In this document: one piece after another, positions 1-64,000 of the stretch
Position numbering within the stretch: position 1 is the stretch's first letter
Layout of the letters: every line of letters begins with the position of its first letter
Assembly: GCF_018143015.1 (NCBI RefSeq)
Contig: NC_054753.1
Location: 29,095,462 to 29,159,461 of the forward strand
DNA length: 64,000 nucleotides
Direction of reading: 5' to 3'
Source: Lytechinus variegatus
Lineage: Eukaryota; Echinodermata; Echinoidea; Temnopleuroida; Toxopneustidae
Position numbers and translations under genes: made by a program
The notes under the pieces: generated by a model
Seen by the model: the letters and a program-made list of their open reading frames with translations, nothing else
The model's database searches: none
Told to the model about the DNA's origin: nothing

Positions 1-459
1 TGTACCTCAGAAGGGAGAATTTGATCTCGACAATGTCTTGAAATCAACTTATTTCTTCAGTTAATGATTCATATAATCACTTTGAAAACATGGAAGAAGG
101 GGTTGTTTTACAAAGAGTTGCACTTAAGGTCAAAGTGGATGTACCTGGCATGTCTTTATTTCAATGATGCATGTTAGTTTACCTCGAGCCAAGCACAAAT
201 ACTAAGAGTACTTTTTTAGATGGAAATTTACCTAATCCTATACATCCTTTTGCCTGGATTTTGAATTGGTCATCATGGCTTATCGTGATACGTGACCTCT
301 TTGAATATATCTTCCAAGAGTTTTCTTTTGTATTCCTAACTTCTGATATGATTTTATGCGGTACGTAGAGATGACCAGTACTAATTTTCTGTTAGGTTTG
401 CTGGGAGTGGTTTCATCAAGCTTTCCGCAAGTTATGCCTTGACACACATGTGGTAACCT

Positions 460-590
460 GGGGGGCATTTCATCAATATTTTTGTTCCTGGATTCTGATT
501 GGTTGTGAAGCACTGTTCTATAGTAACTGTTTGATAAAACTGAACTTTTCGGATAAAACGTCTGACAAGTCCTTTCATGAAACGCTCCCC
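460..590 (+). mobile_element. Fold-back MITE, GTTTCATCA family, copy 1
   Basis: It starts with ggggggcatttcatcaat and ends with catgaaacgctcccc, which are inverted repeats of each other. The middle carries the family core attctgattggttg..aagcactgtt. Further copies are at 12397-12553, 34975-35110, 39533-39687 and 62520-62674. No coding capacity is visible. Confidence 0.75.
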
Positions 591-914
591 TGTTCTTGTG
601 TGAAATAATATGACCCTACTGAGCCGACTTATCACCGAAGATTATGTCCTAGTTGTCAATTAAATTAACGATTTTACGCTCAGCTTTATGAAACACTGCA
701 TGGAGCTCTTGCCTGGTAATTGAACCTTTCAAGGTACCCTTATAAAATCTTATATTCATCACATGTTTTGGGGAACGTTTGATTGCCTTTCCAAATAGTG
801 CCTTAAATGAGTAATGGTGATACGAGTACAGGGGGTGTTTCACATTGATTTCAGTCCGACTAAAATTCACATATTCTCAGTTGCATGTGGTAACTAACAC
901 TTCACCACATTGGT

Positions 915-1214
915 TAAAATGCATCGATTGGACATGCTTTCCTGTGACGCCTGTTGCCGTGGTTTTCCACGCTATTTTATTTGTGAGTCCACTCTTCAAA
1001 CAGTGGACTCATGAATAAAATAGCATATCTTACCATGGCAACAGGCGTCAATTTGGCGCACTGTGACAAAAGCGTGCATCAGCATTGGACATTATTTCTT
1101 TTATACACGCGCCCGATGCACGCTAAATTAAGCGTAATTTATACAGGAAATCTGCACAAGCCATGGACTCAACCGTGGGTTTTTAAAATCACCTTTGTGA
1201 ATTTAGGCCATTGA
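915..1214 (+). mobile_element. MITE, left-truncated copy of the 5240-5626 family
   Basis: The segment shares gagtccactcttcaaacagt, accatggcaacaggcgtcaa and the end cacctttgtgaattt with the fuller copy at 5240-5626. The left terminus is missing or diverged. It is non-coding. Confidence 0.65.
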
Positions 1215-1588
1215 GATTGTGTGTTGCTTATCATGTGCTCATTTTTACTTCAACCTTTATTTTAGTTGGATTAAACTATGTGTGAAACACTACTCACTTC
1301 CAATTTCTGTAAGACAATTTAACCATTGTGATGCAATTGATTTATTTGAAACCAATTTTGTTGTTCATATTGAATTATTGATATATATACATGTATGTTA
1401 TTTTTTTATTTGTACAAGCCTGTTAATTTTGTTGTAATTTCTATTCAATGCAAAATTATCTGAATTATGTCTGATGTAAGTCCTTTCGTTAGATGGACGA
1501 TTTTGTGTACTTAAGTCATAAAAGGCATGTCTGCAGAGAAGTTTTTTTTAACTGTAAAGGGTCCATTATTGTTTCATGATTATTGTGT

Positions 1589-1653
1589 ATTTTGTTTGGA
1601 TGGTAGACTTGTGTCTGTAACAGACAGTTCTACAGTCAGCATCCAAACAAAAT
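1589..1653 (+). other. Imperfect hairpin of 65 nt
   Basis: The outer arms attttgtttggatg and catccaaacaaaat are perfectly complementary (14 bp). Inside them gtaga pairs with tctac and gtctg with cagac around a 3-nt loop, leaving a small bulge. It could be a structured RNA precursor or just a small fold-back repeat; nothing else supports either choice. Confidence 0.35.
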
Positions 1654-1686
1654 TCATTTATTGGCAAGACACTTATCCACATTTGT

Positions 1687-1925
1687 CACTCTCCACCCAG
1701 GTGTTAAATGGGTATCAGCTAGGATGTGAAAGTCATTGTGATTAGATTGGCATGTGTGCAGCGATTAAGAGCAGTTGCTCTGTCAGGAGAATCCCCAGGG
1801 AGTGGAGATGGTGTACTTTATGTGTGGATTCTATGACCAGGGTAATAACAATTACAATGTTAAGTGGGCTAGGAACTTAAAGGTAAGAAGTGCTATATAA
1901 ATGTAACTATTATTATTATCATTAC
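1687..1925 (+). mobile_element. SINE-like element, copy 1, with (ATT)n tail
   Basis: It begins near ctctccacccaggtg and ends gtgctatataaatgtaac followed by attattatt. The body shares ccccagggagtggagatggt and atgaccagggtaataa with the adjacent copy. An A/T-rich 3' end followed by ATT repeats is what CR1-mobilised SINEs look like. Family identity is inferred. Confidence 0.55.
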
Positions 1926-1926
1926 C

Positions 1927-2137
1927 GGTAGGATGCGAAAGATATTGTATGTTTGATTTTGCCAGCGCCATAATGTGGCTGCGATGAAGCAAGGAATGCT
2001 CCCCAGGGAATGGAAATTGTGCACTTTTCGTGCTTGATTGAAATGAATCCAATGACCGGGGTAATAATATGCTGTAATGCGCTTTGGGCCATTCTGGGAA
2101 AAGCGCTTTATAAAAATTGGCTATTATTATTATTCAT
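1927..2137 (+). mobile_element. SINE-like element, copy 2, directly downstream of copy 1
   Basis: It shares ctccccagggaatggaaatt and caatgaccggggtaataata with copy 1 and ends agcgctttataaaaattgg plus attattattatt. It seems to lack the 5' head seen in copy 1, so it is a truncated or tandem copy in the same orientation. Confidence 0.55.
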
Positions 2138-2139
2138 AT

Positions 2140-3590
2140 GTTTTAATTTCCTTGTTATTCAGGGTTGTTGATCTGAAATTTAACATAAATTGGCTTCGTT
2201 TTGAACAGGATTAATCTTAAATTGTCATTGGTCAATTATAATGTCTTTGGGCAATCAGGATTAACTCTTTTTTTCAAACAATCAATTAGCATTGGTTTGA
2301 AGATGAGGAATACCATGTACAGTGAAACAGGTGGTGTTGTTTTGTGCAATTCAATCCCCTCTAAAATTTGAGAGAAGACATTTGAAAAAGGAATCTTGCA
2401 TGATTAGATACATAACAATAAGGATTGATTAAACCAATACAAAAAATAATGGTTTTGCGATTAACTTACTGATACAAAATGTTTGACTTACACCAAGGGG
2501 CATAAATTGCAGTACATTTTTGTGTGAAGATCACCATTTATTGTTGGGGTCTTCACAAACCTGTAGACATAAATACATTTGAAATAAGAATCATGGATTT
2601 GTACATATTGTGTCATAAAATTATATTATGAGATGTATACATGATGCAACGTAATAAAAAAATGATACAAAAGAAAATAGATTTCAATGTTATATTTTAT
2701 TACAGGTTTATGTAACAAAGAAGCAATTTGAAATTTATCTACTTTCATTATTAACAATTACCACCTGGGTTTATTTTATAAAACACTTTATCAGTGATTC
2801 CCCTTACAAATTAATTTTCAGCCAATCAGATTCAAGGATTTTAGTAGCTTATAACAGAGTCACTAATAAGATGCTTCATGAAATGCTACCATATGCCATA
2901 TAAGCTTGCTCAAGGAATGTATATCTATACCTCCATGTTTGCCAAGTATGATCCAGCCACACATTCGCCCGGATCCATACTGGACCTACATGTACAGTTG
3001 CCAACCCTTAGGGAATATTAATGAGATGTGTTCTGATGTAAATTCAGTGTTTATTCCCCCATTGAATGACTGAGCAAACTCTAACATGTTTTGTCTCGTA
3101 AGAAAACATTTGGTTCATCCGTTTGGTTATTCACATTGTAATTTCTTATCTGATTAATATTCTGTAACGGTTGGCATCTTTGCCTGTATGCATGCAATCA
3201 GAGCGTATCCCAAAAAAGGACCGAAATCCGCAAAAATATCCCATAGGCTCCTGTCCAAAATTTGCTATTGAATATGAGAGCATATTCAACAGTATTATGC
3301 AAAGCGCAGGAAGAGCACAACGACACTCGATGATGTCATAATGGACTGCATGCAAGTCGCATGTCAACGACAAAATTTGACCTTATGAAGAGATGACAAT
3401 ATATGACTTGTTCAATCAAATTTATTCCTCAATTTGATTGGTAGGGGTGGGATAGATGATAAATAATTATAGTGGATGGCTTTATTTCATGGAATACAAG
3501 AAACATTCCACTCGTTAGGGCCAATATTCCAAACTATTGGAATATTTCTGGTATTCCATTCAGAGCCACCCAATGTAATATAATTGTTAT
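2140..3590. other. AT-rich intergenic DNA, nothing recognised
   Basis: All open frames here are short (the longest is 75 codons) and without recognisable motifs. No repeat boundary could be fixed. Confidence 0.5.
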
Positions 3591-3591
3591 A

Positions 3592-4380
3592 CAGTGCGTA
3601 TTAAAAAAAATTTACACTTTGAAAAAGCCCTGGGAATTTACATGTGGGTATGGGTTTGGGTCTCATCTATCCAATGAAAGTAAAAGTTTTGACAGAATGT
3701 TACCCTTGAGTGAGCAATGTCCATTTTTGTAAAGCTCGCAGAAATCTGTGGGGAAATGCTCGTTTTGACGCTATGTCAATTGAAAACATACCGTGCAAAA
3801 CATTTCTCATACATTTCCCTTGCACTTTTAGTCAATTGGCATAAAACGGATACATTCAAGCATTTTGTAACAATTTTGCCACCCAAATTGAAATTTCAAC
3901 ACTTAGTAAGCACAACCCTTACCCTTTTTGTGCCAGCTGGATCTGAGGACATAACTGAATCTGAACAAAATTTATAGCAGACATATCTAGCATGTTTCAC
4001 TATGTTTTTATCATTTAAAGTTGGTTTACATTTCATTTTAATGTAATACTTGTTTCTCCACACTTTTGGCAAGGAAACAAGTTTAAAAAGGTAAAAGATA
4101 TCTTCAAATCAATTTTATTAGCTAAAATCCATGTGTTCTTCATGATTAGTTTCTACTTTTATTCGCATAACTATTTCAAAGTTCTGCGCAAATCATTTTT
4201 CACTAACTTTTCAAAAGTAAGTGGTGCTCACTCAAGCGGAAATATTTTTCGACAGTTATATCGTCATTTGCTTTGATGGACCTGTACCAATGTTAAAATG
4301 TGGAAAAATCTTCAGGATATTACAAATGTATAATTTTACAGGATTTTTTTTAAGTGTAAACTTTTTTTTATTACTCACTG
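3592..4380. mobile_element. Tc1/mariner-type MITE, 789 bp
   Basis: The ends are inverted repeats: cagtgcgtattaaaaaaaat on the left and attactcactg on the right, continuing into ttacactt/aagtgtaa. The element is flanked by TA on both sides (3590-3591 and 4381-4382). A CAGTG terminus and a TA target duplication are typical of the Tc1/mariner superfamily. The two overlapping 86-codon frames inside resemble no transposase, so it is non-autonomous. Confidence 0.75.
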
Positions 4381-5239
4381 TATATAAAATACCCAGCTTA
4401 CAGTTCTATAATATGAGGTTCTAAGATGCATACCGGTACATGATGAATTCAATAGGATACTTAACAAAACATACTAAAGACGGGAATTTGGCTTGAGCTT
4501 TAAAAATGGTAAAGTTATGCGTTAGTGATGATGATAATATTACTGTCAGATGGTATTTACAAAGTTGCCAAAGTCTTACTTAATCTATGGATTTTTTTTC
4601 TTTCAAGATATTCATATCTATAACTGTGATCTGATTTTCTAACTCTAGTACTCGCGAATGAAAATCCCTATATACATGTACAACATCACAAACCATCCTT
4701 TGTACTATGACATGAAATATGTACATTTTCACAGCCCATGAAATTATCATTAAGTGATACATTATATTTGTGATCTAACAGACCTCAATCTCTTTCCATT
4801 TTGATACATTTTTGACACGTCTACTACCTGTAATAATTTATTTTCATATATTGCACTACTAAACTTTCAAAAGTCATGTATATTTCTTTGAAGTAGCATA
4901 CCTAATATTTAACAAAATACACACTGATAGTTACTTACAAGCATTATTGGAAATTTTCTTTTGAAGAGATTATCCTGACCTTTTTACTCCCGGATTGGCA
5001 ATGAAATCCATTCTTTCTTTTAGCCGATAAACACAAATGAAAATTGATATAGAAGGCTTGCACACGTTTTTTGGTTTAGTGCAGTAAAGGAAATGAGAAG
5101 ACTTTTGTTAATTATGAACAGTTATATGAAATAACACCCTGGCCTCTGGATTGTCAAGCATGCAAGAATTCCTTGATTAGGACTTGGGGTTATAATATCA
5201 GATAAAAGAGTCAAGGAGGGTCAAACCATCATTTACACT

Positions 5240-5626
5240 CATTGGCCTGGATTCACAATGGTGGTTTTTTAAACCATCGGTTGAACCCATGGTTTACAGT
5301 ATGCAGATTTTCTGTATAAATTACGCTATTCACCGGGTCTTTTAACAAAATGTCAAAATTTGATGAGCGTTTTTGTCACTGTGCGCAAAATTGAGTGGTT
5401 ATACACGTTATTTTATTCATGAGTTCACTCTTTTGAATCAATGAGTCCACTCTTCAAACAGTGGGTTCATGAATTAAATAGTGTATTTTAACCATGGCAA
5501 CAGGCGTCAATTTCACAACAATTTTTAATATACGTGGTAAATAAACATTATTTATACAGGAAATCTGCATAAACCATGGGTTCAACCAATGGTTTTAAAA
5601 TCCACCTTTGTGAATTTGGGTCAATG
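5240..5626. mobile_element. MITE with CATTGGCCTGGATTCACAA terminus
   Basis: Left end cattggcctggattcacaat and right end ttgtgaatttgggtcaatg are inverted repeats. The subterminal aaaccatcggttgaaccca matches ggttcaaccaatggttt in inverse. A related partial copy lies at 915-1214. It is non-coding. Confidence 0.7.
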
Positions 5627-6277
5627 GGTGTATCCAGAACACTTCAATAATCAGAATACCTGTACATTTACATGAACTTAATAAAATAGATGACAATAAT
5701 TTCCCACATACATACTGATCTGAAGCAGACTATTTAGGGGTATGTTCTCATAGTTACAAGCATGTACAATATGGTCTGGGAGGTATGAGCACCTCAGTGC
5801 CCTCGCCAACCGCTTTTTCAGTTGAGAAAGATCTCCTAATTTGCAAGAATACCTGCGACCTTGGAAAAGTCCCTGCGACATCCGAAAGTTCTCATAATTT
5901 TGACCAGTACCTACTATTTATCGGATATTTTCCAATTGGGGTAGATCAGGGTAAATTTCCCAGTCAGAGAATCCCTGGTATTTTTTGGAATTTGAGTCGG
6001 TCTGAATACACCTGATGACTGCCCCTCCTAATTCTTTGTCTGATTATGAGATAAAGGAACCACTGATTGTATCTGTAATGGGGATGATATCCGCCCAGAA
6101 AGCATTTTGGGAAGAAGGGGTACTGAGGAAAACCCTTGACTTTAAAGAAGTTTCTTCTAATTCTGATGAAATTTTCACCGTTGCTCTATCAAAAAAACTT
6201 AAAATTCAACTAGTAGATAATGGGTGGACTTAGCCTATACTGTACATGTACACTGCACATCCATGATCTGTCCTATC

Positions 6278-6963
6278 CTACCGACTTCCAGTGTTACCAG
6301 CCCTGTTTTTTGACTTATGATTAAGATGCAAAAATTGTGTCTTGTTTGGGTTCTCTACAATGTCATTAAGAATGGCTTTGAGATGGTGTGCTACAGGTTT
6401 CAGGTCTTCTGAGTTGTCCAAGATGTTACAGGATGGGAGAAAGTAGTGATTACAGGTTCCTGACTTCAACATGCCTATGAGAGACAAGAAAAGGTCCACA
6501 AAAGCTCTTCCAAGCTTATTAGGTGTCCAGTCATCTTGAAGGGGATACTGCGTGCACTGATGGAGAAATGCGGTGGTTATGATCCGTGGCGTGACTGGGT
6601 AGAACTCTTCGGAGTTCTCCTCGCAGAGCGACAGCATTGTCAGCAGGATGGGAGCACGGCACGACACCTCGGGGACGTCGTCTTCGATCACGGTCCTAGC
6701 CAAGACCTTCTCACTCAAGCTGAAGTAGGTGCACCAGAGTCGGAAGGCATCGTGGCCTGGTGGGGGCCGGGCGGGGAACACATGGAATTTATTCTTGACC
6801 TTTGACATGAGAGCATAGTCCAACCATTGGTTTGGCCTTGCGGCACACTCAGGTCCCCAGTTCTGTAGACTCTTTGGCCACCAGCCAGTGAGTTCCAATG
6901 CAGGGATCAGTTCAATTGTATATTCCTCGCCTCTTAGTATAACATGCAGTCTCACTAAATGAC
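6278..6963 (-). CDS. Mab-21-like gene, exon 2 (C-terminal Mab-21 domain)
   Basis: The exon opens after gttttag and runs to a stop at 6278-6280. It carries the C-terminal helical half of the Mab-21 fold, including SLIGMLKSGTCNHYFLPSCN. It enters in phase 1, matching exon 1. Confidence 0.88.
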
Positions 6964-8634
6964 CTAAAACACAGAACAAAGTTTTTTTTTTTTAAATTTA
7001 AGTACTGGTAGACATCACATCAGAGTTCAGACATTGAATCATACATGTACAGGGCCGTCACCAGCTTTTTTCTAGGGGGGGTGCTTTTTATGAAAACAAA
7101 ACACAAAAACACAAAAAACAACGTATTAACTCAATTTCATGCAGTTATATAGCCCGCTGGCCAGATCTATTTCAAAAGAGCCCTCAAGTATCCCTACCCC
7201 CCCTCCGTTTTTTTTATTTTTTTAATTTTTTGGGGGGTTCTGAAGGGGGGTGCGTTCGCACCCTCCGCACCCCCCCTGGCGACGGCCCTGCATGTAAGAC
7301 TGATAAAATATGCATGATTTCATGGCCTGGATCCAGTGCTTTAATAAAGAAAATACCATTAAAATACAGTAATGGGTGTTCACACAATTTCATAATCTGC
7401 AAAACACATTATCAAGTTACACTTTTATAACCAGTTGCTCATTTGTGAATCAAATGCTTTCACCAAATACTGCGTGAGGGCAAATGTGTCAAAATAGTCA
7501 AAGAGATGTTTAAGAGATTCTCAATCAATCATTCAATAGTCAAGGCCTACATTTAAATCCTAGGAGAGTATACATCATTAATAAAATCGGTATAACCAAT
7601 TGCTGTGTGTCCCGACAATCAATTTTCAACAGTCATTTGGAAAAATTAACAAGCAAAGCTTCATCAATCTTTTAATGTACAAAATGTTAGACAATATTTA
7701 AGAGAACAAAACAGAAGATGATTACAACAATTGAATTCATATTTTTAGTGTAATCTAAAGATAAAAATGACTTCAATCAATGAGATTCCTGATTGTGAAC
7801 AGGCCTATGAAGACAAAAGATTAGCATTAGATACTGTGACTTTTAGTCACAGAATTAAACGCATAAATGAACAAACAAATACTTTCAAAATGTAAACATT
7901 AAATAAATCAAAATAATACAGATCTAACGTTAGGCCAACTGAATTCGAAACAAGCACATCACACCTTCTCTTTTCACAGAAATTTCATAGACCGTTGGTT
8001 CTTCTTCCCAGATACATTCCTCCAGCAAAATCTCCACACTTTCCTCGACAAGGTTGGCAAACCTCTTCACAACCTTCCCAGGAGAAAGAAAGGATCTATT
8101 TGAGAAACTGACATCATCATGTTGGGCTGATGACACCTCATCTTGCTTGATACTCAGCAAATCATGGAGGAGCAGTTTTTCAGTGTCGGCAAGAACGTAT
8201 CCGAAGCCGGAAAGAGGTGAAATGTACGGGTTATCACACGCAGCACTGTCTAGAAAAGCGGCAGGTTGTTGCCCTTGCAAAGGAAGTCCTTGAGAGGATT
8301 TTTCGAGGCATTTTGGAGAGAGGAGATTCGACAAAACCACGGCGACGTCAACTTTGTAATATTGACAATGATTAACACCCACAAAGCTTTCACCGGTCTC
8401 ATTCAATAGTCCCTCGCATTCACTTTGGAAGCGGTCGTCTAGCTCACTAATCTTCCTCAAAATCGGCCCAATTATCCGTCTGATGAGTGCTCTATGAACC
8501 TCTTGTATTTCCCGTCTCCTCGGTAAAACAGTATCGTGGAGATATTTGGTTAACGAATTCGATAAACTGATTTTGTTCTTTGATTTTGTCGAGTTTTCTC
8601 CAGTGCCTGCCATGTTGTTTACACCCGTGTTCAT
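6278..8634 (-). CDS. Mab-21 domain protein (MAB21-like), two exons
   Basis: CDS is complement(join(6278..6963,7965..8634)), 451 codons. The donor is gaag|gtgtga and the acceptor gttttag|gtcatt; the join keeps frame with total length divisible by three. The product belongs to the Mab-21/cGAS-like nucleotidyltransferase fold family. Exon 1 (residues ~1-223) has the helix-rich start and the strand FVGVNHCQYYKVDVAVVL, aligning with the family's active-site strand. Exon 2 has YTIELIPALELTGWWPKSLQ and, near the C-terminus, CNHYFLPSCNILDN, both close to MAB21L1 and MB21D2 signatures. The first acidic residue of the catalytic pair appears to be Lys94, so enzyme activity is doubtful. The second ATG (8613) has a better context (aacATGg) and would give 444 aa. 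Which vertebrate subfamily it belongs to (MAB21L1/2, L3 or MB21D2) I cannot settle. Confidence 0.88.
7050..7290. mobile_element. hAT-like MITE in the Mab-21 intron
   Basis: Termini cagggccgtcaccag and ctggcgacggccctg are inverted repeats. The six bases catgta occur on both sides as a likely target duplication. The centre has G- and T-rich runs and no coding content. Confidence 0.7.
7965..8634 (-). CDS. Mab-21-like gene, exon 1 (N-terminal half)
   Basis: It holds the start codon and the N-terminal nucleotidyltransferase-like half and ends at donor gaag|gtgtga. The open frame reads 11 codons past the donor to a stop, which fits read-through into intron. Confidence 0.85.
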
Positions 8635-8802
8635 GACAATCGCATCGACGCGACTAGTCTTCGAGATCAGACGTAGTTAATCTACGCACCATGTTGGAGT
8701 AGGGTCATCAGAGGTGATGGGAGCGGAGGGGGGGGGGGGCTGTTTACCACCGGTATGCCTAGACGTGCTGTTGTTGTTGATGATGATGATGATGATGCTG
8801 AT

Positions 8803-8918
8803 CAGGGATGCCAGTTTTCAGGCTTTTTCAGGCCCTGGCAGTTTATTTTCAGGCTATACTAAATATTGTATTCTAGGTGATTTTCAGGCCCTCTGATCAA
8901 TGCCAACTGGCATCCCTG
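8803..8918. mobile_element. hAT-like MITE, CAGGGATGCCAG family, copy 1
   Basis: Ends cagggatgccagtt and aactggcatccctg are inverted repeats, with tgctgat repeated on both sides (7 of an expected 8 bp). A second copy in opposite orientation is at 44196-44350, sharing ggtgattttcaggccct in inverse. Confidence 0.75.
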
Positions 8919-9673
8919 TGCTGATGATGATGAACTCGAGGAGGATCATTTTACTGGAGATGCCTTGGTGATGTTGATAGAGATGGTGGTGACACAAGAG
9001 CAAATCATGCAGAGGGGTGTATGCTTAATATAAAAGGCATGATCAGAGCTGAGACCAGGAGATCGATTGAGAAAGGGAGAGAGAAAAAGAAAGAAGGAAA
9101 ACAGGAAGACGCACAATAGGGAAATCAAATTAGTTGGTTGATTTACTAGAGGCTTTTCCCTTTTTTCGATCCATTCCAAAATTAAATAAAATTCATCTTC
9201 CCGCTTCTATGCTGGATTTCGTTTACTTTCAGTCACTTGATCCTCACCCCCCCCCCCCCCCCCCCCCTCTTTCTTTCTTTTGATCTGCCCCCTTCATGTC
9301 AGTTTCCTGGCCCTTAATCTCTTTATTTCGATTTTTGCTCTCCGATATAAATATTGCTTATCTTTATATACACTGTTCTGTTTCCACCCATTATTCCTCA
9401 CTTTGCTCTCTTGCTCGATCACTCTCTGCCCCTCTCTCCAGTCCCCCCCCCCCCCCCCTCTCTCTCTCTTTCCCATACATGCTTTCTTCCTCACAAACAA
9501 ATACGCACTCTTTTGAACCGATCACAATAAACATTCTGCTCCCCTACGCCCCCCCCCCCCCTATCTCTCTCTCTCACACACAGGGATGTGTCCAGGTGGC
9601 TGATTTGCCTGCCCCAACACACCTTTTTTTCTTTCAACAGAAATTTGTGTACCCCCCCCCCCCCACCTTGGTG

Positions 9674-9788
9674 GATGTTTCATAAAGCTGTTCGTAAGTT
9701 AATGGCAACTTGAAGGACTGGTGAACCTTTCTTACACTCTAAATAATCACCAATGAACATTTATGGCGATTATCATTGACCAAAAGAA
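9674..9788 (+). repeat. Repeat fragment starting GGATGTTTCATAAAGCTGT
   Basis: The first 25 bases match the start of the repeat at 16989-17160 (gggtgtttcataaagctgtg). The remainder is diverged and no right end could be found. Confidence 0.4.
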
Positions 9789-9789
9789 T

Positions 9790-10078
9790 GGGGGGGATGG
9801 CACTTACATTGACGAGTGGATACCATGCGCGACCAAAAAACACATGTAAGAACTAGAAGGATGTCTTTTTCAAGATAGGGCATGTGACGTACATCACGTA
9901 ATAAGGGTGTCATACCCACTGAAATAATTAAAAAGGGTATCTATTTTCGCCAGGAAATCTGTGTTTAGGGTCAACTTTGCGAGGGTATTAAAAATTAAGA
10001 CTAAAATGTTTATAAAGGATGTATTTTTGCCCCGGATTTTTGCTCCATGAGTCAACACTACGTTTAGAGTACGATTTA
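9790..10078 (-). mobile_element. Partial copy of the CCCGGG 8-bp-TSD family
   Basis: The start gcacttacattgacgagtgg and ataccatgcgcgaccaaaaa match, in inverse, the right end of the elements at 27823, 29743 and 41152. It continues with complements of their right half (gggtatctatttcgc, gtttataaaggatg). The other terminus is missing. Confidence 0.7.
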
Positions 10079-10635
10079 CGTGAGTGGGGCTGTACTAAAC
10101 CCAATGATGTTGGTAAAGGTAAAACTGACGACTGACATTCGTGATATAACAAATGAAATATCGCTGTACTTGTTTAAGGGGTTCAATTCAGGGAATACTT
10201 TGCAAATAGTATCATTTTGTTTCCAATACCTAGGGTCTCCAACCCTCTGTCTCTCTCTCTCACACACACTCCCATACAACCTTCACAATCTTTTGAAGCT
10301 CCCATCATCCACAACCCCCCCACCCCCCCCCCCCCTCCCCCTCTCCATCCTCCCCCCCCCCCCCCTTCTCTCTCAACCTCATACCCCATTATTGTAAATC
10401 ATAAAATAAAACACAAAAGGACAATGACATCATCTAAAATATGTACAAAACTTTATACAAATACATTTATTCAGATGTCTTACAGAGCGATTTTTCAATG
10501 AGCAGACTTTCATCTCATTTTCCATCAACATAACGCCCAAGTTAAAAGCAATGATACTACAAGGAATTGTGGATTGATTATAAATCAGAATCAGACAATG
10601 GAAAAGGCTGGATTTCACTTTTCAAATCGAGTAAG

Positions 10636-11011
10636 CAGGGTGCTACATAACTTTTCTGAAGCACTTGCCCAGTTGGGCAAGTAAATTTTCAAATAGTTGG
10701 AATATTCTTGTCCAAAAATCTATTTCACTTGCCCGAAAAAATCCTTGAAAAAAGTTTTAGCTCTTCAAAATTTTAGCGGTTTTATAAACCATTGACCCTT
10801 TTCTCTCTTTTGACATGAACTGATCTACCTGCCAGTGCAATGATCAAAAGTAAGATCGATATCATATCAACCCTAATTTTGGTCATTATACTGTGAGAAT
10901 CATGCTTGCCCAATTCGGGCAACTAGTTTTGGTCTTTTCCTTCAAAACACTTGCCCACCTCTAACTTTTACTTGCCTTGGGCAATCGGGCAAGTGCTTAT
11001 GTAGCACCCTG
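10636..11011. mobile_element. hAT-like MITE, CAGGGTGCTACATA family, copy 1
   Basis: Left end cagggtgctacataac and right end atgtagcaccctg are inverted repeats, flanked by gagtaag on both sides. Inside, ttgccc/gggcaa motifs recur near both ends. A second copy in inverse orientation lies at 42849-43237. Confidence 0.78.
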
Positions 11012-12044
11012 GAGTAAGTAACTAAGTATGGACTCTTTAAATGGGCAAACACATAAACAGATGTTTTCCTTATGTTTCTGAGGTCAATCATACATGTTTA
11101 GGTTTATAATCAGTCCTCAATTTCTGCAAAGGGAATATCAATTATAACTCAATCTTCATTACTCAATCTTTAGTCATTTGTATAAATAGAGATCACAATG
11201 TAAAATTATTAGCACTTTTTTTTCATTCCCTGTCAAAAAATTCTCTCCACATATCAAAATTTATTAACCATAGTACTTACAAAAATATCTAAATTGGATA
11301 ACAAGAGAAATCTTCAGCAATACTGTGGGTATCATTACATCATGTAATACATAGTAGTATTCCCTGTTGCATTATGATGTTAAAATGAAGCATATCTTGA
11401 TAAGCATAACTTATACAGCAGTTTTTAAAGATTTTTTTTATCAAAGATTGTGTCACAGAAGATATTCAGGACAATTGACCAGAGTTTATGATCTAGCCCT
11501 CTAGCCCAAAAACGTTTGGAATGCTTTCATAATTCTTTCTGGGGTATTTAGAAGGCAATTTGAATATACAGGAATATCTAGAGTATATTCATTCTGGCTA
11601 TGATTTTACTCATTTTGCCCGAGTGTGACTAGGTTATAAACCCAAATTCAAAACAAGGTTGAAAGTTATATTTCCATTACTGCATGATCTATTTAGGCTG
11701 ATAATGGACATGTTAAATTTGTCGTTAGAAAACATGTCCTCTGCAAAAATGTTCCGTAGAAAATTTGAGAATTATTTTGGGAAGAAATAGCCCAATGATT
11801 GGCCTTTGAATAATACAGATCTTGGAGAAAATGGTCCTTTCACAAATTGACTTTGGGTTGCGCGTAACTCTTCTGCTAATCATTTCTGACAAAGGCAGTT
11901 ATCCAGGGCCCTGTTTCACAAGCCCCGTTCATCTATGGAAAACCCATCAATGTTATCTCCACGTAGCACATTCACACAATATCCTTTTTGAAACAAAAAA
12001 GAGAACACTGATTCTCTACACAGTGATGCATGCATGTTCATTCG

Positions 12045-12262
12045 GTGGCATAACATTTCTCCTGCGATATTTGCTTCCGTCTCAATGTCTCAGAGGGTAT
12101 ATGGTTAGAGTTAGGATTAAAATAGAGATTTAGGTTCAGAATAACGTAGAGATAAGGATTAGAGTCTATTTAGAATTTGGAGGTTGGGTTTTATGTTTGG
12201 AATAACATGCAGATTTTCCATTGGAGCAATTGTCAATGGAGCGAATGCCATGGAATCGTTCA
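12045..12262 (+). repeat. Dispersed repeat, copy 1 (second copy 31325-31552)
   Basis: Shares tgtctcagagggtatatggt, ggttcagaataacgtagaga and the stretch starting ataacatgcagattttccat with the segment at 31325-31552. Both copies are AT-rich and non-coding. Ends are not sharply defined. Confidence 0.55.
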
Positions 12263-12396
12263 TTCATCATATTTAGAAAACACGTTGAATGGACATATAC
12301 ATTTACTCTAGACGTTGGCGTCACTGGCTGTCCATACTTGCAATTGATCAGACCAATTTCAACTCGATGCTTGATGGGGCCCTGTTTCTACTTCTG

Positions 12397-12553
12397 GAGG
12401 GCGTTTCATCAATATTTTTGTCCGACAAGTTGTCAGATCTGACAACTTTCCTGGATTCTGATTGGTTGAGAAGCACTGTTACTATAGTAACTGTCAGATA
12501 AAACAGGACTTGTCGGATAAAACGTCCGACAAGTCCTTTCATGAAACCCTCCC
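12397..12553 (+). mobile_element. Fold-back MITE, GTTTCATCA family, copy 2 (best preserved)
   Basis: It runs from ggagggcgtttcatcaat to catgaaaccctccc. Paired motifs gtccgacaagttgtcag and ttgtcggataaaacg lie near the ends, with agttgtcagatctgacaact as a nested palindrome. It sits about 100 bp downstream of the POLR2D stop codon, so it may be in the 3' UTR. Confidence 0.78.
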
Positions 12554-12649
12554 TGAAGTATATATACAGGTGGCCTTGTAAGATCACCAACCCCATTTTG
12601 CATTGATGGAAAGCTTACTCCGGGTGAGTGTACTTTATGAAAGCAACGA

Positions 12650-12728
12650 TCAGTACTGGAAGCTTCTCTTCGTTTGCATGTTTTCCAAGACTTCCGTTAG
12701 CTCATCATCCTCGAATCTTCCTTCAAGG
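12650..12728 (-). CDS. POLR2D: POLR2D exon 4 (terminal coding exon)
   Basis: After acceptor gacag|ccttga it reads [18 protein letters not shown] and TKRSFQY, then TGA. This matches the human C-terminus. A MITE begins only 37 bp upstream of the acceptor. Confidence 0.96.
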
Positions 12729-15700
12729 CTGTCAACAGGAAAAAAAGAAAAACAAAATTACAAACACAGGGTTCCCACAGAAATTTGAAAAGTGAAACAG
12801 AATTCCATGACTTATCCCCATGACTAAATTGCTGCTTTCCATGACTTCCCGTGACGTCCCGGGAGTTATGTAGAATTTGGGATGTAACAAAACTGGGAAA
12901 AATGGATATCATGAAAACCAATTTTCGATGACCACAAATTTTTTCCAGGATTTTCCATGACTGTGGGAGCCCTGTATGCAGTTAAGTCTGTGATAATGAT
13001 AAATGATGATATATAATAATGATAGATAATGATAATAGTAGCAAAAAAACAACAAATAGCAATGCTCAGCTTAAACAGAGCAAGGACAGCATCATCTGAG
13101 GACAAAAATGTTAATAATATCTCCACTTTTCCACATAATCAATCAAATCAGTGCTCTCGATATGGAGAAAGATAATAATGCTAACACTAAGTCCATACTG
13201 TGTCATATATGCTAGAAAAAAATAAAAATTGTTGACTGATGTATGATTGATTTCTAATTTTCAGTAAATTTGACATCAATGATAACAATGCTGGTTTGGT
13301 CTGTGAGTCCTTTTATAATCAACCCAAAAAGACAGGATTTTCATGCAAATACATGTGCCCATGTGTAATACATGAGAGATAGTTAATAATGTATCACTGA
13401 TTTTCATTTTGACAATTTTCAGCTTCATGTGTGAATGTAGGGGATAACCTACATGGAGGTATATTATATTTTTGTTATCTACCATCTTCATGGTTGCCAT
13501 TCATCCATATACATTATGATTTTCATTGATTTTGGTAGAAATTTGATAACTTCATATTCAAATATCACTCTGATGTGTAAGAAGAACTACATGTACAATA
13601 GATCAAGCTAACATAATACCTTGGAATGAGAGCTTTAGCCTCTTCTGCAGTTTCTGGACAGAGGTTGGCAAGTAGAGCAAGTTCAAACTTGTGGAGCTTA
13701 GGTTGCTGCTGCTGTAATAACCTACCATACATAATAAAAGAAACAGTGCATAAATCTGATAAATTTTGGCATTATAAAAAAATCTTTTTAAAAAGAGACT
13801 AAATGGTTTCTCAACCACGTAATGGACATTTATACCTCATGGAAAGAACAAAAGTTGGATCATTATCTCTGCTGTATGTATACATAAGACAGACATCCAG
13901 TTGTTCCATCATGCACTTCCTATGTTTTCGAACAATATTTTTCTTCTACTCTTGACCTTTGATATGGATACCTAAAATGGCTCATAAAACAGTCTTAAAT
14001 GCAGAAATGGGTAAGTGTGAAGTTGATCCATTAAAACTTTTTTTTTTGGGGGGGGGCCCACTGCCCCTGTAGCAGGACCCCTGGTGAAGAGAATTTTTGT
14101 TTTAAATCCCTTACCCTCTGACATCAGCAATTGTTTCTCTGTTCTTAAACTTTGACACTCTCTCTGTGTAGTTGAGTGTCTTCATGAAAACATCACTGAG
14201 TTCTTGTTCCTCCTCTTGACTTTCATTCTGTTGTTTCCTGTGTTCCAGTAACATCCGAACCTCTGAGATCAGAAGCGTCTCTGCTTGCTCAAACTCTGAA
14301 AGATTACACAAAAGAGTATTCAATAAGTTAATTATATCAGTATAGAAGGCAAGTATCAGAATAGAAGGCAAGTAGGTCCATCAATACTTCCCAAAAAAGA
14401 GGCAAGTTACTGTTTCTGTGCTCAAGTATCATCCAATACCACACCTCTGGGACCTAAAAGGGTTTCTGCTTGCTCAAACCCTGGGGGTGGGCGGGGCACT
14501 CAGTATATAATGCGTGGTGGGTATGTGACGGGACCACCATTTTTACACTAAAATTTCCATTCCAAGGCATAGCGAGAAAAAAGAAAGAAATCCAATTCAA
14601 AGCTGTGTATATTTTTCGCTACGCTGTTCTGGCCGCATTGATCCGCTACAATTTTGGTGAAAGCGACCGCAGAGCGTTGTCCGACCATCGCCTCTGCGCG
14701 AGCACACCTGGCGAACCTCCAAGATCAGAAGCAAGGGTTTCTGCTTGGTCAAACTCTGAAAATTTAAAGATGAAATCAAAAGATAGTCCATCAACTGATT
14801 GAGTTAGAAGTGACTACAACATGTACCTGCCCAAAGTGCCTTTTAAATTAAATACTGCACTGTATTCAAAATCCATGTCATTTTCAACAAACTTTGCACG
14901 CTTCTACATGTACAAAAAGATGTACTGGTACTTGAGCGGTGTATACATTAAACACGTTGAACGGCTCTGGCAGTCTCACCTGCATTATGTGATTTGAATT
15001 TGCAGCAGTACTGAATTTGAAAATAGCTAATTGAATAATTATTCACAAAAGAAAATATTCATATGATATTGATATTAAACGCTGCTCTCACCGCCATCAG
15101 AAAAGCAGCCCCTATGGTCTCGCTCTGCTATGCACGCGAGACAAAATAGGGGTTCTTGTGATTGCTTTAACTATCAGCACTTTTGTTGGAGCAAGTATCC
15201 TATCTAAGACACTAAAAACACACAAAAGGTTGTATACATGTAGATCTACATGTATCTACGTGAGGAAAAATTCCAAACCACCACTCATTCAAACTCAATG
15301 TCATAAATTGTCATACTTTGCAGCACTTCAAGTACTCAGAAGTTGTAGCATTAAAACATTGGTCCATGGATTATTTTAAGCTAATTAGCTTTATAAAGCA
15401 ACACATCAGATCTGCAGTTAGAATGCAGATCGTGTAAAAAAATCAGATGATACCTAGAGCTGATTAATCACCTGTCTATCCATTGTGACATCAATGATGC
15501 ACGTAGCATAAAATATGGGCACAAAGAAAACTGTGGAACGTCCTTAAATTATATGGAAATGAGCCACACTCCCACCAGCCCCTTAAACTTCGTTTTAAAG
15601 GGGAATCCAACCCAAATTAAAACTTGTTTTTGTAAGGAAAAGAAAAACCAGACAAGGTGATAGGTGAAAGTTTGAACAATATTGGACAAACAAAAAGAAA

Positions 15701-18700
15701 GTGAATTTTTAAAAGTTGTAAATATTAGTAATCACTATACCTATGGAGACTTCAAATTGGCCGCATGTGTGATGTCATGGTGATGTAAGGCAAGGACTGC
15801 TCTTCCAAGTACTCCAATACATATTATGGCTAAAATGTCATTTTTCCCAAAAGTTTTATTTCAAATTATATTTTTCTTTCATGAGGACATAAAGAAATAT
15901 ACTACCTGGGTTATATTTAGATTACTGCCCCAGGGAAATGGGTACTTAGGAGAAAACCACAAATCCCTGATAATGAAGTACATGGCCTATGGGAAAGTTG
16001 TTCTTGCCCCTTATCATTATACCCAGTTGCCAATTTGAAATCTACATAGTATTAGCGATTTCAATTTTAAAGCAGCTCTAACTTTCCTATTGCTTGTCCG
16101 ATTTCTTTCAAACTTTCACCATTCTGTTTAATTTATTTTTCTCCTTCCTGGTACAACATTTTATGGCCAAGGCTGGAATCCCCTTTAAAGCATTCACAAA
16201 TCTCAGAATAAATCTTGTGTTATTAAAAAAAGTTAGACTGAACAACTACCAAAGTGTTGGTTAAAAGGTTCTATGAAAGATTTTTTGTCATTAAAGTAAA
16301 CATAAGAAGACAATCACAAAAACTGAGATTTTCACATCAATATAAAGATTTTAACCAAGCTATAATACATGTAGTATTCTGGGGGGTGTTTCACAAAGAT
16401 TTACCGGTAAGTATGACTTAGAGTCGCACTTATGTGATTGGTTAACATTGGTTTGACTTTTTAAAAATCTGAGCTAGAAGGTCACACTTGTCACCTGTGT
16501 CTGTGATATGTTACAAAAATGAAGCCCAGAAAAAATTGCTTTCGAAAATAATTATTTAGTGCTTCAAAAATTGAAATATAAAGTGACCGGAAACACCATC
16601 TTAATTTCATCCCATACACTTATGTGTACTATTTAGGTGTCTATAAGACGCCTATTTACAAAATCGGGGTTTGCCTTGTAGTTTTGACTTATCATTCTCA
16701 ATCATGGTTGTTTTCAGGGTTTATTAGTTCTAATACATGTATGCACTTGTACACATGTTTCACCTTGGTTTGAGAATTTTTTAAATCGGCTGCTAACAAA
16801 GTTAAACAATACCTTTAAATGTCTGGTTGCGCGCAGTATAAAGGCATGACAGCATTGGTCAGATCATGCCAAGAGGACACGCACTACTGCGTTATTGATC
16901 AATAAGATTGCACGTTGCATATCATGTACGCATCAACATTTAAGTGCGACCTAAGTCATAGTTTAAGTCTTTGTGAAACACCCCCCTGATGGGTGTTTCA
17001 TAAAGCTGTGCTGTGCATAAGAGCGACTTTAAGAACGCATGGTTATCCTTTCTTGTGGTAATGGTATTGAATTGGCGATGGTTTAGCTCGTAAGAAGGGT
17101 TCATCAGTCGTTCTTGATTAAAGTCGCTCTTAACTTTAAACATTATGCATGGCCCCCAGGTATTAAAAAAATACAAAAAGAAAGTAACAATTTAACAAAA
17201 TGCCACCTAAATCTGAGAGCTGGAAACGCAATTTCACTGACAGAGAAAGGGCCCATTTACATGTATTTGACGTCAGGTAATGGCATTGTGTTCAACTGAG
17301 TTGTATATAAACACATTACAAACCCACGTACATGCACTCTCCAGTAGAGCTTATATTTTGCCCTTGAAGCATGATTATTTCTAAAGATTTTTACTTTATT
17401 CATATAAAGAAGAATAAGAAAGCAATATCAATGCAATGGATATTTCTTTGTATATCACCACAGCTGAGGGAATAAAAAGGGAGACAAGGTTAGATAAACA
17501 AATGTTTACAAAAGTACATACAGTGTATGAGGGATTTGGGAAGAAAGGCAATAGTGTCGAGTGAGTCTGCTGTGCAAGCCCTTCACTCAAGTTAAGGGTA
17601 TGAATGTGCAGCCTACTCATGCCTTGTGTACTGAAGACCCTCTCACTCAGGAGCAAGTTTTCTATCTGCTAGTCTTTGCGTGGAGACACACTTGCTGATC
17701 AAAGTTTCAATCAGGGTCTGTGCCTGCCGACTAGTGTCGAGTGAACTGATGACTGAACTGAACTGCAATCATATTGTTCTTTTCATCATGCATGACTGTC
17801 TAAAATATCAAAGGACAGGCTTCATACTCTGATATTGTGAAATTTATTCTTAAGTTAAGCCAATTAACTCGAATTTTAGCCAGGTTTTCCTGTCTGTTGG
17901 TTCAAAGCGGACGTTTTTATGAATGAATGTCATATTTTTCTGCAAGTGATGCGGCTTACTAGACTGGTCTGGCTGAGCAGTGAAGAATTCTCGCTAGCGA
18001 ATAGTGATAGCTTGCTTAATTTGCACAAACTCTGCTGCACACATGTGAATATTTCTACTTCTGGTGAACTCTGAGAGTGATTTTAACTTACCCTAGACTG
18101 ACTGTAATTTTTATAGCAATAAACAATTAAGACGTGGATCATCATGTCAAGGGCCCAATCAGGACAAGGAAAGGAAATTATGGGAGACCGAACCCCCAAA
18201 CATTAATTCTCTCATCTTCCACATAAACAATGCGCCTGTGTGCATGTGGATGCTTAACACACAGCCACGTGTGCTACCTCGAAAAAACAACAACGACCGG
18301 ATCTACAGCAAACACGGGCAATGTCGCCAGTCAGCAAGAAAAAAAATACACTGTACAGTACATGGTAAAAACATCATATAACCCATCATCAGCAAAATAT
18401 TATTCATAGTGTAAACTACATGATATGAACAATCGTACATAGGGTTTCAGGTTAACTTTCAAACTTTTTAAAATACACAAAACTTCTCCATAGCTCATGC
18501 ATTGTTCTCTATGCACAGCTCGGGACATCGAATGTGATGATGTGATGTAACATGCCTGGCCTATTTAAGATGTGAAGTTTTCACGCTCATGGTAGAGGCT
18601 AGTTAGGGGCACTTCAATTAAGAAGCCAGAAGATTTTTGTGATTAAATATGTCAAACAAGTTACAAAGGATGCAAGCTTTGCCCAGATAGCAAATTTGTG

Positions 18701-21700
18701 GATATTTAGTTGTTACAGTATATAAACTTCAAATGCAGACTGTAATGATAGATAAAACTCTAAAATGTTATGTAACATACCCGTAATGTCAATCGTGCAA
18801 TGTTTACATAGGTTTCTATTGTCTAGCTTGGTCATTCCTTTTATTTCAAAACTCTTCAAGAGACATGTGTATCAGTTGATGTTTAAGTCACCCAGAATTG
18901 GTAGTTCAATTACAAAGTTGAAGAAACATCTAAACACACCTCTCACATGCTACCAACACTGATGAACCCCTGAAGGCTCCTTTCTTGGGTGTTAGTATAC
19001 CAGAAGAAGAATCATTTGAGGGATAGTGAGGTATTATTCAAGTTTGTCTTGTCAAATGTCAAATTCAATGGCGGAAGAACAAGTTAAGGTCAGTTTGTGG
19101 TGCGTGCCAAGGTCGTTATCCACAGTTTTCACCAAATGTCTCAGTGCCATCGATGGAATGGAAGTCTACTTCGAGCTGTTCTCTTACGCGGAGCTGACAT
19201 CACAAATGTTCGAGTCGGCAATGATGGGTCGCAAGCTCCCATTCAAATTGGTTGGGAATGAGAATGATTATGAACGGATGATCGAGATTTGGAACGCGAA
19301 TCCCATGATGGTTTCAGCAGACAGGAAATTAATCCCCAGAAGAATATCGTAAGTTATATGTCAACCCTTTTATTTTCTTCAAGATTTCCAAAGCAAGAAT
19401 TTAAAAAAGTATTTTTCTGCAACTAAACTTTTAGAAAAAGATATGTTGAAAAAACACAAGACATAAGACAGAAAACCGGCATAATGATTTCAAGCTGTAT
19501 CTGATCTAGATACTGTATTCTGATAATTTTCAATATTTTTCAACTTTTTACAGCAGTCAGAACAAATTTCAAGTATAATTACATGTAATAATCATTGACT
19601 TGTCAGGAGGAAACATTCAAATAGCAATAATTCATTGGACATTTGAAACAATTTCAGTAAACAAATCAGTATGCAAAAGAAGGTCATTAGAGTTGTTATT
19701 TCAAACCTTTAGTCCCTCTGAAATGTCAAGAATGGGGGACTCATCAGATAAAGATGACATGCATGTACCTAGATAAATAATGTTTGCGTATAAAATATTG
19801 GCAAAGTTTAACACCAGCTACATATCTCAAGGGAGACAGCACTTTCGTGGGGGGGGCAAAAAGGGCAAAGTAAAAGCCAAGATAATTAAAAGTGATGAAG
19901 AGCAAATAAAGTCAGATGTCAAATTTAGGCATTTCAATGAATATTTTCTCCAAATAATATATTTCCCCTCTCACTCATATATATATCCTTTTTTTGCCTC
20001 AGTCAAGCATTGGACATCTACATAATTATAGACCCTACTCCCTCCTTTACTTGTTTTTACAATGAGTGAATATCAATCTGATTATGATCCCATGGAAGAT
20101 TGAAAAAAATTTGTCTCCTTTCCAATCCCTCTCCAATCTCCACTCTCCAAATAACAATGTCTGGGACAGGGTTGGTGCACATTTTCCACCCAGTCCCAAA
20201 GTCATATTGGGCAGGAAATCATTGGAAATTTCTGAAAGGCTTCTACACACAGCTCCAAATCATATCTGACACTGACAGCATCTGCACAATAACATAATAA
20301 CAAAAAGCAGGATAAATTGTCAATTCTGGTCTGGGTTCACATACATGTAACTGAAGAAAAAGAAAGCGCATAATTTTTGTCGGTTTTTCATTACTATTAC
20401 TAGAACTAAATCTTTTCTTTATTACACTGTATTTCCAGGTGTCATGACATTAAACAAGATTTACAGAATGCAACAAGCAAGTATATATTTCATAAGGAGA
20501 TGGGCTACATTGTGGATCATGTACAGGATTACCTTCCGGAAGGCTTCCGATATGTGTTTCTTATTCGAGAACCGTCAAGGGTCTTTGCATCTTTCCGGAA
20601 GAGCATTCTAGCAGCTGAATCCTCGCAAGATCAAAACAAGAACTTTATTCATGAAGACAAGTTCGACATTGTTCGCGATGACGGCATTGGGGTACGGCCA
20701 AAGAGTTGGTATGAGAAGCAGTACCAACTCTGGAAGTATGTCCAAGAAAACATCGACCCAAACCCCATCATCATCGATGCTTTCGACCTTGTCACCGAAC
20801 CACAGAAGATCTTGAAGGTTTTCTGTGAGGATGTCGGGTTTCCCTACAGCGATAGCCTTCTGAAATGGACCCCCAGTAACGAATTCCCAAAGAATTTTGT
20901 AACACCTGTAGAGAATATGTTGTCTGGCATCGGGGCAGAGTTTTACGCAAAAGCTTTAAACAGCACAAGGTTTGTGGCACCACGACTCGAATCTGGGCCC
21001 TTACCGCATGATCAGCTCACGGATGACATCATTGAATGCGTTGACCATTCTATGTCATTCTACCGTGAAATGTACGAGAACAGATTAAGAGCTTTATAAA
21101 TGTTCAATTCTTTTTACTTAATAGACCCAAGTATGACATAAGAATAGAAATAAATGAAATCATTTCATGTGGAAAAAGAACAAAAAAATGTCTTTGAAAG
21201 CATGTAAGTAGGCTACAATGAACTGAATCATAATTTGAACACAATTTGTTATTGTCAAATCAATATTAGTATAATTTTGTAAACAAATTCATATATAATA
21301 TTATTATACATGTAATCCACAGCACCGATACATGTACATGTACATTCAGTTTACATGACAATCCAATTCAATTTCTTGGACAGTACAAAGGACAGTATTA
21401 ACCCTTTGAACCCGAAAAGCCAGAATACCGGCTTCACGTCATGTGATTAAAAAAGAAAGGGTTTTAGATATCAGGTGTGAACTTTATATTTTTGTTGATG
21501 ATTGGCTTTCATATATAAGGTTTTACATGTAGCATCATAAATGACCAAGATGTACATGTACTACCCTTCCAATGAGGCTTGTACAAATAATATGCGCAAG
21601 CTCCTCTTGAATTTCACTTCCATCAAAGCAGTGATTTTTAGACAAAATTTGAGATTATCGAAAGTACGGGAAGCTAAATGATATCAGCTGGGCCAGGCTG

Positions 21701-24353
21701 GGTACCAGCGGAGTGAGAAACCACTGACATGGCTGGGCTAAAATCATGAGAATAGGAGATCTATCATTTATTTCAAATGTCATGTATTCCTTCATTTTGC
21801 TGATAATCTCGATATCTGCAAATAATTTAGGGTAAGGGTCACGACTGTCCCAATTAATTCAGGGTTCATAGGGTTTTTTTCATCTTAATTGATATACATG
21901 TAAGTGATTGAAAAAATAGTTGGCATATGTTCGGAGGATTTTAAAAAAAATTTAGTGAAACCTATTTCAATAAAGACCTAAGTTAATAAGTAATGTCAGA
22001 GAGTGATTTTTTTTTTGCTGTTGTAAAACCTACTATAATTTTATAAACCGTGTGTAATAGATTAAATTTATCAACAGTAGAATTCACACTGCACATTTAT
22101 ACAAATCTAACAAAGTGTACTCATTATAGTCGGGCTTATCTCAAAATTACGCAATTTTGTTAGTGGCCTTTTTGTTGTAGTTTTTCCCTGTAATAACAAA
22201 CAAAAATTTATAGATTTATAGAAAGTGGAGTGAATCCCTTTCTGAATGAGAAGAGAAGAAAAAAACCCAGAAAATTGAATAAATGAGGAAAAAGAAAGAG
22301 GAAGGGGGATTGAAGAAGTTAAGACAAAGCCATAAACCATCATTCAGAAATCAAAGCAAAAGTTGTTGTTTGAACAAAATACATTTTTTCTGTGCTGAAG
22401 AACAAAAAAAATATTTCTTAATCTGGTTTCCTTTAAATAAGTTCCCTTATCCTTTCCAAGCAGCTAGATTTTGCACCCTGGGAGTTGTTATGATGTACAT
22501 GTATGTTTCATGTCTGTTTTCATTTATTATTATACAATACATGTACAAATAATGCAGAGTACATGTACGTACATGTAAGCCCATGCATGCAGCGCCAATT
22601 AATGAATGATATGCAATAAGAGCCAATCGATGTACCACACCAAGGTCTGCAGGACTGAGTGTGGTATATCCATTTGGCGAGTCAAGCACAGATTTCATTA
22701 TTTACATGTAGGTCCTCTATGCACAAGAATGTGTGCATTGTTTGTTTTATACAACCCCCTGCAATGTTAATGAGTTGCCACGAATGCTATATTTGATCTA
22801 AATTCTAGATAATTCCAGTCCTCACACTATTCTGCACTTTAACGTCATAGTGCAGGATAGTGCATTTGGTATGACGTCAGATTGCAGGATAGTACATTTG
22901 GTATGGCGTCAGAGTGCAGGATAGTGCATTTGGCATGGCATCAGAGTGCAGGATAGTACATTTGGTATGGTGTCAGAGTGCAGGATAGTGCATTTTGAAT
23001 GCCATAATGCAATTCACTGAATATCATGTGATCCAATTTGGACCAATCAGATAACAGAACATTCTTGTGAGTTGTGTAATATTTATTTATTCATTTTTTG
23101 AATGGTTTATTTCATACACTGAAAATACATGTAGCAGCCAAAGGGCTGAATTACATTCAGCATAAAAAAATATACATATATAACTTAAAATTAAATAGGC
23201 AAATAACAGAATGAAATTGTTCTTCAAAAAATCATAATACACATACCCAGCATATGGCAAGGACTCAGACTGAGGTACATGTACATGTAGGACAAAGTAG
23301 CGAGGACATGTAAGAAAGGAAGACAGCGTGAAAAAAGAGGGAGACAGGAACAAATTAAAAGAGGTTGGGTATCTAGCTAAGATGGAAAACAATTATTGGG
23401 AATAGCAACAAATGTTAAATTAAGGAAGAACTTCGAAGAAGCAAACAAGATTGAAAGATATGTTTTCAAATTAGTGCAACTAAAGAGTCACAAAGAAAAT
23501 TAGAATTCCGAGCAGTTAAACACATTATAGTACGGAAAATGAAATAAAGGATAACATATTTTCTTTTGTTTTGAATTGTGATGAAATATCTGAATTAATA
23601 CTATGACAATAAAAAGATATATTACAAAGCCTCACTATGAGTATTGTAGCATGATCCATTTCAGCTCTAAAATTCATGCAGGATAATTAATACAAAATTA
23701 CAATGCACTTGGACACCAATTATTATTCATCACTCTATGCCAAAATCCTGCACCATAATCATCATCAATGCCATCATGATCATCCTCATGACCTCATCCT
23801 TCTCCTCCTCCTCATTAATTACTCATCATCATTATCATCATTCACATCATCTTCATCCTCGCCATTATCAACGACGTCAATCATCATTGCTATTATCAAA
23901 TCAATCAACATCACAGACACAAGTTAAAGTTTAACCAAGGCAAAGCAATACAGAAATTTGACTATTTAGACAGTATTTTCGTCAAGAAATCAATTTTGAA
24001 TTACTGCTTGGTAGTACTACTGCATGGAAACCAGTTCCCATGTTCAAAAGAAAAAAAACAAGTCACTTGACAACACTATTTGAGTCAGGCCTTTCTTTTC
24101 ACTTTCAGTCAACCCGACGACATTCGTCCGGAGCGCTCCAGGCTGATCCCTTGTTGAGGAGCAAGGTGCCGGGCCGGGCCGGTGCATGATCGCTCCCTGG
24201 GTTAGACTCGGACGAAAGAAATGGCATATACCGCCATATATATTTTACTACTTTTATCATATATAATAGTATTTGAGTTGTCTCACCTTTGGGAAATTTT
24301 AGCTCCGATGCATCTTCCTCTTGCTCTTCCTGACCAGGCACAAATGCAGCCAT
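12650..24353 (-). CDS. POLR2D: RNA polymerase II subunit RPB4
   Basis: CDS is complement(join(12650..12728,13620..13721,14115..14295,24287..24353)), 143 codons giving 142 aa, the same as human POLR2D. RPB4 pairs with RPB7 to form the Pol II stalk in the nucleus. The product runs [22 protein letters not shown], then [20 protein letters not shown] with KQQNES and FMKTLNYT, then [20 protein letters not shown] and [13 protein letters not shown], and ends [18 protein letters not shown] plus TKRSFQY. These match the human protein almost residue for residue. All introns have GT-AG ends and phases agree. Intron 1 is about 10 kb and contains an unrelated gene on the other strand. The 5' end faces away from it. 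Ordinary full-length host gene. Confidence 0.97.
12767..12974. mobile_element. MITE with CAGGGTTCCCACAG termini in POLR2D intron 3
   Basis: Ends cagggttcccacag and ctgtgggagccctg are inverted repeats. Internal ccatgact motifs recur (three or more). It lies 37 bp from the exon 4 acceptor. The terminal CAGGG suggests hAT. Confidence 0.72.
13620..13721 (-). CDS. POLR2D: POLR2D exon 3
   Basis: Acceptor ggtag|gttatt and donor ccaag|gtatta bound the exon. It encodes [20 protein letters not shown] then [14 protein letters not shown] short run of CAG codons gives QQQQ where human has QKK. Confidence 0.95.
14115..14295 (-). CDS. POLR2D: POLR2D exon 2
   Basis: Acceptor tttcag|agtttg and donor gagg|gtaagg bound the exon. 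It encodes the conserved HRDC-like N-terminal half with EHRKQQNES and [12 protein letters not shown]. Two decayed copies of its 5' end lie just upstream. Confidence 0.96.
14425..14482 (-). pseudogene. Decayed copy of the 5' end of POLR2D exon 2 (copy B)
   Basis: On the minus strand it reads gggtttgagcaagcagaaac, encoding FEQAETLL as the real exon does, then diverges and meets a stop. The exon 2 start at 14245-14295 is plainly the source. It lies in intron 1, about 130 bp upstream of the functional exon. Confidence 0.7.
14712..14770 (-). pseudogene. Decayed copy of the 5' end of POLR2D exon 2 (copy C)
   Basis: On the minus strand it reads tttcagagtttgaccaagca then gaaacccttgcttctgatct and ggaggttcg. 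It keeps the acceptor, the EFDQAETL-like codons and the ttctgatct..gaggttcg segment of the real exon. It is the better-preserved copy at the acceptor. Confidence 0.72.
15594..16190. mobile_element. TTAA-type fold-back MITE
   Basis: The element runs from tttaaaggggaatccaaccc to ggctggaatcccctttaaag, which are inverted repeats with TTTAAAG at both borders. Subterminal ccagacaaggtgat..gaaagtttgaa matches ttcaaactttcaccatt in inverse. A TTAA border suggests piggyBac- or Kolobok-like mobilisation (inference). Confidence 0.72.
16381..16986. mobile_element. MITE with GGGGGGTGTTTCACAAAGA termini
   Basis: Left end ggggggtgtttcacaaagat and right end tctttgtgaaacacccccc are inverted repeats; gacttagagtcgcactta and taagtgcgacctaagtc extend the pairing. 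It is about 606 bp and non-coding, in POLR2D intron 1. Confidence 0.75.
16989..17160. repeat. Inverted repeat abutting the previous MITE
   Basis: Starts gggtgtttcataaagctgtg. Inner arms cataagagcgactttaa and ttaaagtcgctcttaa pair. It is probably a second, smaller MITE with a diverged right end; the start matches 9674. Confidence 0.5.
17565..17731 (+). mobile_element. Short element GTCTGCTGTGC, copy 1, with 13-bp flanking repeats
   Basis: Ends gtctgctgtgc and gcctgccgac are roughly inverted. The 13 bases tagtgtcgagtga flank both sides (17552-17564 and 17732-17744). Copies occur at 30413-30572 (inverse), 37148-37312 and 41926-42165. Confidence 0.65.
17745..19050. other. POLR2D intron 1 DNA, nothing recognised
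   Basis: AT-rich sequence with only short frames. The last part presumably contains the promoter and 5' UTR of the plus-strand gene that starts at 19056. Confidence 0.45.
19056..19348 (+). CDS. Sulfotransferase-like gene, exon 1
   Basis: Carries the start and the P-loop-like [10 protein letters not shown] segment. Ends ATA TC|gtaagt, a consensus donor. Confidence 0.82.
19056..21099 (+). CDS. Sulfotransferase-like protein, two exons, nested in POLR2D intron 1
   Basis: CDS is join(19056..19348,20439..21099), 317 aa; donor atatc|gtaagt and acceptor ttccag|gtgtca join in frame. The product looks like a cytosolic P-loop sulfotransferase that would use PAPS. The start has [20 protein letters not shown] (residues ~12-31), the place of the 5'-phosphosulfate loop. 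Residues ~135-152 read [18 protein letters not shown], the place of the 3'-phosphate-binding segment (R...S). No signal peptide or membrane anchor is seen, unlike Golgi carbohydrate sulfotransferases. Proteins of this type in marine invertebrates are often labelled branched-chain aminotransferase-like; that label would be misleading here. The ATG at 19068 is an alternative start. Substrate unknown. Confidence 0.85.
20439..21099 (+). CDS. Sulfotransferase-like gene, exon 2
   Basis: Follows acceptor tgtatttccag. It reads [20 protein letters not shown] and on to a TAA stop after [10 protein letters not shown] candidate polyadenylation signal AATAAA is at 21149-21154. Confidence 0.85.
21160..22850. 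other. POLR2D intron 1 DNA, nothing recognised
   Basis: AT-rich, with several acatgtac tracts and only short frames. No transposon boundary was found. Confidence 0.45.
22852..23004 (+). repeat. Minisatellite, 32-bp unit, about 4.7 copies
   Basis: The unit gcaggatagtacatttggta plus tggcgtcagagt recurs at 22852, 22884, 22916 and so on with exact 32-bp spacing. The variable positions (gtgcatt/gtacatt and gacgtc/ggcgtc/ggcatc) differ between units. Confidence 0.88.
23085..23200 (-). mobile_element. Probable 3' end of a LINE, minus orientation
   Basis: On the minus strand it reads gctgaatgtaattcagccct then ttggctgctacatg and ends gaataaataaatat. This A/T-rich tail form resembles CR1-type LINE ends. 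Upstream sequence (to about 23700) may be its 3' UTR but has no coding trace. Confidence 0.4.
23740..23930 (+). repeat. Degenerate (CAT/CATCAT)n microsatellite
   Basis: Repeated atcatcaatgccatcatgat-like triplets with interruptions. The histidine- and serine-rich frames here are artefacts. Confidence 0.75.
24287..24353 (-). CDS. POLR2D: POLR2D exon 1
   Basis: It starts at the ATG in ttATGgctgca and encodes the acidic N-terminus ending LKFPK. The donor is aaag|gtgaga and leaves one base of the next codon. This short exon is 10 kb from exon 2. Confidence 0.94.
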
Positions 24354-24359
24354 AATTAC

Positions 24360-26000
24360 TCCAAAAACAAAAATTTAGCTCAGTAAAGTTCGTTCTCGAA
24401 ACGACAAACGTGATGCCAGAGTTCCATGGTTAAACATCAGATGGCGCTATATCAGTTACTCAGTACCTCTGAGTTTCTAGTAGCTCAAGGGTCTTGAGTT
24501 AGCTCAAATCTGAGCTATTGGTTCATATTTTGTCCAAGTACATCTCTATATTGATTTGCAAATACTGCTCCAAAAGCTCTAAAATATTTTTTTAATGATT
24601 CATTATGACTAGCCCAATTTTTCAGGAAAGTGTGAGAAATTACACGTCTGTTGATATAATGAAGATACAATACAGAAAAAGCATTTGCAAATTTTTTAGA
24701 ATCATTTTTAAGACACAGATTAAAAGCAAAGTCACAAATAAAAAAAAATGAAGCTTTAATATCCTTTTTTAATCTTTGATGGACTTTCTTAAGCCTTGAC
24801 AGATATTTTTGTTTCTAGTGTTCTATTATTTTTCTGCTACTCTTACTTCTACTTTGAGGATGTATTTCACAAAAGAGTGACCAAGCTCGAGGCCAAGCTA
24901 TAGAGCGGCACATCCCATATACAAATACATGCGAGTATCCCGGATCGGTCGTTTCCCTTTTTATTAAGTTTTTTTTTTATTATTTGCAACTTTTGCAGAA
25001 ATCTGTTCCTTTTTTTTCAAATTCAACAATTATTTTTCTCTCCCTTGTACCAAAAGAAAAGAAAGAAGCTCCAGTGGCTATACTCCGTCTGTATCTTCGC
25101 CTGGCATCTAGGCCCAATACTGACAAATAATTCATGATGATGCCTATCACAACATGCAATGTAAATATAACGGGTGACTGCTTCAAGATGCCGAAATATG
25201 ATAAATATAAGATGTAATTTGGAGATAAAATGTAAGTAAAGGAATATTGATGTGTTGTATAGCGATTTTGAGAAAGAGAAAAATATAGAAATACTAAAAA
25301 GAAAATAGATAGAGAGAGGGTGTGGTGTGCGTGTGTGTATGCGTGGGAGAGAGAGGAGGGGGTACTATGAGAGAGATGGGGATGGAGAGCAGAGGTGCCG
25401 GAAATGGGGGCGGTCGCTTCCGAATCTATTTTTTTTTTAATGTAGGCCTATTAAATAACAATTCACATACAAAACAAAATATCTTTTCATAGACTTACAA
25501 CCTGTCTTTTAGGGATCAACGACCAATGAGGATCAATTTTTTTCATAATAAAATAGTTACCAGCATAGTTTAGGCACCGAATAGCCCGCAGTGTGAACGC
25601 ACTTGATCGCTTTCGTCACTCGTGAAATTGATGATGATGGAATGTTGGAGGAATGATGCGGTCTTGACCTTTGGAATCAAGAGAATTACACTCATCACAT
25701 CACCTTGAGGTGACTCATCATTGGTATATAATTATGCATCATCTCGATGTAGGTTGGGGTGGTGAGGCGGATGATAATTGCGTGGTAGTATTACGGGTTC
25801 CTTGAGCTTGAGATGGAAAGGAAGGATCGAGGGAGGGGGTCACTCTGGCGTGTTTTTAGCGGTGGATCTATATCACAAAGAAGCGGTGATCACTTTTGAC
25901 GGGAATATTGGCTTTTTTTTGGGGGGGGGGTTAATCCTAAATATTTTCCTATATTTGTGTTATTTTTTTCCTACCATCCACCCTTCCTTCCTACCTTTTT
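24360..26000. other. POLR2D 5' flank and intergenic DNA
   Basis: The POLR2D promoter should lie just right of 24353, but no TATA box is evident. The rest is AT-rich, with a GA/GT-rich stretch at 25310-25400 and a T/G run at 25915-25930. Confidence 0.45.
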
Positions 26001-26004
26001 TGTC

Positions 26005-26880
26005 TCACCTGCATAGCAGGCGGTGCTTTTCCGACGGCGGCGGCGGCAACATCAAATCTTAACCTAAGGTTAAGTTTTTGAAATGACATCATAACTTAGA
26101 AAGTATATGGACCTAGTTCATGAAACTTATCCATAAAGTTAATCAAGTATTACTGAACATCCTGCCTGAGTTTCATGTCACATGACCAAGGTCAAAGGTC
26201 ATTTAGAGTCAATTAACTTTGGCCGAATTGGGGATAGCTGTTGAATTACCATCATAACTTTGAAAGTTTATGTATCTGATTCATGAAACTTGGACATAAT
26301 AATAATCAAGTATAGCTGATCATCCTTTGCAAGTTTCAGGTCACATGATTAAAGTCAAAGGTTATCTAGGGTCAATGAACTTTAGCCAAAGTGGAGGTAT
26401 TTGTTGAATTACCATCACAACTTTGAAAGTATATTGGTCTAGTTCATAAAACTTGGACATAAGAGTAATCAAGTATCACTGAACATCCTGTGCGCATTTT
26501 AGGTCACACGACAAGGTCAAAGGTCAATGAATTTTGGCCGAATTGGGGGTATCTGTTGAATTACCATCATAACATTGAAAATTTATTGATCTGACTCGTG
26601 AAACTTGGACATAAGAGTAATCAAGTATCACTGGATATCCTGTGCGAGTCAAGTTGAGGTCACATGATGAACAAGGTCAAGGGTCATGTAAGGTCAATGA
26701 ACTTTGGCCACATTGGGAGTATTTGTTGAATTACCATTATCTCTGTAAGTGTATTGGTATATTTCATGGAAATAAGAGTAACCAAGTATCTCTAAACATC
26801 TTGTGCGAGTTATATATAGTTTTCAAAGTCAGCACTGCTATATTGAATCGCGTGATGCAGGTGAGACCGCCGCAGGCATT
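26005..26880. mobile_element. Transposon-like element with five ~165-bp tandem units
   Basis: Five imperfect units each contain gttgaattaccatcataact, atgaaacttggacataagag, aatcaagtatcactgaacat and caaggtcaaaggtcat. The borders tctcacctgcatagcaggcg and gatgcaggtgaga are short inverted repeats. A central tandem array between short inverted ends is known from several marine-invertebrate non-autonomous transposons; superfamily not assigned. Confidence 0.7.
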
Positions 26881-26979
26881 CCACTTGTTTCCTGAATAGG
26901 TCTATTTGTATTTATTTTCTTTTACTTCGTTTTCCGTTAATTAACTTCTTCCTTGTTTTCAACCATAATTTCATTTGCT

Positions 26980-27060
26980 TTCTCTCTCTCTCTCCCCCCT
27001 CTCTCTCCTTTCTTTTTCTTTCTTTCTTTCTTTCCTTCTTACTTCCTTCCTTCGTGGGTA
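26980..27060 (+). repeat. Pyrimidine-rich microsatellite (CT/CTTT)n
   Basis: Runs of tctctctctctc followed by tttctttctttcttt and cttccttcc. No unit is exact over the whole stretch. Confidence 0.8.
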
Positions 27061-27822
27061 GGTTTATTTTGTCTCTTCATATAATTTTAAAGCAGATGCT
27101 GTTGTATCATTATACTGAGGAAGTTTATTGGCCTTTCTTAATTTTATTTCTTATTTTGTTGTTTTTGTTTTTAATAGTGTTTCACATAACCACGCTCCAG
27201 AGCTCTTTTCCGCCTGCACATCCGGGATGTCCGGAAGAGAATAGGATGGACAGACACGTTTCGACATTGATTACCGTTAAGTGGAGGAGTAAAGTGACAT
27301 AACAGTTGCAGGCAGAATAATTGATAATCTTGATGATGCAGAACCCGGCTATTTGGTTGGCAGTGACAGCGCACTGAATCAATAGCATACATGCCTTTTT
27401 CACAGACTGAAAGATTCAAGAAAGTAATGTACATTATTTTTTCAGAATTTTGACAAATCCTGAACGTACAACGCAGATGAAATGATTTCGGGCCTATATT
27501 TATCCATTTTTTTTTATCAATACCGATATCTATTTCTTTGTTTGTTTTGTTTTTGTTTATTTTCATTTTTTTATTATTCCAAAGCCTCCTCCTCTCATCA
27601 CCTACTGAAGGTGCGGTGTACCAAGGAACCTCCGTGGTTGCACCAATTTCATAAAATCCAAACAACATCCGAAAAAACATGTAATTATATGCATGGTTGG
27701 CCAAATATTATCGGACGCGGGTCAGTCTGATTCCTAGTATTAAGAAACTGATGTCTTTGAAGACCTTTCAGAACAGAGGTGCCTCCGAAAGAGGGGCTTT
27801 CATGAAGCGAACTTCATGCATG

Positions 27823-28364
27823 CCCGGGGGGCCACTTCCATTCACGAGTGGATACCATGCGCGACCATGGGGTCTCGAAAAGCACCCTAAACACGTAATT
27901 TCCATATTCTGAAAATGCAACCCTTAACAAGTATTGGCGTGTGAAACCCTACCCTTAACAAGTACTGGAAACAAAACGATACTCTTGGCAAATATTCCCT
28001 GAAATGAACCCCTAAACAAGTACAGGAATGTTTCATTGTTACGGGTCCTTTGGTTGTCGGCTTTACCTTATTTAATTTAGTACGACCCCACCTTCTACAC
28101 CTCGCGCAAATAGGACTCTAAACACGTAGTGTTGGGGCAAAAAGGACATCCTTTATAAAACATTTTAATTTTGTTTTATCATCCCCGCAAATTCGACCCT
28201 AAACACGTAATTTTACTAGCGAAATAGATACCCTTTTTTCATTATTTTTGTGTTTTTGACACCCTTTTCACGTTACGTACGTAACGTGCCCTATCGTGAA
28301 AAGGACATCCTTTTTACGTGTTTTTTTGGTCGCGCATGGTATCCACTCGTCAATGTAAGTCGGG
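27823..28364 (+). mobile_element. CCCGGG 8-bp-TSD family, copy A (542 bp)
   Basis: Flanked by catgcatg on both sides (27815-27822 and 28365-28372). Termini contain ccacttccattcacgagtgg with ataccatgcgcgacca, and their complement near the right end. The interior repeats aacacgtaa/aacaagtatt phrases six or more times and holds the perfect 20-bp palindrome cacgttacgtacgtaacgtg. No coding capacity. Confidence 0.85.
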
Positions 28365-28389
28365 CATGCATGCCAAACTGGTCCAAGGT

Positions 28390-29370
28390 CAGGCGCAGAT
28401 CCAGGAAGGGGCCGAGTCGGCCCCCTATTTTTTGACAACCTGCAGAAAAAAGTGTACACTATATCTTAATCATGTTTATAATAGAAACTACGAAAATCAG
28501 AAAGAAAAGTAAGAGAGAGGTATTATACCAATGATGTGTAATTTACAGCCTCGTAGCGGCCGGCCCGACTCCGAAAGAAAACAAGAAAAGGTGAAGGGAA
28601 CAATTTGAAAATACACTTTATTTAAAAATTTGCGCTCGCGCTCGCATTACCTGTGTAATAAATCCCATTCAAGAGGATTAAATGACACTTTATATATCCA
28701 GTTCTGAAATCAATCTGCACACAATATTTTAGCTTGCACATCGAGCTTTCATTAATGCCCGCTCGCATTGTTTGATTTGTGAGATATCTATCATCTTTAG
28801 AAATTATTTCCAAAATTTGACAAAATGCTCCTTTATCATGTCAGTATATCAAAAAATTAAGCTCGTGCTTTACGCTCGCATTTATTGTTTGAGACACACA
28901 GCTTGTTCTTTATAAACTCGCTTAGACTGTCCAGTTTTGAGCTCGCGCTTCGCACTCTCATTATTTAATTGGTGATACTTGTATCATCTTCATTAATCAC
29001 TAACAACAGTCCTAATTGGGTCCCTTTTCACGTTACTTTAATAAAATTTTGGCTCGCGCTTCGCGCTCGCATTGTTTAGTTGGATACTTATGTTTGTTCA
29101 TGATTATAAAAACTGCTCAGAATCTTCAGTTCTATAATAAGGAAATAAAATATCAGAGAAATCATTATATATTAAGACCACATGAGATACCTTATCTTGT
29201 TTATAACAATAAAAACTAACATATACTGCAAACTTCAGTCTTTAGTTAGGACTACCCCCTGAAACCCCCCCCCCCAAAAAAAATCAGATTATAGCGGCCA
29301 AGCGAGAAAAATGTTGATGAAAATATTTTACGCCCCGCCCCTATATTGGCGAAAGCTGGATCCGCCCCTG
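28390..29370. mobile_element. hAT-like element with CAGG..GGATCC termini, ~980 bp
   Basis: Left caggcgcagatccagg and right gctggatccgcccctg are inverted repeats, with aaggt on both sides. Inside, the phrase ctcgcgcttcgcgctcgcat recurs four or more times at about 130-260 bp spacing. A smaller relative is at 43673-43865. Confidence 0.68.
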
Positions 29371-29437
29371 AAGGTCTTCAGTACTATAATACTGGAAATC
29401 CCGGACAAAATCCACACATCAGGTGCAGTGTCAATGG

Positions 29438-29555
29438 GAGTTGTCGGCATTGTCAGCTCTGCCAATTTCAGTAAAATCTTTGATTTTGATCGGCTGAGAA
29501 GCGCCGATTGTTACCAAGGCAACTGAAATGGCTATCCAGTGCCGACAACTTTCAG
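29438..29555 (+). mobile_element. Diverged relative of the GTTTCATCA MITE family
   Basis: Core gattttgatcggctgagaag and gttaccaaggcaact match the family core. Ends gttgtcggcattg and agtgccgacaact are inverted. Confidence 0.45.
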
Positions 29556-29742
29556 GAGATGGTGCCTGCCTGGATACATAAATACTTTATTAAGAGACAG
29601 CTCTCCAGGCAAACTCCTGAGAGAGACATTATCTTTCATGGTAATGTTTTGTCAGAGTGACATCAGCGCTGCATGGGATGTCAACTGGATGATAAAATGA
29701 GCGCTGATCTGCAATCACAGTCGTGTTCATGCATAATTAGCC

Positions 29743-30307
29743 CCCCGCGGGGGGGGGGGGGCACTTTCAATGACGAATGGATACCATGGTCTTGAAAAGC
29801 ACCCTAAACACGTATTTTATATATTCTGAAAATGCACCCCTTAACAAGTATTAGCGTGTGAAACCAAAACACATAACAAGTATTGGAAACAAAACGATAC
29901 TCTTGCCAAGTATTCCCTGAAACGAACCCCTAAACAAGAACAGGAATATTTTATTGTTATGCCACGTGCGGGTCCTTCGGTCGTCGGTTTTACCCACCTT
30001 TATACACATCATTTGGTTTAGTACGACGCCACCTTCTACACCTCGCGCAAATTAGACTATAAACACGTAGTGTTGGGGCAAAAAGGACACCCATTATAAA
30101 ACATTTTAATTTTGTTTTATCATCCCCGCAAATTTGATCCTAAACACGTAACTTTCCTAGCGAAATAGATACCCTTTTTCATTATTTTTGTGTTTTTGAC
30201 ACCCTTGTCACGTTACGTGCCCTAACGTGAAAAAGACATCCTATTTACGTGTTTTTTTGGTCGCGCATGGTATCCACTCGTCAATGTAAGTGCCCCCCCC
30301 CCCCGGG
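29743..30307 (+). mobile_element. CCCGGG 8-bp-TSD family, copy B (565 bp)
   Basis: Flanked by aattagcc on both sides (29735-29742 and 30308-30315). It is collinear with copies A and C, but the internal palindrome is reduced to cacgttacgtgccc and the G/C terminal runs are longer. Confidence 0.85.
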
Positions 30308-30412
30308 AATTAGCCCAGATCTAAGCTCCTGCTATTGTATACCCCCTCCCTAAATGTCTCATTGCAAAATATGAAACACGTTTTTTTTCTCTACAAAGTA
30401 AACCATGTGTGC

Positions 30413-30572
30413 AGTTTAGTCTGCAGGCACAGACCCTCATTGGAACTTTGATCAACAAGTGTGCCTCCACGCAAAGACTAGCACATACAAGAGCCTTCAG
30501 TACACAAGGCATGAGTAGGCTACACATTCAAACCGTTATTTCGAGTGAAGGGTTTGCCCAGCAGACTATATG
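30413..30572 (-). mobile_element. Short element GTCTGC, copy 2 (inverse)
   Basis: The complement of copy 17565-17731: gtctgcaggcacagaccctc at the left, cagcagac at the right. The flank tgcagttta appears on both sides, four bases offset on the right. Confidence 0.6.
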
Positions 30573-30579
30573 CAGTTTA

Positions 30580-33090
30580 AGCATGTTAAGTGAATCACTG
30601 GCTATTTTTGTATTACCTTTTTATTCAGTTGATCCTCAAAAAATCTTTGAGACTTTTTTAGAGCTACTAATACCCCCCCCCCCCTCAAAAAAATGAAAGT
30701 TAGGTCTTGTTTTTGACATAGCCCAGTGATACAAGTATAAAATATGAATAAGGATGTCCTATTCAGAGTATGAATGATAATACATTTAAAGGAGAAAAAA
30801 AACACTAAAAGAGACAAAATACTGGAATATCATATTTGTTTTAATGATTTGTGCCAAATAAACATATTTGGTATGTACTATACAAACTCAATCTACAAAC
30901 ATAATATCACCATGACCATATACATTATATAAAAAACTTTAATATTGATTTATATAGCTGTACAATCGGATACATTATCAAGGCACAATGTTCATTTACA
31001 GATGACACTGGACGTACAAGTCGAGTTAACAATCAACATGTAGTAAACTTGTTAAAATGCCAAATCTAAATAGCTGCCAAAAGCTGCTTTTAAATATTGG
31101 TCACATTTTTTCCGGCTGATTGATAGCTATTATGTGGTGCCGTGTCACTATCAGAAGAATCTTTGTAAATTTAGAGGTATCCAGGGAAATGATGATTATG
31201 GAATCATACATGTACATTGTAGGTACTGGTAAAATCAAGTTACATTTATGTACATTTCCTTTCCTTGTCATATGATATATTCTTGTCTACCTTTCGTTAT
31301 GGGCAATTTTTTTAATGCACAAAATGGAGGTGACACGACATATGCTCCTGCGACATTTACTTGGGTCTTGATATCTCAGAGGGCATAGTGTAAGAGTTAT
31401 GATTGTGTAGAGTTTTTGGTTCAGAATAATGTAGAGATAAGGATTAGGGTTTATTTATTTTTTGAGGTTAGGTTTTATATTTGGCTTAACATGCGGATTT
31501 TCCATCGGAGCAATTGTTGCCTGAGCAAATGTCATGAAATCAAAACAAAGTCATACAAAGTTTTACTTGTGAGGAAATAGGACGGAAACAGACACCCCCT
31601 TATTAAATAAAGGATTTTAAATCACTTTTGATCACACAGGGTATTAAGAATATGAACACTTGGTAAAAAACAAAAAAAATTGATGAAATTTGTATATATC
31701 ACAACACTTCGTAATGACAAAACGTAGTGTTTGGTTGAAAAAATCTAGATCATCAACATCCTCTGCCAAATTAAGGATCTTGACGTAGATAAAGGAGAGG
31801 AACATCTGTCGCTAGCTGACACGCCCATACAGCCTTGTAATAACAAGCACATACATGTAATATTATCAAAGATCTTGTTTACGACAAGGGGACATTGGAA
31901 AACATCCTTCTTATCCCACACAACACTAATTACATAGCAGAGTACAGGAAACTGGAAAGAAAAAAAAACAAACAGCATTTCTGATTTTCTGCGATGCACT
32001 TTTGATGCCTCCCAATCTCAAACACAATTATAATGGAGATACAAACAGATTATCTCTATGATTATACTTATGAAAAAATCTTGTTCATGACAAGGTGGGT
32101 TATGAATTATGAGGAATATTAGAGCTATATCTCCCTTACCCCCACACACTAATTATATTAATAGCGAAATTCTGATTTCCTGTCATAAATTTTCCACACC
32201 TTTTAATTGTTTCATGTGTTGCCAAATAATACTATGAGAGGAAAGAAAACAAAATAAATCAACCAACCCAGAAAAAAAAACTTAATACATATAAATGAGC
32301 AATGTGCATACACCTTCAAGTTTTTCAGTTGCAAATTGTAACATGCTTTCCTTACTTTCAAGCAGGACTTTCAGTTTACACCAAAATAAATGCTAATACT
32401 GGTACAATATATACAAAGATAAAACATACACAAAAAATTGCTTCATATACAAAGGGAAATGGGTGGAGCCGTAATTTGAAGAAAAGCGAAAGAAAAAGGA
32501 AGTGACATCACAAGACATCAAAATGCGATCACCAAGCACGTCAGACATATATTTCACTCATGAATCACATTCTGTACAAGAAATTGAGCCTATATAATAT
32601 GTGACTGAAAATGACAAACAAAAAACAAACACGAGAGTTATTGAGCAAGTGAGTGGTTACAGGGGACCATACGTATGTTTGCTTTGACATTTAGCACTCA
32701 TTAGAAATTTGTGGTATGCGATTGCAGAAGATATTGTCACTTACATCTAGAGTTTTATTCTTGAAAAGCTTCAAGCAGTACATATGTACATGAAGCAAAG
32801 AACATGGATCGAGAATCGAACAAAAAGTATACTTCCTAATTGACAACCTGAGACATCAAGTGTTTTACAGGGTGGTCATAAGGTAAAAAAAAAAAAAATG
32901 CAAACTTGTGACTGTTTTATGAAAGAGCCCCTTAAGCAGCAGGTGATATCAAGTTTGGTGTTGACATGGTCTTGGTGTTAGACACATTTTTGTAATCAGC
33001 AACATCACCATAGTTCCAAACTTAATAATGAAGAAGGTCTGGGCACTCCAAGTAAGAATCTCACTAGAAGTGCCTAGACCTTTGTTAGTT
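30580..33090. other. Intergenic AT-rich DNA
   Basis: Apart from the repeat at 31325-31552 I see no gene, motif or bounded repeat. Frames are under 90 codons. Confidence 0.45.
31325..31552 (+). repeat. Dispersed repeat, copy 2 (first copy 12045-12262)
   Basis: Shares atctcagagggcata, ttcagaataatgtagagata and acatgcggattttccatc with copy 1, including the final gagcaattg..tcatgaaatc. Same orientation. Confidence 0.55.
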
Positions 33091-33095
33091 TGGTT

Positions 33096-33428
33096 ACACT
33101 TCGTAATTCTGAAGGGTCGTAATTCCGAAGGTTCTTTATTCTGAAGGTTCTTAATTCCGAAGCACGTAAATTGCCTATACCTCGATGTTCGTTAATCCGA
33201 AAACGAAAAAGGGTTTGTTAATCCGAACATTTGTGGCATAATTCCGAAGGTTCGTTTATCCGAAAAGGAAATGAGAGTCGTAATTCCGAAGGTTCTTTAG
33301 TCCGAAAACGAAATGAGGTTCGTAATTCCGAAGGTTCATTAATCCCAGAACGAATGGAACAACGAACCTTATTTCCCTTTCGGATTAACGAACCTTCGGA
33401 ATAACGAAGCGTCGGAATTACGAATGTA
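33096..33428. mobile_element. Fold-back repeat of TTCGTAATTCCGAAGG units
   Basis: Units of the type ttcgtaattccgaaggttc and gttcgttaatccgaaa recur eight or more times on the left. The right end carries the complement (cggattaacgaaccttcgga). Outer ends acacttcgtaatt and aattacgaatgta are inverted. Non-coding and highly self-complementary. Confidence 0.78.
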
Positions 33429-33678
33429 TACAGTTAGTTTTAAGTCTGTACATGTAGGTGGTGAGCAATCAATATTGTGATCCTGTTTTTTTTTGTCAAC
33501 TCAGATTAAGCATTGGAGCTAAATTGTGCTTCAAGTTCAAACACTGTTCAGCACTAACACCAAACTTAATAATCCAGTGATCAAGCATTGGAGCTGGGTA
33601 AGGCAATCTCAATTGAGCTTCAAAGCCAAACACCATATATCAGCGCTAACACCAAACTTGAAATCACACAATGTGTAA

Positions 33679-33885
33679 AGGCATGGTCACACCGCCCGAG
33701 CGTTGTTGGAGCGGTCATGGAGCGGTAGGGAAAGAGGGTTGAATTTCGCTCACAAAATTGGGGAAAAAATTGGAAAAAAAAAAAAAAAAAATCGAAAATG
33801 GTGAACGGTAGCGAGCGGTGATGATTTTTTTTTTCTCTCCGCTCCACGACCGCTCCAACAACGCTCGGGCGTTGTGACCATGCCT
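33679..33885. mobile_element. PIF/Harbinger-like MITE, 207 bp, TAA target site
   Basis: Ends aggcatggtcacaccgcccg and cgggcgttgtgaccatgcct are near-perfect inverted repeats extending about 40 bp. TAA stands on both sides (33676-33678 and 33886-33888). A 3-bp TWA duplication is the mark of PIF/Harbinger. The centre is A/T runs. Confidence 0.82.
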
Positions 33886-34349
33886 TAAAAAACCTAGTGA
33901 GTCTAGGAGACAGGAAATGGGAGAAAAGACACAGATTGACAAATTACAAAGCAAATGTGTCTGAATTGAATGAACCTTTTTAGCTACTCCTGCAAAGGAG
34001 GAGAGTAGAAAGAAGTATTGCCCTCTCCCACAATCAAATTCAAAGACGTAATTCACTGGATTTGGTTGACACACCTTCTGAATATTTACATTGTCGGCCT
34101 ACACCCACATGCAACCAAACATTATACAGAGGTTTACAACTAAATCAAGATGACAAACTAGAATGTTTTCCAATTACAAGTTTTGGATAAAGTGAAATAT
34201 TATGATTCATTGTCAGTTTAGTAGTTTACACAATATACACAACTGTGTAATGTACATAATTGCAGATGTACATGTATGTACACTAAAGCAAAGTGCAGTG
34301 GCAATATCAAGATATCGGTACTTTGAAATGTGCAGCCAGTGTCATCTTA

Positions 34350-34794
34350 GAGGCTGTTCTCACTACGTCCCTAATACCAGTTTACTGGAAACTATTTTAA
34401 CGCGTAGTGAGAACGGTCAAAGTGGTCTTGGAAGCGATCTTCCAAACCAGTTTGGAAAACCACCTCGCAATGTAGTTTTCAAGATCGCTTTGCCTCGTTA
34501 AACTGGTTTTAGCGTAAGTGACACAACCGTTCTTCGGGAAGCGATCTTCGCACAATTTGAGCGCGCTACTCCACACGACAGGTGTAGAAAGCCTATGCTG
34601 CGGTTTCGAATTTCGCACGAACGTGCCACCCCACTGAGAGCGTTTCCATAGCAACAAGAGCGTTTTACGTGAAGTGATTTTGAAAACCACTTTCGTGTGA
34701 TCAAGTGGAAACGCTAGCAAAACGATCTTCCAAACTGGTTTCCTAAATCGGTTTCCGGTAAACTAGTTTTCGAAAGCGTAATGAGAATGGCCTC
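34350..34794. mobile_element. MITE with GAGGC(T/C)GTTCTCACTACG termini
   Basis: Left gaggctgttctcactacg and right cgtaatgagaatggcctc are inverted. Within, ggaagcgatcttccaaacca and aacgatcttccaaactggtt repeat in both orientations. Flanks TTA/AAA differ by one base from a TWA duplication. Non-coding. Confidence 0.75.
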
Positions 34795-34974
34795 AAACAA
34801 TCAACTTCAAATTATGCAGCATCAAGCATCAGACATGAGTACAAACAAGGAAAAACATCAGCTCAGCTGGCCTTGGTAGTTATTACAAATGAGACAAATT
34901 ACAAGAAAAACAGATTACAGCCAAGGGAATCAGACAATTGGCCACTTACAGGGATAATTCAAAATACTGTACAC

Positions 34975-35110
34975 TTGGGAGTCTTGTTTCATCAACATTG
35001 TTGTCCAAAAAGTTGTCAGATCTGATAACTTTCCTTGATTTTGATTGGCTGAGAAGCACTGTTACCATGGTAATTGTCAGAAGTGGACAAAACATCAAAC
35101 AAGTCCACCA
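34975..35110 (+). mobile_element. Fold-back MITE, GTTTCATCA family, copy 3 (diverged)
   Basis: Has gtttcatcaacattgttgtc, agttgtcagatctgataact and gattggctgagaagcactgt. The right terminus is degraded. Confidence 0.65.
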
Positions 35111-35162
35111 AGAAGTCTGCTATACAGTTTTACTCAGTTTATGTACTTTTATACCATATATA

Positions 35163-35982
35163 CAGTGCGTCCCAGAATAAACGAAACCGAGATTTAGCGA
35201 TCATTTATCATAACTTAATCATAAATAGAATAGACAAATGACCTACCAATTTAAAGCTTAGAATCTCCTCTTTCATCTGATATTACTTAGGTTATTTCTT
35301 ATTCACGCATGAGTGAGCAAAAACAATTTGAAGAAAGGATACCAAAAACTCATTTGGAGGGGGGTATCTGGGTTTCAAAAGGAAAACCACATTTTTGAAA
35401 AGTTCAATATCTACTCTTTAATTTGGTACCTCAATTACAGAAAATGGTCAAGAAATAAAAAAGTTCTGGTCATTTAAAATAAGGCTTGTATTTCCATAAT
35501 TTCATGAGATAAATGTGTTTTCACCGGTTTCCCACAGAAGCTTTCGCATGGTGAACAATAGATTTAATGCATGGCTGATCGTCAACAAAACGGAGTGTCG
35601 AGTGAGTTTGAAAGCCAGCCTGGAGAACCTCTTCATTTTATGAAAATATTGAAATTCAAGCCTTATTTCAAATGACCAGAACTTTGTTATTTCTTGACCA
35701 TTTTCTGTAATTTAGGTATCAAATTAAAGAGGAGATATTGAACTTTTCAAAAATGTGGTTTTCTTTTTGAAACCCAGATACCCCCCGCCAAATGAGTTTT
35801 TGATATCCTTTCTTCAAATTGTCTTTGCTCACTCATGCGTGAATAAGAAATAATCTAAGTAATATTAGATGAAAGATGAGATTCTAAGCTTTAAATTGGT
35901 AGGTCATTTGTCTATTTTATTTATGATTAAGTAATGTTAAATGATCGCTAAATCTCGGTTTCGTTTTTTCTGGGACGCACTG
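35163..35982. mobile_element. Mariner-like giant fold-back element, 820 bp, arms ~330 bp
   Basis: Ends cagtgcgtcccagaataaac and its complement at the right (ctgggacgcactg) with TA on both sides (35161-35162, 35983-35984). The pairing continues through tagcgatcatttatcataac, ttggtaggtcatttgtctat, caaatgagtttttg and accagaactttgttatttct, leaving an unpaired centre of roughly 150 bp around 35500-35650. No transposase frame exists. Confidence 0.88.
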
Positions 35983-35989
35983 TATATAA

Positions 35990-38930
35990 TAGCAACTGAA
36001 ATATTCATAAAAACTGAAATATCAGTAGTTATTTTTTTTCTAAATTCATACTGAAATGCTCACATGTACAATGCAAAACCTAAAAATCAGTTTAATTGAT
36101 TTGTGAAATACATGGAGTGCAGGAAAAGGCAAAAGAACCAATACTTGCCTAAAGTAATACAGAGATGATTAAAGGACAAGTCCAGCCAAACAGAAAGTTG
36201 ATTCAAATATTAAAGTAAAACATTTTACATACAAGTACACATGCATGGTAAAGCAATCAAGACCCAGATCCTGATAAAAAAAAAGTCGTCAACAAAGGGA
36301 TAAACAAAGTCATTAAAATGCTGCAGCTTCAATTATGACGTACATGAGGATAAATGCAGGGTAAATGATAATGGAATGGAAACATGGGGCACTTTCTAGA
36401 TTCCAGATGACGTGCAGTACAGAATAACAAAAGGCATAATAAATCCTATTCAATCAATTTTCTATTTTTGAAGTACTTTGTTATCAACTGTGTATAACAA
36501 GGACCTTGGGATCTTGTTATCAGCAGTTCATTAGAGCAGAAATCTCTTATAATTCAGTAGGTAGGCTACAACAATCTAGAGAAAGTAGGCCTCCATGTAC
36601 TTTGTATACAAGTTGAGTTGGAATCTCAATCTCTTAATACTGCATTGAATCTACTGTATTTCAATAATCATTTCTAAAAGTAAGTTTTAATATTCTTTTT
36701 ACAAGTATCAGAACTTTATATACTGAACATCTAGAAATCATTAAACTAAAAAAAAAGGACCAAGTTGCCACATTCAGCATGGCAACCATTCTTGAATTGA
36801 CCCCCCCCCCAAAAAAAAAGACACAAAGTCACCATATCTCTACATAAAGTTTGTCCATTTGAACATCATTTCCTCTGACCAGATTTTCCTGAGTATTTTC
36901 TAGAACTTAATACAAGACATGCATAAAAATTAAAAAATGATATCAAAATGAGTGGGTTGACTTTGAGACAGAGAGAGGAAGCAGCATGACATGATAAACT
37001 TGGAATTAATTTCAACATATTGCATTTTCAGAAAACTTATAAAAAAAAAGTTTCTTGTACAGTACACGAAAGTCTAGGAACTAAAAGATTCTTTCTCTTT
37101 TATAATAATTAGAACATGCTAGGTAGCAATTTAGTGCACAAGACAAGTAGTCTACAAGCACAGACTCAAATTCGACACTTTAACAAATTAATAAACCATG
37201 TCTAGAGTAAAGACTAGACTCCAAACTCTCTGTAAGAGGCAGCCTCAGTACATGACAGAACCTTCATGTAGTCTCATTACTTCAGACTCTATGGTCTGTG
37301 CCTGCAAACTACATACATGTATGTACACTGTACATTTTATACACAATACACAAATTTGTTGATGCACACTTTCCCCCACAAAAATAACAACTACCATTCC
37401 ACCAAATCTTCATTTCCTGACCAAACCACCTTTGTTTGAAATGTAGATCATATCACCACCTTGTAGATATTTTGTTTGAATGGCATACAGTATGTTCAAG
37501 GCAGAAACTGCAAAACAATGGTATACGAAATAGAGAGTGGAAGAGAAGCAAGGAAGTCAAGGAAATGAAAAACTACACTGTACAACACTACAGTAAGACT
37601 CGGAATCAAATTCCTTTCGCCTCAAGCATGTTTTATGACAGGTCAATTTTATGAGGGTATGAAAAGAACAAGTCTTGTGTGCACAACTACTTTATAGTTT
37701 ATACTAGTCTACTCTACATGATACAAAAAGTAGCAAAATACTGAACAAATCAATTTGTCACATTAAATTAGAGGTATAATACAATATTTGTGATGTCTTT
37801 TGATAGTACAATGTAAATGCAGCTGTGAAAAGGGTGTACAATTACAACATAAAGGCTGATGGAAAAACTTGGAAAAATCAGTACATTGATCAAGTCAACA
37901 TCCTATATTAATTTTCAAAGAAACTTTATATATTATTTTCAGAAACACATTTGATACATTCATGCATCATACAGATAAATTACTACATGGAGACAGTAAG
38001 ACATAACATGGAATCCATTTTTTTTCCATTAAAAGACAAAGAATGAAAGAAAGGTACCATTATTGTCTGGGTTCAAGTGAGTCACTTTGAAAACCTTCAA
38101 TTATATTCTGCCTCTGTGCATTCAATGACTAGTGCAAGATAAATAGATTCTATAACCAGGGATAAATTACATACAACTCCTGTGATTCATGATGTGTGCA
38201 CAGTATGACACATTCATAAGAACACATCTATATTTATTCCTCATATTTGAGGTTTTTGAAAAGAATGCTATAAAATTGTGCAAAATTAAAAGAATGACTC
38301 GGGTGATCATTATGATTATTCCAAAGGGAAACCCAAGTATCTAATTTAACCCCATGCACTGTATGTGTCTTAAGATTCTTTAAAGATGACAAACTCAAGA
38401 ATGTGATAAAAGAGAAAACTCCTGCGTGTGTAAGTGTTGAGCATAATTAAAAGCACAAACAGGCTTTGTATATTAACAATACATGTAGCTTCTTTATATT
38501 TGAGATAGGGAAGTCAAGATCCAACATTACAAAGAAACTTCCAGGATTAAAGCTTTGTAGAAATATGAATTTGCAGGCACTCAGTAAAATGGAACATTAA
38601 TCATATGGCTGTACAACTCATACTTGGACTTGGTGGCTAAGACATCATCAAATGTCAAATGTGCATTTTCAAAAAAAAAAAAAGAGAAAAACTCCCTATA
38701 CATGTAGATGCTCAGCTCAATTGCTGGTAAATGATTAGAAATCCAACAAAGTGTTATGGATAATGGGAACATGTACATACTGTATAGCATACAATCTGTG
38801 GACATGAATTAATGACCAGGTGTTCCAAACTTAAGGTGCACTGATTATTAAAAATCAGTTTGGCTTCCTCTTAAAACACTGACCTGATTCTGAACAGAGA
38901 TGGAAAAAGTGAAGTACACGTAGGAAATGT
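35990..38930. other. DNA downstream of CDCA3, nothing recognised
   Basis: This is 3' of the CDCA3 stop and probably includes its 3' UTR; minus-strand AATAAA candidates occur (for example at 38231-38236). Apart from the repeat copy at 37148-37312 nothing is identifiable. At 36174-36200 attaaaggacaagtccagcc resembles one end of the 45574 element. Confidence 0.4.
37148..37312 (-). mobile_element. Short element GTCTGC, copy 3 (diverged)
   Basis: The borders gtagtctacaagcacagact and ggtctgtgcctgcaaactac match the family ends, while the interior is diverged. Confidence 0.45.
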
Positions 38931-38933
38931 CTC

Positions 38934-39247
38934 TCAAATGTTCTCTTTATCAGGAACTGGCTGGTACCTGCTCCCCACACTCTGGACAGCGTACTGATTC
39001 CCCTCGGTCAGCCTCCGCCTCGTCCCCGCTTTCTGGTATGCCACACCCACTTTATGGGTTGAGCCCCCCTGCTGGCGGAGGGCTGGCCGATGGGCTGGGT
39101 TGGGGGAGTCTTCAAGAAGATTCCTGGTAGAGAGGGGCGATCGCTGGCTGGTGGTGGTGGAGATGAACTTGTCCTTGAGGGAACGACGGATGCTGTGTTT
39201 CTTGACTTTGGAAGATGATAGCGGTGACTCAGCTAGGAAGATCAACT
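38934..39247 (-). CDS. CDCA3: CDCA3 terminal coding exon (KEN box)
   Basis: Acceptor atctttcag|agttga. Reads ELIFLAESPLSSSKVKKHSI, then RSPLSTRNLLEDSPNPAHRP and a C-terminus PVPDKENI. The SSK..RSPL..L.DDSP-like order follows human CDCA3. Confidence 0.9.
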
Positions 39248-42200
39248 CTGAAAGATATAAGAGGATTAAATGAAATTTTGAAAAAAAATGTCTTTGTACT
39301 AGAAGGACTATTTCTCTTTATGATAATCTCAAGATTTCTGCCATTGAAGGACTATGCAAAAGACAGTTCAGTGATGGTTTATACTTTTCATCTCTTGCTG
39401 TTTTTCTGTACTGAGTCCAGCGGACACCAATGCACATACATGTAGAAAGCGCTCTAGGCCTACATATAAATGTTATCATTTATCATTTCTATGCATATTT
39501 GGATCTTGTCTTGGGGAGCATACATGTACATTATATCAACATTTTGTTGCCTAACTAGTTGTCAGATCAGATGAATTTCCTTGCTTTTGATTGGCTGAGA
39601 AGCACTGTTACCTCAATTACGGTAACTGTCCGATAAAACAGGACTTGTCGGATGAAATGCCTGACAAGCCTTCATAAAATGCTCCCAGGAAAGCACCTCA
39701 CCCCACTGGCTCAGCCAGTTTTACATAGGCGTATACACCCATTGGGCTGGGTAAATACATGTACATGTATACTCTAATGGCTTTTGGTGGATAAAAAATG
39801 GGGGATTCTCACAAGATGGATATAAATTGCAAAGACTGCAAAATCCAAACTGAGAATTTGACTGATTGTAATATTGCCAACTTCTCAATTCTTGGTAGAC
39901 TTCCCTTATGATCTAGACAACTGTTACTTTTTACTCTTAACCTTGCTGACTTTATTTTGAAAGTGAAACCCCTTTTGCAGATGAAATAATTATCCTTTTA
40001 TAATAATAATATTCCATTTATAAATGCTCAGCACTTCCTGGTATTTAAGAGGTTTTCAAAGCCATATTAGTCATGTGTAACCTTAAGTTGCCTTTTTCTC
40101 AGACAAGATATAAATATAGACACTTTTGTTTTGCTTTCTAAATGCACTAATAGCAGGGAAAATGAGCAAATGATGGAATATCCCACGAATGACTCATTTC
40201 ATTTTGTAGGCATATTTTCACTTTGTATATTTTTTGTGTTGTCACTTTGAAGAAAAAATATGATCAAGGAATAATATTCCTGGTATTGCGTTGTAGTTAT
40301 GTATTGAGTTTTTTTCTAAATGCTATAAAAATATCTTGCAGGCTTTTAAAAGCCTTTTAAACAATGAAAAGTTGCAACATTTCCAAGAAAAAGCATGAAG
40401 TTTTGTTGATAAAATTTGATGATAAAACAGTTTACTGTAGAAATTGCATTCACACAACCAAATTTATACTGTACATTGATTGTATTGGAACAAAATTAAT
40501 TTTGGAAATACATGCAATTTCATGTCATGCAGACAGCATTGCAAAAGTTTGATGACTGCAAAAACAGAATGCTTTTGTCTTTTGGCTTTGATGTCAACTG
40601 TGCAATCACCCTTTCTGCATTTCAGAGAAAAGCAGTCTTGTCGCTAACACATTTGGCCATACAGGAGTATACCCCTCCCCCTCCAAATTCTTCCAGTATT
40701 TTTTTTACTACATGTATTCTTTGTTAGAGATGGACTAAATCATTGTATTGGAATGTTTTCCTCATACATTAAGGGACACCTACATGTACATGTAAAGGCC
40801 TTTGAACAAACCATCCTTTCTCCTGAATAAATTGAAGTATTGACTACAACTGTAGGCCACTATTGACCCATTCTCCTTTCACTTTGCTCACTCAACAGGT
40901 TACTATAATACATGTTTGTAAAGCACAGAACAGGGTTGTCCAGTGTGGTAATTGTGGCGTAGTTGGTTTGTGACTCTCTGTAGTACAATGGGTACAGTGT
41001 ACATGGTGATAAGACCAGGGATATGAGACTTGAAACGGATCCTTTCTCCATATTTCAAAGTTTTGTTTGCCATTTCAACAGAAGCAGGTTGGGCCATACA
41101 TGTTTTTCAAAGAATGAATTGCTTCACTATGGAATTATCTGGAGTACATGTCCCGGGGGGGGGGGGGGGGCCACTTCCATTCACGAGTGGATACCATGCG
41201 CGACCATGGGGTCTCGAAAAGCACCCTAAACACGTAATTTCCATATTCTGAAAATGCACCCCTTAACAAGTATTGGCGTGTCAAACCCTACCCTTAACAA
41301 GTATTGGAAACAAATCGATACTCTTGGCAAATATTCCCTGAAATGAACCCCTAAACAAGTACAGGAATGTTTTATTGTTACGGGTCCTTTGGTTGTCGGC
41401 TTTACCTTATTTGGTTTAGTACGACCCCACCTTCTACACCTAGCGCAAATAGGACTCTAAACACGTAGTGTTGGGGCAAAAAGGACATCCTTTATAAAAC
41501 ATTTTAATTTTGTTTTATCATCCCCGCAAATTCGATCCTAAACACGTAATTTTCCTAGCGAAATAGATACCCTTTTTTCATTATTTTTGTGTTTTTGACA
41601 CCCTTTTCACGTTACGTACGTAACGTGCCCTATCGTGAAAAGGACATCCTTTTTACGTGTTTTTTTGGTCGCGCATGGTATCCACTCGTCAATGTAAGTG
41701 GCCCCCCCGGGGTACATGTACACGTACATACTGATTACAACATTGAATATAGCATGAAACTAAAGTGAAAAACACACAAAGGTAGACTATTACAGTGCCA
41801 CAAGGGCTTAGGGCAATTTGTCCCAAGTTGTGAAAATATCCAACATTATTGCCATGGGCTTCAATATCTTTTGGAATGAGGAGACATCTGCAATTGCCCC
41901 CCCCCCCTACATTTGCTGTATACAGTCTGCTGTGCACATCCTTTAAAGAATACGGGTCTGAATGTGCAGCCAACAATGCGTTATGTACTGAAGGCCCTTT
42001 CGCTTCGCTCAGGAGCAGCAAGCTTTATGAGGGCTAGTCTTTGCGTGGAGACCCACTTGTTGATTATTATTATTATTTATTCGGCAATTCAAAATACATA
42101 AATTACAGTACAACTACAAAACAAATAACACAGTTTCAATCGGGGTCTGTGCCTGCAAACTAGCTCCCCCCCCCCATAGAGAAATCTTATTTTTCGCCTG

Positions 42201-43723
42201 ACATGAACTGAAGTGTTCGTAAGACCTGACCTTTGTGCCGTAAAAAAATGTGTAATGATATCGGGCAGAAAAGCAGGAAATGGTCTCAATTCCTTCATTA
42301 GCATTCAACTGGTATTACTATAAATCCAGGAAGACATCATGTGGCTTCTTCATTAAATTCATGATCATCATTATTTTACATCATTTCTTCAATCAAGTCT
42401 ATATAAAGTTCATTAATAAGCCTTAAGCTGGAATCCCACTTTCAATTTCTGCTATATGGACATGCATAAATTTAATTGCTCTTCTGTACTTCGCAAACAG
42501 GAAATGAACACAATGAATGGGACAATTCTTGAATAAGATCTGGATCTCCCATTTTCTCTACTTTCCTCTTGGAAAACACAAGAATATGTACTTTTGACTT
42601 TTGAGTACATGTGCATGTACATGTAGGCCCATGCTGTAGCGTTGGGAAGAAAACGTATTACCCACAACCACAATGCTTCTGATCATTGATGCTTCCCAGT
42701 TCTCAGTGATAATTTTTCAAGCCAGCCAACTATTGAAGAAGTGGTCGGTCGGGTTTCCTTTTTTAGTTGTTACATGACCATATTATCCATCACTATTACC
42801 ACATATTTTTTCCCTGTGGTATTTATAAAGTTTGAAGACTAACCACAGTAGGGTGCTACATATTAAGCACTTGCCCAATTGCTGGGGCGAGTAAAAGTTA
42901 GAGCCGGACAAGTGTTTTGAAATAAAGACCAAAACTACTTGCCCGAATTGGGCAAGCAAAATTCTCACAGTAGAATGACCGAAATAAGGGTCGATACTTT
43001 GATGCTAATTTTGGTCATGGAAGGTGATCTGTTCATGCCAAAAAGAGAGAAAAATGTCAATGGTTTATAAAAGTTAATAAAACTGCAAAACTTTCTTTTG
43101 AAGAGGTAGAAAAAACTTCCAAGGACTTTTGGGGGCAAGTAAAATAGATTTTTGGGCAAGTATATTCCAACTATTTGAAAATATACTTGCCCGACTGGGC
43201 AAATGCTTCTAAAAAGTTATGTACATGTAGCACCCTGCACAACTAATGCCCACATAAAAATACTCTGTAGACTACACTACAGCGTACATACATGTATGTA
43301 TGTACACTTTAAAATTAATCGACATGAAAAAATTTATTTCAAGGAATCATTACTCTTCCACCTCTCCCATACTGTATTATTATTAATGGGTTACTTTCAA
43401 GTTCCCAATAATCTTGATTTCACTTTCAATATTGATTTTTCATTCTATTCAACCTGGTGCATTCTGAGTAATTGCAATCTAATGCATGCATAGTTTCTGG
43501 CCATGCAAGGCTAATGCATGCAGACTGCATTACAGCTGTTAACCCACTCTGTAATGTAATCTAATCTGATAATCTATTCCCATCTCGCAATCAATCAGAT
43601 TCTAATTTACTGGCATGCATCCCAAGCTGGATATGAAGAATGGCCGACGAAGACGTCCACATCAGTGGCGGATCCAGGTGGGGGTGCCACCCCCCCCCCC
43701 ACTTTAAAGAGCAAAATTATCAC

Positions 43724-43754
<31 letters not shown>

Positions 43755-46700
43755 ATGTTGAGCATAGGCAAGTGAAGAGCTTTTTGTGGGGGAAGGGGGC
43801 TTGCCCAAACTTTTTTCGTAACAAAAATGCACACCCCCTTTGGGAATATCCTGGATCCGCCCCTGGTCCACTTTGAAACCAGACCTCATCCTGTCAGTAT
43901 TATTTACTTGAGCACTCCCTTCTTACAAGAATGCAATCTTGAGCGATCGATTGATTGGAGGAACAAGGTTGAAAGAAATATTAAATTTCTTTTATTCTGG
44001 GTCACCGCTGACCGGGATACAGTACAAATTGGACTTTGAATGATAAAGTTTCCATTACTCTGAAATTCAGTATGCACCAGGTTATAGAGAATTATGTGAC
44101 TGGTACATGTATCTATATTGGACAGAGCAAATAAACAATTGAAGAGGACAGGTTTGCAAAATATTTAATTAGGCTACTGATGTCTTTTCTACAGTTAGGG
44201 ATGCCAGTTGGAATTGATCAGAGGGTCTGAAAATCACCTACATGTACATGTAGAATACAATATTTTGTACACAAAAGTACAAAAACTATGGCCTAAAAAT
44301 AAATGGCCAGAGCCTGAATTAAGGCTTTTGCCTGAAAACTGACATCCCTGTACAGTACAAATTGGAGTTTGAACTGTTTAAATTTACACATAAAATACAT
44401 GTATGATCTATACTGCAAATCTAGAGTTTGATTATTTGAATATACTGGGGACTAGGGATAACAGGTGAATTAAGAATTTTCTCTGGACATGCGTTTTGGA
44501 GTTAGGACTTTCGTCAGACAAGTCCTAAAATCATTGTTTTACTTTTAAGATCATTTATAAACTGTGGAAGGAGTATCAAACAAAATTGCATTTCGGACCA
44601 CTAACATTACAACAAAATCTAAATCTAAAGTCAAGTTCTTTTCTTTGTGAATGTGCAATACATTCGATCCATCCATCCATCCACCCATTTTCTATCATCT
44701 ATTTAAACTGTAAATATTTATTTTAATTCATTTATCTATTCATTTCTTTATTAATTTATTCTGAATTATTTCATTTTTATTTTACAGTATTTCTTTTTAC
44801 TTTATTTAGCTAAAATGTATTTATTATTATTATTTTTTTTTTGGAGGGAGAGGGTAGGTTCTACTCCTGCAAGTTGAAATCTGTGGTAAGTTTAGTTGTC
44901 TTTAGACCTTAAAGGGAATGAAACTTTTTGAACACATGGACTTATGTGGAAACAGAAAAAATCAAAGGAAATTTGAGAAAAACCAGACAAATAATGAGAG
45001 AACTATGAGTATTTGAAAATTGCGAGTACTAATGCTATGGAGATCCTCCCATTGGCAATGCGAGTATGCAACATACATGTAGATGTCACATCTTTGTCAC
45101 ATGTGAACAACTTTCCCTTTCATGGACTATATAATACCCACAACATGTCTCTTGTTGCTCTTCTTATGACACAAACTATTTATCCATAATGTGTACATGT
45201 ATGTATTACATGCCCTCCTATAGAAATAATACATGATCTACTTAGCTTAAGATAAGACAAGAGAGGCAGTTTAAGTTAAACATGTACAAAAGTACTGGGA
45301 GAGTTGTTCACAAGTGACATCACACATCTTTGTCACATTGCCAATAGAAGGATCTCCATAGCATTTATAATGATCGCAATATTCAAATGCTCATAACTTT
45401 CTCCTTAATAATTGTCTGATTTTTTTTTCAAATTTTGTTGATCTGTTTCTTTGATTTTTCTGTTTTCACACAAGCTATCTTGTTCCAAAGGTTTTATTTT
45501 CCTCTTAATTTCAAATCTATGCTGTAATGTCTTTGTGTGGGGGGGAAGGGGGAGAGCAGCAAGTTGTGATATCTTAAGGACAAGTCCACCCCAACAAAAA
45601 CTTGATTTGAATAAAAAGAGAACAATTCAACAGGCATAACACTGAAAATTTCATCAAACCCAGAAGGAAAAACCAGTTAGACCAGTAATTTTTTTTACTG
45701 GTTTCCAGTATAATTTTACTGGTTTCCAGTATATTTTTACTGGGCCAGTTGATTTTTAACTGGACCAGTAAAAATTAACTGGAGACCAGTTCCAACAATT
45801 GCATTCCAGTTAAAGCAATTAGTAATACCAGTTAAATTGTTTTTCATTAAACTGGTGTTACTGGTCCAATAAATGGTTTCCAGTAGATTTTTACTGGTTT
45901 CCAGTATATGTTTACTGGACCAGTTGATTTTTAACTGGACCAGTAAAAATGAACTGGAGACCAGTTCAAACAATTGCATTCTGGTTACTGGTCCAATAAA
46001 TAATGACTTTCAAGTCAGATCATTTAACAAATTATGAAAAATTAATCTTGCAATTCAGAGAAAGTTATTATCGTTATCATTTATCATTGTTATCATCATT
46101 GCTCTTATGATTATCACAATTATTGTTATTATGATCATTCTTGTAATCATTCTTATTACTGTTATTGTTATTGATATTGTAATTATTATTATTAATATTA
46201 TCATAATTATCAATTATTGATATTATCATTAAAATAATTATTTCCTCTAATTATGATTAAGATCAAAGCAAGATGTATTCCTCTGATATATAGTCAACTG
46301 GTCTAAAGTAATTCAATGTTTGAAATTAAACTGGTCAAGACCAGTAATACCAGTAATTCTGATGATGCTGATCACGTGGTTTACCTCATTTGCATATTTC
46401 CTGTTTTTTAAAGAAAAATCAGGATTTATAATGGAATATCTTTGCAATAGCACTCATTGTTGTTTGAAAACCTTCAAAATAATTGTGTGAACTAATTCAC
46501 AATGAAAATGTGTAATTTTATACATCACATTTAAAATAACAGCAGAAAGATTAATTTACTAACCATCTTTTCCATCACATTTCACTGGCCATGGTATATA
46601 ACAAACCAAATGCATAATAAACTGATCCAGTAAGACCAGTACGAGGACCAGTTCGACCAGTTTGAGGACCAGTGAGACCAGTATGAAGACCAGTGAGACC

Positions 46701-49139
46701 AGTAACAACCACCAGAAACAAGACCAGTATACTTAAAGACCAGTTTAATTTTTAACTGGACCAGAAGGGGTAGTTAAAATTTTAACTGGACCAGTATGAC
46801 CAGTTAGACCAGTAAACCGATTAACTGGACCAGTAAAATTTTAACTGGACCAGTATGACCAGTTAGACCAGTAAACCGATGTTCCAATTTCCAGAGTTAC
46901 CAGTTAAAATTATACTGGTCTAACTGATCCAGTGGAACTGGTTTTGACTTCTGGGAAATCGAATGTAAAATATTAAGATATGACATTTAAAAGTTTTGCT
47001 TCATTTCACAAAACAGTTATATGCACCTCTCAGTCAGTATGCAAATGAGGGAAGTGATACTAGTGACATCACTCACTCACTATTTCTTTTGTATTTTATT
47101 ATATGAAATATTTTTGATTTTCTCATCATTGTCATGTGAAATGAAGTTTCATTCCTCCCTGAACACATGGAATTCCATTATTTTAACATTTTGTGCTTCA
47201 GGCAAGGAGGTCCTAATCATCAAATTCGTAAAAATTGAAACATTGAATAATAAAAACAATAAAAAACAAAAGAAATAGTGAGTGACATCATCGACTCTCT
47301 CATTTGGATGTAACTGGCTCGTTCATATAAATATTTTGTTAAAAATAAGTGAAACATTGAAATGTCATAACTTTCTTATTTTACCTCCGATTTTGATGAA
47401 ATTTTCAGCACCGTGCTTGTCTGATTTTTCTGTATTGATTCAAATCAACATTTTTCTGAGGTGGACTTGGTCTTTAATGTGCAATAGTGCAGTGCAATAC
47501 AAAACCTAAACTCATTTCAATGTAGGCCTAAGCCTTATTATTGCAAAAAACAAAAATAAACAGTAAAATGTTCCTTAAAAAAAATTGGTCTGTATTCTGT
47601 ATTAAACCCAAATCACAAATTACGGTACAATTGAATATTATTTTCACAAAGATCTAGAATTAGAAAGAAAAGAAAATTGCATGCAAATTCATGTGCTCTT
47701 GATAGGTACCTGCTAATGTATCACATCAAGAAGACGTAGACTCCTTACCCCTGTCGGAGAGAACCAAAGTTGCTTGGTCCTGTTCTTCAGTCTCCTCATT
47801 GGCTAATGTCTGCTTTTCCATCATATTTGACAGTTCCATTTCATATTCAGGGGTGTCTGACTTCACAAGTTCAGTTTTTAGTGTCTCCTGTTCCTCCGAG
47901 CTAGGACCATCATCCTCATCATCGACCACTAGCTGATCCTTTTCAGAATCAATCTGGAAAACCCCAGGTTCCGGGTCTTCTAGAACAGAAGAGGATTTTG
48001 CGATTGTATCATTGTCTTGGTTATTATTGCTGGTGGTATTTTCACACGGTTCTTCCTTGGTATCAGCTTGATGGACAGTAACTGTTTCCATGCTTGATCC
48101 TGTAATCATAGAGAACAATGAGGAAGATCTAATGGTATGGACATATTCATTTACAATATTGACTATTAAAATAAAAAGCAAAAAAAAAAAAAAAGAGATC
48201 CCCAAATACTGCAAAAAATCAACAGGATATTATTACTGTAGATTACTGGGGTATGAAATCTGCAATGAACAGGCTCATTGTGAGAAACAAAAAATTATAT
48301 TAAATAAAAAAAACATGTACCTTTAGACAGTGTGGTCAGCAGTACAATTTCTCCAGCAGGGCCTTTGAAGAGACAAAACTTTCGTTTCCCAATGGTGGAA
48401 TAGTGTTTATTCAATTAAAGACTAATCTATTCGAGACAAAACTTTTGTTTCCCCATGGTGGATTAGTGTTTATTCAATTAAAGGCTAATCTATTCAAGTT
48501 TTTCTACTGTCTTTGTGATGTAAATATGAATATTACTATTAGATAAACAGTGGGAGGCTAAATTCAGCAGATACTTGGAAACTTGGTAAAGGCCTTTAGA
48601 GGCTTTAATGAAATTATTAAAAATTGAAAAACAATAGTATGGAATATCAAGATTTTCAGGATTACTTTTTACAGGTTCTACTTTTCCATTGATCGATCCC
48701 AGTTCAGTATGGATATCCAGCTGCTGAACACTATTAGAGTAAACTTGTGAAAAAACCCTTAAAACGGATTAACGTTTAAAAAGGCACTATTACCCAAAGG
48801 AGCATCTTTGGCAATCGGTGTCCTAGCAACTGTCCTCGTTGGAGATCTTGGATCCGAGGAAGCAACTGGAAAGACAAAAGGCCCTGGTTCTCTCCCTGCA
48901 GAGGGTGACCTTGGATCAGAATCATCGGGAACAGGAGTCCTAGCAACCGTCGGTGAACGTGGATCATGAAACTCAGAGTCATCATTGACGGTCCTCTGCA
49001 TGGGAGTACGCTGGACGTCTTCGGACGGAGATCGAGGATCAATCAATGTTTTGACTCGCCGGTTAGCGATTGGAGTGTGGTACTGATCATCTTCATCTGG
49101 TTTATCACCATTTATTGACTTGCTTTCCGTTCCACCCAT
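38934..49139 (-). CDS. CDCA3: Cell division cycle-associated protein 3 (Tome-1)
   Basis: CDS is complement(join(38934..39247,47749..48099,48794..49139)), 336 aa (human 268). CDCA3 is known as a trigger of mitotic entry that promotes Wee1 destruction and is itself an APC/C-Cdh1 substrate. Exon 1 has four DPRSP motifs (residues 34-38, 59-63, 75-79, 96-100) and three RTP(I/M/V) motifs, the family signature; human has two such pairs. Exon 2 is acidic and low in motifs, as in other CDCA3 proteins. The C-terminus ends VPDKENI with a KEN box at 333-335, like human DKEN. The start MGGTES fits MGxxxS, as human MGSAKS does. All three exons meet in phase 1. An acceptor at 49167-49168 implies a non-coding first exon further right. 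USP5 lies divergently beside it. Confidence 0.93.
39533..39687 (+). mobile_element. Fold-back MITE, GTTTCATCA family, copy 4
   Basis: Has ctagttgtcagatcagatga, ttgattggctgagaagcact and ggacttgtcggatgaaatgc; ends ataaaatgctccc. It lies in CDCA3 intron 2, about 290 bp from the terminal exon. Confidence 0.7.
39690..41140. other. CDCA3 intron 2 DNA, nothing recognised
   Basis: AT-rich, with short frames only and a few acatgtac tracts. Confidence 0.45.
41152..41711 (+). mobile_element. CCCGGG 8-bp-TSD family, copy C (560 bp)
   Basis: Flanked by gtacatgt on both sides (41144-41151, 41712-41719). It is nearly identical to copy A, including the 20-bp palindrome, so both are relatively young. Confidence 0.87.
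41926..42165 (+). mobile_element. Short element GTCTGCTGTGC, copy 4, with a small insertion
   Basis: Collinear with 17565-17731 except that about 66 bp between ttgttgat and agtttcaat are extra (42062-42127). The insert starts tattattattatttattcgg and looks like the complement of a CR1 LINE tail ending (ATA)n. Confidence 0.65.
42849..43237. mobile_element. hAT-like MITE, CAGGGTGCTACATA family, copy 2 (inverse)
   Basis: Ends tagggtgctacatatta and tatgtacatgtagcaccctg. The body is the complement of 10636-11011 (for example gggcaagtatattccaacta and atggtttataaaagtt). It lies in CDCA3 intron 2. Confidence 0.75.
43673..43865. mobile_element. hAT-like MITE with CAGTGGCGGATCCAGG termini
   Basis: Ends cagtggcggatccagg and cctggatccgcccctg are inverted. 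The 8-bp flanks gtccacat and gtccactt agree at 7 of 8. A/T and G runs fill the centre. Confidence 0.78.
44196..44350. mobile_element. hAT-like MITE, CAGGGATGCCAG family, copy 2
   Basis: Ends tagggatgccagtt and aactgacatccctg; inverse of 8803-8918. tacagt occurs next to both ends. Confidence 0.7.
44911..45508. mobile_element. TTAA-bordered fold-back MITE
   Basis: Runs from ttaaagggaatgaaac to gttttattttcctcttaa. The arms pair over more than 200 bp: gaaacagaaaaaatcaaagg with ctttgatttttctgttttc, and atgctatggagatcct with aggatctccatagcat. No coding content. Confidence 0.72.
45574..47477. mobile_element. TTAA-bordered fold-back element, interrupted by another transposon
   Basis: Left border ttaaggacaagtccacc and right border ggtggacttggtctttaa are inverted and both carry TTAA. 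The left arm ..actgaaaatttcatcaaa is cut at 45658 and resumes at 46956 with aaatcg; the right arm has the uninterrupted complement cgattttgatgaaattttca. Without the insert it would be about 600 bp. Confidence 0.75.
45659..46955. mobile_element. CCAGT/ACTGG-array transposon, 1297 bp
   Basis: Ends cccagaaggaaaaaccagtt and aactggttttgacttctggg are inverted repeats. Subterminal zones of about 300 bp (left) and 370 bp (right) are packed with ccagt and its complement actgg, roughly every 10-20 bp in both orientations. The centre (46020-46260) is a degenerate ATT/ATC repeat. No transposase frame. The motif array may be subterminal transposase-binding sites (inference). Confidence 0.8.
47749..48099 (-). 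CDS. CDCA3: CDCA3 coding exon 2 (acidic middle region)
   Basis: Acceptor gattacag|gatcaa and donor caggg|gtaagg. Reads GSSMETVTVHQADTKEEPCE and further Glu/Asp/Ser-rich sequence. Assignment rests on phase match and position more than on similarity. Confidence 0.85.
48370..48497 (+). repeat. Tandem duplication, two ~63-bp units
   Basis: gagacaaaactttcgtttcc and gagacaaaacttttgtttcc start two units that both continue caatggtgga/catggtgga..tagtgtttattcaattaa. They lie in CDCA3 intron 1. Confidence 0.8.
48794..49139 (-). CDS. CDCA3: CDCA3 coding exon 1 (DPRSP repeats)
   Basis: Start ATG in aaagATGggtgg, donor ttgg|gtaata. The exon itself likely extends to 49166, where attaacag|gtgaaa is an acceptor for an upstream 5' UTR exon. 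Confidence 0.92.
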
Positions 49140-49169
49140 CTTTAATCGTAGAGACAGGATTTTCACCTG

Positions 49170-50900
49170 TTAATGAAACAAGATAAAAACAAGAAAATTA
49201 TTAGAAACTCAACTACATCTACACCTCATTCTGTAATCAAAACAGATGTTCATATGAAGAAAGTCCAAGGATGCTATGCACAACTTTTAAAAAAATAGTC
49301 TGAAACCAAAAGGAAAATTGAAAAACTTGTAAAAAAATATTAATAACTAAAACTGAAGAAAACAATGATATATACATGTAGGCCTATTATTTTCTTCTTC
49401 AATATAATTTACAAAGTCAGTTCACATCCAATTTATAATGATAGACTGATCAACATTTAGAACTGCCCAGTGCCCAGGTTCTGCATATACATTTACATCT
49501 AAAATTCTAGTCTGTTAAGGATTTAAACCATGATAAGATTTTGATTCTGACTCCGTAGTACGGTAGTATTAAAGCTGACTGACGTGTATTTGCCCCCTCA
49601 AAAAAAAAAAAAATAGATCAAAATCAAAATGGCAATGAAAATGCCCGCTCCCCCCAACCAAAACAAACAAAAAATAGATGACTCAGGAATCTCAGCTGTG
49701 ATACTCAGAAAACAGTAAAAGTGTTTAGTTTCCCAACTTGAGCAATTTCAACAACAAAAACAAAAAAAATCAAAGTTCACCTTGCCCTTCGACTTGATCC
49801 CGCTGCCCAACTTTGCAAAATTTGGCATTGTTCTTAACAATCCTGCAATTTATCTAAATTAATGAATGAAAAGCAATCTAGGAATTTATTTTTATCGAGC
49901 CTGAATTAAATTCCCCTCTCAAGTTGAAAACTGCCAAACGATCAGTGACTGTCACATCCAAAGTTTGGACCAAACAGACCAATATTAACTTCCTCAATTA
50001 TTTGAAGTTCAGTATTATATTCCAACAAAATTCCAACACTCCAACAGTCACTCCACAACTTCTTCACAAGAAACTTCAAATGGCAACTGGCATTTAATAC
50101 ACTGGCGCAGCTAGGCTGTGTGAATGTGACAGTCGCTATTGAAAACCACCGGCGGCTAAAAAAAATAGGGCTACGGAAGGGACAAACAAAAGCGAAGTGC
50201 AGTGGCGAGAACTTCATCAGATTCAGAGGCAGAGAAGAAATCGTTATGAATTTTCTGAGCACATGCAAACACATCGCTCCTCCTACACAAAATGACCGAT
50301 TCTTCAGGGATTACTCACTCAAACAAAGGCTGTTTTGTATGTCATCAACGCGGTTTTCGTCATACTTTCCTCACTCTCAGAGCTTCAATCCGTGCGTGAC
50401 TCACGCAGTCCAAATATATTATTACTCATCGTTCACTCACACAGCACGGACCCGACCGAGCGGGGCGCGGGGGCAAGCAGGCATCGATCGTTACCGCTTT
50501 ACGTACCGTATACCTGTACGCCCCTCACCCACACAGCTACAGTGTAGTACAGACAGAAAACAAACCATTCAAAAGACAAAAATCCGAAATCGAACCCATC
50601 CCTTGAGATAAAACACAATCGAATCTAATCTTGAAAATTTGGGCATGCCAAAATTTGTAATTGAATTATGATGGCAACCTTGATATTTCTTTACCGATCC
50701 ACTGCTCCAACTTCTTGATTCGTGTTTTAATATATGGAAAATGATACAAACCATAAAAATTTTCAGTTGAAAAGTAAACGAACCAATCAGCATCCTGAAA
50801 AGTATAGGTTTATGAATATTCATAATCTCGCAAAAAACGAGAAGCCAAATTCGAGAATATATTATGATCAAAAACATTTTGTGCGAGACCAATGTCCAAG
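49170..50900. promoter_or_regulatory. Divergent CDCA3-USP5 5' region, probable bidirectional promoter
   Basis: It separates the CDCA3 first coding exon (minus) from the USP5 start (plus). It should contain a non-coding first exon of CDCA3 and both transcription starts. The part 50150-50530 is richer in G+C and CpG than the surroundings. No TATA box is evident. Cell-cycle (CHR/CDE) sites were not firmly identified. Confidence 0.55.
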
Positions 50901-51002
50901 ATGGCAGCTTCCAAACTGCACGAGTTTCTTGGCAAAATAAAAGTTCCAAGAGGAGGAGAGAAGGTTTATAAAGATGAGTGTGCATATTGTTTCGACAACC
51001 CG
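50901..51002 (+). CDS. USP5: USP5 exon 1
   Basis: Encodes [20 protein letters not shown] and on to CFDNP; donor cccg|gtaagt, phase 0. It is followed by a 9.4-kb intron filled with LINEs. Confidence 0.92.
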
Positions 51003-54000
51003 GTAAGTTTATATCAGAGGCAATATTAGATATCAGATTTGTCGCAATATAGTCAGTGATTTATTCATTTTTTTGTAAGGAAACTGGGTCTGACTGAGGT
51101 GAGTGAGTAAGCTGACTCAGCCTCAAGCGCAGGCGAGGGTTCTATACTGTGCGGTATACCATCAGGCAAGCACGGAGGATGTGTCACAATAATCTCCTTT
51201 CAGAAATTGAGGATGCAAAAGGTAGCAATGACAAACTCTTCTATAGGCTTGTCAAACGCACCAAAGGATCTCGGTCCACCGACACACTGTCTTATAGGGG
51301 TACAACGTATGAAGGAGAGGCAGTTTTAGATGGCTTCAACACATATTTCTCAGATCTTGCTAAACCGGATTATATAAATGCCTCTTCTCCGCCTGAAATA
51401 GATGAAGCCTTCCCCACTCGCCCGTTCCAGGACAATCTGAATCAACCACTTCAACCCTCTACTTCAAAAGATCTAGATGAAGCTATTAACTCTCTCAAGA
51501 AACAAAAAGCTGCAGGACCTGATAATATATCTCCTGAGCATCTTATATATCTTGGCCCAATAGCTCGGAAATTACTCCTCGCCCTCTTCAATCGATGTAT
51601 ATCCCTAAAGTATATTCCTGAACCTTTGAAGTCCGGCCTTATAGTCCCAGTTCACAAAGGAAAAGGAAAAGATGTTAAAGATCCTTCTAACTACCGAGGC
51701 ATAACAGTTTCTTCAACAATTGGTAAAGTTTTGGAAATGCTCATCAAATCTCAACTAGAATTCCACTTGCAATAAATGATGTCCCAGACCAGTTACAATT
51801 TGGATTCCAGAAAGGCAAATCTTGCCTCCTTACTGCATCCTCACTGGAATTAATAATCCAACTGAACTCTGCCAAGAAATGCACAACATATCTTGCTCTT
51901 CTTGATGCACAGAAAGCATTTGACATCGTTTGGCATAAAGGCCTATTTTCTAAGCTTCAAAACCTAGGCCTCCATGAATCTCTGTTATCTACACTGGAAG
52001 AATTCTACAATGGTAGTACCAGTAGAGTCATGTGGGAAGGAAAAGTCAGCTCTCCTTTTCAAATCCTTCAAGGTGTAAAACAGGGAAGTGTGCTCTCTCC
52101 CACCTTATATACAGTCTTCATCGATGGCCTGATCAAATCACTAAGGAATGCTTGTCTAGGATGCTCTATTAACGGTTGCTACATGGGAGTGATAGTACTA
52201 GCAGATGACGTTGCTCTTATCAGTACATGCCCTCGTGAACTCCAATCAATGCTGGACCTCACCTTCAATTATTCCTGTGCCTGGAGATATAAAATTAATC
52301 CACAAAAAAGTGCCGTAGTAGTAATAAACAAAAAAACATCAACCAGTGTAAGTTCAATCGAGTGGAAAATGGGAGGAATGACGATCAAGGAAAGCAGAGA
52401 GCACCCACACCTTGGCATAATAAAAAGCAATTGTAATATTGATCACACCAATGACATCATATCAAAGGGATATAACACCTTCTTCTCGCTTACTGGAACA
52501 AAGCAAGGAACTCTACGCCTGCTGCCACCAATATGTACTCATCTTTGGAAAATGTTCTGCATACCAAGAATGCTATATGGGATTCAGATTATCCAACTTA
52601 CCAACTACATGCTGTCCCGTCTGAACAAGGCTCAATCTTTTCTTTTTAAAAGAGTGCTTGGTTTGCCAAGGAGTGCGGCTGACGAAATTGTTTATTTATT
52701 GCTAGATATCCTTCCAATGGATAAGCGAATCGACTATGAAATTCTTCTCTTACTTGGGCAATATGCAAGCCTTTCAGACGAGCGCACTGAAAGAAGAATC
52801 CTATCCTATTTGGTTCCCAATTTTGTGTAAAGGAGTGAGTTGGGGCGCGTCACAGCTGCTCCAACTTTCTCCTCGATTTGGTTGGACCTGAGTTCTATGT
52901 TACTTTTGATTTTGTTACTGATTTGTTCATTATGTGTCACTCATTATGCAGGATCATTTGGAAGTGATATTTTTTGATGGATTTTCTGTATTTGTGTGAA
53001 CTATTTTTGACTGTCTCCATTCTCAGTTTGTAAGTAGTAGCCATACTGTACAGCACAGGTTCAAGTCACTATACACTTTCTATTTAGAGTGTTAGGTGAA
53101 GTGTACCCATTCATACTGTTCCCTTATTTTGTAAAGGAAGATTTAAAGGTATTGAATTAAACACAATAGGTTACGTAACCTCATACAAATGGCATTCATT
53201 CATAATACCTTTACTGTTCAGGGCTGTGCTCTTGTACTGGTTTTAATTTCTTCTAATGTATTTTTCAGTATAGCTGGTGGCGATCAGTTTATTTGTACTC
53301 ATTTTCTCACAGATTCCCCATCCACTGTGATTCTTAATTCACCATCTTATCTGAGATTACGATATGTAGGTAAAAGAATATCTTATTACTGTACTCCTAC
53401 ATGTACGTCAACTTTTCAGTTAAGTTTTATTCAGTGTGGGGACGTACATCCGAACCCAGGTCCAACCCCTAAAAATAATGAGGATACTTATGCCAACTGT
53501 AATTATACAAATAATATATCTAAGATGTGTGCCATTAGAATTAAGTATGACATCAATACCCTGTACCAATTAAATTCTAAGCAATACAATGTATCTTCTA
53601 CCATATGGTCCACATTAAATGATTTGGGTATTTGTAGAGGTCGAACAAGAAGATGTCGAAAAGGGGGAAGATGTAGACGACGACGAGCGCATCAAGAGCT
53701 ACCTGAATCCCAGACATCTAATGAAGTCACAAAAGATTCAGTGACCTTAGCCCTGTGGAACGCCAGATCACTGAATAATAAGACTCATATGTTCTGTGAC
53801 CTCATGATCAACAATCGAGTCGACATCGCAGCTATAACAGAGACGTGGTTCACAGGTGATCATCGCGATGACATCCCACTAGCACAGATATCATCCACCC
53901 TCCAGAGCTATATCGTACATCATCAGCCAAGAAAGGGTCGTCTAGGAGGTGGTGTAGCTGTATGTATACATCAATCCTACAAAGTCAAGGAGTTTAAATC

Positions 54001-57000
54001 AACCAATATCTTCACATCATTTGAATACATGGATGTACTCGTTACTGCTCATGGACATGTTCCGGTTCGACTTCTGGTCGTGTATCGCCCACAACGAACC
54101 GCTTCTGGACAGTCTACTGATCAGCTTTTTCTTCAAGAATTTTCTACACTTATGGAGCAGCTTGTATCTTCAACGCATCGGTTACTGATTGTTGGTGATT
54201 TTAATTATCACGTGGATATTGCTTCGGACTCAAACTCTGTCAACTTCCTGAATGATATTGCAGCTCTTAACCTTCAGCAACACGTCCATTTCCCAACACA
54301 TACAAATGGACACACATTAGATCTGGTTCTTACACGAGCAAATGAGGCCTTCATTAGTAATGTATCAAAAGAAGGTTATCTACCATCCGATCATGTAGCC
54401 GTCACTTGCTCTTTGAACATTCGTAAACCAAAGCCCCAAAAGGTACAGATCATAACTCGCAAAATCCAAAATATTGATCTTGAGGCATTTCGTCAAGACA
54501 TTCTTGTGTCTGAGCTATACTCTACCCCCTCGGACACCATAGATGGACAGGTTGACCGGTTTGAGTCTACACTTTCTACTCTCCTAGATAAGCATGCCCC
54601 GGTGGTTACACGCGTCATTACAAGCCGACCTGAATCTCCTTGGTATGGTGATGACCTGCGAGAACTTAAGCGTGAACTTAGGGTATTAGAACGTAAAGCT
54701 TTCCCACGTGGTTTGGAGATCGATCGGGAGCGTTTCCGAAAGGCAGCCCATCACTACAGTAACAAGCTGAAATCTGCAAAGAGTTTGTATCATCGAAACC
54801 AGCTTAAAGACTGCACTCCGCGTGAACTATTCAAGACGATTGAACGGTTAACGCAGCCTACCACTTCTTCAGTCATTCCCAGTATAAATAACTGTGACTC
54901 AGTAGCTGAATGTTTCGTTGATTTCTTCAAAGAGAAAGTAACAAACATAACCGATCAGCTAAAGGTTACATCTTTGGCTACATCTTCGCCGAGTGGCATC
55001 TGTGAGGAGCTTTCCAACTGCAAGTCATCATTTACACACTTCAAAACAGTGTCAGATGAAGAAGTACGTAGGGTAATCATGCAGTCCTCTACATCAACTT
55101 GTGATCTTGACCCCATTCCAACATCATTTCTTAAGCAATTACTACCTGAGCTTGTTCCTATAATGACAGAAATCATTAATGAATCATTTATATCTGGTTG
55201 CTTCCCTAGTAAATTTAAGTGTGCTAACATCATTCCCAAATTAAAAGGAAATTCTCTGAACAAGGAAGAGCTTAAAAACTACCGCCCTATTTCAAATCTA
55301 AGATTCTTTGCCAAGATCTTGGAAAAATTAGCTGCTTCTCAATTACAAGCTTATCTTAACGAATATGATTTACATGCCAAATTTCAGTCAGGTTATCGCC
55401 AATACTATGGTGTAGAAACGGCTCTTCTTAGGGTAACAAACGATATTTTGATATCATTAGACAGAGGTGAAGAAGTTATTCTTATATTACTAGACTTTTC
55501 GTCAGCTTTTGACACCATTAAACATGACATTCTCCTGAAACGTTTAGAGTATATATTTGGGATACGTGATCTGGCTCTACGATGGTTTCATTCATATCTT
55601 TTAGGTCGAAGCCATCGTGTCGTCATTGGAAGTGAGAAATCAACTTTCCACTCTTTAACTCAAGGTGTTCCTCAGGGATCTGTACTGGGGCCGATCTTAT
55701 TTACACTGTACACTTCCCCACTTGAGTCAATCATTGATAAGTTCAAAATACAAAAAATGTTTTATGCCGATGACACACAACTGTATGTTACCCTTAAAAA
55801 GTTTAAGGATTCTGACCCCACTGCTGAAATTACACAATGTATTCAAGAGATTAAAGAATGGTCACAGATCAATAGCCTCAAACTAAACGGTGAAAAAACA
55901 GAGTTTTTACACATTTCCTCACGTTTTCGAGAAACAGAATCAATCCAGATATTAAAACTTGGTGGAATGGACATACGCGCAAGTACTTCTTGTAGAAATC
56001 TAGGAGTTATATTTGATGATAAACTGACATTCGATGAATTTATATCCCAAAAATGTCGCTCTGCATCATATGCCTTATACAAAATTGGTAAACTTCGTGA
56101 ATTCTTGGATAAACCCACCACTGAAAAATTGGTACATGCTTTTGTTTTATGTCACATTGATTTCTGCAATAGTCTCCTTTCAGGATTACCTATTAAACAA
56201 ATTAAAAAACTGCAAACCATTCAAAATTCAGCTGCGAGATTAGTAACACGAACACGCAAGTATGAAGCAATTACTCCAGTTCTCAGAGAATTACATTGGC
56301 TCCCTGTCCGTTCCCGGATTGTATTCAAACTTCTAGTTTTTGCACACAACTGTTTTTATAAAATTGCCCCGTCCTATTTACTCGATTTAGTTTCATATTA
56401 CCAGCCATCCCGAAATCTTAGATCAAGCTCAAAAGCATTATTTGTTGTTCCCTCTGTCTTTACAAAGTCATATGGTGAGCGTGCTTTTACTTATGCCTCT
56501 GCTGTCCTCTGGAATGCTTTACCGAATTCAATGAGATATCAAAGTGATTTATGTACATTCAGGAGATCCCTCAAAACATATCTTTTCAATGCATAAAAAA
56601 CTAACTTTGAACTAATGGTCCAATCTAAATATCTCGATTACTTTATTCTTATATACCTTTCACTATTTCTTCTTTAAGCGCATAGGGACATGCTATGCTA
56701 TGTGTGATGCGCTATACAAGAATTGAGCATTATTATTATTATTATTGAATGGTATAGCAAACAATACACCATTGGTAAGACGCTGGATAAAAATTCTCAA
56801 TAGTTATGAGCTTCCAAGTCTCACTAACATCCTTAGAGAGCGCATTCCATATAAAGTATGGAAGAAGCTAGCAATGGGAAAAATTTATAAACAACACTAT
56901 GCAGCCCTTGAAATTGCAGTTGCTAAAAAATCTTCTCTAAGTCTATGGTCGGGCATGACCCAACGTAATAAAAAGAATTATTACCCAAAGCAAGTCTCCA

Positions 57001-60000
57001 GCCCTCTCTTGAGGGAAGCTATATCCATCAGAGCTCAATTATCCTGCAGTACATACCCAACGAATAGAAGATTATTCTCTCTGAATCAAAGTACCACAAC
57101 GTCCTGCAAGTTCTGCCACTCCGAAGTGGAAAGCGTTGTACATTTTGTTGGAGAATGCCCAGCGTTTAGCACACACAGGAAAACACTTCTACACTTAATA
57201 AAAGAAGACGAGGAACTGCAGTATTTTTCTGTGTATTTCAATGATCAAGAACCTCAACAATTTACCGCTTCCGTCCTGTTTCTACCTGACGTCGAATTAG
57301 CAGATTCCTCCAGAAACGACCTTAACCTACTTGTCTTAAATTTCTTGCATAAGATTCACCTCTCTCGATCTACCTTACTCTCACGTCAAAATATGTAACG
57401 CTACCATTAATGCAGTATCAAACTGCGGATCTCCGATACAGCGGAGGAAGGATACAGAAGAAGAAGAAGAAGGTAGTACCGATACCGGTATAGGCTCCAC
57501 ACCTCACGACACCGCGACCGCTACCCTCCGGGGTATTCTGAAAAGTCTCGTATCGTAAGTTTCCACTTAAATTTCCTTTTTAAGTTACCCATTTAATGGA
57601 GCGCTAATGTACCTCCAAATTCGTATTCTGAAAACTCTATTTCAGAATACGAATTTGGAGGTACATTACTTAGCCTTAGCGCTCCATTATTTAAATGGGT
57701 AACTTACCCGGTCGGCCCGGTAGTTAAAATTTTTATAAAAGGAAATTTAACTTTAACTTGTGGTGAGTTACCACTCTTACGAGACTTCAGAATACCCCCC
57801 GGCTCCGCTCTCGCTCCATATCCCAACCCTCGGCTCGGGGGACAATACTTACTCTCAAAAAACAGACAAATTGTGGCACTTCATGGTAACAAAGGAAACA
57901 TTTCAAAACCTAACCTTCTAAAGTACATTCAACTTACACGTAAAATGACCATTGCCTGGCATTGGACACAGATTCAGTCCTTGTCCTTTCTTGAAATTTG
58001 AAAATGTCTCGAAAAAATACAAAATGATAAAAAAAATTAGAATTCCTCAAATAACAATAAATTGGTGTGATTTGAAAGCTCTTCTTAAAGAGACCTTTCA
58101 AATAATACCAAAAACTCTAATTTTCATCCAGGAATTGTAAAGCTATTTCACTTCCAGTAAAGTTGTGCATGGCCATTGTCATTGCTTTAGCTTTGGCATT
58201 GTCTTAATAATATTATTATTAAGTCACTCAATGGAATACGTAACCGATTATTCTGACCATTTTGAACCCAACCCAAGTCTTGAACAGGCTCTAGCTTCTT
58301 TGCTTTTTAGCCCTTTGAAGTATTCAATGGAAAGGTGAAAGACAACTCAATTGATGTGTTATCATGTCACTTTGTATTTTTTTTCTTAATTATGTGCAAG
58401 TTACAATTATTTCTTCTTTCTAATTAAGCAAATTATGTAAAATAATTACTTGCCTCTTTTTTTGCCAAATGAAGGTGATCATAATAGATAATTCATATAA
58501 TTTAGTTGGCATCAAAACAGCATCATGTGTTTGATAATTTTCTTAATAAATTTGTTTAAAGTACATGTATTTGTAATATATTTGTTTCTTTGTTTTTCTG
58601 ATATAAATTACAAGGTTTTTTCAACTTAAGTATTGTATACTGTATACATGTATGTGCGGGTTTTTGATTTGACATATGAAAATTATCATTCCTTTTGTAC
58701 TTCATATGGTACAAAAATACAGTGTATTTGATTGTTTCACCAATTCCATATGTTCCTTATGTATTTTATTATTTCAATAATTTGTTACATAATAAGTAGC
58801 TTTTGATTTTAGAGACCCTGGGCATTTGATAATATTTTTTTAGGAGGGATGAGCAGCTGAGTGTTTTCAACTTAAGTATTGTGTATATGTACAGGGTCTT
58901 TTTTGACATATGAAAATTATCATTTTGTATTTTGTATGGTATAAAAATACAAGTGTGCTATTTTCTAATGTATTTGATTGTTTCACCAATTATGTATTTT
59001 TTGTGTCAACAATTTGTTATACATGTATAATATGTAGCTTTTGATTTTAGAGACCCTGGGCATTTGATTACAATTTCTTCAGGAGGGATGAGCAGCTGAG
59101 TGTTAAATATGTATGTAGTAGTAGTATTGTATGCAATTCGTTACAAGTATCAAGGATACATGAAAATTAAGCTTCAATATATTTATTACTTTTTAATGCA
59201 TTTCTTCGATTTGTATACATATTATGAAGGCCCTGTTTGAGCTCTTTTTTTAAAGAAAAATAAATAAATTCATATTCTAGAGTGAAAACACTGTACATAA
59301 ATGTAGACATACAGATACTTCCATACTATGAAACAAAACAACAAAATTAACAAGATTTTTTAAAAAGAACTTCACAATCCAAACTTACCAATCTTCCCAT
59401 TAATAAACTTGAAAGGCACCCAATTATTAGTTGAAGACAAACGAAAAGGAAAAGAGTGGTCAATAATATCTTTCAAAACAAAATAAAAAAACAGAAAAAA
59501 TAACAAATTCAGACATCAAAGCTCTAAACAAACAAAATTAATCCCATCCCCATTTTCCAGTAATAAACACACCCCCACCTGCACCCCTCATGAAAAAAAA
59601 AGAAAAGGAAAAAAAAAATAGAAAAAAAAATCAATAAATATAGGACCTAGACCAATGTGGAAATGAAATATTCTTTCCTCTGAGTTTTTATATATTTTCT
59701 ACAAGAGTGAAAAAAAACATAATTTTTTGAATTTTGATTAAAAAGTCAACATTTATGATATTCCCCTTTCAAAAGCAAACCCAGTCTCCAAATAATGACA
59801 CATGATTGAAAAATTTTCCATATATATATATATTTCTACAAAAGAAAAAAAAAGCACCATAGATTTTGCATTTTAAATTTAAAAAGTTAACATTGATATT
59901 CCACTTTCAAAAGCAAATCCAGTTTCCAAATGATGAAACATGATTAAACAATCAACTACCTTGACTCTTGAGTCACATAACCATGGAAGGTGATGGAAGG

Positions 60001-62333
60001 AACATATATTTTTTGTGACAAAATGTATATATCAGAATACTAATCTATGGTGTAATGACAGAAATTTTCAGAAAAAGGTGCAATTTTATCAAGTAACAAA
60101 CAATTCAAGATCCAGTTCAATCCAGCATGTAAAACATAATAAAGACAGAATTATTTTTAAAAAAAGGCTGGACTTGGTCTGGATTTGTTGGTCTTGCTGA
60201 GAAGATATGGTCAGTCCATCATTTTAAAGGAGAATTTCACCCTGAAAAAAAGTTTATTGTAAAAAAAAAATCAAACAGAAAAATAAATTAAAAAAATATT
60301 GGTGCATGTATTGCTGTGAATAGCATGATGTTCAGTAGGGAACTGGATAAATTTTCTTGCATACATGTATTTTGAAGGATGCAGTATTTGTTTCAATGTT
60401 GCATTATTATTATTTTTCATTTGCTTTTATACAGGAAAGTGAGACAGGATTGTTTGTGTGTATGAATACATTTCTTGGTTTCGGGAAGGACTATGTTCGG
60501 AGGCACTATGAACGCACAAACAACCCTGTGTATTTGCACCTCAAGACTATCAAAAAGAAGGTAACTTTAAACCAGATAAGAACCAATAGAGCAATCTCGA
60601 GTCCTCAACTACTCGTACCTGGCCAGTTTCCTGACCCATAATGCTAGTGTAGTCTAGTAATACAGACCCACTTGAATGATAACATGCTAAATAATGCAAT
60701 TATTAATTATGTTACCAAGTAGCAAAGCAATGAATTCCTCTCAAAACATTTCAGTTTCTCTACACAAATACAGTTATTCGTCAGTTTATTCTCTGTAGTA
60801 TTTATAGTAGATATCTCAAGACATATATGTTAAGACTGTATTTATAACACACAGTTAATGAGATGCCACACACATTTTACTCCCACCTCAAACTATCCAT
60901 TTGGAAATACTTCAGTGATGTATGTCCATGCACATGTACTCTCAAAGTATTGAATATGGAATTATGGTTCATGAGGCTGCTTCCAAGTAGACATTGTGTA
61001 TCTTGTAGAAGCATCTCAATTCAGCATTCTTTTCAAATGAGTGTCTTTTCTTTCTCATCTCATCCCCCCAAATACTAGTAGTTTTATTAGAATCGTTAAT
61101 AAAATGTGATAAAGTAAAAGAATTAGTACATGTATAATCTAATTGATACACAATAAACGGATGTCTTTATCGTGTAAGTGAATGAAGGAATGCAGGAATG
61201 AATAAAGAAATATGAATAATTGAATTGATTCAAGGATTCATATTAATTTTTGATCGTGGATCAGTTGGATGTATTCTTCAGTTCAGGTTTTTGAAGGATT
61301 TGAAATGTTACACTCATTCTTAAAAATCTGTTAAGGATTGACTGATTTTTTTTTCATTTCTTTTTTAGAAGCCAAAAACAGAGGAAGAGAAAGAGAAAGA
61401 GAAGCCAACGAGACTTGCCATAGGTAAGCTATGACATTGAACAGGGATGGTATTCAGATCACTTCTAAGTATTTTACTTTATTACTTTTTCGAGCCAAAT
61501 TTTTAGCAAAATACTTAATAGCCAAAAAGAAAATTGTGTATTATACATATTATTAACTATATCAGACATCTGAGCAGGGCAACTTAACTATATTATTGCC
61601 TGCTTATGACTGTGATCAAATGGTCAGTCAATAAGTTTCCAATTGTTTATCCACAGACCCAAGTTATTGCCCACTCAGGGAAGTCAATGAGAAAATGCAT
61701 GGAAATGAAGCGGGTAATACTGCAGAGCGAACATCTGGATACGCATCCTATTGAAACGCACATCAACAATATACATTAATCAAGATGAGACAACACTCGA
61801 TAGTGCGTCCCCAGTTTAGAGGCCCAGTCTGCTTAATATGACAAAATAGATTCCCATTCTTAGGGGGTGAAATATCTTAATTTTCATGATTTTTGCTCCA
61901 GATTTCTGATTTGGATGGAAATAAAAATATTGTCTGGCTTTTCTTTTGGGGGACATTAAATATATTGCCCTTAAAAGAATCATATTGCCCCTGTCTAAAG
62001 ACTCGATTCGTTTGCAGGTAATATATTTGATGTTCCCTTCAAGGCCAGTCAATATTACATGACTATCGCATACCATAGTCACATGTTTCTCCCAATGGAC
62101 CCTAATTTTCTACAAGCTTTACTCTTTTGGGGATCCACACTTTTTACTCTCTGTATTTCTTGTTAGTTTATACGTACTATAATTCATACATATTTTCTTC
62201 TTTCTGTCCAGGAATGCAAGGTGGTTTTGATGTAGAGGATGAAAACCAGTACGAGTATGAAGAACACAACTCCGTTGTCATCCTGCCTGACTTCACTGAG
62301 ATTCCACTTCCCAATGCCGATCTCCCCGAGAAG
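50901..62333 (+). CDS. USP5: Ubiquitin carboxyl-terminal hydrolase 5 (isopeptidase T), N-terminal exons 1-4
   Basis: CDS is join(50901..51002,60435..60560,61369..61423,62212..62333), continuing past the window; 135 codons are present. USP5 disassembles unanchored polyubiquitin chains. The exons encode the N-terminal cryptic zinc-finger UBP domain: [20 protein letters not shown], then [20 protein letters not shown] and [17 protein letters not shown], then EKPTRLAIG, then [20 protein letters not shown] followed by [11 protein letters not shown]. Each block matches human USP5 in order ([32 protein letters not shown]). USP13 is less similar, notably lacking PTRLAIG. The catalytic C19 domain, the ubiquitin-binding ZnF and UBA domains must lie to the right. 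The ATG at 50901 (aagATGg) beats an in-frame ATG at 50892. Confidence 0.94.
52829..56746 (+). mobile_element. CR1-type LINE inserted in the older LINE
   Basis: The element has a 5' leader (about 52829-53188), a single long ORF, a short 3' UTR with tgcgctatacaagaattgag, and a tail of (ATT)n ending at about 56746. It interrupts the older LINE between its RT and its C-terminal finger region. An intact ORF suggests recent insertion. The 5' border is approximate. Confidence 0.85.
53189..56596 (+). CDS. CR1-type LINE ORF: APE endonuclease plus reverse transcriptase, with 2A-like motif
   Basis: The uninterrupted 1135-aa ORF encodes the retrotransposition enzyme. Residues ~11-30 are hydrophobic ([17 protein letters not shown]). 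Residues 84-92 read GDVHPNPGP, a 2A-like motif with His at the usual Glu position. A basic stretch follows at ~150-168. The APE endonuclease covers ~185-410 ([29 protein letters not shown]), with the expected catalytic N, E, D/N and SDH. The reverse transcriptase covers ~690-960: [35 protein letters not shown] and FYADD at 858-862. The C-terminus has [20 protein letters not shown] and [10 protein letters not shown], typical of CR1/L2 elements. No separate ORF1 is visible. All catalytic motifs seem present. Confidence 0.93.
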   Translation: MAFIHNTFTVQGCALVLVLISSNVFFSIAGGDQFICTHFLTDSPSTVILNSPSYLRLRYVGKRISYYCTPTCTSTFQLSFIQCGDVHPNPGPTPKNNEDTYANCNYTNNISKMCAIRIKYDINTLYQLNSKQYNVSSTIWSTLNDLGICRGRTRRCRKGGRCRRRRAHQELPESQTSNEVTKDSVTLALWNARSLNNKTHMFCDLMINNRVDIAAITETWFTGDHRDDIPLAQISSTLQSYIVHHQPRKGRLGGGVAVCIHQSYKVKEFKSTNIFTSFEYMDVLVTAHGHVPVRLLVVYRPQRTASGQSTDQLFLQEFSTLMEQLVSSTHRLLIVGDFNYHVDIASDSNSVNFLNDIAALNLQQHVHFPTHTNGHTLDLVLTRANEAFISNVSKEGYLPSDHVAVTCSLNIRKPKPQKVQIITRKIQNIDLEAFRQDILVSELYSTPSDTIDGQVDRFESTLSTLLDKHAPVVTRVITSRPESPWYGDDLRELKRELRVLERKAFPRGLEIDRERFRKAAHHYSNKLKSAKSLYHRNQLKDCTPRELFKTIERLTQPTTSSVIPSINNCDSVAECFVDFFKEKVTNITDQLKVTSLATSSPSGICEELSNCKSSFTHFKTVSDEEVRRVIMQSSTSTCDLDPIPTSFLKQLLPELVPIMTEIINESFISGCFPSKFKCANIIPKLKGNSLNKEELKNYRPISNLRFFAKILEKLAASQLQAYLNEYDLHAKFQSGYRQYYGVETALLRVTNDILISLDRGEEVILILLDFSSAFDTIKHDILLKRLEYIFGIRDLALRWFHSYLLGRSHRVVIGSEKSTFHSLTQGVPQGSVLGPILFTLYTSPLESIIDKFKIQKMFYADDTQLYVTLKKFKDSDPTAEITQCIQEIKEWSQINSLKLNGEKTEFLHISSRFRETESIQILKLGGMDIRASTSCRNLGVIFDDKLTFDEFISQKCRSASYALYKIGKLREFLDKPTTEKLVHAFVLCHIDFCNSLLSGLPIKQIKKLQTIQNSAARLVTRTRKYEAITPVLRELHWLPVRSRIVFKLLVFAHNCFYKIAPSYLLDLVSYYQPSRNLRSSSKALFVVPSVFTKSYGERAFTYASAVLWNALPNSMRYQSDLCTFRRSLKTYLFNA
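57530..57800. mobile_element. Fold-back MITE GGGGTATTCTGAA
   Basis: Ends ggggtattctgaaaagtctc and gagacttcagaatacccc are inverted. A second nested palindrome sits at the centre: cctccaaattcgtattctga pairs with tcagaatacgaatttggagg. It lies 60 bp past the older LINE's tail, in a CpG-rich patch. Confidence 0.75.
57800..58610. other. USP5 intron 1 DNA, nothing recognised
   Basis: AT-rich, with only short frames. Confidence 0.45.
58617..59103 (+). repeat. Tandem duplication, two ~245-bp units
   Basis: Both units begin ttttcaacttaagtattgt and end agaccctgggcatttgat..aggagggatgagcagctgag. They differ by small indels and substitutions, so the duplication is not very recent. Confidence 0.85.
59690..59950 (+). 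repeat. Tandem duplication, two ~125-bp units
   Basis: Both units run from tatattt(t)ctacaa through cctttcaaaagcaaacccag / actttcaaaagcaaatccag to gaaacatgatt. Diverged. Confidence 0.72.
60435..60560 (+). CDS. USP5: USP5 exon 2
   Basis: Acceptor tttatacag|gaaagt, donor agaag|gtaact, 42 codons in phase 0. Carries [11 protein letters not shown]. Confidence 0.95.
61369..61423 (+). CDS. USP5: USP5 exon 3
   Basis: Acceptor ttttttag|aagcca, donor catag|gtaagc. Reads [18 protein letters not shown] plus the first base of Gly; the purine-rich Glu/Lys run is lineage-specific. Confidence 0.92.
62212..62333 (+). CDS. USP5: USP5 exon 4
   Basis: Acceptor tctgtccag|gaatgc, donor gagaag|gttagc (a weaker donor). 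Encodes [20 protein letters not shown] and [20 protein letters not shown]. Ends in phase 0; exon 5 is outside the window. Confidence 0.9.
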
Positions 62334-62359
62334 GTTAGCTTACTAAAGACAACTGATGT

Positions 62360-62518
62360 GGGCCCCATTTCATAAAAAGTTACTGTGATAGTAACTCTTG
62401 CTAGAATTTCAACTTCCATTGGAAGGGCCAATCAGGAAGCAGAATTTTACTGTGGTCATGGTAGTTGACATTCCAGCAAGAGTTGCTATCATAATCATCT
62501 TTTCATGAAATGGGGCCC
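62360..62518. mobile_element. Fold-back MITE GGGCCCCATTTCAT
   Basis: Ends gggccccatttcataaaaag and cttttcatgaaatggggccc are inverted, continued by gatagtaactcttgct / agcaagagttgctatc. It starts 27 bp past USP5 exon 4. Confidence 0.82.
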
Positions 62519-62519
62519 A

Positions 62520-62674
62520 GGGGAGCGTTTCATGAAAGGACTCGTCAGACGTTTTATCCGACAAGTTCTGTTTGATCTGCAAATTACTGTTACGCCTCTC
62601 GGGCCAATCAAAATAAAGAAAAGTTGTCAGATCTGACATCTTTTCGGACAAAAATGTTGATGAAACGCTCCCCT
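62520..62674 (-). mobile_element. Fold-back MITE, GTTTCATCA family, copy 5 (inverse)
   Basis: Starts ggggagcgtttcatgaaagg and ends tgttgatgaaacgctcccc. It abuts the preceding MITE with only one base between, in USP5 intron 4. Confidence 0.8.
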
Positions 62675-62766
62675 GTAATATTCAAAATTCTAGATATCAC
62701 ATTGGTTCATCTGCACAGTGTAGACGTATGCAACTAATACCCTCTCCCAGCATAGTTTGGTTCTAA

Positions 62767-63320
62767 TACCCTTTTTACACAGGATTTTCTTAACCCCGGA
62801 CTATCGCTAACCCCGTACTATCCTTAACCCCGTACTATTTCTTTTCCTTTTCACACATGCCAAATTGTTATTGCTAACCCCGGATAAGGATTGCTTGCTT
62901 TTTACACACGAAACTCGCTAACCCCGGACTAGTGGTTTTTGTCGATCATTCGTAGTACAAGTACTTCACTCGTACACTTTTTACACACGCTAAAATTTCC
63001 TTAACCCCGTACTATAGGTGGGGCTAAATTGCCATTTAGCCCTACCTATAGTAAGGGGTTAAGGTTAGCCCACTTTCGTTTTACACTAGCGATCTTAACC
63101 CCGTACTATCGCTCTTAGCACCGCAGTTGCTGGGATAACCCTGCTTTTTTGCAGGGCCAAATGATCCCGTACTATAGGTGGGGTTAGCCCACTTTGCAAA
63201 AATGCTGTGTAAAAAGAAAGTGGGCTAAGCTTAACCCCGTACTATAGGTGGGGCTAAATGGCAATTTAGCCCCACCTATAGTACGGGGTTAAGGAAATTT
63301 TAGCCTGTGTATAAAGGGTA
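62767..63320. mobile_element. Fold-back element made of GGGGTTA / TAACCCC modules
   Basis: Ends taccctttttacacaggatt and cctgtgtataaagggta are inverted. Within it, ccttaaccccgtactat, gctaaccccggacta and tatagtacggggttaagg alternate in both orientations at least ten times. Non-coding. Confidence 0.78.
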
Positions 63321-64000
63321 AATGTGTGTGGACTGTAACCTATTTATGTATCTTTTTTTTCTTTCAAGAGAACTTAGCCCGGTTACACAAAGCTTAGTGT
63401 TTGATCATAGGGCTGAGTTCACTTTAGATAACATTGATATATGTACAATGAAGCATAGAAATTGATTGAATAATCTTTCCAAAAGCTTTGAGTTATTAGC
63501 AACATGGATTTAGACAGTACCTCACTTGATGGATTACCTTGTCACTAGAACATAAAAGGGATTTTCCCTAAAATCATGAAATTTGTTGTTAAGGTTGCCA
63601 CCTCAGGGACAGTATATTCTCATCATTTACAAATTACGGTCTATTCCAAAGTTCCTCATTCCCAAAGGCTTTATGAGGACATCTGGTTCTTATTAGAAAT
63701 GGACTGGCAATAAAACAATTGACCATATGACTAATCAGCATGGACATGGTTTGGTTAAAATGTTGGGTTAAACATCCTGCTTTAGACGGACTTTATCTTA
63801 TTTATCTCCCATTGCGTCCTGTTATCATTTCCCTAATATCTTTTCATTGCCCCAAAACTAATAGCAATTCCTTCTTGAGAGTAACAAGGTTATGAGTTGT
63901 ATTTTATGATAGCACTCCTGTCTTTTATCAGGGGGGGGGGGGGGTTGGTTAAATTCATCCAGTATAGCATTGCATCAGCTTATTCATTGTATAACCTATT
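63321..64000. other. USP5 intron 4 DNA to the window edge
   Basis: AT-rich with a G-run at 63931-63944. No exon of USP5 could be seen here. Confidence 0.45.

Follow-up and report, generated by a model that had tools for sequence, protein, structure and literature searches.

In human, CDCA3 and USP5 are presumably direct neighbours at 12p13.31, arranged head to head, with transcription starts that we take to lie well under 1 kb apart. CDCA3 (Tome-1) is a cell-cycle-regulated substrate of APC/C-Cdh1 that carries, in human, a phosphorylation-dependent ABBA-like motif at residues 220-231, between its D-box and its KEN box. In a passage of PMC4470515, the genes named as conserved between mammals and fish at the CD4 locus are LEPREL2, GNB3, CDCA3, USP5, CLSTN3 and PEX5. 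The ape gene order given in part of PMC12077880 runs ZNF384, PIANP, COPS7A, MLF2, PTMS, CD4, GPR162, GNB3, CDCA3, TPI1, LRRC23 and ENO2, and leaves out USP5 and SPSB2. More generally, PMC12672016 counts 1,399 protein-coding divergently paired genes (DPGs) in human, with 101 conserved over its 46 study species and 66 in Drosophila; the term "sea urchin" is absent from its main text. A passage of PMC3403606 repeats the view that retention of bidirectional pairs is limited to vertebrates, and echinoderms, sea urchins included, are described in part of PMC13317027 as having retained ancestral macro- and microsynteny. The literature searched (supplements excluded) yielded no mention of a CDCA3-USP5 pair in echinoderms.

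A divergent pair in a sea urchin

We analysed 64 kb of the Lytechinus variegatus genome (hereafter the window, positions counted from its first nucleotide), in which CDCA3 on the minus strand and USP5 on the plus strand lie adjacent and head to head, with start codons 1,753 bp apart. An earlier note on this DNA had proposed divergent neighbours with start codons 1.76 kb apart; the exon models of both genes agree with that layout, and the computed distance with that spacing. The coding features are as follows (a slash marks the splice junction; splice-site scores in brackets):

38934..39247, minus: CDCA3 coding exon 3, with D-box RSPL, C-terminal KEN box and stop; acceptor CTTTCAG/AGTTG (4.1), phase 1
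47749..48099, minus: CDCA3 coding exon 2, acidic and bounded by phase 1 junctions; acceptor GATTACAG/GATCA (4.5), donor GGG/GTAAGG (8.1)
48794..49139, minus: CDCA3 coding exon 1, opening with MG and carrying four DPRSP repeats, of which three precede an RTP; weak donor TGG/GTAATA (3.7)
50892..51002, plus: USP5 coding exon 1, 43.6% identical to human USP5 residues 1-39; donor CCG/GTAAGT (10.5)
50,901, plus: second possible USP5 ATG, overlapped by the YY1-like AAGATGGC
51116..57398, plus: sequence from two or more non-LTR retrotransposons, in USP5 intron 1 and downstream of the candidate promoter interval
60435..60560, plus: USP5 exon 2, encoding most of the variant UBP zinc finger (9.3 and 8.7)
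62212..62333, plus: USP5 exon 3, tblastn match to human residues 102-131, E 0.005 (10.8 and 6.9)

From its sequence, the plus-strand gene is securely identified as USP5. The joined exons match zf-UBP_var at 1.2e-29 and the human USP5 structure 3ihp at 3e-31, and these matches, together with the exon chain, rule out a misidentification. With the presumed human USP5 sequence and domain limits as query, the chain reaches 93,768 in window-extended coordinates, and position 62,333, given in the earlier note as the end of the locus, is the end of exon 3 rather than of the gene. The tblastn exon chain at 64,995-93,768 (window-extended) covers the canonical ZnF-UBP and the Cys and His boxes, including NSCYLNS and GHYVCHIKKEG, and is joined by UBA-region matches at 89,607 and 91,591; within the same extended stretch, the UCH model matches the chromosome at 29,174,024 and 29,188,104. 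A zf-UBP_var search of the 870-Mb genome returned two matches, USP5 exons 1 and 2, and no second USP5 locus. In intron 1, RVT_1 is found in frames 51,727-52,827 and 53,156-56,593, the latter also with Exo_endo_phos, and further open frames lie at 51,116-51,772 and 56,727-57,395.

The minus-strand gene has three coding exons (49,139-38,934) and an in-frame product of 336 aa, with both introns in phase 1. This phase-consistent model supersedes a 350-aa splice model with different junctions, which was the query in the Pfam, PDB, genome and human-alignment tests below. Its identification as CDCA3 rests on N-terminal DPRSP/RTP repeats and on the succession of D-box and C-terminal KEN box. The repeats, which follow the MG start, match the presumed human CDCA3 sequence at E 2e-9 in pairwise BLASTP (four DPRSP copies here, two in the human protein), and the whole-protein Smith-Waterman score against human CDCA3 is 108, the maximum of 2,000 shuffles being 90. 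The RSPL D-box and the KEN box, the latter at the extreme C-terminus, stand 65 residues apart (60 in human); part of PMC9926468 likewise describes a C-terminal D-box (R198) and then a KEN box (K258) in human CDCA3.

That the gene instead encodes some other disordered protein with DPRSP repeats is highly improbable. In its favour, the protein has no match in Pfam or PDB, all but one of its four coding splice sites have low scores (3.7 to 4.5), inspection of the alignment by eye shows nothing that clearly corresponds to the ABBA-like motif in the stretch separating D-box and KEN box, and the C-terminal alignment to human CDCA3 is not significant (shuffled sequences score at least as high in 769 of 5,000 cases), although this last point is weak counter-evidence because the protein is described as disordered. 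Against it stand the N-terminal and whole-protein scores, the common order of MG start, repeats, D-box and terminal KEN box, and the lack of any other good candidate in the 870-Mb genome, where a search returned five matches at E<=1, three of them the gene's own exons and the other two at E 0.807 and 0.954, and no second CDCA3 locus. The location next to USP5 adds independent support. The CDCA3 assignment of the earlier note is upheld in its repeats, motif order and singularity in the genome, and not in its C-terminal alignment; with it, an echinoderm-like animal gains a CDCA3-like protein that has both a D-box and a KEN box.

The interval between the start codons

The region between the two genes contains the following features:

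49140..49166, minus: probable 5'UTR portion of a CDCA3 exon, preceded by the acceptor TTATCTTGTTTCATTAACAG/GTGAA (9.3)
49,945-50,310, minus: open frame without Pfam match
50,006-50,608, plus: open frame without Pfam match
50100..50891, no strand assigned: candidate divergent promoter, the CpG-preserved interval beside USP5; CpG o/e 1.13
50,572-51,060, minus: open frame without Pfam match
50781..50789, plus: NF-Y-like CCAAT box AACCAATCA

None of the three open frames in or across the gap (122-201 aa) has a Pfam match at E<=0.1, which argues against a gene within it. The 1,721-bp intergenic stretch matches itself alone in the genome, which speaks against a repeat between the genes, subject to the caveat that simple repeats and words of very high frequency are passed over in this search, so that rarity is unproven. 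The two genes are adjacent, on opposite strands and with no gene recognised between them, as in bidirectional pairs.

CpG preservation in the gap is confined to the 0.8 kb adjoining USP5. The remainder (49,167-50,099) has a CpG o/e of 0.34, the 800-bp median of the window is 0.48, and equal or higher values than that of the preserved interval occur elsewhere in the window at 33.1 kb and 28.1 kb. On the CDCA3 side, 27 bp upstream of the ATG, there is a strong splice acceptor; acceptors scoring 9.3 or more number 13 over both strands of the 64 kb. Taken together, this acceptor and the CpG pattern suggest that CDCA3 may start near USP5, and a non-coding first exon of CDCA3 may lie in the preserved interval, where candidate minus-strand donors include 50,528 and 50,506. 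Unless such a 5'UTR intron is real, a spacing of 1.75 kb between start codons exceeds the usual definition by transcription starts (<1 kb).

According to a passage of PMC6788831, G2-M genes are enriched for NFY and CHR motifs, and CDCA3 is among the S/G2-M genes. The NF-Y-like box is weak evidence, because 0.26 such boxes are expected by chance in the interval; CHR-like sites are not enriched (three found, 5.4 expected), the strict E2F consensus is absent, and one relaxed E2F-like site occurs, with 0.52 expected. With G2-M motifs unenriched or near chance, we build no claim on them. A shared promoter is plausible, in that the CpG interval, the probable 5'UTR intron and the lack of a recognisable gene between the two are all compatible with it.

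Chromosomal linkage and origin of the pair

The pair lies on chromosome C14, which makes up 3.9% of the genome. All seven human 12p13 families searched (GNB, TPI, CLSTN, MLF, COPS7, ENO and GAPDH) have their best match on this chromosome, 0.5-29 Mb from CDCA3-USP5; for the first six, the chance of this is ~3.4e-9 from chromosome length alone. GAPDH is ambiguous, with two further copies on C12 at nearly equal scores, and enolase has one weak match on C12 besides its best match. GNB, whose exons fall just under the curated cut-off and were searched one by one, and TPI are 12-16 Mb from the pair, and MLF is 0.5 Mb away. A ZNF384-like gene, 90-100 kb from CDCA3, is 56% identical to the human fingers, compared with 43% or less for the next three zinc-finger loci fetched, among 150 of 1,308 candidates scored. 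The nearest recognised flanks are a sulfotransferase, a Mab-21-like gene, a DNA-dependent RNA polymerase (PF00940 type) and an arylsulfatase, with neither GNB nor TPI among them. Two mid-window frames, 7,933-8,676 (minus) and 19,020-19,349 (plus), have no Pfam match and were dropped as parts of the Mab-21-like and sulfotransferase genes. Of the human junctions in GNB3-CDCA3-USP5-TPI1, the middle one alone is present here, and the linked genes are spread over 29 Mb.

One locus per gene, chromosome-scale linkage like that of 12p13 and different flanking genes give good support to the view that the divergent pair has been passed down together since echinoderms and vertebrates split. Independent joining of the two genes in both lineages is most improbable: residence on one ancestral chromosome makes re-joining not impossible, but random order would place these two genes side by side and divergent in roughly one case in 2,000 (our estimate, at ~1,000 genes on C14), and both genes remain in the conserved fish CD4 locus in the account of PMC4470515. 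The adjacency might also have been inherited with separate promoters, surviving either through the rarity of breaks in short gaps or through distal regulatory elements that keep the block together. We regard this as rather unlikely, although the retention of macro- and microsynteny by echinoderms (PMC13317027, in part), the spacing of 1.75 kb and the proximity of the ZNF384-like and MLF genes, which extends local linkage beyond the pair, all speak for it; against it, neither recognised flank is a human neighbour, and the CpG-preserved stretch runs uninterrupted up to the USP5 start while the CDCA3 side is intron-like.

On balance, we favour an inherited pair whose retention probably reflects a single short regulatory interval from which the two genes would start. 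CDCA3 and USP5 probably stood head to head in the echinoderm-vertebrate ancestor, on the chromosome that gave rise to C14 and to human 12p13; later intrachromosomal rearrangements would have carried GNB, TPI, COPS7, CLSTN and ENO megabases away with no break becoming fixed at the CDCA3-USP5 junction, most likely because a break would split the interval in which both would start. USP5 would start just before 50,892, and CDCA3 in a non-coding first exon within the CpG-preserved 50,100-50,890, followed by an intron that extends to 49,167; human biology suggests that general factors might serve USP5 and cell-cycle factors CDCA3. The ancestral pair with a shared promoter under selection put forward in the earlier note finds support as to inheritance, from loci and linkage, whereas its promoter part is compatible with the sequence, and selection would be one possible cause beside neutral retention of a single old neighbour pair. 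That an indivisible promoter dates back to the deuterostome ancestor, or further, and has persisted is a tentative proposal, possible but short of probable. If true, the junction couples transcription of a mitotic APC/C substrate to that of an enzyme recycling free ubiquitin chains, and a functional link between the two is speculation. The locus offers a concrete echinoderm-vertebrate case of a divergent pair retained on C14, where the places tested otherwise show wide reshuffling of gene order, and such retention counters the view, repeated in a passage of PMC3403606, that only vertebrates keep bidirectional pairs. Its small gap would suit a reporter assay in sea urchin embryos.

Comparison with known systems

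CDCA3 and USP5 are common to this locus and to the vertebrate CD4 region at human 12p13.31. Of the likeness to human drawn in the earlier note, linkage of the two genes in human and fish has published support, while head-to-head adjacency in human is presumed. Lytechinus variegatus differs from human in its distant GNB and TPI genes, its 1.75 kb between start codons and the retrotransposons in USP5 intron 1. As in DPGs, two genes are read outward from a short interval; DPGs, however, are defined by a distance of <1 kb between transcription starts, whereas the start codons here are 1,753 bp apart and a 5'UTR intron is probable. As in bilaterian microsynteny blocks, old neighbours have probably been kept across phyla. 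The examples of such blocks in part of PMC13317027 are developmental regulators (Pax1/9, Foxa, Tbx2/3 and Egr); CDCA3-USP5, unlike them, is a cell-cycle and housekeeping pair across a 1.75-kb gap.

Gene models of the CDCA3-USP5 pair

The exon models of CDCA3 and USP5 place the two genes head to head with 1,721 bp between them, bearing out the observation of the earlier note, orientation and spacing included.

Exons of the pair (window coordinates; the window is NC_054753.1:29,095,462-29,159,461)
49,139-48,794, minus strand: CDCA3 coding exon 1
48,099-47,749, minus strand: CDCA3 coding exon 2
39,247-38,934, minus strand: CDCA3 coding exon 3
50,892-51,002, plus strand: USP5 exon 1
60,435-60,560, plus strand: USP5 exon 2
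62,212-62,333, plus strand: USP5 exon 3

The three coding exons of CDCA3, separated by two phase-1 introns, encode a 336-aa product; splice scores are low at three of the four coding splice sites. Aligned pairwise with human CDCA3, the N-terminus matches at E 2e-9, and the whole protein scores 108, whereas the highest of 2,000 shuffles scores 90. By itself, the C-terminal third shows no significant similarity to human, its score being reached by 769 of 5,000 shuffles. The human order of D-box (here RSPL) and KEN box (here terminal) is kept, with 65 residues between them versus 60, the human positions being those in PMC9926468. Searches of Pfam and PDB with CDCA3 gave no match, and the genome-wide search found no second good match. 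The earlier note had allowed that the gene might encode an unrelated protein; we take it with high confidence to be CDCA3. Its start (49,139-49,122) reads MGxxxS, an N-myristoylation-like motif with which human CDCA3 also begins; judged by titles or abstract beginnings, none of the papers listed by a literature search was evidently on point for CDCA3 myristoylation.

Joined, USP5 exons 1-3 match the Pfam family zf-UBP_var (1.2e-29) and the human USP5 structure 3ihp (3e-31). With human USP5 as query, tblastn recovered an ordered exon chain reaching 93,768 (window numbering carried past its end), comprising the ZnF-UBP, the Cys box, the His box and both UBA regions. A profile search of the genome (869.6 Mb in 33 contigs, as in all genome searches) found no zf-UBP_var locus beyond USP5. 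The exon for human residues ~256-289 occurs in seven copies at 69,974-71,490 in the same numbering, with a ~175-bp period and one interruption. The AG acceptor and GT donor are intact in copies 1-4; the acceptor AG is gone in the last three copies, and the final copy has lost its donor too. Because the first copy is 95 nt long and those after it 101 nt (the last 100), one copy keeps the frame and two do not; from their sequence, the copies are candidate mutually exclusive exons. Intron 1 contains non-LTR retrotransposon sequence (51,116-57,398), including a 1,146-aa open frame with endonuclease and reverse transcriptase domains.

Chromosomal context and descent

In human, CDCA3 and USP5 adjoin head to head, with GNB and TPI as the pair's neighbours and GAPDH likewise in 12p13. 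Here, GNB and TPI lie 12-16 Mb from the pair.

Best matches of human-neighbourhood families on contig NC_054753.1 (C14)
0.40 Mb: COPS7
12.55 Mb: CLSTN
13.42 Mb: GNB
16.87 Mb: TPI
17.18 Mb: ENO
27.62 Mb: GAPDH
29.13-29.19 Mb: the CDCA3-USP5 pair
29.64 Mb: MLF

All seven families tested have their best match on C14, which makes up 3.9% of the genome; the chance of six out of six by length alone is 3.4e-9. GAPDH has two more copies on contig C12, scoring nearly equal to the C14 match, ENO has one weak C12 match, and GNB has weaker relatives elsewhere, the C14 GNB exons falling just under the curated cut-off because the search runs exon by exon.

Outside the planned family tests, the flank yielded a ZNF384-like C2H2 gene (C14:29,044,933-29,045,469; 491-aa open frame) 90-100 kb from CDCA3. 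Finger identity to human ZNF384 is 56% for this gene, compared with at most 43% for the other three loci fetched (150 of 1,308 candidates scored); by this resemblance it would be a second human 12p13 neighbour that has stayed close to CDCA3.

Other flanking features; the exons belong to the nearest recognised genes beyond the pair
~8 kb left of the window: PF00940-type RNA polymerase exon
6,281-6,991, minus strand: Mab-21-like exon (Pfam: Mab-21 nucleotidyltransferase and C-terminal domains)
7,933-8,676: 248-aa frame next to the Mab-21-like exon, without Pfam match
20.4-21.1 kb of the window: sulfotransferase exon (Pfam)
~119 kb: arylsulfatase exon

Flank genes with small exons may be missed, because the screen took frames of at least 80 aa and 10 of 205 were run against Pfam.

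PMC12077880 orders the ape locus as ZNF384, PIANP, COPS7A, MLF2, PTMS, CD4, GPR162, GNB3, CDCA3, TPI1, LRRC23 and ENO2, omitting USP5, SPSB2, LAG3 and P3H3 from its analysis; PMC4470515 reports that mammals and fish both retain LEPREL2, GNB3, CDCA3, USP5, CLSTN3 and PEX5 at this locus. From the best matches and the nearby ZNF384-like gene it follows that the chromosome ancestral to human 12p13 survives in C14. At the places tested, its gene order has altered widely; the junction of CDCA3 and USP5 has persisted. Inheritance of the pair from the common ancestor with vertebrates is very probable, as the earlier note had held; its further proposal, a shared promoter under selection, competes with neutral retention.

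The interval between the genes and possible shared regulation

The 1,721-bp interval matches only itself in the genome, in a search that skips very common words, and none of three open frames tested within it has a Pfam match. CpG o/e is 1.13 in 50,100-50,891 versus 0.34 in 49,167-50,099, the window median for 800-bp stretches being 0.48; the higher value is near the 99th percentile and is equalled at ~28.1 and ~33.1 kb. A splice acceptor 27 bp before the CDCA3 ATG scores 9.3, the same as that of USP5 exon 2 and a value reached by 13 acceptors on both strands of the window. CHR-like sites show no enrichment, with 3 present against 5.4 expected, and the single NF-Y-like and single YY1-like sites near the USP5 start prove nothing.

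Read most simply, CDCA3 would begin with a non-coding first exon lying within the CpG-preserved stretch, for which the candidate donors include 50,528 and 50,506; the two genes would then start within a few hundred bases of each other. Of the single explanations for why this junction survived, shared regulation is the best, with neutral retention as its competitor.

Deep conservation of divergent pairs is already known. PMC12672016 counts 1,399 such pairs in human, 66 of them conserved in Drosophila, though PMC3403606 repeats the view that their retention is confined to vertebrates. The CDCA3-USP5 pair described here very probably adds one more case.
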